The translations under genes and the position numbers were made by a program. From Escallonia rubra (Eukaryota > Streptophyta > Magnoliopsida > Escalloniales > Escalloniaceae), in the NCBI GenBank assembly GCA_033065855.1, contig JAVXUO010002616.1, positions 1-64,000 on the forward strand: DNA of 64,000 bases. Direction: 5' to 3'. The notes beneath the pieces are model-generated. The model was not told the DNA's origin. It searched no databases and saw nothing but the letters and a program-made list of their open reading frames with translations. Below are positions 1-64,000 of this stretch, piece by piece. The number at the start of each line of letters is the position of its first letter. Position 1 is the stretch's first letter.

Positions 1-107
1 TTAAAGCCTCATAAAACTTTGCCTGCCTTCTCTGATCCATTTCTCCCGTCAACCTACGTTAAGCACACTGAACTTTCCTAATCCACATACCCACAAACAG
101 TCGCACC

Positions 108-635
108 ATGTTGCGCACCTTCGAAATGCAAAACCAGTTTCCTCGGCCCACAAGACCAACCAACTGCTGCACACCAAAACCCATTGTGTCAGATGAGGCG
201 TTCTCACAACAATTTCAGCACTCGGAAGTTCTAATCCACCTTCCACAACTTACAACCACCAAAGAGGAAGAAGAACCAGAAGCCGAAGAAGAAGCAGTGG
301 ACGAGCTTGTTCGAATCCTCGTAGAGTGTTTGGAACAAGTTGATACGAAAAACCGCGGATTCTTGTTGAGGAAACTTTTCGCTGAGATTGAGAAGGAGAC
401 AACATTAGAAATGTTCATTGTGGAAAGACTAAAAGATTCTAAAGTTAAAGCCATCTCGGAGTTTTTAGAAAAACATCCCGAGTGCCTACAGGGCCAAGTG
501 AATTTCGAGGAGGTGAATTTCCAGAACACCGTGCAGAGGGATTTGGTTAAGCAGTTTTCCGATAAGCTTGAGAGGTTCAAAGTAAGAACTGTAAATCTGG
601 GAGGGGGAGGGATTGTAAAAGAGGAAGGCAAGTGA
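108..635 (+). CDS. Unrecognised plant protein, copy 1 (175 aa)
   Basis: An uninterrupted single-exon reading frame of 175 residues that I cannot assign to a known family. The start at 108 is chosen because the same M-L-x-x-F-x-M-Q-N-Q-F opening occurs in the inverted copy at 21460-21987, and because an in-frame TGA lies at 69-71. The N-terminal third is proline and threonine rich, followed by an acidic run near residues 45-60. A leucine/lysine-rich, probably alpha-helical part spans about residues 60-150, and the tail is a glycine run then a short charged end. No signal peptide or membrane segment is evident. The two copies differ at about 15 of 169 aligned residues, and both frames stay open while surrounding DNA carries indels. 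That suggests a real or recently functional gene. Antisense ORFs over the same stretch are shadows. Confidence 0.6.
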   Translation: MLRTFEMQNQFPRPTRPTNCCTPKPIVSDEAFSQQFQHSEVLIHLPQLTTTKEEEEPEAEEEAVDELVRILVECLEQVDTKNRGFLLRKLFAEIEKETTLEMFIVERLKDSKVKAISEFLEKHPECLQGQVNFEEVNFQNTVQRDLVKQFSDKLERFKVRTVNLGGGGIVKEEGK

Positions 636-1541
636 TTCCCTTTCCTCTTCTTAGTTGTTTCAATAACTTGTAAAACTGACATTTCTTTATTCATTTTTAT
701 CTCAAAAGTTGGGTAGATAAGATCATGCTCCTTTGTAGTTTCACATTCTTCTGTTGACTCGTCAATGAAGCAATACAAAGTACTAATATCCGGAACTATC
801 ATGATGTTAGACATACTCTTTGTCGTTAAAAATTACATTCCTAAATATGTAGCAACAAATAAAACATAAACGAGTATGAAATGAGATTCTTTTACCGATC
901 ACGTGAGATTCTTTTCGTCCATCAGAAGCCAGTCACCTCTGCTTAAGCCAGTGAAAATAGCCCTCACATAAAATGGAGATTTAAGTGTGCCCTCTTACTT
1001 ATATGTTTGATATTTTCAACTCATTTTGTCCTTATAGAAAATGTTTATTCATCTTAAATCTCCAAACGCTTTGACGTAAAATAACTAGATAAAAATGTCT
1101 TCAAGTTTGGACTTTTCAACGGTGTCATCCACAACGAGAACCAGAAATTTTTACGTCCCTTGCTGAAATAGAGTGCCATTGGCCGCAGCAGAGTAAGATG
1201 GCAGAGCATCAATGGCAAGTCCAAATTATTGAGCCAGGCTTTGCAATACTGACATTTGGTGAATTAAAGTGCAAGACATGTGACAGAACTCAAAATATGA
1301 ACCAAGCAATGCTTCAGCGTTGGAATTGCAGAGTTACACTAGGCCATAAATCTGACGCGTAGCATTCTCCTCGGAAACAGAAGAGATTGTTCGAGTTCAC
1401 CACGTTCAGGTTTTTCATAGCACAATTGGGATTGAAGCATGGAATAGCCAAATCTCCTTTGGAATGGACCGAAGTCTTTCGTGGCTCTCTGTGGCTAGAC
1501 TTGACAACACCGGGCTGTACCTCAGACAGGATTTTGAGGAT

Positions 1542-2165
1542 TCTTTCTTATCATTGGCACCCACATGTTTGGCCTCAAAAGCAAACTGTCAATATAATTT
1601 CAGGCCATGGCTAATATTAAAGTTGATTTACTGAATTCTTTTTTGCCTTATCTGAAGACTTTTTCCAAAAATGCATGAAAAAAAATAGAAATCAAAAATG
1701 AAAATAGGGATTGTGGAAAGTGCACCCAAAAATGGAAGCACTTAACTTATAAGAAGGCTTTTGATAAAACTAATTTACTTGTACGAAGAAGATGAAAAGA
1801 AAAAGGTTTAGATTGATATTATTGACGATGATTGTCATTACATTGGGTCTTTCTTATCATTGGCACCCACATGTTTCCGCTCAAAAGCAAACTGTCAATA
1901 TAATTACAGGCCAAGGCTAATATTAAAGTTGATTTACGGCGTGAATTATTATTATTTTTTTGCCTTATCTGAAGGCTTATTCCGAAAATGCTTGAAAAAA
2001 TTAGAAATCCTAAACGAAAATAGGAATTGTGGAAAGTGCACCCAAAAATGGAAGCACTAAACTTATAAGAAGGCTTTTGATAAAACTAATTTACTTTTAT
2101 GAAGAAGAAGAAAAGAAAAAGGTTTTGATTGATATTATTGATGATGATTGTCATTACATTGGGTC
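1542..2165. repeat. Two-copy tandem repeat, period about 306 bp
   Basis: Unit 1 (1542-1847) and unit 2 (1848-2165) share the same succession of landmarks: a TCTTTCTTATCATTGGCACC start, a CAAACTGTCAATATAATT block, a TGTGGAAAGTGCACCCAAAA block and an ATTGTCATTACATTGGGTCT end. Small indels separate them. The block is absent from the matching place in arm 2, where a retroposon sits instead. Short ORFs here (1860-2060, 2029-2250) lie within the repeat and are not credible genes. Confidence 0.85.
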
Positions 2166-2552
2166 TTCTACAAATGTTCATTGTATGGCAAAATTTGAAA
2201 AACTTACTCACTTAAGATTTAACTACCAAACAGTAGATAACTTCTCATAACAAGTTGTATATGCCTTCTAGAAAATAGGAATACATTTTACATAAGCCAT
2301 CTTCTACAAATTAGAAAAAAATTCCAACGAAACTTGCATTAATCATCATCTAATTCTAATAAGAAACTTAATGCCATTTTTGTGACATTTAGTTATACAC
2401 AATTTATTAACTTTACGTGACTATTGATAGTGCCTATCGATGGGGTATAATCTAATAACCTATCCATTGAGAATTTATTTGTTGGTGCAAACACCATGGA
2501 TTATGTTACTAGCTAGCTTAAGAGTAGCGGTTCACTACAAGAAACAGTGCCT

Positions 2553-3025
2553 TTCGCGACCGCACGTAGCGGTCGCTAAAGGTATCAACCCGGTCGCTAA
2601 AGGGTTTTAGCGACCGCGCTACGGCGGTCGCTAAAACGGTCGCTATAGGCCAGGCTAGGTTGCTAAATTTTAGCGACCGCTTTTAGGAATCGGTCGCTAA
2701 ATTTAGCGACCGCGTTGACTATATTTAGCGACCGCCCGATGCGGTCGCTAAATGTTTTTTTAATTTAAAATTTTGATTTTTTAAATATTATTATATATTT
2801 GCGACCGAATTAGCGACCGCGACGTGCGGTCGCTAAATATTTTTAAATATTATTTAAATTTTTTATAAATATATTAAAGTTAGCGACCGCAATTATTTCA
2901 TTTCGCGACCGCACAACGCGGTCGCTAAATATTTTTAATTTTTTTTAAAATTTAAAAAAAATTAAATATTAAAATTACCGAACGCATTTATTTCATTTAG
3001 CGACCGCGATGTGCGGTCGCTAAAC
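2553..3025. repeat. CACTA left subterminal repeats
   Basis: About ten copies of AGCGACCGC or GCGGTCGCT occur, mostly in head-to-head pairs that can fold, separated by AT-rich spacers. In this superfamily such motifs are the binding sites of the TNPA/TNP1-type transposase; that role is inferred here. Confidence 0.85.
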
Positions 3026-3599
3026 CTGATTTTGGGGAAAAAAAACAGGTCAAATAACCTGTTCGAAACCTGTCGCAAAACTAATATCAATTTACAAGCA
3101 ATTCACATCAAATCCAATCCAATACCAATCCAAGGTTAAATCGGTTCGGTAACCGATTTAACCTCGATTGAAACGATTTTGAATGAATGCGTTGAAGAAA
3201 CGATTTTGAATAAATGCGTTGAAAGCTTTCAACGCATTCATTCAAAACCGTTTCAACCCCCTGTCCCGCATTCATTCAAACAACTTGTCTCATTCATCAA
3301 AGTATAGATAAACTAACATATGCATTAAAATAATAAAATTCATACAGTTAAGTACTGATGATCAATTCAAAACAATAAAAACAGTCATTACATAAACCCA
3401 ACCCCTATCTAGATCACTCGCTGGCAGAACGACCAGCCCCGTCATCATCTTCTTCATTCCTCGATGAAGAAGGCACGTTTGATCCAACAACATCTTCATC
3501 GCCCTAGGGGTCACCGGCACTAGGATCATCAGTATCACCCTGCACGAAGCCATACAAATTCAACATCATATATCAAATTAAGATCACATATAGAATGAT

Positions 3600-4000
3600 C
3601 CCGACACTTGTTATAAACGTCGGTGTTCCACTTACGACACTTTTGTGCGACACTTTCAAGTGCTATTTTTTGGGTCAATAGTCAACTCATGTATGAGACA
3701 CTTTCGCAAGAAGTGTCGCTAAATTAGCGACACTTTCACTAAAGTGCCATTTTTATTTGGTAGCATTATCTCTAAAACGTCATTAAATTAGCGACACTTA
3801 CTTCAAGTGCCATCTTTCTTTAGCGGTATTATCTAGCAACGCTTCCTTTAAAGTGCCAGTGTTTATTTGGCAACACAATCTTTGAAATGTCGTTAATTTA
3901 GTGACACTTCCATAAGCTACCAGTTTTGTTTAGTACCATTATCTTAGAAATGTCTTTCCTATTTGCGCGGCACTTTTAAGCAATTGTCACTAATTTTTTG
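3600..4000. repeat. Dispersed GCGACACTT-type repeats (possible older nested element)
   Basis: Repeated variants of AGCGACACTT and AAGTGTCGCT are spaced about 60-70 bp apart. They resemble the subterminal repeats of a different CACTA family. No terminal CACTA motif could be placed on either side, so this may be the remnant end of an older element that is now part of the 2533-9220 transposon. Confidence 0.4.
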
Positions 4001-4269
4001 CCTGTCATATTGTGAAATCTGTTAAAAGTACATTGGCCTAACACTGATAATAGCTACATTTTCCCAAAAATGACGTAAAAGAGAAGTATATTTTATGTAA
4101 TCCTGCTACAATCCAACACGAATAATGCACAACTAAGTCAATCTATCGAACTTATAAACTCATCATTAGAAACAAGCTAATGTCATTCATCAACCATATC
4201 ATATCCAACATTCAAATCCTAATTACATAACCATCCAGAAGTTCTCAATTTCAAAAACATATAAATATA

Positions 4270-5160
4270 ATGTCATTGAACAATCTGTTTGAAAGAACTA
4301 CTAGCAATTCTTTCAAAATCATGAGATTTGAATATTGAATGAGTGAGTTCTTCAAGAGGATCAAAAGTAGTATGAATGCATAACTTTGGTATAGATTTTG
4401 AATCATAATCATACCAGTGCATTTTAGACTTGATTTTTGTTATTACAAAACATACCAACTCTAGGCATACTAAGATCAAGTCTAACCGATAACTAATTCC
4501 TTTGATAATAAGAAATTGCATTGCTAATTTAAAGATACACAGTCGCTCTGTTGTAGAGCTTACAGACATTATCGGTCACGACATTTCCATGACTCAGTAT
4601 ACATGACCATGAAGGCCGACACTAACAAACACCTAATAAATTTATACACATTACAATTGAATTAAAGCAGAGCATATCCTACACTTTAACAACTTAAAGT
4701 AACATGCAAATTTACAGGTGAAAACTGAACCTAAATAAAAACACACTATACGTGGTAGCAATAACGAAGACAATCGGTCACCGCACGATAATGAGCACAC
4801 TGTTTAAGAGTCCATCACGCCTCCCAGGATCTACAACACCGCAATGTCCATCCTTCGACTAACCCGTAATAAATCCGAACCAAAATGCCACAATATAGGG
4901 CGGAGGGACCACAACGCATCCACATCTAACCAAACTACCCAAAGTAGACACGTAGGATGCTCGAACCTAGAAAAGAGCCCTCCCAAACAAAAACCCCTGC
5001 CCAGAGCTGATTACCCAAAACCCAAAGGCAAATCTCTAAGAGGTCTTACAAGCTCAAAAGAAACTACCCCTGCACCCCTAGACCCTATTTTTGTTAACAA
5101 AACATACCAACTCTAGGCACTACTAAGATCAAGTCCAGAACCGATAACTAATTCCTTTGG
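4270..5160. repeat. Noncoding interior of the CACTA element with a short direct duplication
   Basis: A stretch of about 65 bp at 4437-4503 recurs at 5092-5158 with a few substitutions. The 98-aa minus-strand ORF at 4273-4569 and the 90-aa plus-strand ORF at 4844-5116 overlap the duplicated pieces and show no recognisable domain. I treat them as chance frames. The intervening sequence could be another captured fragment of unknown origin. Confidence 0.5.
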
Positions 5161-5218
5161 AAAGTTTGTATCACGCTAATTCCTAGACAGCAACAGAATC
5201 TGCTTCCCAACAACTCAC

Positions 5219-6561
5219 CTATTTTGAAAGTGATAAGCTAGTGTATCCCCAAGCCTCTGATACTCGACCCTAAACTGGAAAACCCCATAAACATCTGGTA
5301 CCTTAAATGCTGTATAATATACACCCTGCAAAATCATGAGAAGTATTATGTTTATATAGAGAGAGAGAGACACTTGTAATTAAGGTTGAAACATTACAAC
5401 GAACAGCTGCCACAAAACGAGTACCTTCTTATCGGTTGACAAGGTTTTCAGCATGTAGGGGCTCATCAAGTAAAACTATACTTGAAAATCATTCGCAGCA
5501 TATGATTCCCACCTTGTCCCAGACCACTCATAGATATCGACAGCGTATTCCTGAAACAAATTAAGAAATTTCTAAGGATCAGCCATATTATCTTCTAAAG
5601 TAACAGAAAATTGGTGCGTCAGGAATCTGAAGCATTACCAGATCATCATTAATTCTATACATTGCAGGTTCATCTGTTTCACCAACTTTATGATGTCTAA
5701 CATTGGGAGCCTGTGACAACCATGAACACGATTTAATTGCGCTACCACTGATTTCAGAAATACAAACCTGGTAAAGACCTTAATAGAGTATGAATATAGC
5801 TAGTTTTCACAACTTAAATCCTGTTTTCTTCCCTCTCTACTACTCTGGTCCAAAAGATACACAGATGTACGTATACAATGAACTACACAGGACAACTACT
5901 AATGTATCTCACCTTCAGATGACCTCTTTCATGGAATACCCATTTGCTAAGTTCAGACGTGAATTGTTCATTTCCAGATCTTTCATATCTGTAAATACAG
6001 AGATAAAAATTCTGATGAAGCAAATACTCAAGAAGCTACGAATGTGAAAATAGAGGTAGTTCAACTCAGCACGATCTTTCGAGTGAGATCAAACAAATCA
6101 ACAATAAGCATCTCTAATATGAAAAATATACTCCCATCCAAGCTTTCAAATGATACAAAGAGACAAAATAGAGATGAACTAATTCACATAGATAGCACAG
6201 TGCTTTACACATGCTCTGCATGATGCCTTAACCACCAAACAATCAATTTCTAGCTGATACAGTCGACACTATTTCACCAACATATAAATACGCCCGAATT
6301 TATGCTACATCCTGTAGCTCACAAAAACTCAAAGGCAATGGAAAACCAGTCTCTGCCTATTCCATTGTATCCTACACATTAACATTCTTTTGTCTAATAT
6401 TCACTGGACGTTGGCATTCTTTTATGTAACATTACAAGTACATCAGTGGTCACAATAGAGAGCTAATGAAACAAGTATCCAGTAAGCTGGCTATGTATAA
6501 ACATAAAGCAAGACTAACCAAAGAAACACTTACTTCTTCGAACTTCCAGCCTTCTGGACAC
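5219..6561 (-). pseudogene. OST48: Captured fragment of OST48 (oligosaccharyltransferase 48-kDa subunit)
   Basis: Five exon-like blocks with GT/AG borders on the minus strand match the C-terminal half of plant OST48/DDOST, the ER-membrane oligosaccharyltransferase subunit for N-glycosylation. Order along the gene: 6561-6534 (GVQKAGSS-like), 5988-5913 (ERSGNEQF...[11 protein letters not shown]), 5710-5639 (NVRHHKVGETDEPAMYRIND), 5550-5425 (YEWSG..., MSPYMLKTLSTDKK) and 5325-5219 ([20 protein letters not shown]). Introns are retained, so genomic DNA was captured and not an mRNA copy. The 5550-5425 exon has an in-frame TAG after DFQV where the family normally has glutamine. The last exon loses frame after YQRLG. 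The N-terminal half and the transmembrane end are missing. It lies wholly inside the CACTA element and cannot make OST48. Confidence 0.85.
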
Positions 6562-6569
6562 CTGATTTG

Positions 6570-8340
6570 AAAAAGATGAATACATACCAAAACAAGTTTA
6601 AACAAGAATATCGTACATTGTAATTGAAAAAACAAATAACAAATACACTATAGTACATACCGATTACTGAACAAATCTATAGACCCAGAGATCATAATCC
6701 GTGCATTGTTCCTAGCCTGCACTATATAGACTCTGTTACAAGATATAATTGAATCAATCACATTTACCAGTACTTAACACCTAAAGCTGGGTTAATTGCC
6801 AAAATGGAAGCTCCACTTAACACTAACGGAGCAAGAAACATCTATCTGTAGGAGCTTTTGTACATCCCTTTTCTTATTAGCATAGAAGAAACATCTATTT
6901 GTAGGAGCTTTTGTACATAAAACCATTTTCTAATACTATAAATCCTAAGAAAAGGTATCAGACTTAAATGGCTTGCAATTTGATTGCTTATTAGCATAGA
7001 CTTAAATGGCTTGCAATTGCAATTTAAACCATATGCAGTGGAATGCTTGCAACCCCAGAACATAACTCCTCCATGAACTAAGAAATGTCCGACATTGCAA
7101 AATGTGAATCCAAGTTCATTGAAAAACCAAACCACTGATTCAACCCACCATTACAAGTTCATTGAAAAACCAAATCAAACTCATCAAATCCGCCAGCATA
7201 TCAACCAAAAGCATCAAGCTCACCACTGTCACCCCTACCTCAACCAAGAACAAAACGAAACTTATTAAACCCACCACAGATTCAACCCAACAAGCACCCG
7301 TTTAGAAAACCCAGCTCAAGAAGCTTAATTCCACCTCCAAAACCTCATATTCAACAAAACCCAATTCACTTCTGGCCAAGAAATCTCAGATCTAACAAAA
7401 CCAGCCACACCCAAGGACAAAACAACCAAACCCATTACCACAAACCACCCACCAAGACCCAGAAAAAAAACAACACAAATCAGTTGGATTGAAGAAAATC
7501 ATGCAAAATCTGAACCTAATTAACCTAAATCAGAAATGTGCAAAACCCAAATCACAAAAAACCTAAATCAGAAACATTGAAACATATATCAGATAAATTG
7601 AAACCTAAACCTACACACCTGGCGGTGGCGTGCGTGGGCTTGGCGGTGGTACAGCCGGCAAATGTGGCGGCAAGGTGGCTTTGCGGCGTCGTGGGCTTGC
7701 CGACTAGTTTTTGGCGACTAGTTTGCGGCGTCGTGGGCGGCAAAAGTAAATGAGTGCGTGAACTGTATTGTGCTATAGGCTGATCATCTCTGTATCCATC
7801 TTAAATTCCCCATCATTTTTCTTACTTAGCAGTTGCTTTTCAAAAAGCCACACGGGTGCTATAAATTCTGAAGCTTTTCAGTCCAGAATAAGGTATATCT
7901 CATTATTAGATTTTCAGTTGACATGTGTAGGTTCTGTATTTTTCTTATACCTATCTTGAGTGTTCTCTCTGTCACAAAAACACTTACAGAAACACACTCT
8001 TTTGTCAATAAAAACTGATAATATGAAATAAAAACTCGTGGCGTACGAATAAGAGCTGCAACTTCCTGATGGTGCACTATTCATACAAATTCGGGACTTA
8101 ATATAAAATACACTTCAACAGTTGGTTGAGGATCTTGGTACCAATGAGTCCTGTCCAAGAACTTGTAGTGAGGTTCACCCCATTTCTTTCTATTTCTGTT
8201 AGTGACCAGCCGAAAACAAGTGTTAAGAATCAAAACCATACATCAAACAAGTTCATTAAGATACCACCCACCACTCAGGCACCCACCCCACCAAACAACT
8301 ATACTTTAACCCCCTTCTGACCCAGCTTCAACCCAAGTCT
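6570..8340. other. CACTA interior without a recognisable gene
   Basis: A short tandem duplication (GTAGGAGCTTTTGTACAT twice, 6849-6919) and a second one around 6965-7020 are visible. A proline/asparagine-codon-rich stretch at 7140-7560 follows, then a GC-richer GGCGGTGG segment at 7620-7745. All ORFs are under 100 codons and none shows a domain. The 7770-8340 part may be promoter and 5' leader captured together with the lectin-kinase fragment that follows. Confidence 0.5.
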
Positions 8341-8343
8341 GCG

Positions 8344-8500
8344 ATGGCCAAAGCACTCCTAACAACCTTCTGGGCTTTCTTTTTCCTCTCAAACCAAGTT
8401 CTATCTCAGCTGGATGAGTTCAATTTCAATGGATTTAAACATCACCGCAACAACATAAGCCTAAATAGGGTTGCAGAAATAGAAAGCATGAAGCATCCAA
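8344..8500 (+). pseudogene. Captured 5' fragment of an L-type lectin receptor kinase
   Basis: The frame begins with a hydrophobic signal peptide (MAKALLTTFWAFFFLSNQVLS), then QLDEFNFNGF and SLNRVAEIE. This is the standard start of the legume-lectin domain in plant L-type lectin receptor kinases (family motif FNGF...L-NG-VAEIE). Similarity stops after VAEIE, about 48 residues in, and the frame runs out at 8538. The rest of the lectin domain, the membrane segment and the kinase are absent, so this is a truncated capture inside the CACTA transposon. It reads opposite to the OST48 fragment. The conserved glycine after SLN is arginine here. Confidence 0.75.
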
Positions 8501-8663
8501 GCACCAAATTGGTAGTAGAAATTAACCAATCAATATGAACTTGTTCATACAGACGAGTAATGAAAGAGCACATGCCGACGTGCTGCATACCAGCCGCTGA
8601 AGGGCAGATGTGTAGAGTGAGGAAATGCTGGGCTACGAAGTAGGGTTAAAAGTGAAGAGGCAG

Positions 8664-8935
8664 AGCTGGGCCTGCGATCGACGGCGGGGTCTCGGTGGGG
8701 CGGTGGTCACTGGGTGGCGCCGGTGAGCCGACGTGCGGCGGCAAGGGCTGAGATAGAGAGAGAGAGAGACGGACTTGAGAAAGAGAGAGACGAGCTGGGC
8801 CTGCGATCGACGGCGGGGTCTCGGTGGGGCGGTGGTCACTGGGTGGCGCCGGTGAGCCGACATGCGGCGGCAAGGGCTGAGATAGAGAGAGAGAGAGAGA
8901 GAGAGAGACGGACTTGAGAAAGAGAGAGACGGGCT
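8664..8935. repeat. Two-copy GC-rich tandem repeat, period 129 bp
   Basis: Units starting at 8664 and 8793 both open with AGCTGGGCCTGCGATCGACG and end in a (GA)n run followed by GACGGACTTGAGAAAGAG. Overlapping ORFs on both strands (8633-8917) simply translate the repeat and are not genes. Confidence 0.9.
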
Positions 8936-9000
8936 GAGAAAGAAAGCTTCGCGATTAATGGATTTTAGTCAAAATCCATTCCTGTGGATTGTAACTAAAA

Positions 9001-9205
9001 CTTTAGCGACCGCGTATTCGGTCGTTAAATCAGTCGCTAATTTAGCGACGGTAACGACAGTCGCAAATTTCAGTCGCTAAAACCAAGTTTTCGTTGACCA
9101 TGAATATTTAGCGACCGCAAAATAGAGCAGTCGCTAAATCGGTCGCTAAATATTAGTTTAGCGACCGCATGTCTTGGCGGTCGCAAAATGCGGTCGCTAA
9201 AGCCC
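9001..9205. repeat. CACTA right subterminal repeats
   Basis: Copies of TTTAGCGACCGC, AGTCGCTAAA and CGGTCGCTAAA mirror the left subterminal region at 2553-3025. They sit directly inside the right terminus at 9220. Confidence 0.85.
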
Positions 9206-9499
9206 CTGTTTCTTGCAGTGGTTTAATCAAGTTCAAATATCTTTATGGAATGTTCTTAGGAGGATTGCAGTTTGAACAAATCATATGATGAACAAATTTT
9301 GTCCGCTAGGCGGGTTGTGGGTGAAAGTAGTGATGCAACCACGTTCCTTGCATATAGAACAAATTATGATTGATTCATTTCATTACTTATACATTTTAAA
9401 CATGTAAATATTTTGTGTATATTTTCCGTTGCTTGTGTTTAGCACGTGTAGGACCTTCATGTATCGTATCCATTAACGTAGAAACCACTTACCTACTGG

Positions 9500-10110
9500 A
9501 TTTAAACAATGGCTAAGCAAGTGGTTTAGCCATGGTAACAGAGCTATTTTGACTTGCGTCCATCTCTTTTTCATCCTCACCTTTTGTACTATCAAACCTA
9601 CAAAGACCATAAATGGCATCTTCTTCTTTCAATACATCAGAAACACTTCCGACCAACTTTAACATCACCCATCTTTTTCCAATACCGATGGACAAAAACC
9701 GTTTTCTATCATCGCGTTATTGGTTCATAGACCTCCTTGATGCCTATAATCTCAAGAATATCATCTCCTTACCTCATTTCTAAAACAGCTTCCCGATGAG
9801 CCTGATAATCCCGTATATTCTGTGTGGTAAGGAGAGACAAATTTGGATCAAAGCCATGTTGCCTTGTAGATCCAAAATATTATTTTGTCTTATATCAGTG
9901 CATTTGAGGCCTGGAATCTGCTAGAGAAACGCCTCTCACCTATTTCTAAAGTTCATATTTGCAACCTCCGTGATCAACTTTGTGTTTTGAAAAAGGATCT
10001 AAAAAAGTTTGTGGTACATTTTTTTTTTCTTAACATGCAAAAATGCCTTTTGATTCTCTTGGAGCGGCTCGTTCATCACTTCCTGACACAAGCTTATCGA
10101 TGATTGCATC
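9500..10110 (+). pseudogene. Ty1/copia gag remnant in arm 1
   Basis: The frame at about 9885-10103 reads as a decayed copia-type Gag segment (AFEAWNLLEKRLSPISKVHI, then LRDQLCVLKKDLKKFV), resembling the UBN2/retrotran_gag region of plant Ty1/copia elements. The preceding 9500-9860 also belongs to the duplicated arm and matches 19130-19440 inverted. No LTRs, protease or reverse transcriptase are visible. The homologous remnant in arm 2 lies at 18960-19120. Confidence 0.6.
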
Positions 10111-10140
10111 TTCTTTTGATGATTGCATCTTTACAACTTC

Positions 10141-10640
10141 GGTAGCGTTTGGTAACATTTAAAGTTTTTAAAATTTTTTTCACTTTTGTAAACTGGAGAA
10201 GAAAAACGCGTTAGGTAGCGTCTGGTAACATTTAAGTTTTTAGTTTTTTTTTTTTCTAGTTTTGTAAACGGTAGAAGAAAAACACTTTAGGCACACAACT
10301 TTCGTTTTTTTTTTTTTCTCGTCAGTTTTGAAAATTAGTTTTTAAATCAGGGCTATTTTTGAAAACTTTCATTTTTGAGTTTTGGGTTTCCAGTTTTAGT
10401 TTTTATTTTGAGACCAACACCCCCCCCCCCCCCCCCCCTTGCCCACCCCACTACCTTCAACGCAAGCACCACCAAAGAAAGAACTCAAAATAAAAATTGA
10501 GTAATCAAACACCCAAAATAAAAAAAACTCAGAATAAAAACTGGGTAATCAAAGACTCATTTGTTTTCGTAAAAAATAAAAATTAAACTGATTTTTATTT
10601 TTATTTTTTGGAAACAAAAAACAAAATTGTAAGTGATTTA
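10141..10640. repeat. Degenerate foldback/MITE-like sequence with a poly-C tract
   Basis: Two tandem starts share GGTAGCGT(T/C)TGGTAACATTTAA (10141 and 10214). T-rich then A-rich halves follow that could fold back on each other, and an 18-19 bp C run lies at 10420-10438. The architecture resembles a decayed hAT-type MITE, but no clean target duplication was found. Confidence 0.4.
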
Positions 10641-11288
10641 AACAGACCCGAAGTGATTATTGAGTGAGTTTTTTTATTTGCTACTTCAAGAGGCTCCAAG
10701 AGGAACATCTTCTTAAAAAGATGCCATCCATCTCCTTCCTTGTACACAGGTGTGCTGCAAGTAACTCTTCAAAGTTGTTAAGATCTACGACACTCCAACC
10801 GAGTCCCAGCAACCCACAAACCATCACTTATGTCCTAAACTAAATTAACAATCCAACAATATACCTTTAGTTTTTCACGGCAACAGAACTATCTGTCTAA
10901 TCTATAATAAGCGAAGCAAGGGTTTCTTTGCACTACACGTCATCGCAGTGATAACTTCTTTACTTAACACGCAATTACATTATGTTTTCAAAGTGAAGTA
11001 TGACACGTCATCAAATCCTTATTTTAAGATTAATTAATTTCTATATTAGTAAGTTTTATTTAATTTAAAAATTAATTATAATCATTCTAAAATTCTACCT
11101 AAACACTATACTAATTTATTAAGACTTCTTTTTGAAAATTATGTCCTTAAAATTTAAAAACTAATTCTGATCATTCTAAAACTCTACATTATCATTATAG
11201 TAACTTAGTAGGACTTAATATTGACTATGATATCTTCACAACTACTCTCTAATATGAATATAAAAACTCATATATATAAATCACAAAA

Positions 11289-11321
<33 letters not shown>
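10640..11321. other. AT-rich spacer ending in a (TA)n microsatellite
   Basis: No gene is seen. At 10902 the sequence TCTATAATAAGCGAAGCAAG resembles the 5' end of plant Helitrons, but no matching 3' end in the same orientation follows. The stretch ends with about 28 bp of TA repeats at 11292-11320, directly against the terminus of the next transposon. Confidence 0.45.
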
Positions 11322-11323
<2 letters not shown>

Positions 11324-11600
11324 GATCCGTTGATAGTGCTAGCAAAATGGGTTAAGTTGCTAGCGCGATTTGGCCGTCGACGCGCGATCTGTGGACGGTT
11401 CAGATCTTTTTTTTTGTTTTTTTTTTAAGTCCGTTCGCTACATTATGTAGCAGACAATTTTTTGACAAAAATACCCTGATCAGTACAGTACGTACTCGTC
11501 CGCTACATTATGTAGCGGACAAATAAGGCAGTATCTTCTCTTTCTCTCCCCTCTCTCGTTAATGTAGTCTGACTTCTTCACTTTCTCTCTCTTTTCTCTC
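11322..11600 (+). repeat. Left terminal inverted repeat of member 3
   Basis: It contains the outer terminus, a GGCCGTCGACG...GGACGG block, and two copies of the palindromic motif around 11434-11454 and 11499-11519. It pairs with 18495-18935 in inverted orientation. Confidence 0.75.
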
Positions 11601-11740
11601 ACCACTTTTTGTTTTCTCTCATCCCCCTCCTCTCTTCTCCCTCTCTCTCTCCTACTGCACAAGATATTTGCGGCCATAGCAACGGGAATTGCTCTTCTCA
11701 GAATCTACGAATTGTGGGGATTTGCTTGAAGGCTAAAACG
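11550..11740 (+). repeat. Inverted partner of 12960-13150 (captured exon fragment)
   Basis: The segment around 11660-11720 (AAGATATTTGCGGCCATAGC, then TACGAATTGTGGGGATTTG) recurs in reverse complement at 12970-13025. On the minus strand the second copy encodes HKIFAAIATEISLLRFYELW within a 125-codon frame (12798-13175). I do not recognise the family. The two copies about 1.3 kb apart could form a hairpin RNA if transcribed through. They flank the SKP1 fragment. Confidence 0.6.
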
Positions 11741-12276
11741 CAAAAAGGCCCGACTTTGAGTACACTTGTAGGGGGAGTTTGGGGTGTGGAAGTGATATGG
11801 ATGGCATTAAGATGGCACCCTTGAGGAGATAATGGAGATTGGTTGGCTGGTTACAGGTAGCCGAGGGTGAGGAGGCCACGGAAACCTTGCACTTGTGGGA
11901 TCTTTTCTAATTGTTGGATGAATGGCGCATGAACTGGCGCATGAACTGTGGGTATATCTTTTTAGGAATAGCGCGATTATAAGAACACTACAACATCTGA
12001 CCAATGCTTTAGTTCAATGTCTTGTAAGCATGTCCATATCAGAAGTGAAAACTAGTGTACGAACTGGCTACTAAAATGGCGAAAATGAAATTCGCAACAT
12101 GGTGAAGCAAAGGGCATATACCATATCAACATAACCATTCCAAAACCATATCTGATGAGGCAAAAGTAGCTTCTTTAGATTGCCAACTTGAACCTACCCA
12201 GACCACTACATAGTTCTTGATACTAAACTGTGCGAAACGACCACAGACCAACAGAATTAGGACGATGCTTATTCAA

Positions 12277-12441
12277 AGCCCACGGGGTCTCCCTCCGAAT
12301 CTCCTCTTCCTCCTTCTTTGAGAAGTCGTTCTTGATGTTGAATGTCTTGCGAATCTCCTCTGGGTTTTTTCCCTTAATCATGTCCGCTACAGCCTGGCAT
12401 GTCAAATCCAGAAGAGACTTGATATCCAGATAATTTGCAGC
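12277..12441 (-). pseudogene. Captured SKP1-like exon fragment
   Basis: On the minus strand, a TTTGCAG acceptor at 12442 leads into [20 protein letters not shown] and then [19 protein letters not shown]. This is the signature of the C-terminal SKP1/ASK domain, the F-box-binding subunit of SCF ubiquitin ligases. The intron position just before AANYL is the usual one in plant SKP1 genes. The family ending (EEEEVRRENQWAFE) is altered here to RRETPWAL, and the frame runs on for about 17 foreign residues to 12223. The N-terminal POZ-like half is missing. It lies inside the terminal-inverted-repeat element, so it is a captured fragment and not a working SKP1. Confidence 0.85.
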
Positions 12442-13220
12442 CTGCAAATCAGACACCAAGGAACGAGATGTAAGAAGTAGAGATACACTAAGCATAAATT
12501 GATTAAAGCAGGGACTTAATTAAATAAGTCATGTTTGCCCACTTGCCCTTGTTAAACAATCAGTTGCAAGAGTTACATACAGTTAGTACCAATGAAATTA
12601 TGCAGAAGGACGGTTGATACCATTCTCCAATAGATAAAGTGGGAATGAAGGCAAGGACACTAGAACAAAAAGACGCTATTGCAAATGAGAGGTTGACGTA
12701 GAGACGCTATTGCAAATGCAAGAGTTACAACAATTAGAAAAGCCGAGGCAGTACTCTTCTCAGTTTCTCTCCCTTCTCAGTTTCATTCGGCAGTATTTTA
12801 CGTAAACATGGTCTTCAAACTGGGATCTCTTTGGGTCACAAGTGTCTGTTCTTGAAGCTTGAACGCAAGCAGCCATGGTGGTGGGGACTTTCCCTTGTTG
12901 GAGAGGAAAGAGTACTGGTTCAGGTGAAATGGGCGAGCCAAGAAAATCGCCTCACCATCAAATCCCCACAATTCGTAGAACCTGAGAAGAGAAATTTCTG
13001 TTGCTATGGCCGCAAATATCTTGTGTAGGGGGAGAGAGAGAGAGAAAGAAGAGAGCTCATTTACAGATCTGCCATCTTTAGAGAATGGGTACGAGGGAGA
13101 GGGAGAAGATGGAGAGGATGAGAGATGAGGAAGACAGAAAAAAAGGGTTGTCTCTATTTTTTCCAGATATGACACACGGTTGTCTTTTCTAGAAAATAAA
13201 AGAGTTCTCTTTTCATAATA

Positions 13221-13249
13221 CTAGTAATTTTGCACGTGCATTGCACGTG
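13221..13249 (-). mobile_element. Helitron 3'-terminus signature
   Basis: On the minus strand a 7-bp-stem hairpin (CACGTGC-aat-GCACGTG) is followed 8 nt later by CTAG and then a T. That is the hairpin-plus-CTRR ending of plant Helitrons. The body would extend to higher coordinates. No TC start of matching orientation was identified, so its length is unknown. Confidence 0.45.
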
Positions 13250-13472
13250 AATAATTTCTAAATCATTTGTAAGCAATTGTCGTCCATTAATTAAGAATCC
13301 AACAAACTCTAATATTATTGTCACTTATGTCATCGCTTTTCAACTTCTCAATCTATGTTAGCACCCTTTTTTTCCTTCAAAAATCCCCCTATTGCGATCT
13401 GCAAATAACACGCACTCAATCATGTCGCGCACATAATGATCTAGAAGTGAGTTCCCTTTTTACAACGAGGCT

Positions 13473-13475
<3 letters not shown>

Positions 13476-13506
<31 letters not shown>
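13476..13506. repeat. (AGT)n microsatellite
   Basis: About ten uninterrupted AGT units are followed by CGT units. It generates serine-run (plus) and leucine-run (minus) ORFs of no significance. Confidence 0.95.
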
Positions 13507-13694
13507 CGTCGTCGTCTCATTAACATTGCATTCCAGTGTCCACATATGAATACCTGAAGATGCAAACAGTCTTGGCTTCCAAAGATGCAAAAAGTCTTGG
13601 CTTCCAAACAGTTACTCTTATTTGCCAGAAAAGAATTCTATGCACATTGTCTAACCATGGACAAATGAGATAGATAATGTGGACCAAATAGCAC

Positions 13695-14245
13695 TGTGGC
13701 TGCAAGTTAGGTTGGGTTTTTACGGGTTTAACCAACCCAACCCAAGAAAAGTTTGAGCTGTTATCCAACCCAATCCACTTAGTCACAAAATTAGTTACGA
13801 TGGGTTGGTTCAAGATTATAATGGGTTATGTTGAGCTGGCCAGTTAATACTCATTTATGTAGAAATTCATTTATTGTTAGTAACTTCCATACACCACCAT
13901 CTACTGTTGCATCGCGAGCTGCCACTTGTTCTGCTAGCAACCAGTGGTGACAACTGCCAACAACATATGCTGTTGACACTGCCAGTAGCCGTCATCTCCT
14001 CTATTAGGGTACCGCCGCCATCGACTGTCGTAGCCACCGCGGGCACCACTGCTATCAACCTTCTACAAGTGCTTCGTTTTAGTTCAAAATAAAAAACTAT
14101 ATATTCAAACCCAAGTATATCCAACCAACGCAACCCAACACAATTAATTAAATTTTTTCTTGGGCTAAATCTTGTTTGATTTAAAAGCATATGGTTTTTC
14201 TCATGTTGGGTACAAACCAATCCAACCAACGCAAGTTGCACCACT
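13695..14245. mobile_element. 551-bp MITE, hAT-like
   Basis: An 8-9 bp direct repeat, (A)AATAGCAC, flanks it at 13686-13694 and 14246-14254. The inner ends are inverted: TGTGGCTGCAAGTTAGGTTGG on the left against AGTGGTGCAACTTGCGTTGG from the right. The size, imperfect terminal repeats and target-duplication length fit a hAT-type MITE. Repeated AACCCAACC/GGTTGGGTT motifs lie near both ends. The interior ORFs (13867-14256 and 13874-14092) are low-complexity and noncoding in appearance. Confidence 0.75.
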
Positions 14246-14254
14246 AAATAGCAC

Positions 14255-17200
14255 AATCATAATATAATTGTGGTGAATGAAAATATACAGCTGCAAAAGT
14301 TCAATGACACATGAGAGCCATAATTGCTAATTTTTGGACTGAGTTAAGAAATCAGATTTAGGGAAAGAAAAAAAATAAAAATAAAAGATGAGCTTTATTA
14401 CCTATATGGCTAATTCTAAAACTGTATGCTAATATATACACGAAATCAGTTCGAGCATCTAAGTACCAAATTAGTAACTTAAACTGTTTTCTCTGCCCAG
14501 ACAAGCCCAACTAAGGACGGAGCTCAACAAGCATTAGTTTTCTTAAGGTCAATATTGTTGCTACTTACAAATACATCTTGTAAACAAGTGGCGCCATTGT
14601 CATGAATTTATTACATGTGATGTAAGTGGTACTTATTCTGAGCCACTAATATGGTCTTTCTTCTCTTCTTCCTTCCGTTCTCTGGCATAATATCTTCCTT
14701 TAACCCTCTATAACCATTTTGGCACCACCAATCTGCTACCACCATCCCTAAAGCAACACTAACCATTACCATCATAATCACCACAATGATACACTTTTAT
14801 CAGCAACCCCTGTAAAAAAAAAATTAATTACATATAAAAGCACCGGCCATGGTGATTGTGGTAGAGATAAATTAGACAAATCCACGCATCTTATTCTAGA
14901 AAGATACAAAATATTAGGGAATACTAAATGTAACCAACAGCTCTAACCGATGCTTATAGGCCTGTTCTTTTGAGATGAAAAGGGTTGGCGATGGAGAAGG
15001 TATGATGAGATGGTGATGGCTGAATGATGGTAGTGGTGATTTCTAGGCTGACAGCAGCGGCCGTGGCGACAAAAGAGGAGGACTATAGTTGTATTGTGGC
15101 ATATAGTGATAGGTCAAGTGGTGCCCATGGTGGAAGTGGCAGCTATGGTGGTGGTGGGACTGATATTGATTAGAGAGAAGCGCCAGACTATCTACACGAA
15201 GTTGTATACATCCTGCAATACTGCTGCTATAGCACATTTACAAGATACTCCCAAGTTCATAGCCAATATCCCTGTATGGCACGAAAAGAGACAGAGCTAT
15301 TGCAATCATCATTCTGCAAGCCTCTCCCCCCCCCCCCCACAAACCCATCTATATCGCTCCCCTTCTTATTTCTGAGGTGTAAAACGTACTTCCATCTAGG
15401 TGTGATCTAATTCATAGCAACAAGTGCTGCTTTGACATGCATGTACTTCATCATGACTAAGATGGACTTTCATGGTCCTACCAAAACTTAATTCGTTAAA
15501 GGCATAATTTTATGGTGGTGGGCACATATCTCTAAATCGATAAAAGAGCGAAGGCGACGGAATTTTCCTAGCTATTCTCTATCTTTAATTACCACCAAGC
15601 GGTTGGCACATAAGATTTCTATCTGATCTCTAAGTCTCAAGTACTATTGAGAAAGTTGGAGTACAACATTATTCATGTCTTTGAGAATAAAAAATTCAGG
15701 CAATAACCTTAAAATTAACTGAAAAATATCAAAATCTACCTCTTCTTTTATTTGGATGGAGTTCGTATGGCACTCAATCCAAAGCGACCATGCCCCTATC
15801 ACAAAATTAGAACCCATATCTTTATGGGACCTCACAAGTTGTGAGTTGGCTAATGTTCATGGTCATTAGAGTATCTGTCACTCTTGAATATTTCCTGTGA
15901 AACTACTGAGATTCAGCATCAACAATACCATAGTTCTTTGTTGCTGTGAATTTTAAGATTAATAAGGTCATAAAGTAAAGTAGCATATTAAATGAATGTA
16001 AGAATAAAAAGGCAGTATTTCGTGGCAACTACCTGGTCAAATATTTTTCTCTTGGTTTGTAACTTCTAGTCTTTCACGTGATAATCTGGTACAGGTTTGC
16101 TAACTTGGTTAAAAACCTACTACCCATCTAAAAACCTGCGAAAAAAGGTTCATGCATCAGATTTTCACTTTAACACTTTTTGAGAAAAATATTGCCCATT
16201 TCCACATCGGATATCCTCATTTCCGCTTAGGAGTCACTTATTTCATGCCAAAGGACCCTGCACATGGACTACAATGAAGTTACAGGCATTCTGCAGCTTG
16301 TAGCAAGAGCAATTTCATAAAATTTCAAACAGCAGGTACATTAATCCTTGCCCATAAACAGTCATCCAAGAAAACAAAAAGAAGAGGGGAATCAATACAG
16401 TAGAGCTCTTCTTTTAGACCATCCAAACCATCCCATTACTTTGAATTTTTAGACCACAACGTGATGGATTTCCATCTCTTAAGAATATAACTTAACTCTA
16501 AAAGTACGTGACTGTTTTTAGATTTGAGATACATTACATATGACGGGAAAGAAAAGTCAGAACTTTTTATGTTCACAACTTTTGTTGGCAACCAACCACA
16601 AAAAAAATAAAAAAAAATCTCTGGGCTTTAAGAAGTAATGCAGTGCCTTGCAGATAATTGGCCTCAAATTCTTGAACATCATGAACCGAAATTGACTTTC
16701 TCAAAATTGAAAACATTAATGATAAAAAATATTTGATAAGTCGGCTAGTTTCTCTATTTTTTGGAGATTTAGTTTGGTTTCCTTTCAAGAAAGGTAATGG
16801 CTGAATTCAATTTCTTGATGATAACATGCATCAACTTGCCTAAACCATGAAACAGTGCCAAATCTATTTGCTAGTCCCACTTTCTCTTCAACCCAACCAC
16901 ATAAATAATAGACAAACCAAAGAAAGAAGACATGAATGAATCTGATAATTGGCTATTTTTATCAAATGCATGTTTGAGAAGATAGAAAGTACATATAAGA
17001 AAGCACTAAAGAGACCCTAAGCCTGACATGAAAAATAGTAATGAAATGGTAAACAAAACCACAAAACCAAATCCATAAGAACAATAACCAGTGTGTGAGT
17101 GAACATGCGTGTCTAGGAACAGTGTTGTGTGTTTTTGTAGGTGTGCATACGAATTTGGTTTTGAGGTGAAAGATATAAATGACGAGAAGAGAAGTTTACA

Positions 17201-17440
17201 GTAAAGGAACATCAGTAAGAGAGAGGGAGAGAGAGAGCGAGAGAGACATTGATAGTTACGTACACGCAGGCCTACAATGGCGCCAGATGATTAAGGTTGG
17301 TCAAGCATTCGAAAGTAATACTGCTACACACAGGTTCAGGTACAGGTACAATTTATCTTAGCATGAGGAGTTGTTCAAATTGCCATCAATCCGTGCTAAA
17401 TTGTCCGACTCGAGGTAATGCAATTGAATAAGGAACCACC
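14255..17440. other. Interior of member 3 with no recognisable gene
   Basis: I see no conserved domain in any frame. It holds CAC/GTG-rich simple sequence around 14730-15150, a C run at 15326-15338 and a (GA)n patch at 17213-17246. The 93-aa frame at 15094-15375 and others are compositionally biased. The sequence may be captured or degraded host DNA. Confidence 0.5.
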
Positions 17441-17642
17441 TTTGTGGAATTTAAAAGAATTATAACGCTGGTTCGATTCCATCGCCTTCAATAGTCTATT
17501 CATAGATTAGAAAGGGTTTGTAATATCTAATTTTCTTAGCTGATGGAATTTAAAAGAATTATAACACTGGTTCGATTCCATCGCCTTCAATAGTCTATTT
17601 ATAGATTAGAAAGGGTTTGTTATATCTAATTTGCTTAGCTGA
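17441..17642. repeat. Two-copy tandem repeat, period about 101 bp
   Basis: Both units begin TGGAATTTAAAAGAATTATA and end TTAGCTGATGG, differing at about five positions. Each contains GGTTCGATTCC, identical to a tRNA B-box consensus. No A box, acceptor stem or poly-A was found, so it is not called a tRNA or SINE. Confidence 0.9.
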
Positions 17643-18494
17643 TGGGTTCAATATTAAAAAGGCGGTAACGGGGGGAATCCGCGAAGGAAGAAGGTCCTAA
17701 GTTGGCATATCTAAGAAGACAGTCGATTGAGTATTGTCTAGTGGATTTTGATGCATGAAACCTAATTATAAACATAATCCTCAGGAGCATAACTACTGCA
17801 TTGTTGTCTTGGCTTCGAAACAAAGTTGATCGAATGTTAGTTGATTATTTAATTTGAACAGCAAACAGCAAAAGAGGAGAACGAAAACAATACAACAAAC
17901 ATATGGTATGCATAAGTGCAAACTAACGGTGCATAAAGCAGTGAATCCATGATGAGTGAAGGCGTGGACAACAGATAAAATGAGAGTAGGTGTATGTGTA
18001 CCGGATTGAATTTAAAGTCAGCGTACCGGTATTATATTGGAGAGGAGGTTTCACTTTGCCAGAAATCCAAAATGCTAGTTTTCAACAAGAATGGAGATGC
18101 GATTTTGGTGGCTGGCGGAAGGTTGATGGTGAGTTCCTCATTGGGGGCGTGTTCTTCCGTAGCATAAGATGCACGTTCTTTGACACGCGTTGTTATTCAG
18201 CTGAAGTTTATACGCATGTTGTTGAGAGGAGAGTAAACTCAGTCAAGTTCTTGCTGTTGCAGAAAAATTCTGTGAGGATGGGGGACGGTTGGGGGAGAGA
18301 AGGTAGTTCTGTTTTCCTACTATTGCGATGATTCAAATGGTAATGAGGGGGCGGCTCTGTGTTTGCATCGGTTCTGAAAGAGCCCAAACAGTTTGTGATG
18401 TTGAACATCTTTGAGGGCATTTTGGTCATGTAAATGTGTAGAAACATTGTTAAACACGTGACACTTTTAAGGTAGAGAGATGTCATCGGGTCTT
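17643..18494. other. Unassigned DNA inside member 3
   Basis: A 113-codon plus-strand frame (17990-18331) is open but has no recognised motif and overlaps an antisense frame. It could be a captured exon, but nothing supports a function. Confidence 0.4.
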
Positions 18495-18935
18495 GTGTTG
18501 TCTGCTACATTATGTAGCGAACATATATAATTGGGAATTGAAGAGAGAGAGAGAGAGAGAGGGGGAGAAAGAGAAAGAAGTCAGAACATTAATGACGACA
18601 GAAAGAAAAAAAAAAGGTTCGAAAACTAGTCCGCTACATAATGTAGCGGACATATATAATAGGGAATTGAGAAGAGAGAGAGAGAGAAAAAAAGAAGTCA
18701 GAACATTAATGACAGAAAGAGAAAAAAGATCTGAAAACTAGTCCACTACATGATGTAGCGGACGGGCTCTTTTTAAGCTGGGGGGTATTTTTGTCACAAA
18801 ATTATATGCTACATAATGTAGCGGATGGACTTAAAAAAACGTAAAAAAAAAAGATTTGGACCGTCCACAGATAGCGCGTGGACGGCCAGATCGCGCCAGC
18901 AACTTAACTCATTTTGCTAGCGCTATCAACGGAGG
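18495..18935 (-). repeat. Right terminal inverted repeat of member 3, internally duplicated
   Basis: It contains four palindromic TCCGCTACAT/ATGTAGCGGA-type sites (about 18503, 18632, 18746 and 18808). A duplicated unit of about 120 bp runs through 18500-18750: palindrome, ATATATAAT, GAATTGA, (GA)n, AAGTCAGAACATTAATGAC. The outermost part matches the left end at 11322. Confidence 0.8.
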
Positions 18936-18959
18936 CTTTGAAAAAGATGGTTTGCATGC

Positions 18960-19120
18960 AACAAAAAATCTATTACAGACTTTTCTGAATCCTTTTTCAG
19001 AATGCGAAACTGATCGCAGAGGTTGCGAACATGAATGTTAAAAATAGGTGAGAGATATTTCTAAAACAGATCCTAGTCCTCAAATGCTCTGGTACACGGT
19101 AGAAGGAGGTTTTGGACTGA
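18960..19120 (-). pseudogene. Ty1/copia gag remnant in arm 2
   Basis: Read on the minus strand it aligns with 9870-10030: GAGCATTTGAGG start, TCTCACCTATTT, GCAACCTCTGCGATCA and CTGAAAAAGGAT blocks are shared in order. It is cut off at about 18945 by the adjoining transposon terminus, and no open frame remains. Confidence 0.6.
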
Positions 19121-19964
19121 CAAAGCAACAGTGGCTTTGATCCAAAGGTTGACAAATTTGTCTCTACTTAGCCACGCAAAATAAGCGGGATTATCGGACC
19201 CATCGGGAAACTATTTTAGAAAGGAGGTGGGAGAGATGATATCCTTCATGACAGAAAACTGCTTCTTTCCATTAGTGAAAAAGATGGGTGATGTGAAAGT
19301 TGGCAGAAAGCATTTCAAAGATATTGGACGAAGAAGACGCCATTCATGGTCTTTGGAAGACTGGTACAACAAAAGGCCAGGACCAAAAACACATGGGCCT
19401 GAGTCAAAATGGCACTGGTACCATGAAAGGAAACAAGAATGAAGGTTTGAAAATCAAACAAGTGAAGAGATTATGAGTAATCAGCTTGCCTAACCTTTGT
19501 TCACATTCAGTATATATTTTGGTTTATATATTAAAGAATAAAATACATAAAGATCCTAATAAAGGAAATGGCAACTATCCACAAAATAATTGCATGTGTA
19601 AAATGCATGAATCAATCAGATGTGCTAGAATCGTGTCTGCATCAATAGTTTCACTCACAACCTGGATAGCAGTCAAAATTTATTAATCTAGTTATTAACG
19701 TTATTGAAAGATATTGGAACTTGATTAAATCACATCTATTAAGCCAGTTGGGAACACAATCCGATGGTTTTTGCACCATCAAATAAATTCTCAATCGCCA
19801 CACTACACATTTTTCGATAGGGACTATCAATTGCCACTAAAAGCTACCGACTTGTCTTTAACTTAATGCCACTAAATGGCATTAAGTTTCTTATAAGAGT
19901 TAGATGATGATGGATACAAGTTTAGTTGGATGTTATTTTCTAATGTGTAGAAGATAGCAATGCA

Positions 19965-20775
19965 TTATCCTTTTATCAAGCCGGCACTAAAAAAGTGCTG
20001 CACGTCCCTCTCTCCAGTTTGCTTTGCCGCCCCTTCCTCCTTCAGCTTCCATGGCTGTGAGGTTGGAAGGGGAGCCCCCCCCCCCCCCTCTTTCTCCCTT
20101 TCCTTCATCTCCTTTGCATCTCTTCCTCCCTCTCCTACGGCATCCCTCCCTGCCGATTCCCAACACCCACCATCATCTTCTCCCGCCCTCCGATCTCCAC
20201 AATCACTTCAGATCGGAACCCCTTCAGCCCCAAAGGTACCTCACCCATTTCGCTACCCTCAGATCTGAGAGTTTCTCTCAGATCCGTCGTTGTCTCCGGA
20301 TCGCTATTCCGGCGGGTTTGGTTCGAAATCTTTGATGCAGGTCCGAAAAGGTGGGATTGTGGCTTGAAGATGTCAGATCTACTAGATTTGGAGGATGCAT
20401 ATTCCCTTTGAGCTGCGGATCGCTTCGATCCGGCCTTGGGAGGAACCCCCCTCCACCATCTATGGTTCCGATGTTGACCACAGTAGTAATGTAAACTACC
20501 ACTCTAAGCGGCCCAAGACTCTCACCTCTGTTTCAGTGGGAGCGAGGGATCTGATGCGTGTTGCATCTTCCCGATCTGGCTACCTCTTAATTTGGTTTTC
20601 CCAAATACGGGTAGCCCTTATGTTTTTCATTGTTTTCTTCCAAGGCCATGTTGGCCATTTCCGGGACCATCCGTTCGGATGCAGTGTCTCTGTCTTTTCA
20701 GGAATGCCCGTTTGGGTGTTGCCTTTAGGTTGTAATGGTTAATTTTATTAATGTAACTTGCTTAGAAAAAAAAAA
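19965..20775 (+). mobile_element. 5'-truncated poly-A retroposon (LINE-like or gene-derived)
   Basis: A C/T-rich then GC-balanced sequence ends in TTAATGTAACTTGCTTAG followed by an A10 tail at 20766-20775. AGCAATGC occurs just before the start (about 19957) and just after the tail (about 20782), a plausible short target duplication. Arm 1 has no such sequence. No reverse transcriptase is present. It contains a 15-bp C run at 20077-20091 and two overlapping low-complexity ORFs that I do not call. Confidence 0.5.
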
Positions 20776-21459
20776 CTTCGAAGCAATGCGATTACTTTGC
20801 CCAATAAGACGTACAGACTTCGTTCATGTTGGCGTTCTGCCACATGTCTTACACTCTTACTATAATTCACCAAAATGTCAGTATTGCAAAGTCTGGCTCA
20901 ATAATTTGGACTTGCCATTGATGCTCTGCCACATGTCTAATTCAGCAAGGAAAATTTCTTGTTCTTCTTGTGAATGACACTATTGGAATGTCGAATCTTG
21001 AAGACGTTTTGATTTTATGTCAATGTGTTTGGAGATTTGAGAAGATTAAACATTTTTTTTAAGAAAAATGAGTTAAAAAGATTGAACTAAGCAAGAAGGT
21101 ATACTTAACTCCCCCTTTTATGCTAGCGCTATTTCTACTGTGTAGCTTAAGCAGAAGTGGCCGGCTTCTAATGGACAAAAAGAATCTCACGTGCTCGGTA
21201 AAAGAATCTCACTCCATACTAGTTTACGTTTTATTTGTTGTTACATAATTAGGTATGCAATTTTTAGCAACGAAAAGTATATCAAACATCACGATAGTGT
21301 GTGGATTTAGAACTTTTTAGTCCTTCATTTACTAGTCAACAGAAGAAAGTGAAACCACAAAGGAGCATGATCTTATCTACCCCAACTTTTGAGGTAAAAA
21401 GAATGATAAAGAAAAGTCAGTTTTACAGGTTGTCGAGGAGACAGAGAAGAGGAAGGGGA

Positions 21460-21987
21460 TCACTTGCCTTTCTCTTTTACAATCCCTCCCCCTCCCAAAT
21501 TTACAGTTCTGACTTTGAACCTCTCAAGCTTATTGGAAAACTGCTTAACCAAATCCCTCTGCACGGTGTTTTGGAAATTCACCTCTTCCGAATTCACTTG
21601 GCCTTGTAGGCACTCCGGATGTTTTTCTAACAACTCCGAGATGGCTTTAACTTTAGAACGTTTTAGTCTTTCCACAATGAACGTTTCTAATGGTGTCTCC
21701 TTCTCCAGCTCGGCGAAAAGTTTCCTCAACAAGAATCCGCGGTTTTTCGTATCAACTTGTTCCAAGCACTCTACGAGGATCCGAACAAGCTCGTCCAACG
21801 CCTGTTCTCCGGCTTCTGGTTCTTCTTCCTCTTTGGTAGTTGTAAGTTGTGGAAGGTGGATTACTACTTCCGAGCGCTGAAATTGTTCTGAGAACGCCTC
21901 ATCTGAGACAATGGGTTTTGGTGTGCAGCAGTTGGTTGGTCTCGTGGGCTGAGGAAACTGGTTTTGCATTTTGAAGTTGTACAACAT
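21460..21987 (-). CDS. Unrecognised plant protein, copy 2 (175 aa)
   Basis: Inverted paralogue of the gene at 108-635, with the same length and an open frame. The start at 21987 is chosen by correspondence with copy 1; an in-frame ATG at 22059 exists but the equivalent frame in copy 1 is closed by a stop. Differences from copy 1 are scattered, mostly conservative substitutions with no indel. They include Q/E and H/R near residue 35, a G in the acidic run, and L, P, T, R changes in the helical part. The two copies point towards each other. The function is unknown and the composition is the same as in copy 1. The duplicated 5' flank up to 22090 probably contains the promoter. Confidence 0.6.
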   Translation of the reverse strand: MLYNFKMQNQFPQPTRPTNCCTPKPIVSDEAFSEQFQRSEVVIHLPQLTTTKEEEEPEAGEQALDELVRILVECLEQVDTKNRGFLLRKLFAELEKETPLETFIVERLKRSKVKAISELLEKHPECLQGQVNSEEVNFQNTVQRDLVKQFSNKLERFKVRTVNLGGGGIVKEKGK

Positions 21988-22090
21988 GCTGTGACTGTTT
22001 GTGGGTATGTGGAGTAGTTCAGATGTATTTAGTGTAGGTTGATGGGAGAAATCAATCACAGAAGGCAGGCAAAGTTTTATGAGGGCTTTC

Positions 22091-23040
22091 AGGCATTAGC
22101 CATGGCATCTGTATATATATGTATTGGATATAGATGTGCACATTCAAGAGGTTGACAAGTACATTCAAGAGGTTGACAAGTACACAACTCGCTAGAGAGA
22201 GCAGGACATGCAAGTCAGTGACTAATCAGTTTTGAAGTTTTCAAGATCAAAGTTTGGGAGTAGTCAACCTTTCCGCATGAAGTGTATGTCACTTCATGCA
22301 AATCTTTTAATTTTGTACTTTCTAAATACCTTGGACGAAGTCATTTAGTTCATCAGAACCAGCATAGCTGTCAAGAATTATCGTATTCTTGTTTTCCATT
22401 TTTGGCGCTTAAGTAAGCAGGGTGGACCTCTTAAGCAACGCGCTCAAGAGTTTTCTCGGAAGGAATCTTCCCCAAGTCACATAATGGGGAGATGAGTAAA
22501 TTCTTTTCAATTTTACTTTGATAACTGCAACTGAGTCTTCGAAAAATTACACTTCACTTCTTTAAATTTAAAAAAATGTCACTAAAAAATTAATAGTGTA
22601 AACTGTTAGAAACAAATATAAGGTGTAAATGATAGAAAGTAGAATAAGGTTATCAATTCCGTAGCTGGTAACGAGAGAATTGACCTTTTCGTTTGCTACA
22701 GCTTTGTATATCTATATCTAGCCAACAGTATTGGGTAACAATTCCAAAGAACACAAACCTCCTATGTAGTATTAATTTCATGTACACTCTTTTCTCCGTT
22801 TTCTTGGTGTGATTAAAAATGAGAACAAAGTATATAAACTAATGTATAAATCAACCAAAACAGACAATATTTAACATGAAAATTTTTCAAAGTCGAGAGT
22901 TACAAACAGTACAAACTTCTAAACAGTTCCGCTATATCTTGATAATGGCACTACAATACAATATAGTTTATAATTTAAGCAAATAGATTAACAACAAGAA
23001 GAAAAAACAATACTCTGTTTACCTTCTTTCTAAAACCAAG
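22091..23040. other. Intergenic DNA upstream of copy 2
   Basis: No gene was found. It includes a doubled ACATTCAAGAGGTTGACAAGT at 22140-22183 and otherwise AT-rich unique-looking sequence. It lies upstream of the minus-strand gene copy 2 and may contain its promoter. Confidence 0.5.
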
Positions 23041-26000
23041 CACAGCAGAACGTCACCATGGCCGCCCCACCGTGCGTCCGCGCTCGTGGGGCGGCAACCA
23101 CTCCGGCGATTAGATTGTAGGTTCCTTATACTCGTCTCGTGTGGTGGTCTCCGTTACGGCGTGCTCAGTGGGTGGCCTGCGGCAAAAGTGGCGGGAGAAC
23201 TGTCGCGAAGCGCAACTCACCAGATTTGATCGGAGACGGCGACCTCAAGGTAAGTCTCCGATCTCGGTCGATCTAGGCAGATCTAAGATGATATGCTCGA
23301 TCGTCCTCTTTTCCACCTTTCGCCGGAGGTGACCGGAATCTCGCCGGCGGTAACCGGAATCTCACGGGCGATTTTGACAGTCATTTCTAAACGATCCTTC
23401 AGCTATATAAATTTCATTCTTATCTGTTTCCCACTGCAAAGAGGTGGAGGACGGGTATGCGGTTGGTTGTGGTGTCATTAGTAGCAACAGAGGCTTGTTG
23501 TGGAGGGGATTAGCCTTGGTTTGGGTTTGTTTCGTGGGAACCAGTGCGGTCTTGGAAGGGTGGTGTGGGGGGGATAGGGTCTCGGGGGGGGGGGGGGGGG
23601 GGTGGTTTTGGGGTTTTAAGGCTCTTTCCTGGTTTTGAGCCTCCTGTGTAACTACTTTGGTATGTTGTGGGTGAGCAGTGTTTCCTCCATCCGATATTGT
23701 GAGAATTTGGTTCGGATTTGAGTTGAAGGATGAATATTGCGGTGTTGAAAATCCTTGGATGTGCACTGCGCTTTCTAAATCGGTGTGCTCATCTTTAGGC
23801 CGTGCGGTTCTTATTGTCTGCCCTATAATTGTGAGGCCCCGATCTTAATTAGCTTCTAATCATTTTATTAAGATTAAGCATATTTAATTTTGATTGAAAT
23901 AATATGATCGTGTTATATTAGTTGTCTACATAAAATGAATATTGAAATTAAGTTGTGGGCAAAAAATATAATTATGTAAAACTTTGGGGGTTAAAAAGTA
24001 ATTATGCAAAACCTTGGGGCCAATATGCAAATATGAAAAGTTGGTATTAGTGGCATGCCATGTGTTGCTCTTGAATTAATTGTTGGATGATTTGCCACCT
24101 ATTATTTGGTGGTGAGTAAGCAAAAGAAACTAATAAAAAAAATAGAAAGAAGCCTAAGTGGATAATTTAGAAACAAAAGAGAATGTGGGGTTGCAAGACC
24201 TAGTCTCGGTCAAAATAGAACAAAGAGAAGAAAAAGAGAGAAAGAAAAGAAAGGAGGGAAAGGGAGGAAGAGAAGAAGAAAAGGAAGAACAGAGGAGAGA
24301 ATCTTCTTGAATTGGCTTGGCCTAAAATTCTTTAAGGTAGGTTATCTTGTTCTTTTAGGTTTTAAAGCATGTTAGAGAAGTATTATGAGTAGTGAAATAC
24401 TTATAAACTTGCTTGTAATGGTCTTAAGAGAGATATGTTCAAAACCTACAAAACAGTCATGAAAATGAAATAACTTTGGTGCCTAGAAATGTATGGTTTT
24501 AGTTGAGATATGGGTTTGGTTATTTTATATGTTGTACTACTACATGTGTAGAGTATACACACCCAATTTTAGATTATTTCAAGCACTATTACTATGGTTT
24601 AAAATTCGTGGCTTGAAACTTGTTCTGTGAAACTGTACAGTCATGGAATTAGAGTAAATTTGGAGCTTATAAAGATATACTTTTAGTTGATATATGGACC
24701 TGAGTATTTTATATGTTATACTAATACATGTATAGAGTATACATACCAAATTTAAGATTATTTCAAGCACTATTACTATGGTTTAAAATTCGTGGCTTGG
24801 AACCTATCTTGTGAAACTGTTGCTAGGCATATTCTGAAGTTTGTCTTTTTAAAGGGCTTAATATGATCTTAAAACAATATTTTCGTGTCAAGTAAAATAC
24901 TCGGATGTAGCTCTTTAAGTCTAGGTTTCATAAATATATAGTTTGACTGTAGAAGCCTTGTAATTAAATTGTTATGATTTTCGGAGTACAGACTACTCCT
25001 GCTGCCATTTGAAATACTGGGCAGATTAGGTTACATGTTTGGCATGTATTGTTGATAATACGGTAAATATGACTCGACAGGGGATTAAACCTCTTTTGAG
25101 GTACTTGATGACATTCATGTTGACGTATGTACATGATTATGCATATCACGTGAAGGAGGAGGAAAAAAGTGAGTTGAGGGTGTTATTTGCCGGGGTTGGA
25201 AGTGTTCTCGTTCATGGCTTGATAGTGTGCACTAGCTATGCGTACTAATTCTCGAAAGGAATTATTGGCGTGCCTGTGATGACGTTGGACTTCTTCTATC
25301 GAAACCGTTACATCAGTTGGTTGCGATACGGAAAGTCTCTCGCACTCAGGGAAGGTTGGCTCGTGCATGAAGGGCATATTTGCATATTGATATTCTAGTA
25401 CTTGGCTTATATTTGTCTTGAACTTTTTTGTACTGTTTGGTTATTCTTGGCGAGATCAAGTCAATATTTAAGTCTTGCTTGTCATTCTCGTGTATGTTCT
25501 ACAAGATTTCAAATCTTGCTCGATATGTTATTCTCGTTTCTTTTGAAGGCAAGTGTGAGCAGATGCTTGCATGTGTTACTCGATATGTTAAATTATTCTT
25601 AAGTACGTAGGTATCATCTGTTCAAGTGACTTGCATGTTCATACTAACTATACATAATATGATCAAGTCATGTTTGGACTTAAAAGCACCAGATACCCTA
25701 CTGAGCCATTAGGCTGACCCATTCCCGATACTTTTTTTTCTAGGTTCGGAGTCAGAGTATTTGCCAAGGGACGAAGAGGATTACCTCGGGGAGACTCAAG
25801 AGTATTACGCTGGGTGAGCAACGTTTTAGTTGTTCTTCTTTTATTTTGGAGTGTAGTACTTGTATAGAAGAGAGGTGGTATGTAATATAATGTTAGGTTC
25901 AGTCTTTCCACTTATGGACGACTGTAGTGTTTAAGCATACTTCCGTTGTTTCTTTTGTGGTTTTGTAGTAAAGTTCTGTTTATCCTTGAGGTATATGTGT

Positions 26001-26216
26001 TAACAAGCGTTGTTTAGCGTTGCGCCCCTTCCGGGGGGCGTGACAATAATTACCACCTTGTGTTTTGTTTTGTAAGTTTATTAAGTGTATTGTTACTTTT
26101 TGGCCTTTGCGGTCATGTATTCTGAGTCACGGGAATATCGTGACCTATTATCTTTGTATGCTCTAGAATAGAGCGACTGTATAACCTTACTTTATCAATG
26201 CAATTCTCCTATTCTA

Positions 26217-26218
<2 letters not shown>
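23040..26218 (+). mobile_element. Retroposon-like sequence split by a solo LTR
   Basis: A GC-rich 5' part (23040-23829) is followed, after the solo LTR, by a tail (26046-26218) reading GCCTTTGCGGTCATGT... to ACTTTATCAATGCAATT, reminiscent of plant LINE 3' ends. Removing the LTR and one ATAAT rejoins the halves. No reverse transcriptase frame is present and the poly-A tail is not clear, so the class is tentative. It contains a 19-bp G run at 23584-23602. Confidence 0.35.
23830..26045 (+). mobile_element. Solo LTR (2216 bp)
   Basis: It begins TGTGAGGCCCCGATC and ends CCTTCCGGGGGGCGTGACA. The ends are short inverted repeats of each other (TGTxA..CCCC / GGGG..TGACA). A 5-bp target duplication ATAAT flanks it at 23825-23829 and 26046-26050. 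There is no internal gag-pol, so it is a solo LTR left by recombination. It contains near-duplicate blocks (24550-24610 and 24740-24800). Short ORFs inside recur in the second copy at 30441-32195 and reflect shared ancestry, not coding. Confidence 0.88.

Positions 26219-26266
<48 letters not shown>
26216..26266. repeat. (TA)n microsatellite
   Basis: About 23 uninterrupted TA units lie directly against the left terminus of the 26266-33976 transposon. The equivalent left terminus at 11322 is also preceded by TA repeats. Confidence 0.95.
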
Positions 26267-26267
<1 letters not shown>

Positions 26268-26545
26268 CTGATCCGTTGAGAGCACTAGCAAAATAGCCTA
26301 TTTTGCAAGCGCGATCTGGTCGTCCATCCTGAAAGATGGACGGCCCAGATCTTGTCTTTTTCAAAAACTGTCAGTCGTCCGCGACATAGTGTCGCGGACA
26401 GCCTTTTTTACCTTTTTGCCCCTCCTCCCCTGTCCGCTACACTGTATGGCAGACGACTTTCAAGTCCTGGCATGTGTCAGGAAAAAAATGTCCGCTACAT
26501 AGTGTAGCGGACGTCCTCTAGGCTGACACACGTTAGGACCTGTCC
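26266..26545 (+). repeat. Left terminal inverted repeat of member 1
   Basis: It carries three palindromic sites (26378-26398, about 26432-26452, 26491-26511) separated by conserved spacers such as CTTTCAAGTCCTGGCATGTG. It pairs with about 33695-33976. A TATATATATTCAAAACCCTA sequence at 26692-26711 downstream may be the promoter for the PMD gene. Confidence 0.85.
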
Positions 26546-27152
26546 CGTCAGTCCTTTACGCCCACGACGGTTATCTTGTCCTTATCTGTCACGTCAACAG
26601 TGTCCGCTACACAGTGTGGCGGACGTAATAGTCCGCGATATAGTGCAACGGACGTTGTAAACGGTCCATGATACTGTATAGCGGACATTTAATATATATA
26701 TTCAAAACCCTAACTACAACACTCTTCTCCATTCTTCCCACTCACAAATATTTCCAGCAGCGTTGGCAAGCAGATCTGCGCAATTTCTTCTTAAGAGCAG
26801 CTTTAATATCCTAATAGATCACGTAAGTTCACAAAATCAATCATTTACATTTTTGTAATCTATAGTTGTGATGAATATTGTGTTTTATGCGTGGTTTTGA
26901 TTATGCATTGAGCATGTGCTAGCGATGAAAATTTATATATGTATGTATTTGTTCATGTGCTAGCGTTTGTAAAATCCGATTCCGTATATGTATATATATC
27001 TATTATACATATACTCATTTGTATGTATTATGCATGCGCTTGGGTTATATGTATTATGCATGTGCTAGCGTCGTATTTTTGCGAGCGATTATCAAAATCC
27101 AAACTGTAAAATTCAAACTGAGAAGGTTTTTTCATAATTTCAATTGCAAAAA

Positions 27153-29323
27153 ATGGAATTTAACCCTGGACCAGAAGATCCATCCGTGTTATACGACCAA
27201 GCCAACCATATCAGTACGCTCATATGGGATGGTGGAGTAAGATACATTATTTATCAATTTTCTTATTCTTACGAACGTTGTATACCATTTGTTTTGCTTA
27301 AATTGCATTTATTAATTCGTAGGAAAGAGAACTTCTCACCACCGTAAAAGTATCTCACGAGTTCACAGCATGAAAATTGAACAAGTCCCAGAAAAAGATA
27401 TTGCGTGGAATTGGGTTTGGAATTTTCACGCATGGGCAGATCTTTCAACAGCTTGACTGGGCCTTGATAGGTGCCCTTGTTGAGAGGTGGAGAAGTGAAA
27501 CGAATACGTTTCACTTCCCGCTCGGAGATATGACAATTACCCTAGAAGATGTAGGCTTCATCTTAGGGTTACCGGTGACTGGGCGGCCGGTAATTGCTCC
27601 TCCGTCAGAAGCAACGAATAAGAGAACCGCTAGGAACTTCTTCACTTCGATACCCCAAGATCAATTTAGCAGTGGTGGTATAAAGTTGAAGTGGTTGGTA
27701 GATACCTACGAGGTTTTGCCGGAAAACTATACGGGCCGTATACTTTTGTTGTACACACAAGCCTTCCTCTTGTGGGTGATGGGGGTAATTTTATTCCCAA
27801 CAACGTCGAAGAACACGGTCAGCGTGAAATATTTACCGTTGTTGGGTAACCTGAGGGAGGTTGGGGATTATGCCTAGGGTGCAGCGGTCCTTTTGTATTT
27901 GTACTGAGCATTGCACAAGGCAACGACTGTGCGTGTCTTTCGCTATTGTAGGTATATCATATAAACTATGTCTTCGTTATTGTTTTTTTTTTGTTGAATC
28001 GACAATATAAATATAATTTGCTCATGTTCTCAGGTGTGGTCTTATGAACACCTTGATCTCCGTGCACCAACGCGTAGGGATGGAACCGATAAAGTGTGGC
28101 CTCAGTTGTGTGCTTGGAAGTACATTCGGAGGGATAGCCACTACCAGAGGAGAGTCGATCCCCATCACAACATTACGTACTATCGAGGGGAGTTCGACCG
28201 TCTATCTCTGGGCCAAATACGTTGGGCACCGTACATACGTTTGGCGCGACGGGTGGGAGAGTCGTCCGTCTTCACGCTCTTCGGGTTACAGCGCACACCC
28301 CTGATCCACTTCGAGGTCGTAGAATGGCAACTGCCAGACTGAGCAATGCGCCATTTTGAGTTGGAGCAGGGTTTGCCAGCCGATGCCCCAGATATAAGGG
28401 TTAACAGGAACCCACCGGGTTTCGGATGGTTTGGCAAGGCCAATGCGCACAAATTGTGCGCGGCCGAAATAGAGCTTTGGAGTTCTTGGCAGGACACACT
28501 AGCGGCCATCATCTCGGAGCCTGACCCCGTTATCAGCATCGAACAGTACGATGAGTGGTACTACCGCATCACGCGAATGAGAGTAGCCCCAGTAAACTTT
28601 GAACGCGGGGAGAGGTATGTGCCTAAGGGTCGGATCGATCAGCCGGTCAGGGCCCCTGAAGGACATTATCCGCCGGCCAAACTAGGAATTGGAGTCCAAT
28701 ATCCCATGTTCTTGCCCCCCGACGGAGGGCAAGATTTTCCGGTTGACCCCCATGAAGGAGGGCAATATCCGAAAGGGTATCCAGCCAGGCCCCTAACGCC
28801 GCGTAAATGTGAGCTAATCCGAGCCCGTTATTTTAGCGCCCCCCCCCCCCCAAGATAGAGCGTCGTCTGACGTGGATCACCTGGAGGGCTTGGATTATAA
28901 TTGCTCGTGGTCAGAATTGGCCTCGCTGGCGCCGGGAGCTTGGTTAGACAACGGTGTCAGATCGCACTACGTGCAAATTCTGAGGCAAATGGGTCGGGAG
29001 CAGCCAAACTTTGGTTGGCGCATTTTTATCTTGGATGTTTTTTTTCATGGCATCCTAGTACAAGAGTGGGAAGACTGGGTCAATTCAAGGAAGGGGAGAA
29101 CCCTGGCCCAGTGGAGACCGCCCACTAACCTACAAGCATATCTTGCTAGGGATAGTCCAGTGAGCGCAAGTGTTGCCGACGTGTTTCTAGTCCCATTTTT
29201 AGGGAATGCCCACTAGTACTTGGTTTGCTATGAACAAGTAGAGAAGACGGTATTAGTCATCGACAGTCTCTAAGATGATACCCCCGGGATGCCTGTGATT
29301 AGCATGTACAAAGGCATAGGCTA
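27153..29323 (+). pseudogene. Plant mobile domain (MAIN/MAIL1-like) fused to an Ulp1/C48 protease-like domain, decayed
   Basis: Exon 1 (27153-27236) encodes PGPEDPSVLYDQANHIS-IWDG, the usual start of plant-mobile-domain proteins. Exon 2 (27323 to about 27951) has the domain core (ALVERWRSETNTFHFPLGD, then EDVGFILGLPVTGRPV). Exon 3 starts at 28034 (WSYEHLDLRAP...WAPY). After a 13-bp C run at 28839-28851 the frame shifts into 28872-29323, which resembles a C48 cysteine protease: WLDNGV, then FLVPFLGNAH, a stop where the family has W after the catalytic H, YLVCYE and VIDSL. The catalytic Cys region is not seen. In-frame stops occur at about 27371, 27876, 27907, 28342, 29215 and 29272, several at positions where the family has W or R. 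MAIN/MAIL1 act in nuclear genome maintenance and silencing; transposon-borne relatives have unknown roles. Confidence 0.82.
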
Positions 29324-29465
29324 GTTGGATGCCATGATAAGATCCTGTTTACTTCTTCTTGTAACTTGCATATTGTGGTCAGAGATAGCATTTTGGCTCA
29401 TTGACTGATCTGTGATTTGCTTTGAACGGTGGGAAACAAAGTGTGGGCCAGTTTTGGTTTATGTC

Positions 29466-29915
29466 TTTCTGCAGGGCCGTCTGCTATATAGTATAGCGGA
29501 CGTAGAGAGAACCGAAAAAAACTAAGTGTTGGATATGTACTAAGTGTTGGATATGTGTCTTTCTGCAAGGCCGTCCACTATATAGTACAGCGGATGTAGA
29601 GAGAACAAAAAAAAAACTAAGTGTTGGATATGTATCTTTCTGCAGGGTCGTCCGCTATATAGTATAGCGGACGTAGAGAAGAGAACAAAAAAAACTAAGT
29701 GTTGGATATGTGTCTTTCTGCAGGGTCGTCTGCTATATAGTATAGCAGACGTAGAGAGAACCAAAAGAAAACTAAGTGTTGGTTTCTGTCTTTCTATAGG
29801 GTCGTCCGCTATATAGTATAGCGGACGTAGAGAGAACCAAAAGAAAACTAAGTGTTGGATATCTGTCTTTCTGCAGGGATGTTTGCTACACAGTAAAGCG
29901 GACGGCCCTGCAAAG
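29466..29915. repeat. Tandem array of about six palindrome-bearing units (period about 77-100 bp)
   Basis: Each unit has an inverted repeat with CCGCTATAT/ATAGCGG-type arms, then GACGTAGAGAGAAC, an A-rich run, CTAAGTGTTGGATATGTGTC and TTTCTGCAGGG. Unit palindromes lie at about 29473, 29572, 29651, 29729, 29806 and 29881. The array separates the 3' ends of the PMD-Ulp1 gene (+) and the coiled-coil ORF (-). Confidence 0.92.
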
Positions 29916-29978
29916 AAAAACTAGGCGTTAAATTACAAAGAAGCAGCATCGTTGACACAACGTGACATTGGAGCATCT

Positions 29979-30410
29979 TTAGTCATCTTCATTTGACACT
30001 GGAGCATCGAAAACTGATCCAAGTTCGAAGCTCATGTTCCAGTATACTTGTGCTTCATTGTTGTTGTCATCTTCATGTGCATCACGTGCCATACGACGTA
30101 AGTTATGCCTACTTTCACGAACTCTCATTCTATTATTTTCTTCACGTATTCGATGCAGTGCCCTTTCAAGCTCCATGTATGTAATTCGAGGCATGTTGAT
30201 TGCCTTTTGTCGAGGTATGGGTATATTCATGCACCGTGAATCAGCTACTAAGACCTCATTTTCATTCATCCGATAAGACCATTTTGCATGTAATGTATTA
30301 ACATAGCGTGATGAGTAACGCAAACTTGGACGCAAAGAATAGTGAAATTCATCTTCGCCCGCCCAATAACGACCCATTGCTTCAAAAATATCTCGTGGAG
30401 TATATGACAT
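29979..30410 (-). CDS. Coiled-coil protein of the Mutator-like family, copy in member 1
   Basis: An open frame of about 143 residues from an internal Met (the SYTPRD start) to the stop at 29979. The longest frame starts at 30446 inside the adjoining LTR, so its first residues are foreign and the native N-terminus may be lost. The central part (WSYRMNENEVLV, IPRQKAINMPR, then RALHRIREENNRMRVRE) aligns with the ORF at 63607-64000 (WAYRVKESEALH, VPQRRSLSMSR, then RIRMENNRMLLRR). Heptad-like spacing and many Arg/Glu residues suggest a coiled coil. The end is acidic. I recognise no named family. Its presence in two elements of one family suggests a transposon-encoded accessory protein. Confidence 0.55.
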   Translation of the reverse strand: MSYTPRDIFEAMGRYWAGEDEFHYSLRPSLRYSSRYVNTLHAKWSYRMNENEVLVADSRCMNIPIPRQKAINMPRITYMELERALHRIREENNRMRVRESRHNLRRMARDAHEDDNNNEAQVYWNMSFELGSVFDAPVSNEDD

Positions 30411-30440
30411 TTCGAGAGTTGTTATGAAACTGGGAGTATA

Positions 30441-32195
30441 TGTCACACCCCCGGAAGGGGAAGTGCAACGCTAAACAGGCTAGTTAACACATATACCTCA
30501 AGGATAAACAGAGCTTTACTACAACCTCAAAAGAAACAGCGGAAGTATGCTTAAACATTACAGTCGTCCATAAGTGGAAAGACTGAACATAACATTATAT
30601 TACAGACCACTTCTCTTCTCTACAAGTACTACACTCCAAAATAAACGAAGAACAACGAAAACGTTACTCACCCAGCGTAATACTCTGGAGTCTTCCCGAG
30701 GTAATCCTCTTCGTCCCTTGGCAGATACTCCGACTCCGAATCTAGGAAAAAAAAAGTATCGTGAATGGGTCAGCCTAATGGCTCAGTAGGGTATCTGGTG
30801 CTTTTAAGTCCAAACATGACTTGATCATATTATGTATAGTTAGTATGAACATGCAAGTCACTTGAACAGATGATACCTATGTACTTAAGAATAATTTAAC
30901 ATATCGAGTAACACATGCAAGCATCTGCTCACACTTGCCTTCAAAAGAAACGAGAATAACATATCGAGCAAGATTTGAAATCTTGTAGAACATACACGAG
31001 AATGACAAGCAAGACCTAAATATTAACTTGATCTCGCCAAGAATAACCAAACAGTACAAAAAGTTCAAGACAAATATAAGCCAAGTACGAGAATATCAAT
31101 ATGCAAATATGCCCCTCATGCACGAGCCAACCTTCCCTGAGTGCGAGAGACTTTTCATATCGCAACCAACTGATGTAGCGGGTTCGACAGAAGAAGTCCA
31201 ATGTCATCACAGGCACGCCAATAATTCCTTTCGAGAATTAGTACGCATAGCTAGTGCGCACTATCAAGACATGAACGAGAACGAGAACCCTGGCCGGATA
31301 ACTTCCAACCCCGGCAAATAACACCCTCAACTCACTTTTTTCCTCCTCCTTCACGTGATATGCATAATCATGTACATACGTCAACATGAATGTCATCAAG
31401 TAACTCAAAAGAGGTTTAATCCCCTGTCGAGTCATATTTACCGTATTATCAACAATACATGTCAAACATGTAACCTAATCTGCCCAGTATTTCAAATGGC
31501 AGCAGGAGTAGTCGCTACTCCGAAAATCATAACAATTTAATTACAAGGCTTCTACAGTCAAACTATATATTTATGAAAACTAGACTTAAATAGATACATC
31601 CCAGTATTTTACTTGACACGAAAATATTGTCTTAAGATCATATTAAGCCCTTTAAAAGACAAACTTCAGAATCTGCCTGGCAACAGTTTCACAAGATAGG
31701 TTCCAAGATACGAATTTTAAACCATAGAAATAATACTTGAAATAATCTGAAATTTGGTATGTATACTCTATACATGTACTAGTGTAACATATAAAATAAA
31801 CAAGTCCATATCTTAACTAAAAGTATACATTTCTAAGCATCAAAAGTAATCTAATTCCATGACTGTACAGTTTCACAGAACAAGTTTCAAGCCACGAATT
31901 TTAAACCATAGTAATAGTGCTTGAAATAATCTTAAATTCGGTGTGTATACTCTACACATGTAGTAGTAAAACATATAAAATAGCCAAACCCATATCTCAA
32001 CTAAAACCATACATTTCTAGGCACCAAAGTTATTTCATTTTCATGACTGTTTTGCAGGTTTTGAACATATCTCTCTCTTAAGACCATTACAAGCAAGTTT
32101 ATAAGTATTCCACTATTCATAATACTTCTCTAACATGCTTTAAAACCTAAAAGAACAAGATAACCTACCAAGAAAATTAAGCTCAAGCCAATTGG
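30441..32195 (-). mobile_element. Truncated solo LTR, same family as 23830-26045, inverted
   Basis: Read on the minus strand it matches 24310-26045 almost throughout, including the ACTCGATATGTTA blocks. Its end at 30441 (TGTCACACCCCCGGAAGGGG) corresponds to the terminus at 26045. The other end stops at about 32195, so about 480 bp equivalent to 23830-24310 are missing and no target duplication remains. It inserted between the coiled-coil ORF and the B3 gene of member 1. Confidence 0.85.
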
Positions 32196-32423
32196 AGAAA
32201 GGTGACGGCGATAATTCTGTTTTAATAAATTGGTGACTGAAGACTTGTTTTAGCGATGGAATCAACAATCTCAATATCGATTAACAATAAAAAGCGTACG
32301 ATTAACAATCAACAATCTCAATATCGACGGAATCTTAAACGGCACAATTAAGAACCTAAAACTCAGAAAAGTAATTCACATTAACATAAAATTATTCATA
32401 ACAGAATTTAGGGTTCAACATAG

Positions 32424-32869
32424 GGGGAAAGAAGTTTTTTCACAAGTGCTCCGATCAAACACCGTCACTTGAAAATTCCACTTCCCCGTGTGTTCAAACA
32501 CTACAAAGTCCCCGAGTTGGAGGTCGCTGCACGAATTCGTTCCAACCCTTTGCGAGACAAATTTGACCTTGGCCGCGCTTCATCTTGATTCTAACATGCC
32601 ATGACCCTTTACGGCTGGTTAAAGTTGAATCAAAATAAATTGTGGTAAGCCAATCGGAAAAGGCTACCGGTATGTCCTAACATATTCATAATACAAAGAA
32701 AGGGTAAGTTTTTAACCAAAGATCAAACTTTTAACAAACACGAAAACACAGAGAAAGAGGAATGGCCTACAAGTTCTATATCAAAACTAGGCATCATGAC
32801 CTTGAAGAAGTGTCTGCCTGCAAGGTGCATGTTGCCTACAAATTCGCTGCTCGACGAATCAGAAGCCAT
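32424..32869 (-). pseudogene. B3-domain gene of the Mutator-like family, frameshifted copy
   Basis: Minus-strand homologue of the intact gene at 62615-63065. Exon 1 from ATG 32869 encodes MASDSSSSEFVGNM...[13 protein letters not shown], with a GTAGGC donor. Exon 2 begins DIPVAFSDWLTT and continues through SWHVRIKMKRGQ and GWNEFVQ. The bases between EFVQ and the LGDFVVF-equivalent show a 4-bp deletion relative to the other copy, which changes frame and brings a stop. The remaining DNA still aligns to the end. B3 domains bind DNA in plant transcription factors of the ARF/RAV/REM types; this short single-domain form is closest to REM-like B3 proteins. Confidence 0.8.
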
Positions 32870-32929
32870 CACCAAAAGAGAATACGCTCGGAAACATTCT
32901 CCAGCTTCTTCCAATGTTTGAAAGGTTCG

Positions 32930-33690
32930 TCCTAGATACGGATCACTAGCATCTACGGGGTGTTGGAGCTCGACACGAAATCAGACATTGTGAAACAAGA
33001 CCTATGTAGAAATAGACTACGCTTAACAATCAAATGACATTTTCAACTGAAAATATTACCTAAAAATTATCTTGGCAAATAGACCAATTTAGGATGACAA
33101 ATATACCATATAAATAATCTCAAAAGTCTCTCATTTTGCTAATTATAGATTTATTGAACATAAAAAATTAAAATTACTAAGATAAATAGACAAATTCATC
33201 ATGCCAAAATACAACAAACGTATCTCAACAAATTTGAATTTAAATAGGATACATGTGCCAAAGTTAGCGAACCTCAAAAAATCAAAATTAACTACAATAA
33301 ATTTGTTTAAAGTTAACAAATTAATTTCTAGAACATCACAAGTTGATGAATAGAGTGACAAATTTCTAGAACATCACCAAAAAATCTATACTTTTTTGTT
33401 CAAAAAAAAAATTATACTTTATCAGTCAATCCACCCAGAAAACTTATGATGTACCACAAACTTACCTTGCTTGAGTGAAGCTTGAAGCAAGTGTTACTCG
33501 AAGCTTGAAGGGAGCCGAAAATGGAAGCAAGTGAATCTGAAGGAGAAATTTTTTTTGGCCGAAAGAGCTGAAAATTAGGGAACTTTTGGGTATAGGGGCA
33601 ATAATGTCCGCGATACTGTATAGGCGGACATTATAGCCGACACTCTGACACGTGCAAAAATAAAGACCTGACGGGAGACTTTCTTGGCGG
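32930..33690. other. B3-gene upstream region in member 1
   Basis: AT-rich DNA between the B3 start and the right terminal repeat. No gene was found. ORF 33143-33361 is AT-rich and unsupported. A duplicated CTTGAAGCAAGTG motif lies at 33478-33535. Confidence 0.5.
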
Positions 33691-33694
33691 GTGA

Positions 33695-33976
33695 CGAGAC
33701 AGGTTCTGACATGTGTCAGCCTAGAGGACGTCCGCTACACTGTGTAGCAGATGTCTTTTTCCTGACACATGCCAGGACTTGAAAGTCATTCGCCGTACAG
33801 TGTAGCGGACAAGGGAGGATGGGCAAAAAGGTAAAAAAGGCTGTCCGCGACACTATGTCGTGGACGACTGACAGTTTTCGAAAAAGACAAGATCTGGGTC
33901 GTCCATCTTTCAGGATGGACGGCCAGATCGCGCTTGCAAAATAGGCTATTTTGCTAGCGTTCTCAACGGATCAGCT
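33695..33976 (-). repeat. Right terminal inverted repeat of member 1
   Basis: It matches 26266-26545 inverted, with palindromes around 33729-33749, 33790-33810 and 33844-33864. One further palindrome with an extra base lies just inside at about 33607. Confidence 0.85.
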
Positions 33977-34329
33977 CCTAATATATATATAATACGAAAA
34001 TAGTACTTTCGAGATTGTTAACGACGGAATATTCCGTCACTAAAAATCTTAGAATTAAGTACGCTTTTAGCGACGGAATTAATCCGTCGCTAAAAGTAAA
34101 AAACAAAATTTAATATATTTTTTTATTTTTCTAATGCCCAAACCTGTAATAAAAAATCCAATCCTCAACAACAACGCACGATCCCTAAGACACAAACAAC
34201 TATATATAATCAACTTTAAAAAATGTTTATTATAAAAATAACTCGTAATGTCCAAACCGAGAATCGAATACAGTCGGTTAGGGGAGGGGAGAAGATCGAA
34301 TACAGGGGGGGGACAAGCTTGGACCGGGC

Positions 34330-36090
34330 ACGAGAAGGAGCTCATCAAGGGTTGCCGAGTCCCGGATCTGGATCCTGCTAATCCAGGGCCGGCTCGGCAT
34401 GTCTAGCAAAGGTGCCATGCTGATCCTGCTCCCTGATCATCCTCAACACCATCATAGCAATGCGCTGGATCTCCTCCTCAGCCAACGGACGCGGATGAGC
34501 CAATGTTTGTGGAGGGGCAACGAGGGGTGGGGACGATCCTATCACGGCACATGTAGTCGTGCTAGGCAGGCCACGTATGCGGCCTTTTGGCTGATCGACG
34601 ACCTCTGGTGTATGCAGCTATCGCTTCAACACCCCAGTACTCGCACCCGTACTAGTGGACGCTGATGGCTGTCCGGACTGCTGCTCGGACCCCCTAAGTT
34701 GCTCATACGAGGCCTGCAAGAACAGTGATTTAAAGATATGTTAGTGCTTTAATTAACGCAGCAAACATCAAATAGAAAGACAAAAAATTAACAACTTAAA
34801 CAAATTGACTTACATCGATCCGTCGAGCAATATCTGAAAGATAGTCACCCGCCCGATGTGCCTCGTCCTTGTCCTTCTTCCTCATGTGCGTCTGACTATA
34901 CGTCAGAGCTACAACCTTATCCTCATCCAGATCTGGGTGCTCGACCACATTCATTTGTCAGACGATGTCGTGGGCCACCAACCCCCCCCCCCCCTGCGTG
35001 CGTCAGATCTCTGTTCTGTCTAAACTCGACCCCGCTCTTTCTCTTGGCATCCCAGCCTGGATCCGCAACCCACCGATCTATCATCTCCCCCCATACAGTC
35101 GGAGATATCCAATGTGGGGGATATCTCTCTTCATCTCCGTCATTGGGGCACCCTCGGGCAGCATCTTCTTCGCCCGGTCCCGTGCGTCGTGGAGCCATCG
35201 GCGGTAATTCTTGCCGATGTAAGCAAAGAAGGCATGCCACCCCAGCGCCTGCTAATCAGGCGAGTCAAGCGTGAACCCCTCCTGCAAGGCATCCAATAAC
35301 ACAAATTAATTTAAATACTAAATTCGAATTAAACAAATACTATCGCAGAAAAAAATACTTCAACATACCAGCCACTCCTGCCATATGGACTCCCTCGTAG
35401 CAGTATCCCAGTCCTCCCAGTACAGGCGTGGCTCGAAGAATCGGCCCTTCACAAGAATGCCGATCTTCGTCCTCTCCTGATTCTCCAGGATCCTGCCAAA
35501 TAAGTAAATAAATTAATTAATACAGTTCAAATATAAATTAACACCCAAAAATTTTAAATATAAGGCATGATGTGATTTTTTTTTACTTACTGGCCCTTCT
35601 GGGTGAGCGTAACTCTCTGTTTACGCTGGGGGTCGATGCGTACCCCGCGTGTCAGGGCACGGCCTCGTCGAGATCCTACAAAACACAGACATTAATACAG
35701 TTCAAATATACTTTAAATATAAGGCTAGCGAAAATTGACTAAACACCGTTATCAACTATACCTGAGGTAGAACCCACAGAAGAAGGAGAATCAATACGCG
35801 TGTGGAAGGAATCTGCTGGGGCTAGGGTGACGGCTGGGGCTGGAGCTGGGGCCCCGTCTGCTGTACGCAAGTACTCTGTGCCTCGTCATCAGTGGGCAAT
35901 GACGAGGTGGGACCCATTGGGGAGGAAGCAGCTCGGCGTCCACCCTGGCCACGAATAGCCCGTATCCTATGCATATCTGACTTCGTATAGATAAATTGCA
36001 AAGACATTAACACATTAAAAACAATAATTTGGCAGAAATCATCATCGGCACTATATAGATGAACGGAGGTGCAAAAACACATCAATATAA
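34330..36090 (-). pseudogene. TNP1-like (Ptta/En/Spm, transposase_24) gene of the CACTA element
   Basis: Several exon-like blocks on the minus strand fit the plant transposase of the Ptta/En/Spm type, the DNA-binding partner of TNP2. A block at 35240-34985 reads PPHWISPTVWGEMIDRWVAD then EFRQNRDLTHAGG. Another at about 35490-35370 reads RILENQERTKIG...VKGRFFEPRLYWEDWD. The 34915-34815 block reads ALTYSQTHMRKKDKDEAHRAGD, and the last exon (about 34640-34340) has a helical end rich in M, R and E. Introns are AT-rich and GT/AG bordered where I checked. A C run at 34979-34994 and stops interrupt the frame. Confidence 0.65.
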
Positions 36091-36142
36091 ACCAAGTTCT
36101 AAAATGTGACTACATTTTTTTCAGTGATGTTACAACATTACA

Positions 36143-39100
36143 ACTCAATCATTTTCAGTTTGGGAATCATCATCATCTTCATCACTAGACTCGTCGTCCT
36201 CTTCTTCGCGGGACTCGTTGTCCTCTTCATCTTCTAATCCATCATCTTCATCAGTAGACTCAATCACATCATCTTCAACACTTTCCACGTCTTCCGCGTC
36301 ATCATCTATGACTTTTTCTCCTACATGAAGTGTTGTTGGAAGAGGAAGATCGTCATCCTCGTTGTTCACCTCAACAGGTAACAAGACAGGTGGTTGGTCG
36401 GCTTGAAATGTGTCTAGCTCACTGTCATATGTCACGGGCAATTTCTTGGACTTGATAACTGTATACCAATGAGATTTTGGATTGGCGACGTCCTCTGCAT
36501 AAAAGACTTGTGCAGCTTGACTAGCAAACACAAAGGGCTAGTCTGATGCAAGTATTGACTTGACATTGACATCTACAATCCCTTAAGAGCTAACACGGAT
36601 TCCTCTACTGCATGTGACATCGAACTACGTACACTTGAACATTACCAGGCGGTTTTGGAACCCAGATATGTTAGCTCAACAATCTCATCTAGCTCTCCGT
36701 AAAAGTCCATGCAATTCTCGGCATAACAGTGGCCGTTGACCAAGACTCCACTGTTTTGAGTTTTGTTTTGTTCGGTCATCATCTTTTACGTTAAACCTAA
36801 ACCCGTTGATGATATAGCCTCCATGATAGGATGCTTGTTTGTTAGGGCCTTGAGCTAGTAATTTCAAGCAAGAGGCTACCGGTCTATCCATTGACTGAAC
36901 CTATTGTAGATGACTATAAAAATTAAGGATAAATCAGTATACTAATTGGCCACAGAACTGTATATAACACATAATATAATTTCATTAAAGACTTACACGC
37001 CTTCTGAACCACTGTACAAATTGTGATTTCCGATGAGATTCAAGATTCCGCATCGAACTCACTACAAACCAATATAGTTGACTCGCTTATCTCACATTTT
37101 TAATTATGTATAGCAATGTAAGTGAATTAAGACATTAACTTACTCAACGAATGCCGAAACTTCATCGCAATTTAGAAGGGCATATATTGTTGCATCACTG
37201 TACTCTTCATCTATTAGCCATCTAGTATACGTTCGGCCGAACGGACTACCTGACTGCATGAATATTGACAATTGCCCTTCCAAATTTGTGCTTGATCCGG
37301 GGTCATTTGGGCCTAGTTGATTTAACCTTGTATCAACATCAGGCCCAAAATATTGACTGCAAAAGTTTACAAGCTCTTCCATTACGTAAGCCTCCGCAAT
37401 TGATCCCTCAACCCGAGCCTTATTGCAGACTTTTTTCTTTAAAAGAAACATGAACCTAGAAGTTTAGCGAATCGAGTTAGGTGGAATATCAATGATAACA
37501 GGTGTCGCATTAAGTGTAAACGAACAACTGTAACAATTTAAAGATCACCTCTCGAAGGGATACATCCACCGATATTGTACGAGTCCACCCATCTTAGCTT
37601 CATATGCCAAGTGAACATGCATATGCTCCATTGAATCAAAGAACGAAGGTGGGAAGATTTTCTCCAGCTTGCAAATCGTCACCACAATGTTCTTCTCAAG
37701 CACCTCCATGATACTCTCCCAGATCGTAGAAGAACATATATCTCGAAAGAAATGAGATAATTCAATCAAAGTCTCACAAACAACCCGTGGCAACAGTCCC
37801 CGGAAGGCAATAGGAATGAATCTCTCCATGAATACATGGAAGTCGTGACTTTTCATCCCTTGGAACTTACATTCCAATACATTGCAACAACGAGATATGT
37901 TGGACGCAAACCCATCCGGAAGCTTCAAATTTTTAACCCACTGACAGACCTTCTCCACTCGTTTCTTGTCTAGACAGTAAGGTGCTTTCAGAAGTATCGT
38001 CCTCCCGCTGACTATCCGAGGATGCAATTCACGGCGAACACCCAACTGTTGTAGTTCCCTTCTCGCTTTAAGGTGATCTTTCAATTTCTCCTTGACATTC
38101 ATCTATGTGTTGAACACATTATCAAAAATGTTCTTCTCAATATGCATCACATCCATATTGTTTCGGATAACTAACGTCCTCCAGTAGGCTAACTCCCAGA
38201 AAATACAAAATTTCCTTCAGTTGTGCTATTTCCCGTACCCTGGAATTTGCTGAACTGGCACACCCTTATCGTGTGGTATGTCAGTATCAAGTGCCTCCAG
38301 GTGTGAGAGCACTTCTTCACCAGATGAGTAGTCCAGTGTGACAACCTCACGCTCGATTGTCCCGTCAAATTTATCCTTCTGCCTACGAAACTAATGGTCC
38401 AGTGGCAAAAGCTTACGATGACATCCGAACCACAAGGGCTTTCCGCCGTGCTTTAACGTATGACCGGGGTTCACACCCATATAAGCAGAGCATGCTAGCT
38501 TTCCATGTGTGCTCCAGCCACACGTCATTCCCAATGCGGGGAAATCATGTATAGTCCACATCAAAGCAACCCTCATCTAAAAATTCTGTTTAAGGGATGC
38601 ATCATATGTTTCGACTCCATGATTCCATAACTGTTTTAACTCCTCAATCAACGGCCTTAAATACACATCTATGTCCTTGCCAGGACTCTTCGGCCCCATA
38701 ATAAGCAACGACAAGAACATCTACGGCTTCTTCATGCACATGCCTGGTGGAAGGTTGTACGGGACAATAATAACAGGCCAACAAGAGTAAGGTGTGGTAG
38801 ACTGACCGAAAGGGTTGAACCCATCAGTTGCGAGACCAAGTCTAACATTTCGAACCTCCTGAGCAAAGATTGGATGCCTGAGGTCAAACTCCTTCCACGC
38901 CTCTCCATCAGCTGGGTGTGTCAGCACATTGGCATCGTTGCTACGAGTCTCATGGTGAGCCCTCATATGTTCAGTCGTATTGGAGGAGGAGTATATTCTT
39001 TGAAGCCGTGGTGTGACCAAAAAATATCGCACTATCTTACATGCAATGTTTGTCTTCTTCCCTTTGTCCGGTGTGTACCTCGAATGATCACATATTAGAC

Positions 39101-39794
39101 ACCGTGACAACTCCTTATTCTCTTTCCAGAATAATACACAATCGTTATTACACGCATCTATCCTCTCATAGCTCAACCCAAGTTTCCTCATCATCTTCTT
39201 CGCATCATAGTACGACAGCGGTAGCCTTTCACTTTCGGGCATAATTTCTTTGATTAAGGTAACAAACTCTTTAAAACCTTTCTCACTCAGCCCGTGGTCT
39301 GATTTCAACTGTAATAACCTACTAACCGCAGACAGCCGTGTGTGTTTCGGAGCTCCATCCCACAACGGCTCTTCCGCAGCTCTCAACAACTCATAAAACT
39401 GATGAGCCCCCTCGTTCAGCGGTTGGGGACTCTCATCACCGTTGTCGTTACCCCAGTCAACATTAGCATGCCCAGCATCCATAATCATATCTCGATAATC
39501 ATACCGTGCCTCCTCCCTAACTTCAGTTTGACTAGCCGGGTTAGATGACAATACTATTGTTTCCCCGTGCTGCGTTCACCTTGTGTATCCACCCATAAAA
39601 CCGTATCGACGAAGATGCCATTTTACTTTAATTATTTTTCTCCAATGCAACAACTCACATCTACCGCACGTACACCTTATCTTATCAAAGTCAACATGTG
39701 CAGGATACGCGTAAGTGAAGTAGAGATATTCGTCAACGCGATCCTCAAAATCGTCAGCATTCTTCTTTTTTATCCAACTTTGATCGACCGACAT
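36143..39794 (-). pseudogene. TNP2/TNPD-type CACTA transposase gene, disabled by stops
   Basis: The start is ATG at 39794 (MSVDQSWIKK). Domains in order: transposase-associated domain (about 39794-39580, with CxCGRC and YGFMGGYTR), the TNP2/transposase_21 core (39551-38721: YDAKKMMRKLGLSYE, TPRLQRIYSSS, HPADGEAWKEFD, RLGLATDGFNPFG, PYNLPPGMCMK), its continuation 38720-38105 (GPKSPGKDIDVYL, WTIHDFPALG), the following region 38102-37545 (GMKSHDFHVFMERFIPIAFRG, LEKIFPPSFFDSM, YRWMYPFER), and DUF4218/DUF4216-like exons at 37455-37140, about 37060-36990 and 36900-36145, ending in a highly acidic tail. In-frame stops lie near 39575 (TGA where W is expected), 38577 and 38103. Introns fit GT/AG. It is nearly full length, so recently active. 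Confidence 0.9.
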
Positions 39795-40539
39795 GACGAA
39801 TGAGATAACGTACTGTATACCACCTTCAATTATGACCAATCATTAGGCAGGGGTCGATGTAAATATGAATGCATGAATGTGACAACATGTCTATATATTT
39901 CCCCTCCATTCTCTGATAGGTAGTGGTCCTATCCCATTCAGAAATACACATGTTTATAAAACAGTGAAGAACTCATGCTAAGTCCTATGTTTGCGAAAAA
40001 TTTGGCAGCACCTCCCCGTATTTCTCCAAGTACACGACATCGATTACGTGTTCTAACATTCATCTAACATTGCCTTGCAAGGTTTGACGGATGTTAGAAC
40101 ATCATATCTGTATGCACCCGGAGAAATACAAGAGAACATGTACCAAATATCCACGACATAGAACACAGAGCATGAGTTGAAACACTACTTTATAAACACG
40201 TAGCTTTTCCAAATTGTCCAAACTGGACATCCAAAGGCTCATTACAAAGCATCACTTTGTAATGAGTACCTTTGAACGGGAACTAAGGGTTTCTATGCAT
40301 GCATGCGTTCAGAAATTGATAACATATACAAGAATCTTTCCGAAATATCAAAATTGCAGAAAGATCGTTGCATATGTTACCAATTCCACTTTAAATAGAA
40401 TTCGTTGGCAATGAGTTGAACCATCTCGTTTTCAATGGACTTCGCAAAACAACAACTAATATAAAGAATGCAGAGTTTATAAACAACGAGTAATTGAACC
40501 ATCTCTAGGCAATATAGAGTAATTATGTGATGTACAAGG

Positions 40540-41530
40540 GCTAATCAGGGCTAACTGGGTTATTAGGGTTAATTAAGAGTGTCAGGGTTTAGGGTTCAGT
40601 GTTTAGGGTTTAATTAATCTAATTAGGATTTATTAAGATATGTTAGGGCTAGTTAGTGTTAATGAGGAGTACCTTGGTCTAATTATAGCTAATTAGGGTT
40701 GATTAAGACTAATTAGGGTTATTTCGTCCTAGTTAGGGTTTAATTGTGCCGAGTAGTGTTGATTAGTCCTAATTATGGCTAATTAGGCTTAATTGGGTTA
40801 TGTTAGGGCTAATTAGTGTTAATGAGGAGTACCTTGGGTTAATTATAGCTAATTAGGGTTAATTAGGACTAATTAGGATTATTTAGTCCTAATTAGGGTT
40901 TAATTGTGCCGAGTAGTGTTGATTAGTCCTAATTAGGGCCAATTAGGCTTAATTGGGTTATGTTAGGGCTAATTAGTGTTAATGAGGAGTACCTTGAGCT
41001 AATTATAGCTAATTATGGTTGATTAGGACTAATTAGAGTTATTTAGAGCTAATTAGGGTTTAATTGGGTTATGTTAGGGCTAATTAGTGTTAATGAGGAG
41101 TACCTTGGGCTAATTATAGCTAATTATGGTTGATTAGTCCTAATTAGGGTTTAATAGTGCCGAATAGTGTTGATTAGTCCTAATTATGGCTAATTAGGCT
41201 TAATTGGGTTATGTTAGGTTTAATTACGACTAATTAGGCTAACTATAATCAATATGCACGTAATTGGGTTCATTTGTCGCTAATCAGAATTTAGTTAGGT
41301 TTTAGGGTTTAGGGTTTATTTAATCTAATCACGGGTTACTAAGATATGATTAATTAGGGCTAATTAGGGTTTAATTTAGGCTGATTAGTGTTAATTAGGG
41401 CTAATTTTGGGGTAATTACAGCTAATTTGATTTTCATTGGTTCCTTAGGGTTAATTAAAATTAATTAGGCTCGTTAGAGCTAATTAGGGTCAATTCGGTT
41501 CATTAGGGTTAATCGGGATTAATTAGGGCA
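40540..41530. repeat. Minisatellite of TTAGGG/TAATTAGGG-like units
   Basis: Short AATTAGGGTTAATTAG-type repeats are organised in higher-order units of about 160 bp (blocks beginning near 40640, 40800, 40960 and 41060, each with TTAATGAGGAGTACCTTG). It lies upstream of the TNP2 gene, within the CACTA element. It is not a telomere array: units are irregular and interrupted. Confidence 0.9.
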
Positions 41531-41589
41531 AATTATAGCCAGTGTTGGAGCCACGATAAGATTTCAGGGAGTGCTAAAAATGTCGCGTT

Positions 41590-41940
41590 AACCTAATTAA
41601 CCTAAATTCAATGCACAGTCAACAATCTCAATTCCGACACCTCATATAGGGTGTCGGTTTGGTGTCCGATATGTGTCCGACACCTCTGGACATGCGTCCG
41701 ACCCCTATCGACACCCGTCCGACACCTCCCGACAAGCATCCGACACCTCCCGACACGCGTCCAACACCTCGCGTTAACCTAATTCAATGCACAGTCAACA
41801 ATCTCAATTCCGACACCTCATATAGGGTGTCGGTATGGTGTCTGATACGTGTCCGTCACCTCCCTACACGTGTCCGACTCCTCCAGACACGTGTCTGACA
41901 CCTACCGACACGTGTCTGACACCTCCGGACACATCGGCAT
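41590..41940. repeat. CCGACACCT minisatellite
   Basis: Repeats of about 13-17 bp around TCCGACACCTCCCGACACG occur in two blocks. Each is preceded by the same GCACAGTCAACAATCTCAAT leader (41610 and 41790), so there is also a two-copy higher-order repeat of about 180 bp. Confidence 0.9.
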
Positions 41941-42018
41941 ACATTGGTTTATTTTTTAAATGCCAGACATCGTCGATTGGACACGGTGTCCGTGTCCGTG
42001 CTAACTAACAAGTATCTC

Positions 42019-42245
42019 AATCCAATTGGGTCCCATCCTCCATCAACAATCTCAATTCTCAATTCTCAAATGCTCAATGCAATAAAAATTAATAAAAATC
42101 ACACATTCCATCCAATTGGATCCCATCCTCCGTCAACAATCTCAATTCTCAATTCTCAAATGCTCAATGCAATAAAAATTAATAAAAATCACACATTCAA
42201 TCCAAGTGGGTCCCATCCTCCGTCAACAATTTCAATTCTCAAATG
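42019..42245. repeat. Tandem repeat, period about 88 bp, 2.5 copies
   Basis: Units starting TCCAATTGGGTCCCATCCTC at 42019, 42108 and 42196 continue through TCAACAATCTCAATTCTCAA and AATAAAAATCACACATTC. They produce a repetitive 101-aa ORF that is not a gene. Confidence 0.92.
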
Positions 42246-42299
42246 TTAAATACATAGTCAACAATCTTAATTCTCAAATGCTCAATGCACAGTTAACTT

Positions 42300-44050
42300 A
42301 ATATAGAAAAGTCTAACAATTATAACTAAATCACAGATATCTCATATAGATATTGCATTACTGCAAAATGGGAAATGTAATCTAAGAGAATGCATAGTTC
42401 AAATTCTACAATTTCCCTTTCTGTAGCTTACATGGTGGGGGACCACATGAGCACCGACTCTAAAGGAAACCTTAACTTTGTATATCAGATAGCATGCATG
42501 GCAAGAATGTAGTTCAAAATACCCTAAAATATGGTTGTTAGGGGGGGGGGAGGGGGCACCCTAGCTAGGAAAAACAAGAAAAAAAAACCCAAATCTACAC
42601 TCACTAACCCAAGACAGCTCGACAAACCCTGATGGCAAACCAAAAAATACTGACAGGCGTATCAAGCTTCACTTGAAGCCACCATAACAAATAGCAATAA
42701 GCCAGAGCAATCAGAACCCTACAGCTTTGCCATTACAATATAAAAATTGTTAAATAAAGTAAACTCATAATTAACAGCTTTGGCATTCTATAACAAACTA
42801 AAGGAAGAGAAATTGGGCAGTGGATTCGACCAGTTTTTTATATCCGGTGTGCCGGGTTCTTTCTACGGCAGGCTGTTTCGTATGAGAAGCATTCACTTTA
42901 TGCACTCTTCTTCGAGTCTCCATTGGCTTTCTCAAGTTTGTTTTCCAAAGGACAAACCTCATACATTATCTTAGGGTGTTTCTATCATTTTTTATTGCCA
43001 TTTCGTGAGAATAGCACCAAATTTTCGTGGTGTTCGAAGTCGGGTCATTTACATACTCCAAATAGGGTTTTTAGATGCTAAATTTAGACATTGCTTTGTG
43101 ATGTTCATACCATGACGATAGTACCAAAAATTGGTACACATCTAGGAAAAAGATGAACTGAGTTTGAATTAATCGTTGTCCTGTTCCAACTCGTTGCCTA
43201 TTTCGCAATAACATCTAATTAATTTTTCGATAATGTCTCTCTTCTTAACAGCCACTTTATCCCATGTAAGTTCAATAAAGCTCACTGTATGGATCACAAC
43301 ATGCCAACCCCTTTTGACATTTTTAAGTTCCATTCAATTGTAAGTTTGTAAGTTCATGCATTGGAATCTAAGTGCCAACCCCTGCTGTCCAAGCAAGATA
43401 ATATGTGGCATCCCCTCAATTTCCTAACTTGGACTCCCTTTTTTCATGCGAGTCACTGACGCACCCGAGTAATTCAGAATCAGTTCAAACCCACAAACGA
43501 GCTACCCAACCAATAATTCAGAATTAGTTCAAACCCACAAACGAGCTACACAACCAATAATTCAAAATCAGTTCAAACCCACAAACGAGCTACACAACCA
43601 AAGACACAAGTCAACTAAATTGCGCATAATTCAAATTGGGTTTGCACCAAATTGCACATGAAAGATATCAATCATCAAATCTTTGAGAAACAAAATAGTA
43701 AAGTTACAATCTTGCAGGTGGAATTGAACATACCTATGAATCAAGAACCTTGCCCAGATTGAATCTTCAAAAGCGAGCTTTGAGACAGTACACGAGCTTC
43801 CGACGAGGGCTTCGGTTTTTGAAGGGAAGATTCACACAGAACCGCGAGCTTCGAACAGAAATTGCCAATGGAAAATTTTAGATTTCTCTAAGAATGTGGT
43901 GGTCGTGATGAAATTAGGGTTTTGAATTAATCCAAACACGTGATCAATTAGAGGGTGATCGTCGGAGGTGAGAACGCCGGTGGGTGGGTGAGCGATGTGA
44001 GAGAGAAAGAGAAACGGGGAGAGAGAAAAAAAATAGATCTGTGTGTTTTA
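42300..44050. other. 5' region of the CACTA element
   Basis: No coding domain was found. A three-copy repeat of about 45 bp (AATTCAGAATCAGTTCAAAC, then CCACAAACGAGCTAC) lies at 43468-43605, and a G run at 42541-42550. The stretch between TNP2 and the right terminus probably contains the transposase promoter and leader. Confidence 0.5.
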
Positions 44051-44059
44051 ACTGTGACT

Positions 44060-44345
44060 TTTAGCGACGGAATTATACCGTCGCTAAAAGTCTGTCGGTA
44101 AAAGCTATTTTTACCGACGAAATTTTCAGCGACGGTATAAATCTGTCGCTTAAATGTTTTTTAAAAACCCACAAAAATTAAAAAATTCCTAAAAACTTTT
44201 TAGCGACAGATGTCCCGTCGTTAAAAATTTGTCAGTAAAACTCCGTCGGCAAATATTTTTAGCCACGGACTATTAACAAGGGTTTATTCCGTTGCTTAAA
44301 TGACTTTTAGTGTCGGAATAGCTTCCGTCGCTAAAAGTCCGTCGC
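44060..44345. repeat. CACTA right subterminal repeats
   Basis: Repeated TTTAGCGACGGAA, CCGTCGCTAAAAG and GTCGGTAAA motifs, often in inverted pairs, sit directly inside the terminus at 44368. They match the short set at 34020-34100. Confidence 0.85.
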
Positions 44346-44384
44346 AAAAAATGGATTTTCTTGTAGTATAATATTTGCATACGC

Positions 44385-44575
44385 ATATATATTTACTTTA
44401 GTTCCTCTGAACTGTAAGTTGAAAGAATAATGAATAAATTGTGTTACAGTACCGCTTGATAATATAAAAGAAAAGCTTAAAGAATAGAAAAATCTAGCGA
44501 CGACATTATAACACAATATATTCATTGTTCTTTAAACTTACAGTTCAGAAAAACTAAAGCAAATATATATATATA
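44385..44575. mobile_element. Small foldback MITE (about 190 bp)
   Basis: The block 44388-44447 (ATATTTACTTTAGTTCCTCT, then GAACTGTAAGTTGAAAGAAT) reappears in reverse complement at 44507-44572, giving a hairpin with about 60-bp arms and a 60-bp loop. TA-rich flanks prevent a clear target duplication call. Confidence 0.7.
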
Positions 44576-46677
44576 TATATTCTGCAACAATTGCATGACC
44601 ATCTAATCAAGGCTGCAATTTTAAATGTGTATGAGACAAAAAATATTATACTGGATATCATGTTCGTATCTTAATGTTGGTGATTTATTGAAACAATGAT
44701 TTATGAAAAAGATAAGAATAGACTATAAAATTTACGATTCCAAAGATAAAGAACTCTTAACTTAACTTTTCAAGCTAAGAGACTTGATTTTGAAAGGTTA
44801 CAGGTTGGACCACTAAAAGTACTTAATAATAATATAGCTTTGACAAGTTACTTGAAACTGTAACAAATAAAGTATTAAAAATTTCTTACCAACAATTATA
44901 GTTTTAGTAAAATTAGATTTCTTTTTTCCATAAGATGTTAATCTCTTTTTATTTCTTGAAATGTGGTATGCATTGATAAACATTTTGTAACCTTTTTAAA
45001 TATTTTATTGACTTACTCGAGCTTGACTCGGGATCCTGAGCTATAATATTTAATAACTAAGACGAGAAATGCAATGATAGCTCATGACACCTCATTGCAT
45101 TATGTTTCTAATATAATAAGAGTTATAAAAACTAGTGTTAAACATATTAATGTTGCTATAGATCTTCAAACATTATTTTGAATGGAGTCCTTAAGTTTGT
45201 AATTAATTAAATCGGTAAATATAGTAAACATTTAAATAATAAGTCTTTTGCAATTCGAAAATCAATTCAAAACATTGGAAATTTTCTAACCAATTTACTA
45301 ATTCATTGTGACTTTATTTGAATATTATATATCGAAAAAGCTCTCTAACATGAAATATTAACCGATAAAACAACTACTATTTAAGAGATTTAATAAGAAA
45401 ATTTAGGTACTAATTCAAAGTCATATTTAAGTTTTCTATAAATTCAAATATTAATCTAACTTGATAAATATGTTAGTTAAAATTTTTGGTTAATAATATC
45501 CTTACTCTAAGGTTTTGCGCCATTCTATTTACTCCATTGGTTAAATATAGAAATATCATAATATGCAGATTCGATATTAGATATATTAAAAAATAGTGTA
45601 AATTTAAAATGGTAATTATGTGAGCATTTCTTAAATTTAAATGATTTTATGTTGGAAAAGTTTTGAATCAATTCTTTTCTATGGTATTTTTATTGTGAGT
45701 AATTAAACTCTTAAGCATTCTAAATTCTACATTAGCAATATACTATTTATGATTTTATGTTAATTTTTATAATACTGAATATAATTGCATATAAAATCTA
45801 AAAAGATTTTAGTTATGTTGTGATGAATGTAGACTAAAACTTAGACTGAAAACCATATTATATCTGAAGATAAATCTTACTTAGTAAGCATGGTTATTGC
45901 ATACTTTGTGAAATCTTGGTTAAATTTTGTTCAACAATGTCCTTACTACGAGATTTTTTAACTCTCCTATATAGTCATGTTGGTTAAATTTTATATAATT
46001 ACCTCATACTCTTATTACTATTTTCTCTGTATACTTTGTTGATGGATTACGATTTGTAGCCTTGAAGCCATTGTAGGCTAAGAAATACGATTTTGAGTGC
46101 AAAATGAGTTTAAAACCCACAAAATTATTAATCTCGTGAGTCACAGTGAGTAAGGATTTAATTTGATGGAAGGTGTATTGGTTGGTCTAACAGTAGCCTG
46201 TTTTTAAGAGTGGGTGCACCGTCGGTACAACTTCTCCACTACAGTGATATAGGACCTCACACATAGGGCAACTTTCAGAGTTTGGTTCTCTTTCATTCAA
46301 AGTTTCATTTAGGCCTATCTTATATTAGTAGAAAGCTATGAATTCAAATTTCACATTGATTAGAATGACTCAAAAATAAAGGCAAATGCTAGATCTGTAC
46401 CCAAAGTACAGCTAAAGTACTCATGGTTTCAAACGTGTCAAATCAATACTACTTTCAATTGATCCAAATCCTTCTAACGGCTAACGGATTAATGATGCCA
46501 CAAAAAAGTACAGAAATAAGGCCATCACTACAAAAAATATTATAAAAGTTGCTCTCTCCTTCTCTCTCCAACCCCTTTCTCTCTCTTGAACCTCTTCACT
46601 TTCTTCACACACACGCGAGAGCGCGCGCACACATAGCAACTGAGGGAGTTACACACTCACATCACGCAGTTACACGC

Positions 46678-46727
<50 letters not shown>

Positions 46728-47513
46728 CCACACATTCCAACCGTTGCTCAACACCGCCGCCAACTACCGTGTGCAATCTTTTCTCTCTAGACTTTATTTG
46801 CTCCACTAGATCTTCTCTCCCTCTCTCTACTTTGTTTGCTCCACCAGATAACCGTGGCTTGATATTTATGCAAATTATCAAGTGGTAATTTGGGAATTTT
46901 TGTGTTATGGATTTTGAGGATTTCATTTTCAGTTTTCTGTTGTGGATTTTGTGGACTTCATTTTCAGTTTTCGTATGAATTTATCTATGGTTAATTGGTT
47001 GATTCCCTTATATAGTATTGTTTCATTAGAATGTGAAAATAAAGATGGGTTTGATGGTGGGTACTCCACTGTTGGGTATAATGGTGTGAAAATGAAGATG
47101 GCTTTGAAGGTGGGTGCTCCACTGTTCGGTTTGATTGAGTAAAAATGAAGACTGTGTGTGTGTGTAGGATGCTTGACAGTAATTGTATCAGTTGTTAGTG
47201 GCATAACTGGTGGTCACCGGTGATGTGGGTGTTGCAGCGAGGATGGTGGTGCTGGAGTTTGCACCGAGGGAGAATTGAGAGAGTAATGTAAAAGAAGGGG
47301 GGAGAGAGAGAGAGAGAGAGGTAAAAGGGGAGAGAAAGAGAAAGAATGAGAGAGTAAGGTCAAATAAGAGAAAGAGAAGAGAGAGAGTAAGAAATACTAT
47401 TCTTTTTCATAAAAGTCAGTCTGACCGCTGGACTTTTTAACGACATCCATGATGCGTTAGCTGTCGGACTGATTTGGTTCATTTGTAGAAACTTACGTAC
47501 CGATTTGGCACAT
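44576..47513. other. AT-rich intergenic DNA with simple repeats
   Basis: No protein domain was found in any frame. AT-rich to about 46400, then (CT)n at 46686-46726 with nearby GA/CT patches, a short duplication around 46905-46980, and a two-copy repeat of about 65 bp at 47035-47130 giving similar GGGTxCTCCACTGTT blocks. A GA-rich stretch fills 47275-47395. Confidence 0.6.
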
Positions 47514-49101
47514 TGATGCCAAGGAAAGTGGGTTCGCAGTCGACGTGGAGGTGCCACAAGGAATGCAATCTAAGTCAGATGCCAAGTGTACTGATGTGGG
47601 ACACAACAAGGGTGGAGCAAGGGCATAGACCAATGGCTTCCCAGAACGAGCCTGAGGGTGGCAATGCTGCGAGGGCGATGGCGTAGGGTGACTACACAAT
47701 GACAGTCACAGTTTGATGCTTAGGTCCAGAGTCAATGTCTTGTATGTTTCTCTCTATAGAATTCTAGACCGAGCAAGTGAACATTCTTGAAGTTCAGAAT
47801 GAATTCTGAAAACCCCTATTTATAGAGTTTGAGATTATGATGTCATCAGTCGACACATGGCGCTCCCTGGGAGTGACACGTCACCGAGGGGTCCACAGCT
47901 GTCGGTGCTCCAGGGACTGTCGAATCACATATTTACCTGGCCTGCCCCACACAGCGTCGCTCTGTCTGTCTGGAAAGACTGGCTCCCACAGCGTCGATGT
48001 GGCCAGAAAACCCCCTTGAACTAGCCATAAATCCAAGCCCTTGCAAACTCCTACAGGCCTGGCAGCGATGGGAAAGACCCTACCCCCAATTGCCAGGCAA
48101 ACTAGGCGCGATGCCCTCCGGAGACCTACTCCCATCTCAGAGTGACCCGGGGGTCATAGTCTCTAGGGGTGTTGATGAAGCCCCCAGTCCTGGAGCATGT
48201 AGACCAGTCATGCAGACACCCTGACGGAGATAGTGTCCCGGAGGAATCGCCTATTCCGCAGGCCGAGGTAGCATCCCGGAGGATTCGTCTACCTGGCGGG
48301 CCGAGGTAGCATCCCAGAAGAGCCGTCTACCTACCGGAATGGGAGTCTCCATGCCGGAGCACTTGGAGCTCGCTAGCAGAGGTAGTGTCTTAGAGAGCGA
48401 GTCTATCCCCGCGGGTGAGTCCTTGTGCCGGAGCACTTAGAACGCGTCAAGGTAGCATCTCGGAGGAGCCGTCTACCCGACGGGCTGAGGTAGCATCCCG
48501 GAGGAGCCGCCTACCTGACGAAAAAGGAGTTGAAAAGCTCATTGGTTGAGATAGTTTCCCGGAAGAGTCGCATATCTTCGCGGGTGAGTTCTTGTCCCGG
48601 AGCACTCGGAGCGCGTCAAGGTAGCATCCCGGAGAAGCCGTCTACCGGACGGAAGGGGAGTCTTCATGCCGGAGCACTCAGAGCTCCCTGGCAGAGATAG
48701 TGTCCTGGAGGAGTCGTCTTTCCTCGCGGGATGCTGCACAGTCTGGAGAGTGGGTCGAAAAAATGTTCCACAACCAAGCCAAGGTGCGCATGGTGCGCAT
48801 GGTGCGGTGAAAGGATGGACTAACGGAAGGTGCGTGGTAGTGTGCCAACGAGCCAGGTGGGCACAACTGTATTAGTGGAGCGAAGCATGGGCACGGCGTA
48901 GTGTATATGGTGTCGGGGCACGATAGTGTGACACGAAGATATGGGCACAACTGTATTAGTGGAGTGGCGCATGGGCGTGGCAGAATGTTGGAGTGCGGTG
49001 CACGGGGCACCGGTGTCGGGGGTCGCGGAGACGGCGCGAGGGCGACGGGGTTCACGGAGACGGTGCCCGGGCGACGGGCGACGATCAATGTAGCTTGAAC
49101 A
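47514..49101 (-). repeat. LTR copy 1 (internally deleted)
   Basis: It runs from TGATGCCAAGGAAAG (47514) to GTAGCTTGAACA (49101), so TG...CA in element orientation. Compared with the middle LTR it lacks everything equivalent to about 52510-58215. It contains a TATA-like box at 47816-47825 on the minus strand and a minisatellite at 48232-48740 made of GGTAGCATCCCGGAGGAG, then CGTCTACC-type units. The ORFs translated from it are not genes. Confidence 0.85.
47816..47825 (-). promoter_or_regulatory. LTR TATA box, copy 1
   Basis: CTATAAATAG on the minus strand, followed by GGGGTTTTC. The identical box occurs in all three LTR copies at the same offset (about 300 bp from the LTR 3' end), as expected for the U3/R promoter. 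Confidence 0.7.
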
Positions 49102-49289
49102 TTTTTCTAAGTCTGGAAATATAACTTTGTTGATAGCAAAAGTAGGCGACATACCTTGGTACATGGGAATTGAGTACATTGAAACTTGCAAAATGAAGGA
49201 AAATTACAAGTGTGGAAAATGTACTAGGCAGGCTATGGCTTGGGCGAGTGGGTCAGATGTCCAGCACTTAGAGTATAAGCTCGCCAGAC

Positions 49290-50945
49290 GTAATCTTGTC
49301 AGTAAAGGCGAACTTGAGGCCCCTGCACCACATGAGGCCGTGACCAACTTTTCGATGATAGGGGCAGCAGTTGGGATGGGCTAGGTCTTCTGGGGTAGGT
49401 TCAGAGTCGGCATCGGGCAGGGTTATGGCATTGTCGTTGATCCAAGTCTCGAGGAGAGCTCTGACTGTCTTCAAGTCACATGGGTATTCTGGGGCAGCCG
49501 ACGGCAGCCTTCAATTGTCAGGGCGCCAATCCCTTTCTTGGGATTGACGCTTGCGGATGTTTTCGTTGCCACTAGCTGCTTCCATCGTCCTGGCCAGGGC
49601 AATATGAGTTTGGAGTTTGGGGTCTTTGACGGACCGACCGAGTCGTAGGTGTGTCATGCAACTTCCTTGAGATGTCCCCAAGACCGAAGCTGGAGGTTTC
49701 CAAGGTAGACCCTGTAGGTGTCTTTCATGTTCTTGATGAAAATGGGTACAAGGGTCTCATCCTTACTGAAGTCAGTGCACTCCAAGCACTTGTGATAAAA
49801 TCACATAACATAGGCGTTGAGGTCTTCCCCGGGGTTATGGCAGATTTCGGCAATGTCAACGATGGTCTCACGTTCCGTTTCATAGTGAAACTTGTCAAGG
49901 AAGAGCTGAACCATGTCAGACCAGGAGTGGATAGTACCGTCATGGATCTGGTGGTACCAAGAGTAGGCGAGGGCAGTTAAGGACTTGTGAAATTCCCGAA
50001 GCTTCAAAATGTCATCCTCCCCGTAGTGCTCCAGGAAGCCATCAAACCGGCTGAGATGCTCACGGGCATTGCCCTTTTTGCCGTTAAACAGGGTGAAGGC
50101 TGGTTGCTTCTACATGATAGGGTAGGGCTTGGTAGCGAGGCTGCCAGAGTATCTACATGATAGGGTAGGGCTTGGTAGCGAGGCTGCCAGAGTAGGGAGC
50201 ATGGCCAGACAATTTAAAGGGGAGCGTGGTAAGGATGACTGCTTGAGATGACAGAGGATGGAGTCAAGGTTATGCTTAGTGACATACGAAGCATGCGAGG
50301 GTTTGTGCCCTGTCAGGATGAACCTGACACCAGAGCCCCAAGACGAGGGGACCTGAGGCATTGAGGGGATGATAATGGTAGAGAGGGGTCGGTGGCTGGG
50401 AGCAACTTGTTGGGGTATGGTTTGCATAGGGGTAGTGTTAGCGGCAGGATGCCGGTCGTCAGGAAGGGTCGACTGAAGCAAGTCAGGGGCATGAGTTATG
50501 TTTAGGTGTCGATTGGTTATGTTAGGGTTAGGCTCCATCTCAATTGAGTCGTGAGTCTCTAAAGTACTTCGAGCAAGGGTAAGGCGAGGCGCTATGGGCT
50601 GAGGTGTCGCGAGTCCTACTATCGAGGGCCTAGAGAACCAGGGCTACGGTGGTCGCAACACTGGGACCTGAGTAATGTCCAGATTTAGCCCAGGCCTTGA
50701 AGGCTGGATCTGAGCATGAGGGGCCAACCCTAGAGCTTGGGATGACACTGGGTGAGCAGCGGGCACATGGTGGGGAGCTCTGGGGACTTGAGAAGTCGGC
50801 GACTGTGAAGTTAAGACTTGGATTGATTTTTGCATTTCTAATATGACAACCATGAGAGAAGATTGAGAATCTTGGAGTTCAGTGATGTAAGAGTAAGGTG
50901 TTGGATTGTGGCATTGATGAAAGCGGCTACATTAGGTGCATCCAT
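49290..50945 (-). pseudogene. Gypsy-type Gag, copy 1
   Basis: The start is ATG 50945 (MDAPNVAAFINATIQHLT). The Gag core is at about 50060-49800: LREFHKSLTALAYSWYHQIHDG, then IHSWSDMVQLFLDKFHYETE and PGEDLNAYV, matching the Retrotrans_gag domain. Near 49400 a CPYHRKVGHGLMWCRGLK motif resembles the conserved CxxH-type end of plant gypsy Gag. The frame is broken by an indel soon after the start and by a 43-bp tandem duplication at 50110-50195. Nothing of pol follows before the 3' LTR. Confidence 0.85.
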
Positions 50946-51431
50946 CCTGGGGGGAGCCTGGAGTTGGTTGTGACTGGTCTCTTCTTGGTCCTCGAGGTGA
51001 TGCTCCTCTTGGATGACATGGTTGAGGCTTTTGCTGGTAGTCCTGCGTTGTAGAATGATGGTTGCTTGGGTGTGTTAGGCAAGGAACGAACTGCACTGCG
51101 ATGCTTACTTCCCCATCAGAGTTGCCAAAATGATGCCAAGGAAAGTGGGTTCGCAGTCGAGGTGGAGGTGCCACAAGGAATGCAGTCCGAGTCAGATACT
51201 AAGTGTACCGATGTAGGACACAACAGGGTGGAGCAAGAGCAGACACCAATGGCTTCCCAGATAGAGCCTGAGGGTGGCGGTGCTGCGAAGGGGATGACGC
51301 ATGGTGAGTACACGGCGATAGTCACAGTCCGATGCTTAGGTCCAGAGTCAAGGTCCTGTATGTTTCTCTCTATAGAATTCTAGAGTGAGAAAGTGAAAAC
51401 TGTTGAAGTTCAGAATGAATTCTCAAAACCT

Positions 51432-51441
51432 CTATTTATAG
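51432..51441 (-). promoter_or_regulatory. LTR TATA box, copy 2
   Basis: CTATAAATAG on the minus strand, in the same position relative to the LTR end as in copies 1 and 3. This LTR lies 5' of Gag copy 1, so it would be the promoter for that unit. Confidence 0.7.
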
Positions 51442-52589
51442 AGTTTGATATGATGATGTCATCAGCCGACACGTGGTGCTTTCCGAGAGTGACACGTGAC
51501 CGAGGGGTCCACAGTTGCCGGTGCTCCAGGGATTGTCGAATCGCATATTCACCTGGCCTGCCCCGCATAGTGTCGCTTTGTCTATCTGGAAAGACTGGCT
51601 TCGACAGCGTCGGTGTGGCCAGAGAACCCCCTTGATCTAGCCACTAATCCAAGCCTTTGTAGACTCCCACAAGCTTGGCAGCGGTGGGGAAGACCCGATG
51701 CCCAACTGCCAGGCGGACTAGGCACAATGCCCTTTGGACACCTACTCTGGTCTCGGAGTGAGCCGGGGGTCCTAGGCCCTAGGGGTGCTGCTGAAGCCCC
51801 CAGTGCCAGAGCACGTATGTGAGTCATGCAGACACCTTGACGGAGACAGTGTCCCAAATGAATTGCCTATTTCGTGGGTCGAGGTAGCATCCCGGAGGAG
51901 CCGTCTACCTGACGGGCCGAGGTAACAACCCGGAGGAGCCGTCTACCTGGCTGAAGGGGAGTTGAAAAGTTCACAGGTTGAGATAGTGTCCCGGAGGAGT
52001 CGCCTATCCCCGCGGGTGAGTCCTTGTGCCGGAGCACTAGGAGCGCGTCAAGGTAGCATCCCGGAAGAGATGTCTACCTAGCGGAAGGGGAGTTTTCATG
52101 CTGAAGCACTTAGAGCTCCCTGACAGAGATAGTGTCCCGGAGGAGTCGCCTATCCCCACGGGATGCTGCACACTCTGGAGAGTGGGTCGAAGCATGTTCC
52201 ACGACCAAGGTAAGGTACGCATTGTGTGGTGAAATGATGGACCTACGTAAGGTGCGTGGTAGTGTGTCAACGAGCCAGGGGAGGTGATTGTATCAGTCGC
52301 AGCGCATGGGCGCGGCGGAATGTATATAGTGTTGAGGCAAGATAATGTGACAAGGAGCCAGGGGGCGCGACTGTATTAGTGGCATGGCGCATGGGCGCGA
52401 CAGAGAGTTAGAGTGCTGCGCGCAGGCGCCGGCGACGGGGCTCAGAGACTGTGTGCGGACGAGGGTGACGGGGGTCTCGAAGACAGCGCCCACGCGACGG
52501 GTGACGAGCGTCGTAGAGTTTACGCGCGGGCATAGGAGACGTGTGTCATAGACGATGCATGGTTCCTTGAAGATAAGTGAAGGTGACTA

Positions 52590-52790
52590 AGGGGGGAGGC
52601 CAAAGGCCAACCCTTGGGGGAAGGCCAAGGCCAACCCTTAAGGGCCGACCCCAAGAGAAGGCCGAGGCCGACCCCCAAAGGAAGGCTGAGGCCCATCCCA
52701 AGGGGAAGGCCAAGGCCGAGGCCGACCCCAAGGGGAAGGCCAAGGCCAACCTCCTTGGGCAAGTGCCAAGGCACGCCGATGGGCGACGTG
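52590..52790. repeat. GGAAGGCCAAGGCC minisatellite in the middle LTR
   Basis: About ten imperfect units of GGAAGGCCAAGGCCRACCC. It produces overlapping low-complexity ORFs on both strands (52520-52853) that are not genes. Confidence 0.92.
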
Positions 52791-53358
52791 CGATGGTCAA
52801 AGCGCGATGAGGCGTCGCAGAAAAATCAATTTCTTAGTGACGAAGGAACGTAGAAAAGGTGAAAAGTGCACGTGACTTGAGCATGCATGTTTTGACTGGT
52901 TGGAAGTGTTGAATATTGAGTGTTGATTATGCCGACGTGTCATGAAAATTGGTACCCTAGTGAGTCCATGGGTGCGGTCAAGATAGGTTGGGAACATAAG
53001 CCCATTGCGTGTGGTGTGCGCGGAGGGGTAGCCCGAGCAGGCGCCACACGCATAGATACTTAGAAGGATTTTTTTGATGTTTTTTGGCCAGAGTGTCGTT
53101 GACGTAACCACTGCATGATGAGGATGAAGAGTAGGTGGCTCGAGCCACCTCGTGCACCACTTACTAAAGCCTTGGAATGCTTGGGCGTTGACATGGTATG
53201 ACGACAATGGGCGCAGGGGCGCGGTCGTCACGGAACGTTGAGGGCAAGGAGTAGGTGGCTCGAGCCGCCTCATGCACCACCTACTGAAGCCTTGTGATGT
53301 AAATTTTTTCAAAGTTAAAAAAAAACTTCTAAGTGTGGAAGAGTGACGAAATGGGTAA

Positions 53359-53384
53359 GGGGGGGGGGGGGGGGGGGGGGGGGG
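53359..53384. repeat. 26-bp G homopolymer
   Basis: The longest of several G or C runs in the window, within the middle LTR. Confidence 0.97.
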
Positions 53385-53954
53385 TGAAGAAGTGTCATAC
53401 TAAAGCACATGCAATTTTTAGTTTTAGTAAAATTGGTTTGTTGATTTTTGGTTTTGGTTGGATAGAAAAAAAATGTTAAGTGTTACGGAGTGAAAGAGAG
53501 GAGATGAGAGTGTGGGGGTATGGTATTTATGAAGTAAAGACAATAGGTAGTGATGGAAGATGGATGAGAAAAAAATAAAACTAAGTATGGATTTGGCTGG
53601 TGGTGAGGGGAATTAGTGGGGTGTGCCAAGGGATGTATTAGGGGGAGAGTGATGTAAGGAAGAGAGAATGGTGTGTTGACTTGGAGAGTTAGGATAGAAA
53701 AGGAAAAAAAAAGCTAAGTGTTGATTTGGGGAGTAAAGGAAGAAAGTGAGAGGAGGAAGGGAATTAATGGGGAAGGGAGAAGAGAGGGAGGGGGGTCGGC
53801 CTAGGGGAAGGAGGTGGGGAGGCCAAGGCCGAGGGTGTGGAAAAAGGGGGAGGGTTAGATGAGGGGAAGTGATGGGGGAGGTAATATGTGAGAGAGAGAG
53901 ATAGAGCGGGGGGATTAATGTGAGAGGGAGAGAGGGGGTGTAATGATGAGTGGA

Positions 53955-56900
53955 TGTCACGACCCGAACCCACGGGCAGGGCCGCGAGCTAGGCACGTGA
54001 CCGGCCGCAGACCCAATAGACTCCAACTTAGGGTTCTGCCAGGCCTTGCTCACTAAAACTTGTACACAATTCTAAAATCATACATTAACTAACACTATAA
54101 CATGAATTTCTAAAGATGCCCCTACAACTCTTTCCCAAATCATCTTTACTGAAATCCTCCATAGGGACCGATAGCATTTATTTTAAAGAAACCTCCTAAA
54201 ATTAAGCTACGAACAATACAAATAAATAACTGGCAGTTCTACAATTTCTCAAGGGCTTAAACAACTTCCTAATGAGCATCTCCTGCAGCTTCATTCTCAT
54301 TTCTCTCGTAATACTCATGTTCATCTAGTTGATCGCCTGAAAACATTTATAAAAAGGGGTGAGCTTGGGGCCCAGTAAGTACACATACCATATTCTTAAA
54401 ATAGTTTTGGGATTCATAAAACATGAAACATGCCACGATTTTCTTCAATTTAAAGCTGGTAAACATTTTCACAAGAGATACTATACATATATAGAATTTT
54501 TGAAAGCAATGCATCCAAGATTCTCAGAAATGAAGTATGACATCAAGTAGGCTTATTAACAACTATCACAGTTCATCATAACATGGGTATGTTGCGGTCA
54601 GCGTACGTTCCCCCCTGACTAGGGCCCACAATCCCTACTCCACCTGGGATGAACATTATTTGGTCAGGGTATGCGCCCCCCTGACTAGGGCACACAATCC
54701 CTCCTTCATCCGGGATACATATGTGGACGCAATGGCGCACCACGAGCAACAGTACTGTGCGTCAACGTATCGTCCCGTTGACCAGGACCCAACAATCCAA
54801 CTTTCCCCCGTGGATATGGGGCGCAACAACCGAGCCAGAAATACCGTCTCATTCAACATAAGCCAACTTTAAACCACTACTCATAGAAAACATTCCATGG
54901 CATTTTTATGCATTTTCTCATCAAACAATTTACACAAAAACAGTAGCATGTAAAAGGTTTTAAAACTTCTCATTGGAACAATTCATTTATACATATAGAT
55001 AAACGGAAAATAGGGTATACGGAGGAATATGGCAGGAGTACTTACCTCGCTCAAAATCCGCTTCAGGTATTTGCTCAAATGCCGGCCCTAACTCTTGACT
55101 ATAAAAACCTAAATAACAAATCATACAAATGTCATTCATTAACGCTCGAGCACACCTAAGTATTAGGTATTAGTTTTCTTTTAGATGAGTAAAATTTTAC
55201 CCAACCGTCCCCCGACCTATGTATAATTACTTATGTGCCCCCAATGCCTAAAGTACCTTATCCACCCAGATATAACCTAAAAGAGTCATTAGAATTAATT
55301 ACCTATTTGCACTTTGTCTGAATCTATTCAGAAGAGGTCCTTAGAAATAATTTAATAACTATCGTGACAATGAAGCGTTACGCTATATCCGTTCGGACGC
55401 TACACTGTTAAGAACGCTAAAAATAGCAAACGACTTTCAAAACTTTTAAAACTCTGGAATATACATTATCATAGCTATGTAAGACTATTATAAAAGTATC
55501 ATAATTTAATAACTTAGTTTACTATTTTAAAATACACCGAAAAACGCTTTTACAAATAAAATTAGTTAGCATGCTTATCGAGCTCCAAAAAATCTGAAAA
55601 TGTTACTGTGTGTAGATCTTGCAAAATTAACATAAGTTACTTCTTTGAGTTTTGTACAAATAAATTTATAAATATATTTTAAAAATTCGAAAATAAACTG
55701 CTGGAATAGGATACCTTTTTAGCGACACTTGAGTTCAATTTCAAACTAAAGCTTTTCCTCTTTTTGCCAGTATCTTCTTCTTCCTCAAAACCCACTATCC
55801 GAACCCACTTTATCAGTTTACACACTCACACATACATTACCCACTCACATCTATTCATACCCATTTGTACCCTCTCAAACACATATATAACACCCACATA
55901 TATTAATCACCGCACATACTCACGGTTCTCTCCCCACTGGTGCGCACGGCAACCACCATTTGAAACACCTGGGCACTCAACAACACTTCACTCCAAACTT
56001 CCACCGCAAACACACACACACACACCTTGGACTACATGCACCCACACGCTAACTCAACATCACTCACACACAAAATGTATATATACATGTACACACGCTG
56101 TACACATATATGTGATCTCATCTTTACACACACTACAGGTTCACATATTACTCCATTACATCCACGTCACACCACTTCCCACACCCTCACAAAGCACCGA
56201 AAAATGTAATTATGGCAGCCCATGGCTGCTCAGCCATCTCCGTTTCTCACGGCAACCATGGCTGCCACCTCCTTCACTCGGTTTCTCAGCCGTGACAGCC
56301 CAAGGCTGTCACCCGCACATCCAATCCCTCACAGCCCCTACACAAATCTATGAGCACATAGTGGCGGGTTGAATCGCATCTCCTTCACAGTTCCCTCAGG
56401 CATCACTATCGCACTCCCAAACCAATGCATCAACAACTCACAGACTACTCACGGCAGACCCATTAAACCTATTCTTACGGTTTACACGATCTCACATATA
56501 TCCAACAAAATGCACCACGGCGACATCCACTACCTCACGGCAGTGGCCCTCTTCCTTTCTTCTACCACACAAAGACTCTCACAAACCCAACCATATCAAC
56601 ACAGATCCAACCCATACGCAGATACATATATATGCAATAGCCATAACTTACAATATATACATAGATAAGAACATAAATTTTCAAGGAAGCCTTACCGGAA
56701 AACTTTGCCAGAAAGAGAATCCTCTAATCCCTTCCCCGGAGAGCCCTCTCTACTTCTCTCTTTCTCTATCTCGATCTGTTGCCTTCCGAAGCCAAGGTCG
56801 GCTGCCCACGATTCCTACACTATATATATAAATCAACCCTAATTTGTACAATTACCATGAGTCCCCCTACCATTCCCTAAGCCATTTAAATTCTACTCGA

Positions 56901-57169
56901 GACTTTTATTGTTACAAAAATGTCCATTATATTTATTTATGAAAGATGGCGCATTAAAAGAACTTAATGGTTTATTACCTACCCCGCTACACTAATTTGT
57001 TGCTAACACCTGTTAATAAGGTCTATACGTTAACTACAAAAATTGTCACTAAAGATCATCATATAATGCTCCCCAAATTCGTCGCTAAAAACTCAAAAGA
57101 ACATTACTCTTAAAAAAAACTGTCGCTAAAGTAATAATAACCGGTTAAGCCTAGGTTCGGGGTATTACA
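53955..57169. mobile_element. Nested solo LTR (3215 bp)
   Basis: It begins TGTCACGACCCGAACC and ends GGTTCGGGGTATTACA. These are imperfect inverted ends of the TG...CA type. A 5-bp target duplication GTGGA flanks it at 53950-53954 and 57170-57174. No gag or pol was found inside, so it is a solo LTR. It belongs to a different family from 23830-26045. The interior has a duplicated CCCCCCTGACTAGGG block around 54610-54690, a CAC-rich ORF at 55764-56372 of low complexity, and TGTCGCTAAA-like pieces near the right end. Confidence 0.9.
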
Positions 57170-57235
57170 GTGGAAAGGAAGAAAAAATGAGGGTGAGAAG
57201 AGTGAGAAAAACCCACGTGTGGAGGGAGGTGAGTT

Positions 57236-57240
<5 letters not shown>

Positions 57241-57266
<26 letters not shown>
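57241..57266. repeat. (GA)n microsatellite
   Basis: About 13 GA units within a purine-rich stretch on the plus strand that continues to 57530, giving serine/leucine/phenylalanine-rich antisense ORFs that are not called. Confidence 0.9.
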
Positions 57267-58432
57267 ATGTGTAAGAGAGAGAGTGTGTGTTTGCAAGAGA
57301 GTGAGAGAAGATATTTAATGTGATAAGAGAGAGTGTGTGTAAAGTGGGGAAATGGGGAATGGTGTGTCTTGGGTAGTGAGGGAAGATAGATGAAAAGTAT
57401 GTTGAGTGATGTGAGAAAAAGAATGAAGGAAGAGAGAAAAAAAAGTACAAGGTTGGAAGTGACTGGAGAGATAGAAAGGAAGAGAGAGAAAGGGAATTAA
57501 ATGAGGGAAAAGAGTGGGAGAGTTCCACATGGAGGGGTGGGAAGGGGGCTGCCCAGCGCGGGGGTTGGTGGGTGGGGGGGTGATTTCCCTGCCATTCGCT
57601 TTCTCACTATGCCGAGCGTTGCAGCTATCGTCACCCCGGCCTCTGTGCCCTGTGGATAGTGTGACAGCCGGAGAAAAAAGTGGAGAACTAGAAATATTGT
57701 AGAAACTAAACTAAAATTGACTTACCCTTGACGAATTAAATATTTATGGGGAGTGCACCAAAAAAAAATTTTGGCCTTCCAAGGAGGAAGAGGGAAGATG
57801 AAAATTTTAGTTGGAAAAATTTTCAAACCGATGCAAAGAGAATGAGAGGAGTGGTGGGAGGATGAAAAATGTTGTTGAATTTTTTTTCCCTAAGTGTCAA
57901 AAAGTGGAGAGTGGGGCTCGGATAAGGGTGGCGAGGGAGGTGTGGACTTGGGATGGCGGGCTTGATGACCGGTTGAGTCACATAGGCAAGGGAAGGCCGT
58001 CGGGACGTGTTGCGTGCATGCCCACGAGGTCGCATGGCCTGAGGGGATGTCAGCTGATGGAGTTGAGACTTAGTAGCGTGGCTCGAGCCACCCCGCGCAC
58101 CACGCACCACGTACCATGTTGATGCGATGTGAGGCGGAAAGGGTAGGGAAAGGGTGAAGCCCCCAAGGAAGTGGGTGATGGCATCAAGGGTGGTGTCAGT
58201 AGACTTGGGTAAGAGCAATGTAGCTTGAAAATTTTTCTAAGTCCGGAAAATATAACTTCATTGATAACAAAAGTAGGCGACATGCCTTGGTACATGGGAA
58301 TTGAGCACATTGAAACTTGCAAAATGAAGGAAAAAAATTACAAGTACGGAAAATGCACTAGACAGGCTAGGGCTTGGGCGGGTGGGTCACATGTCCTGCA
58401 CTTAGAGTTTGAGCTCGCCAGATGCAATCTTG

Positions 58433-60027
58433 TCAGCGAAGTTGAACTTGAGGCCTCTGCACCACTTGAGGCTGTGACCGACTTTGGCAGGAGTTGCGAT
58501 GGGCTAGGTCTTTCGGGGTAGGTTCAGTGTCGGCATCGGGCTGGGTTATGGCATTGTCGTTGATCCAGATCTCGAGGAGAGCTCTGATTGTCTTCAAGTC
58601 GCATGGGTATTTCAGGGCAGGCAGCGGCTGCCTTCGCTTTTCAGGGCGTCCATCCCTTTCTTGGGATTGACGCTTCCGGCTATTGTCGTTGCCACTAGCT
58701 GCTTCCGTCGTCGCGTTCAGGGCAATATGAGTTTGGGGCTTTGGGGTCTTTGACGGACCGACTGAGTTGTAGGTGCGTCGTGCAGCTTCCTTGAGATGTC
58801 CCAAGACCGAAGCTGGAGGTTTTCAAGGTAGACCTTATATGTGTCTTTCATGTTCTTGATGCAAATTGGTACAATGGTCTTATCCTTTTTGAAGTCAGAG
58901 CACTCCAAGCACTTGTGATAAAATCGCGTAACATAGGCGTTGAGATCTTCCCCGGGGTTCTGGCGGATTCCGACAATGTCAACGATGGTCACATGTTCCA
59001 TTTCATAGTGAAACTTGTCAAGGAAGAGCTGGACCATGTCAGACCAGGAGTGGATAGTACCGTCGGGGATCTGGTGGTACTAAGAGTAGATGAGGCCAGT
59101 TAGGGACTTGTGAAATTCCCAAAGCTTCAAAGTGTCGTCCTCCATGTAGTGCTCTAGGAAGCCAGGAAAACGGGCGAGGTGCTCGCGGGTGTTGCCCTCT
59201 TTACCGTTGAACAGAGTGAAGGCCGGTTGCTTGTACTTGACAGGGTAGGGCTTAGTAGCGAGGCTGCCAGAGCAGGGAGCATGGCCAGACAACTTAGAGG
59301 GGGTGTGTGGTACGGATGACTTCTTGAAACGGCAGAGGATGGCATCAAGGTAATGCATGGTGACATACGAAGCATGCGAGGGTTTGTGTCCTGTCGGGAT
59401 GATCCTGGCACCAGAGCCCCCAGACGGAGCAACCTGAGGCATTAAGGGGATGAGAATGGTAGAGAAGGATTGGTGGTGGGGATCAACTTGTTGGGGTATG
59501 ATTTGCGTAGGGGTAGTGTCATCGGCTGAAGACAGGTCGTCAGGAAGGGTCGACTGAAGAAAGTTGGGGGCATGAGTTATGTTTAGGTGTCGATTGGTTT
59601 TGTTAGGGTTAGGCTCCATCTCAATTGAGTCATGAGTCTCTGAAGTACTTCGAGCAAGGGTAAGGCGTGGCACCGCGAGTTGAGGTGCAGCGAGTCTTAC
59701 TATCGAGGGCCCGGAGGACCAAGGCTGTGGTGGTCGCGACACTGGGACCTGAGCAGTGTCCAAAACTAGCCCAGGCTCTGAAGGCTGGATCTGAGTAGGA
59801 AGGGCCAACCCTAAAGCTTGGGATGACACGGGGTGAGCAACGGACACAGGGTGGGGTGCTCTGGGGCCTTGAGAAGTTGGCAACTATGAAGTCAAGACTT
59901 GGATTGATTTTTGCATTTCTAATATGACAGCCATGAGAGAATATTGAGAGTCTTGGAGTTCAGTGATGGTAGAAGTAAGGTGTTGGATTGTGGTGTTGAC
60001 GAACGCGGCTACATTGGGTGCATCCAT
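58433..60027 (-). pseudogene. Gypsy-type Gag, copy 2
   Basis: The start is ATG 60027 (MDAPNVAAFVNTTIQHLT), then a proline/serine-rich linker and the Gag core (FTLFNGKEGNTREHLARFPG, FHKSLTGLIYS, then MVQLFLDKFHYEMEH, PGEDLNAYVTRFYHKCLE). Defects relative to copy 1: TAG after VLTS where copy 1 has CAG, TAG after LIYS where copy 1 has TGG, and loss of one C in a C run near 58800 that shifts the frame into GHLKEAARRTYNSVG. The longest open part is 267 codons (59883-59080). It is followed directly by the LTR end, with no pol. Confidence 0.85.
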
Positions 60028-60212
60028 CTTAGGGGGAGCCTGAAGTTGGTTGTGACTGGTCTCCTCTTGGTCCTCGAGGTGATGCTTCTCTTAGATGAGT
60101 GGGTTGAGGCTTTGGCTGGCAGTCCTGCGTTGCTAAGGCACGGTTGCTTGGGTGTGTAAGGCAAGGAACGAACTGCACTGTGATGCTTACCTCCCTAACA
60201 GAGTCGCCAAAA

Positions 60213-60945
60213 TAATGCCAAGGAAAGTGGGTTCGCAGTCGATGTGGAGGTGCCACAATGAATGCAGTCCAATTAGATGACAAGTGTACTGATGTGGGAC
60301 ACAGCAAGGGTGGAGCAAGGGCAGAGACCAATGGCTTCCCGGACAGAGCCAGAGGGTGGCAGTGCTGCGAGGCTGATGGCGGAGGGTGAGTACTCGACGA
60401 CAGTCACAATCCGATGCTTAGGTCCAGAGTTATGGTCCTGTATGTTTCTCTCTCTAGAATTCGAGAGTGAGAAAGTGAAAAATGTTGAAGTTTAGAATAA
60501 ATTCTCAAAACCCCTATTTATAGAGTTTGAGGTGATGATGTCATCAGCCGACATGTGGTGCTCCCCGGGAGTGACACATCACCGAGGGGTCCACAGTTGC
60601 CAGTGCTCCAGGGACTATCAAATTGCATATATTATCTGGCCTGCCCCGCACAACGTCGCTCTATCTATTTGGAAAGACTGGCTCCCACAGCGTCGGTGTG
60701 GCCAGAGAACCCATTTGATCTTACCACCAATCTAAGCCCTTGCAGAGTCCTACAGGCCTGACAACAGTTGGGAAGACGCGACGCCCAACTGCCAGGCGGA
60801 CTAGGCGCGATACCCCCCGGAGACTTGCTCCCGTCTCGGAGTGACTCGGGGGTCATAGTCCCTAGGGGTGCTGATGAAGCCCCCAGTGCCAGAGAACTTA
60901 GGCCAGTCACGCAGACACCCTGGCTGGCGGAGATAGTGTCCAGGA
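60213..60945 (-). repeat. LTR copy 3, truncated
   Basis: It matches the first about 730 bp of the other LTRs, starting TAATGCCAAGGAAAG (terminal TG changed to TA) next to TTTTGGCGACTCTG. Similarity stops at GGAGATAGTGTCCAGGAGG near 60945, where transposase coding sequence begins. Confidence 0.85.
60514..60523 (-). promoter_or_regulatory. LTR TATA box, copy 3
   Basis: CTATAAATAG on the minus strand followed by GGGGTTTTG. Conserved with the other two LTRs and placed upstream of Gag copy 2. Confidence 0.7.
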
Positions 60946-61976
60946 GGCATTTTTCTGTGGGCATGAAAACGACGGGCATGAGTGAATCTATGAATGCCTC
61001 GTTCGATAGTTATGTGGGTACAACTACCAATTTGAAGAGTTTCGTCACATCCGCACAAAAAGCGGTTGCGTCGTTATTCGTGAAAGAAAGGGCTGTAGAA
61101 TTTGCAACCATGTACAAAGAAATGAGAAGGTTACTTGAGACCCCGCTGAAGCTGAACGGTGCCAAAGTCTATACGAAGGAGATCTTCCTGCTATACCAAG
61201 TAGAGCTGCAAAAATCGGGACGATACTGTATAAACAAGGTGGCAGAAAAGTCTACGCGTTAGTACAAGGTTTATTCACTCGTGAATGACCTCCTCCCTGA
61301 AAAGCTACGCAGAATCTATACGGTGAGCCACGACACATTGACGGACTCGGTGACATGTGTTTGCAAGAAGTTTGAGTTCCACGGCGTCCTGTGTAGACAC
61401 ATTCTGCGGTTTTTCACCTAGAAGAATATCAGGACAATCCTCGATAAATACGTCTTGCCATGGTGGACGAAAGGTGCAAACAGGTTGCACGGTACCATTG
61501 CCTTTCCGGAGCACCTGTATACTGACTTTGAAGAATCAGAGACGTTGCGGTATAATCATCTGGTGACGATGTTCACCCGTTTGTCCGTAAAGGGTGCTGC
61601 TACAATGGTCGGATATAAACATCTCCTCGAGGTAGCTCAGTAGCAAGAGCCCATAGTCGACCAATTGGAAGCAGCTTCAGTCAGCAATGCGGTTGACACC
61701 GAGCCTACGACGGGATCAGAAGATGACGAGCCGGGGGAGGAAGATGTCAATGATATCCGACCTTTGGATTATATCGCAAACGAAAGGCCGCACGAGATCT
61801 ACGAGAATGAAAAGCTCTATTGAAACGGCAACTCAACCTAAAAAGCTGAGAATGTGTGCATTGTGCACGACAAGCGGAACCATTACAAGGCACTGGGGAT
61901 AAGTCCAGGGGGTTTGCAGGACGGGGAAGAAGATGACGCCAGATATGAGGACGAACAAGCTGCAGTGGACCTTTAA
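60946..61976 (+). pseudogene. MURA/FAR1-type Mutator transposase, C-terminal part
   Basis: The frame opens in the conserved FSVGMKTTGMSESMNASFDSY motif (family GMRTTQRSESMNAFFD) and continues through LKSFV, KVYTKEIFLLYQVELQKS and the SWIM zinc finger CVCKKFEFHGVLCRH (about 61356-61400), then NIRTILDKYVLPWWTKGA. An acidic tail follows. In-frame stops at 61260-61262, near 61420, near 61642 and near 61820 disable it. The N-terminal FAR1 zinc finger and the DDE catalytic core are missing, lost at the LTR junction. MURA catalyses cut-and-paste transposition and binds terminal inverted repeats. Confidence 0.88.
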
Positions 61977-62124
61977 TTTTTTGTACAAGCCATCAAGTCT
62001 ATTGACATTTGTAATTATTTTTTGTAATTTTTTTCTAATAATCTTTCGACCGAATACTGGAATTTTTTTTCTGATGGACCTATGAGAGCCACCAAATCTA
62101 AGTTTAAGTTTTTTTTTTATTAGC

Positions 62125-62345
62125 CACGTCCACTAAATAGTGTAGCGGACGCCTCTGCAGAGTCTTAAAACCTCAACACTATAGAAAATTTTGACCTTCT
62201 TTTTTGTTCGCTATACAATGTAGCGGACAACTCTGCAGAGTCCTAATTTTTTGGTGTGTCCGCTACACAATGTAGCCGACGGCTGTGCAGAAAAAAACTT
62301 TTGGGGTTCTTTTTATCCGCTACACAATGTAGCGGACGACTCTAT
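62125..62345. repeat. Palindrome array between transposase and B3 gene
   Basis: Four sites with CCGCTACACAATGTAGCGGAC-like halves (about 62130, 62207, 62260 and 62318), separated by CTCTGCAGAGTCCTAA-like spacers. Same motif as in the terminal repeats of members 1 and 3. The array is followed by TATATATTAATCAGATCGGC, a candidate promoter for the B3 gene. Confidence 0.88.
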
Positions 62346-62614
62346 CATGTTATATATTAATCAGATCGGCCAATCATCTTATCACTCCATCCATTTCTCT
62401 ATATGTCTCGAACATCTCACCCAGCCGCTACCCCATCTACGGCGACCCACATCTCTGGTGACCCACATCTCCATCAACACAACCGTCCTCCCCTCGACGC
62501 CGCGCCGCCTCCGGCGACAGCCTCGTCCTCCCCTCAACGTCGTGGCGCCTCCAGCGACATACCTGTCCTCCCCCCGACGCGGCACCACCTCCCTCCGGCG
62601 ATAGATCCGCCCTG

Positions 62615-63065
62615 ATGGCTTCTGATTCGTCGAGCACCGAATTTGTAGGCAACATGCAGGTAGGCAGATGCTTCAAGGTCATGATGCCTAGTTTTGATAT
62701 AGAACTTGTAGGCCATCCCTTTTTCTCTGTGTTTTCGTGTGTGTTAAAAGTTTGATCTTTGGTTAAAAACTTACCAATTTTTTGTATTATGAATATGTTA
62801 GGACATACCGGTAGCCTTTTGCTATTGGCTTACCACACTTTATTTCGATTCAACTTTAACCAGCCGCAAGGGGTCATGGCATGCTAGAATCAAGAAGAAG
62901 CGCGACCGAGATCAAATTTGTTTCGCAGAGGGTTGGAACGAATTCGTGCAGCAGCATGACCTCCATCTCTGGGACTTTGTAGTCTTTAAACACACGGGGA
63001 ACATGAATTTTCAAGTGACGGTGTTTGATCGGAGCACTTGTGAAAAAACTTTCCCCCAATGTTAA
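62615..63065 (+). CDS. Intact B3-domain protein of the Mutator-like family (118 aa, two exons)
   Basis: Exon 1 is 62615-62707 and exon 2 is 62802-63065, with a GT...AG intron at 62708-62801. The joined frame is open. The start is ATG 62615, conserved with the copy at 32869. After a short serine-rich leader comes the B3 fold: [35 protein letters not shown], then [37 protein letters not shown]3 domains bind DNA in plant transcription factors; a single-domain, REM-like protein of this size is small. It is placed between two palindrome arrays, so binding to them is an attractive guess but not shown. Its homologue in member 1 is frameshifted. This is one of the few open coding sequences among the mobile elements here. 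Confidence 0.82.
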
Positions 63066-63254
63066 ACCCTAAATTCTGTTATGAACAATTTTATGTTAAT
63101 GTTCATTATTTTTCCGAATATTAGGTTCTTAATTGTGCATTTGAGAATTATGATTGTTAATCGTACGTTTTTTTATTGTTAATCGATATTGAGATTGTTG
63201 ATTCCGTCGCTAAAACATTATTTCCGTCGCCAATTTCATTAAAAAGAATTATCG

Positions 63255-63492
63255 ACGTCCGTTGCAATGTCTAGCGGATGCCGCAGCAGAAAGTCTGATC
63301 TCCAACACTCAAAAAAAAATTGTTTCCCGTACATCCGCTACAATGTCTAGCGGATGGCGCAACACTTAAAAAAAATTGTTTCTTGTACGTCCGCTACACA
63401 GTGTAGCGGACGGTGCAGCAGAAAGTCTGATTACAAAAAATAAAAAAAAAATTGTTTCCTGTAGGTCCGCCACACTGTATAGCGGACGACGC
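63255..63492. repeat. Palindrome array downstream of the B3 gene
   Basis: Four sites at about 63258, 63336, 63390-63410 and 63464 of TCCGCTACA(N)TGTAGCGGA type alternate with AGCAGAAAGTCTGAT and AAAAATTGTTTC(T/C)(C/T)GTA spacers. It lies between the 3' ends of the B3 gene and the coiled-coil ORF, as the 29466-29915 array does in member 1. Confidence 0.88.
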
Positions 63493-63606
63493 AGCAGAAA
63501 CTCCCAACACTTGGAAAATCGAAAGACGGGGTTCTCTTATTAGAATGACATATGGATAAGTGCTAGTTGGAATAAAATCCTAACATACAGTAGGAAGAGA
63601 TATATG

Positions 63607-64000
63607 TCATTCTTCATTTGACATATATTTATCAAATAAGTACTGATCATTGGTTAAAATATTATTTCTCTCGTTTGAATTGAGGTGCCTCCCACTAGCC
63701 TCGGCCATTTCTTCCGCAAGTTGAAGCATGTAAAATCGTTTTCTACGCAGCAACATTCGGTTATTCTCCATACGAATTCGGCACACAGCTTTCTTACACT
63801 GCTTAACATTACGCCTCGACATACTAAGTGAACGACGTTGCGGCACAGGTGCTCTCAGCGTGGTGAGATCTTGGTGTAGTGCTTCTGATTCCTTAACTCG
63901 ATATGCCCATTCTCTTCGTAAACCTGCATAATACTCTCTCAGATCCGTGTACTTCACTTCTTTGTAGTCGTCGTTCCTTTCACACAACAACCACACAGTC
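63607..64000 (-). CDS. Coiled-coil protein of the Mutator-like family, partial at window end
   Basis: The frame is open from the window edge to the stop at 63607, about 130 residues, with no ATG near the edge, so the N-terminus lies outside. It is homologous to 29979-30410: WAYRVKESEALH, PQRRSLSMSRRNV, then AVCRIRMENNRMLLRRKRF and LAEEMAEA. Arg/Glu/Leu-rich heptads suggest a coiled coil. The end is NDQYLFDKYMSNEE. No named family is recognised. The two copies have diverged strongly in sequence yet both stay open, which hints at selection on the protein. Confidence 0.6.
   Translation of the reverse strand, partial: TVWLLCERNDDYKEVKYTDLREYYAGLRREWAYRVKESEALHQDLTTLRAPVPQRRSLSMSRRNVKQCKKAVCRIRMENNRMLLRRKRFYMLQLAEEMAEASGRHLNSNERNNILTNDQYLFDKYMSNEE

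Follow-up and report, generated by a model that had tools for sequence, protein, structure and literature searches.

A high-copy Mutator-like transposon family of Escallonia rubra with B3, paired coiled-coil and PMD-C48 genes and a recurrent 23-bp dyad

Decayed elements in the window and a complete copy elsewhere

The window, a stretch of 64,000 nucleotides of Escallonia rubra DNA (contig JAVXUO010002616.1), contains three related elements, A, B and C (Table 1), of which A and B are decayed copies of a single transposon family. Element A is bounded by terminal inverted repeats (TIRs) of ~300 bp that are 92% alike, and a foreign repeat lies inside it at 30441-32199, with an inverted copy at 24304-26045. 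An earlier note on this DNA had placed a PMD/Ulp1 gene in A: the plant mobile domain (PMD) is clearly present, whereas the Ulp1 (C48) part is a relic, as the Pfam search of A gave no C48 match while the equivalent region in other copies matches PF02902.

The left part of element B is missing in the window; the match to another copy begins at 60942, just after a repeat that recurs at 47516-48247. On the other side, B runs past the window end to about 69930 of contig C3216, where CC2, Ulp1 (C48), PMD and then the right TIR follow. B had been described as carrying a FAR1/MURA transposase without a PMD gene; its SWIM tail bears out the transposase, whereas the PMD lies outside the window. The B3 gene (675 bp, 87% identity) and the palindrome are indeed common to A and B, while the coiled-coil frames thought to be the same are CC2 in A and CC1 in B. 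We rejected the view of A and B as unrelated elements, since they have B3 and its flanks in common and A's TIR type recurs at B's right end, as well as a division into PMD-bearing and transposase-bearing lineages, since B has both genes and A keeps the transposase start. Element C yielded no family protein at E < 0.01. A piece of an SKP1 gene lies inside it.

Table 1. Features of elements A, B and C in the window
Feature	Position	Strand	Evidence
Element C, gene-less relative (similar ends, six dyads)	11321..18933	.	TIR alignment
Element A, internal-deletion copy, TIR-bounded	about 26267..33976	.	Inverted repeat I5; transposase start joined to B3 start
A, left TIR, dyad-bearing	26267..26550	+	Matched in C2502, C408, C1774, C872, B and the type 2 copy
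A, PMD exons, single in-frame stop	27374..28858	+	PF10536, E 9e-51
A, C48 (Ulp1) relic of the PMD-C48 gene	28818..29216	+	60-78% identity to the C48 region elsewhere in the family
A, six dyad units in tandem, ~77 bp apart	29450..29923	.	Repeat family D4
A, CC2 coiled-coil gene	29979..30410	-	Open frame; relatives in fuller copies
A, B3 gene, frame-broken	32418..32869	-	Sequence match to B3 of B
A, transposase residues 1-37, joined to B3 start	32870..32980	-	97% identity to C2502 residues 1-37
A, right TIR	33692..33976	-	Inverted-repeat match to left end
B, transposase C-terminal part, stop-bearing	60942..61976	+	SWIM PF04434, 5.4e-5; 80% identity to C2502 residues 405-761
B, four dyads between transposase and B3	62128..62337	.	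Pattern match
B, B3 gene, putatively two exons	62615..63065	+	PF02362, 1.3e-10 on exon 2
B, four dyads between B3 and CC1	63257..63487	.	Pattern match
B, CC1 gene, cut at window end	63607..64000	-	144-codon frame, start at contig position 64041

A complete copy of 11.4 kb was found in the same 566-Mb genome (C1395:633288-644684). Between inverted repeats of 311 bp (93.6% alike) it carries genes for a FAR1-MULE-SWIM transposase, B3, CC1, CC2 and PMD-C48 (Ulp1), stop-free across the stretches compared. In the complete form the transposase gene comes first, followed by B3, a divergent CC1/CC2 pair and PMD-C48 in antisense; a 23-bp dyad recurs throughout its TIRs and non-coding parts. The earlier note had proposed a search for full-length copies holding all the genes between TIRs in one order, and this copy, other fuller copies and the genome-wide spacing all agree with such an arrangement; with five genes in one copy, the possibility that relatives never contain more than one of them falls away. 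The multi-gene form that had been proposed does exist, with a second coiled-coil gene bringing the number of encoded proteins from four to five, and two arrangements of it occur.

These arrangements correspond to two subfamilies, type 1 and type 2, between which the CC pair is inverted, B3 has diverged and the dyad has shifted. Genome protein searches scored 150 candidates each, out of 1,421 for B3, 1,352 for CC1, 3,247 for PMD, 2,331 for the transposase and 1,393 for type 2 B3; contigs repeating the same stretch may inflate the counts (the CC1 on C3217, for example, is identical to that of B). Spacing was counted with the best 80 of the 150 listed B3 matches and with 101 of 150 PMD matches for type 1 B3-PMD, or all 150 for the transposase and type 2 B3 counts, and one joint comparison took 80 B3 matches, 101 PMD matches and 100 listed dyad sites of 7,494. 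Among the matches listed, the type 2 B3 lay on the same strand, 1.7-2.0 kb downstream of the transposase in 60 of 61 cases (chance expectation 0.64), and its spacing to CC1 was fixed in 35/35. For type 1, again among the matches listed, CC1 was on the strand opposite to B3 in 13/13 and the B3-PMD spacing was fixed in 9/9.

Overall, the family is a high-copy Mutator-like element (MULE) with long TIRs, a FAR1-MULE-SWIM transposase and a location in TA microsatellites. TIRs were also identified in the C408 copy (422 bp, 85%). TA repeats adjoin A, B, C408, C2502, C872, C1774 (left) and the C1395 copy, the opposite end being often unchecked or imperfect. An 8-11 bp target-site duplication was looked for and was not readable, because the element ends lie inside the TA repeats.

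Encoded proteins, selection and B3 relatives in CACTA elements

Copies of the family pass the Pfam cut-offs for FAR1, MULE, SWIM, PMD, C48 and B3. The C2502 transposase matches MULE (1.3e-33), FAR1 (2.9e-13) and SWIM (3.8e-5), all above cut-off; this domain set and the TIRs are those of the FAR1/Jittery group of MULEs, in line with the Mutator-like assignment in the earlier note. The PMD of fuller copies scores 1.5e-69 (profile positions 15-346 of 347) and 1.2e-70, and the same gene, antisense to the transposase, contains a Peptidase_C48 domain (PF02902; 1.6e-8 and 6.6e-13 in other copies than A). The C48 residues H, D and Q-x4-DCG are in place in C2502, C1395 and C582. A similarity of the PMD to DUF1985 (E 0.026 and 0.1; 14.9 and 13.0 bits) is far below the cut-off of 35.1 and too weak to be a proven link to VANC, and the profile search of the family proteins gave no match to DUF287. 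CC1 and CC2 are paralogous; at 32% identity, and with both present in fuller copies, they were rejected as one gene. Solved structures gave no match to CC1, and Pfam returned sub-threshold matches only for CC1 and CC2, while the nearest solved chain to B3 is At1g16640 (E 0.0072).

The copies compared in detail were hand-picked regions rather than a random sample, with dN/dS values of 0.22-0.44 for the transposase, 0.20-0.39 for CC1 and 0.46-0.52 for PMD exon 1. These values show purifying selection on the transposase and CC1 and, less firmly, on the PMD. Two of five single-pair tests were significant for CC1; single pairs of B3 and CC2 within the MULE were indistinguishable from neutral, leaving selection on both equivocal, and the C48 part showed no constraint (0.87-1.00). 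The B3 frame is stop-free in 146 of the 150 type 2 matches scored, of 1,393 candidates. Between types, the transposase has a dN/dS of 0.26 and B3 one of 1.30, and positive selection on B3 was rejected as unsupported (single-pair p 0.37-0.47). Compared within the same pairs of elements, the B3 protein has changed faster than the transposase (p 3e-5 to 5e-4); because its dS is also higher, replacement of B3 via recombination is possible.

A B3 relative is also carried by CACTA elements. Copies of B3 with 69-72% identity were considered as a further MULE subfamily and rejected, as the six examined (L009-L020) lie in CACTA elements. CACTA-type ends with a 3-bp duplication (AAA, CCT, GAT) were found in three of the six (C1395, C2269 and C1712), the only ones checked at both ends; the C1712 copy begins CACCA. 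The B3 of the six copies has a dN/dS of 0.30. The dyad was looked for in these B3-bearing copies and was absent, which counts against a link between B3 and dyad.

Distribution and variation of the 23-bp dyad

With up to seven mismatches allowed, the palindrome occurs at 29 sites in the window, 15 in A, eight in B and six in C, and nowhere else in it. Genome-wide, 7,494 sites were found with at most two mismatches, against none for a reversed-pattern control. None of the 182 dyads in ten copies falls in a coding stretch; most are internal, between genes, and others are located in the TIRs and upstream of B3. The inverted CC block has dyad arrays on both flanks.

About 9,900 sites have exact arms, of which 4,554 and 2,611 are symmetric versus 2,760 hybrids; the arms change together, and common descent contributes to this genome-wide figure. 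Among 132 distinct dyads, complementary double changes are modestly over-represented: 44 were counted where 33.5 ± 4.2 are expected, and the highest of 2,000 shuffles reached 50. B3 type and dyad type match loosely: in a comparison without the TIR sites of type 2, position 9 shows the type 2 letter at 44 of 136 type 1 sites, those of the array in A among them.

Known systems and possible roles of the accessory genes

PMD, Ulp1 and TA targeting are already known in MULEs, whereas a literature search for the B3/coiled-coil combination in MULEs found no report. In its layout and putative logic, the family resembles VANDAL/VANC anti-silencing built from other parts. VANDAL elements (VANA/VANB/VANC) likewise combine a MULE transposase with two accessory genes, one encoding a fast-changing protein, and have short motifs arrayed as tandem repeats in non-coding parts (PMC5735166, PMC10398659). 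The motifs are bound by VANC proteins (PMC5735166) and, in the passages cited, are not described as palindromic (PMC5735166, PMC10398659), unlike the dyad. As described, VANC has DUF1985/DUF287 and no B3, in contrast to the B3, two coiled-coil genes and FAR1 transposase seen here, and VANDALs are non-TIR MULEs (PMC13317346), whereas this family has long TIRs.

Kaonashi (KI) and other Ulp1-carrying MULEs share the Ulp1 (C48) gene antisense to the transposase, and three coding genes are reported for the Kaonashi group; unlike the present family they are non-TIR, and the accounts cited make no mention of PMD, B3 or paired coiled-coil genes (PMC13317346, PMC2528002). A PMD, often antisense to the transposase, also occurs in MUDR, MUDRAVI2, MDR, VANDAL and MULE-Solanaceae_1, the last having an unknown ORF and an antisense PMD (PMC6446971, PMC5418596). 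In the clade entries cited, FAR1/Jittery appears with FAR1 and one ORF but without the PMD present here, and none of these entries lists B3 (PMC6446971). Medicago MuTAnT/AutoMuTAnT share a Jittery-like transposase, TIRs and insertion into (TA)n microsatellites, although AutoMuTAnT, at 4.9 kb, contains just one ORF, compared with five genes in about 11 kb here (PMC4486113).

The gene set beside the transposase suggests a built-in kit for self-regulation or un-silencing. Our tentative reading, to which we give somewhat less than even odds, is a self-regulating system of VANDAL/VANC-like layout. The transposase would move the element, while B3, dimeric or bridged by the coiled-coil proteins, would bind the dyads as two half-sites of the type GTCCGCTA and, by analogy with VANC, recruit the PMD-C48 protein as anti-silencing effector. 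The latter might compete with host MAIN/MAIL-type PMD proteins and/or strip SUMO from proteins involved in silencing. Since element C and similar gene-less relatives also contain dyads, the encoded proteins may act in trans across the family.

VANC, which binds its motif and removes methylation, is to our knowledge the only anti-silencing protein of plants that is encoded by a transposon and acts sequence-specifically. That B3, its two coiled-coil partners and the PMD-SUMO-protease form a second, independently assembled system of this kind, with the dyad coevolving with its B3 reader and a portable B3 taken over by CACTA, seems rather unlikely. The role that PMD and Ulp1 domains play in transposons, and a possible repeated origin of anti-silencing, would become directly testable with this family, given the high copy number, a recognisable DNA-binding domain, a clear candidate target motif, two subfamilies differing in B3 and motif, and the PMD-C48 partner. 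A B3 common to MULE and CACTA would show that accessory genes can cross transposon superfamilies.

It is possible, if doubtful, that the dyads are instead sites of the FAR1-type transposase at the ends, subterminally and internally, like CACTA subterminal repeats, with B3 and the coiled-coil proteins acting elsewhere, for example on transposase or host genes. FAR1 is a DNA-binding domain, dyads are present in the TIRs and in gene-less element C, and the B3-bearing CACTA copies lack them; however, most dyads lie between genes, away from the ends, and the transposase is conserved between types while B3 and dyad both shift. A role of the dyads as hairpins in RNA or DNA, serving as terminators, as a source of siRNAs or in recombination (e.g., for the CC-pair inversion), rather than as protein targets appears improbable. 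In its favour, these inverted repeats stand at gene ends, are missing from coding stretches and form arrays on both flanks of the inverted CC block; against it, TIRs and the region upstream of B3 contain them too, and two particular arm sequences predominate rather than any inverted repeat. Similarly improbable is that B3, the coiled-coil genes and PMD-C48 are captured passengers, spread by the burst but with no function for the element, a doubt the earlier note had raised for B3 and coiled-coil: captured gene pieces are frequent in MULEs (as the SKP1 piece in C), dN/dS is 1.30 for B3 between types and 0.87-1.00 for C48, and 56 of 150 transposase matches have no partner within the capped lists of matches, but gene order is conserved across two subfamilies, gene structures are complete rather than fragmentary, many copies have intact frames, and CC1, besides the transposase and less firmly the PMD, is constrained.

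Complete copies and two gene arrangements

The host genome was searched with each protein of the Mutator-like (MULE) family, and 15 regions around matches were fetched, comprising the continuation of element B beyond the window, six CACTA copies and eight further family members. The earlier note had suggested looking for a full-length copy whose terminal repeats flank all the genes, and one was found at C1395:633288-644684, where five genes lie between 311-bp terminal inverted repeats (TIRs) that are 93.6% alike, with no stop in the compared stretches. The four-protein autonomous form that the note envisaged holds in that all the named genes occur together in one copy, but the genes number five, two of them coiled-coil genes (CC1, 144 aa; CC2, 143 aa in the C1395 copy), and they come in two arrangements.

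The type 1 order is transposase (+), B3 (+), CC1 (-), CC2 (+), C48 (-), PMD (-), C48 being the Ulp1-type peptidase part and PMD the plant mobile domain. In type 2 (C25, C582, C1395) the CC pair is inverted as a block, and B3 is 56–57% identical to that of element B. Two type 1 copies have all the genes: C2502, with four stops in CC1, and C408, with a partial CC1, a frame break in the transposase and TIRs at both ends that are 85% alike. C1774 is without PMD, C872 is without the CC pair, and C2894, fetched as far as CC2, has a PMD match 5.9 kb from B3. In C2502 a single open frame encodes the transposase (761 residues; FAR1, MULE and SWIM domains), and open frames of 774–776 codons occur in over 40 of 150 transposase rows.

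Since PMD and C48 lie on one strand and a long frame in C25 spans both the linker and the C48 part, we infer that they form one gene with several exons. The catalytic H, D and Q-x4-DCG of C48 are retained in C2502, C1395 and C582. The PMD protein also matched DUF7745 (2.3e-6 in C2502, above the cut-off; 1.4e-4 in C1395, below it) and, weakly, DUF1985 (0.026 and 0.1, respectively).

The window covers C3216:1-64000 of a 566-Mb genome whose B3 and plant mobile domains are those of a plant. Its elements A and B are decayed copies of one and the same element. The coiled-coil ORF that they had been thought to share proved to be two paralogues, 32% identical (CC1 and CC2), CC1 being missing from A. 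Similarly, the assignment of PMD/Ulp1 to one element and the transposase to the other stands insofar as A has PMD and B the transposase tail, but B continues with Ulp1 and PMD past the window, and A keeps the transposase start. A looks like an internal deletion because its first 37 transposase residues are fused directly to the B3 start.

Features of the window and of the continuation of element B (L029)
Position	Strand	Feature	Details
3-1306, 20818-22089		1.3-kb inverted pair	members 84% alike, separated by about 20 kb; both have an open frame (about 190-210 codons); no Pfam family above cut-off
about 11321-18933		element C	ends similar to family; six palindromes; no match to family proteins (E < 0.01)
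12223-12519	-	SKP1-like piece in gene-less C	Pfam Skp1 2.6e-27; Pack-MULE-like capture
24304-26045, 30441-32199		foreign repeat pair, 1.75 kb	second copy inside A, first copy inverted and beside A; 94% alike
26267-33976		element A	~300-bp TIRs, 92% alike; PMD gene (PF10536, 9e-51); no C48 profile match, Ulp1 part a relic; tandem palindrome array; one coiled-coil ORF; B3 gene with frame break
37545-39575	-	CACTA transposase remnants	Transposase_21 2.1e-30, DUF4218 4.6e-24
47502-52507, 58213-60950		retroelement-like repeat	several copies, 80-85% alike; one ends where the B match starts
begins 60942		element B	last 357 transposase residues, then B3, then coiled-coil ORF on opposite strand; start directly adjoins a repeat recurring at 47516-48247
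64396-64854	+	B, second coiled-coil gene
66654-66205	-	B, Ulp1
68764-66623	-	B, PMD
end near 69930		B, terminal repeat

Gene linkage and constraint

Each search scored 150 candidates out of 1,421 (B3), 1,352 (CC1), 3,247 (PMD), 2,331 (transposase) and 1,393 (type 2 B3). At least 61 transposase/type 2 B3 pairs lay within 8 kb, against 0.64 expected, and in 60 of the 61 listed B3 was on the same strand, 1.70–1.98 kb downstream. Among the matches listed, type 2 B3 was followed by CC1 on the same strand (35/35) and by PMD on the opposite strand (12/13); CC1 lay on the opposite strand to type 1 B3 in 13/13 (593–1,612 bp), as did PMD to B3 in 9/9. Relative to the listed transposase, CC1 was downstream in 48 of 50 pairs (38 same strand, 10 opposite), and PMD was downstream on the opposite strand in 20 of 22. 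The 27 listed CC1/PMD pairs divided 14 to 13 between orientations, as the two gene arrangements predict. Of the 150 transposase matches, at least 64 had a B3 partner, 47 a CC1 and 20 a PMD, with at least four having all three and 56 having none among the matches listed; these counts are lower bounds, yet leave room for many partial copies. The 3,247 first-look PMD candidates outnumber those for B3 or CC1, and dozens of PMD rows share a bit score of 326.6, which suggests a recent burst of PMD copies; not all of these candidates need belong to the present family.

Pooled dN/dS (from non-independent pairs; stops occur in several type 1 copies)
Gene	Within type 1	Within type 2	Between types
Transposase	0.44	0.22	0.26
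CC1	0.39	0.20	0.32
PMD exon 1	0.46	0.52	0.50
PMD exon 2	0.64	0.29	0.59
CC2	0.74	0.62	0.51
B3	0.69	0.52	1.30
C48	0.92	1.00	0.87

Single pairs departed from neutrality in 5/5 tests for the transposase, 2/5 for CC1, 1/3 for PMD exon 1 and 0/5 for both B3 and CC2. Together with the pooled ratios, these tests argue firmly for constraint on the transposase, fairly for CC1 and more weakly for PMD; single pairs demonstrated none on CC2, B3 or C48. In the same element pairs the B3 protein changed faster than the transposase (p 3e-5 to 5e-4), and B3 dS was higher too.

The dyad and a proposed division of roles

The family's 23-bp inverted repeat (dyad) has 7,494 genome sites with up to 2 mismatches, against 0 for a reversed-pattern control. 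Each of the 8 sampled 3-kb dyad loci, which represent 6 separate places, shares 1.2–3.0 kb with family copies. Of 100 exact dyads listed, 36 had a listed gene match no more than 10 kb away, against 1.3 expected. Ten copies contained 182 dyads (up to 6 mismatches), none of them in the query-matched coding stretches that make up 34% of the sequence; the coding queries exclude the transposase N-terminus, and the entire C2502 transposase frame contains no dyad. Dyads are located in the TIRs and in three gaps: transposase to B3, B3 to the CC pair, and CC pair to C48. The 8 copies having both CC1 and CC2 show none between these two genes.

The 9,925 exact-arm dyads comprise 4,554 TACA/TGTA, 2,611 TATA/TATA and 1,362 + 1,398 hybrids, against about 1,600 TATA/TATA and 4,770 hybrids expected, by our own arithmetic, for independent arms. 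Because TATA/TATA is thus commoner and hybrids are rarer than independence would give, the dyad halves change together; common descent contributes. Complementary double changes among 132 distinct dyads showed a modest excess (44 vs 33.5 ± 4.2; the top of 2,000 shuffles was 50). Type 2 dyads have T at position 9 in 46/46 and A at position 15 in 37/46. Type 1 dyads are mixed at position 9 (91 C, 44 T and 1 A of 136), so the motif form goes with B3 type only as a tendency, type 2 TIR sites being outside the comparison.

The layout parallels that of VANC/VANDAL, in which VANC, a protein that strips methylation, binds short motifs that form arrays in the non-coding regions of VANDAL (PMC5735166, PMC10398659). 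By analogy, the transposase would mobilise the element, the B3 and CC proteins would read the dyads and PMD-C48 would be the effector. The strongest rival is that the dyads are read by the transposase itself. What the sequences show is the anatomy; the three-way division of roles is the preferred reading of it.

Several components have precedents. Ikeda et al. suggest that MULE-captured PMD could serve anti-silencing, and PMD-transposase fusions are known (PMC5418596). Several MULE clades have antisense PMD, one Solanaceae clade is described with 'unknown ORF and PMD', and among the clade entries consulted there, the FAR1/Jittery clade lists no PMD (PMC6446971). Ulp1 is known in MULEs and CACTAs (PMC2528002, PMC13317346), a Jittery-like MULE targets TA microsatellites (PMC4486113), and a B3 domain is reported in Aegilops LTR-element consensuses (PMC9289625). 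In the open-access literature, with subscription papers and Repbase outside its scope, we recognised no description of a MULE that combines B3 with PMD/Ulp1, nor of a CACTA-captured B3. A distant link between the family's PMD and the VANC-type domain is possible.

B3 genes in CACTA elements

The B3 search returned many further rows at about 67–72% identity to the MULE-family B3. Six such loci were fetched (L009-L020, e.g. G000:C1395:1667300-1687299), and all are CACTA elements in which B3 is the sole gene of the MULE family. A stretch of about 410 bp around B3 is common to them and the MULE (83–87%). Their ends are of CACTA type, and in the three checked at both ends the 3-bp duplications match (AAA, CCT, GAT). 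We infer that the B3 gene moved from MULE to CACTA and not the reverse. In the C1395 CACTA copy, B3 has both a start codon and a full exon 2, along with an intron-like gap (B3 profile 2.9e-13). Across all six, B3 dN/dS was 0.30, and single-pair tests gave p 0.07 and 0.01. No dyad was found in the element region of any of the six, each of which contains 9–16 copies of a CACTA core, TAGCGACGG; it and the dyad half-site TGTAGCGGAC share the core TAGCG, which is no more than a lead. Many more rows of the B3 search resemble the six fetched CACTA copies.
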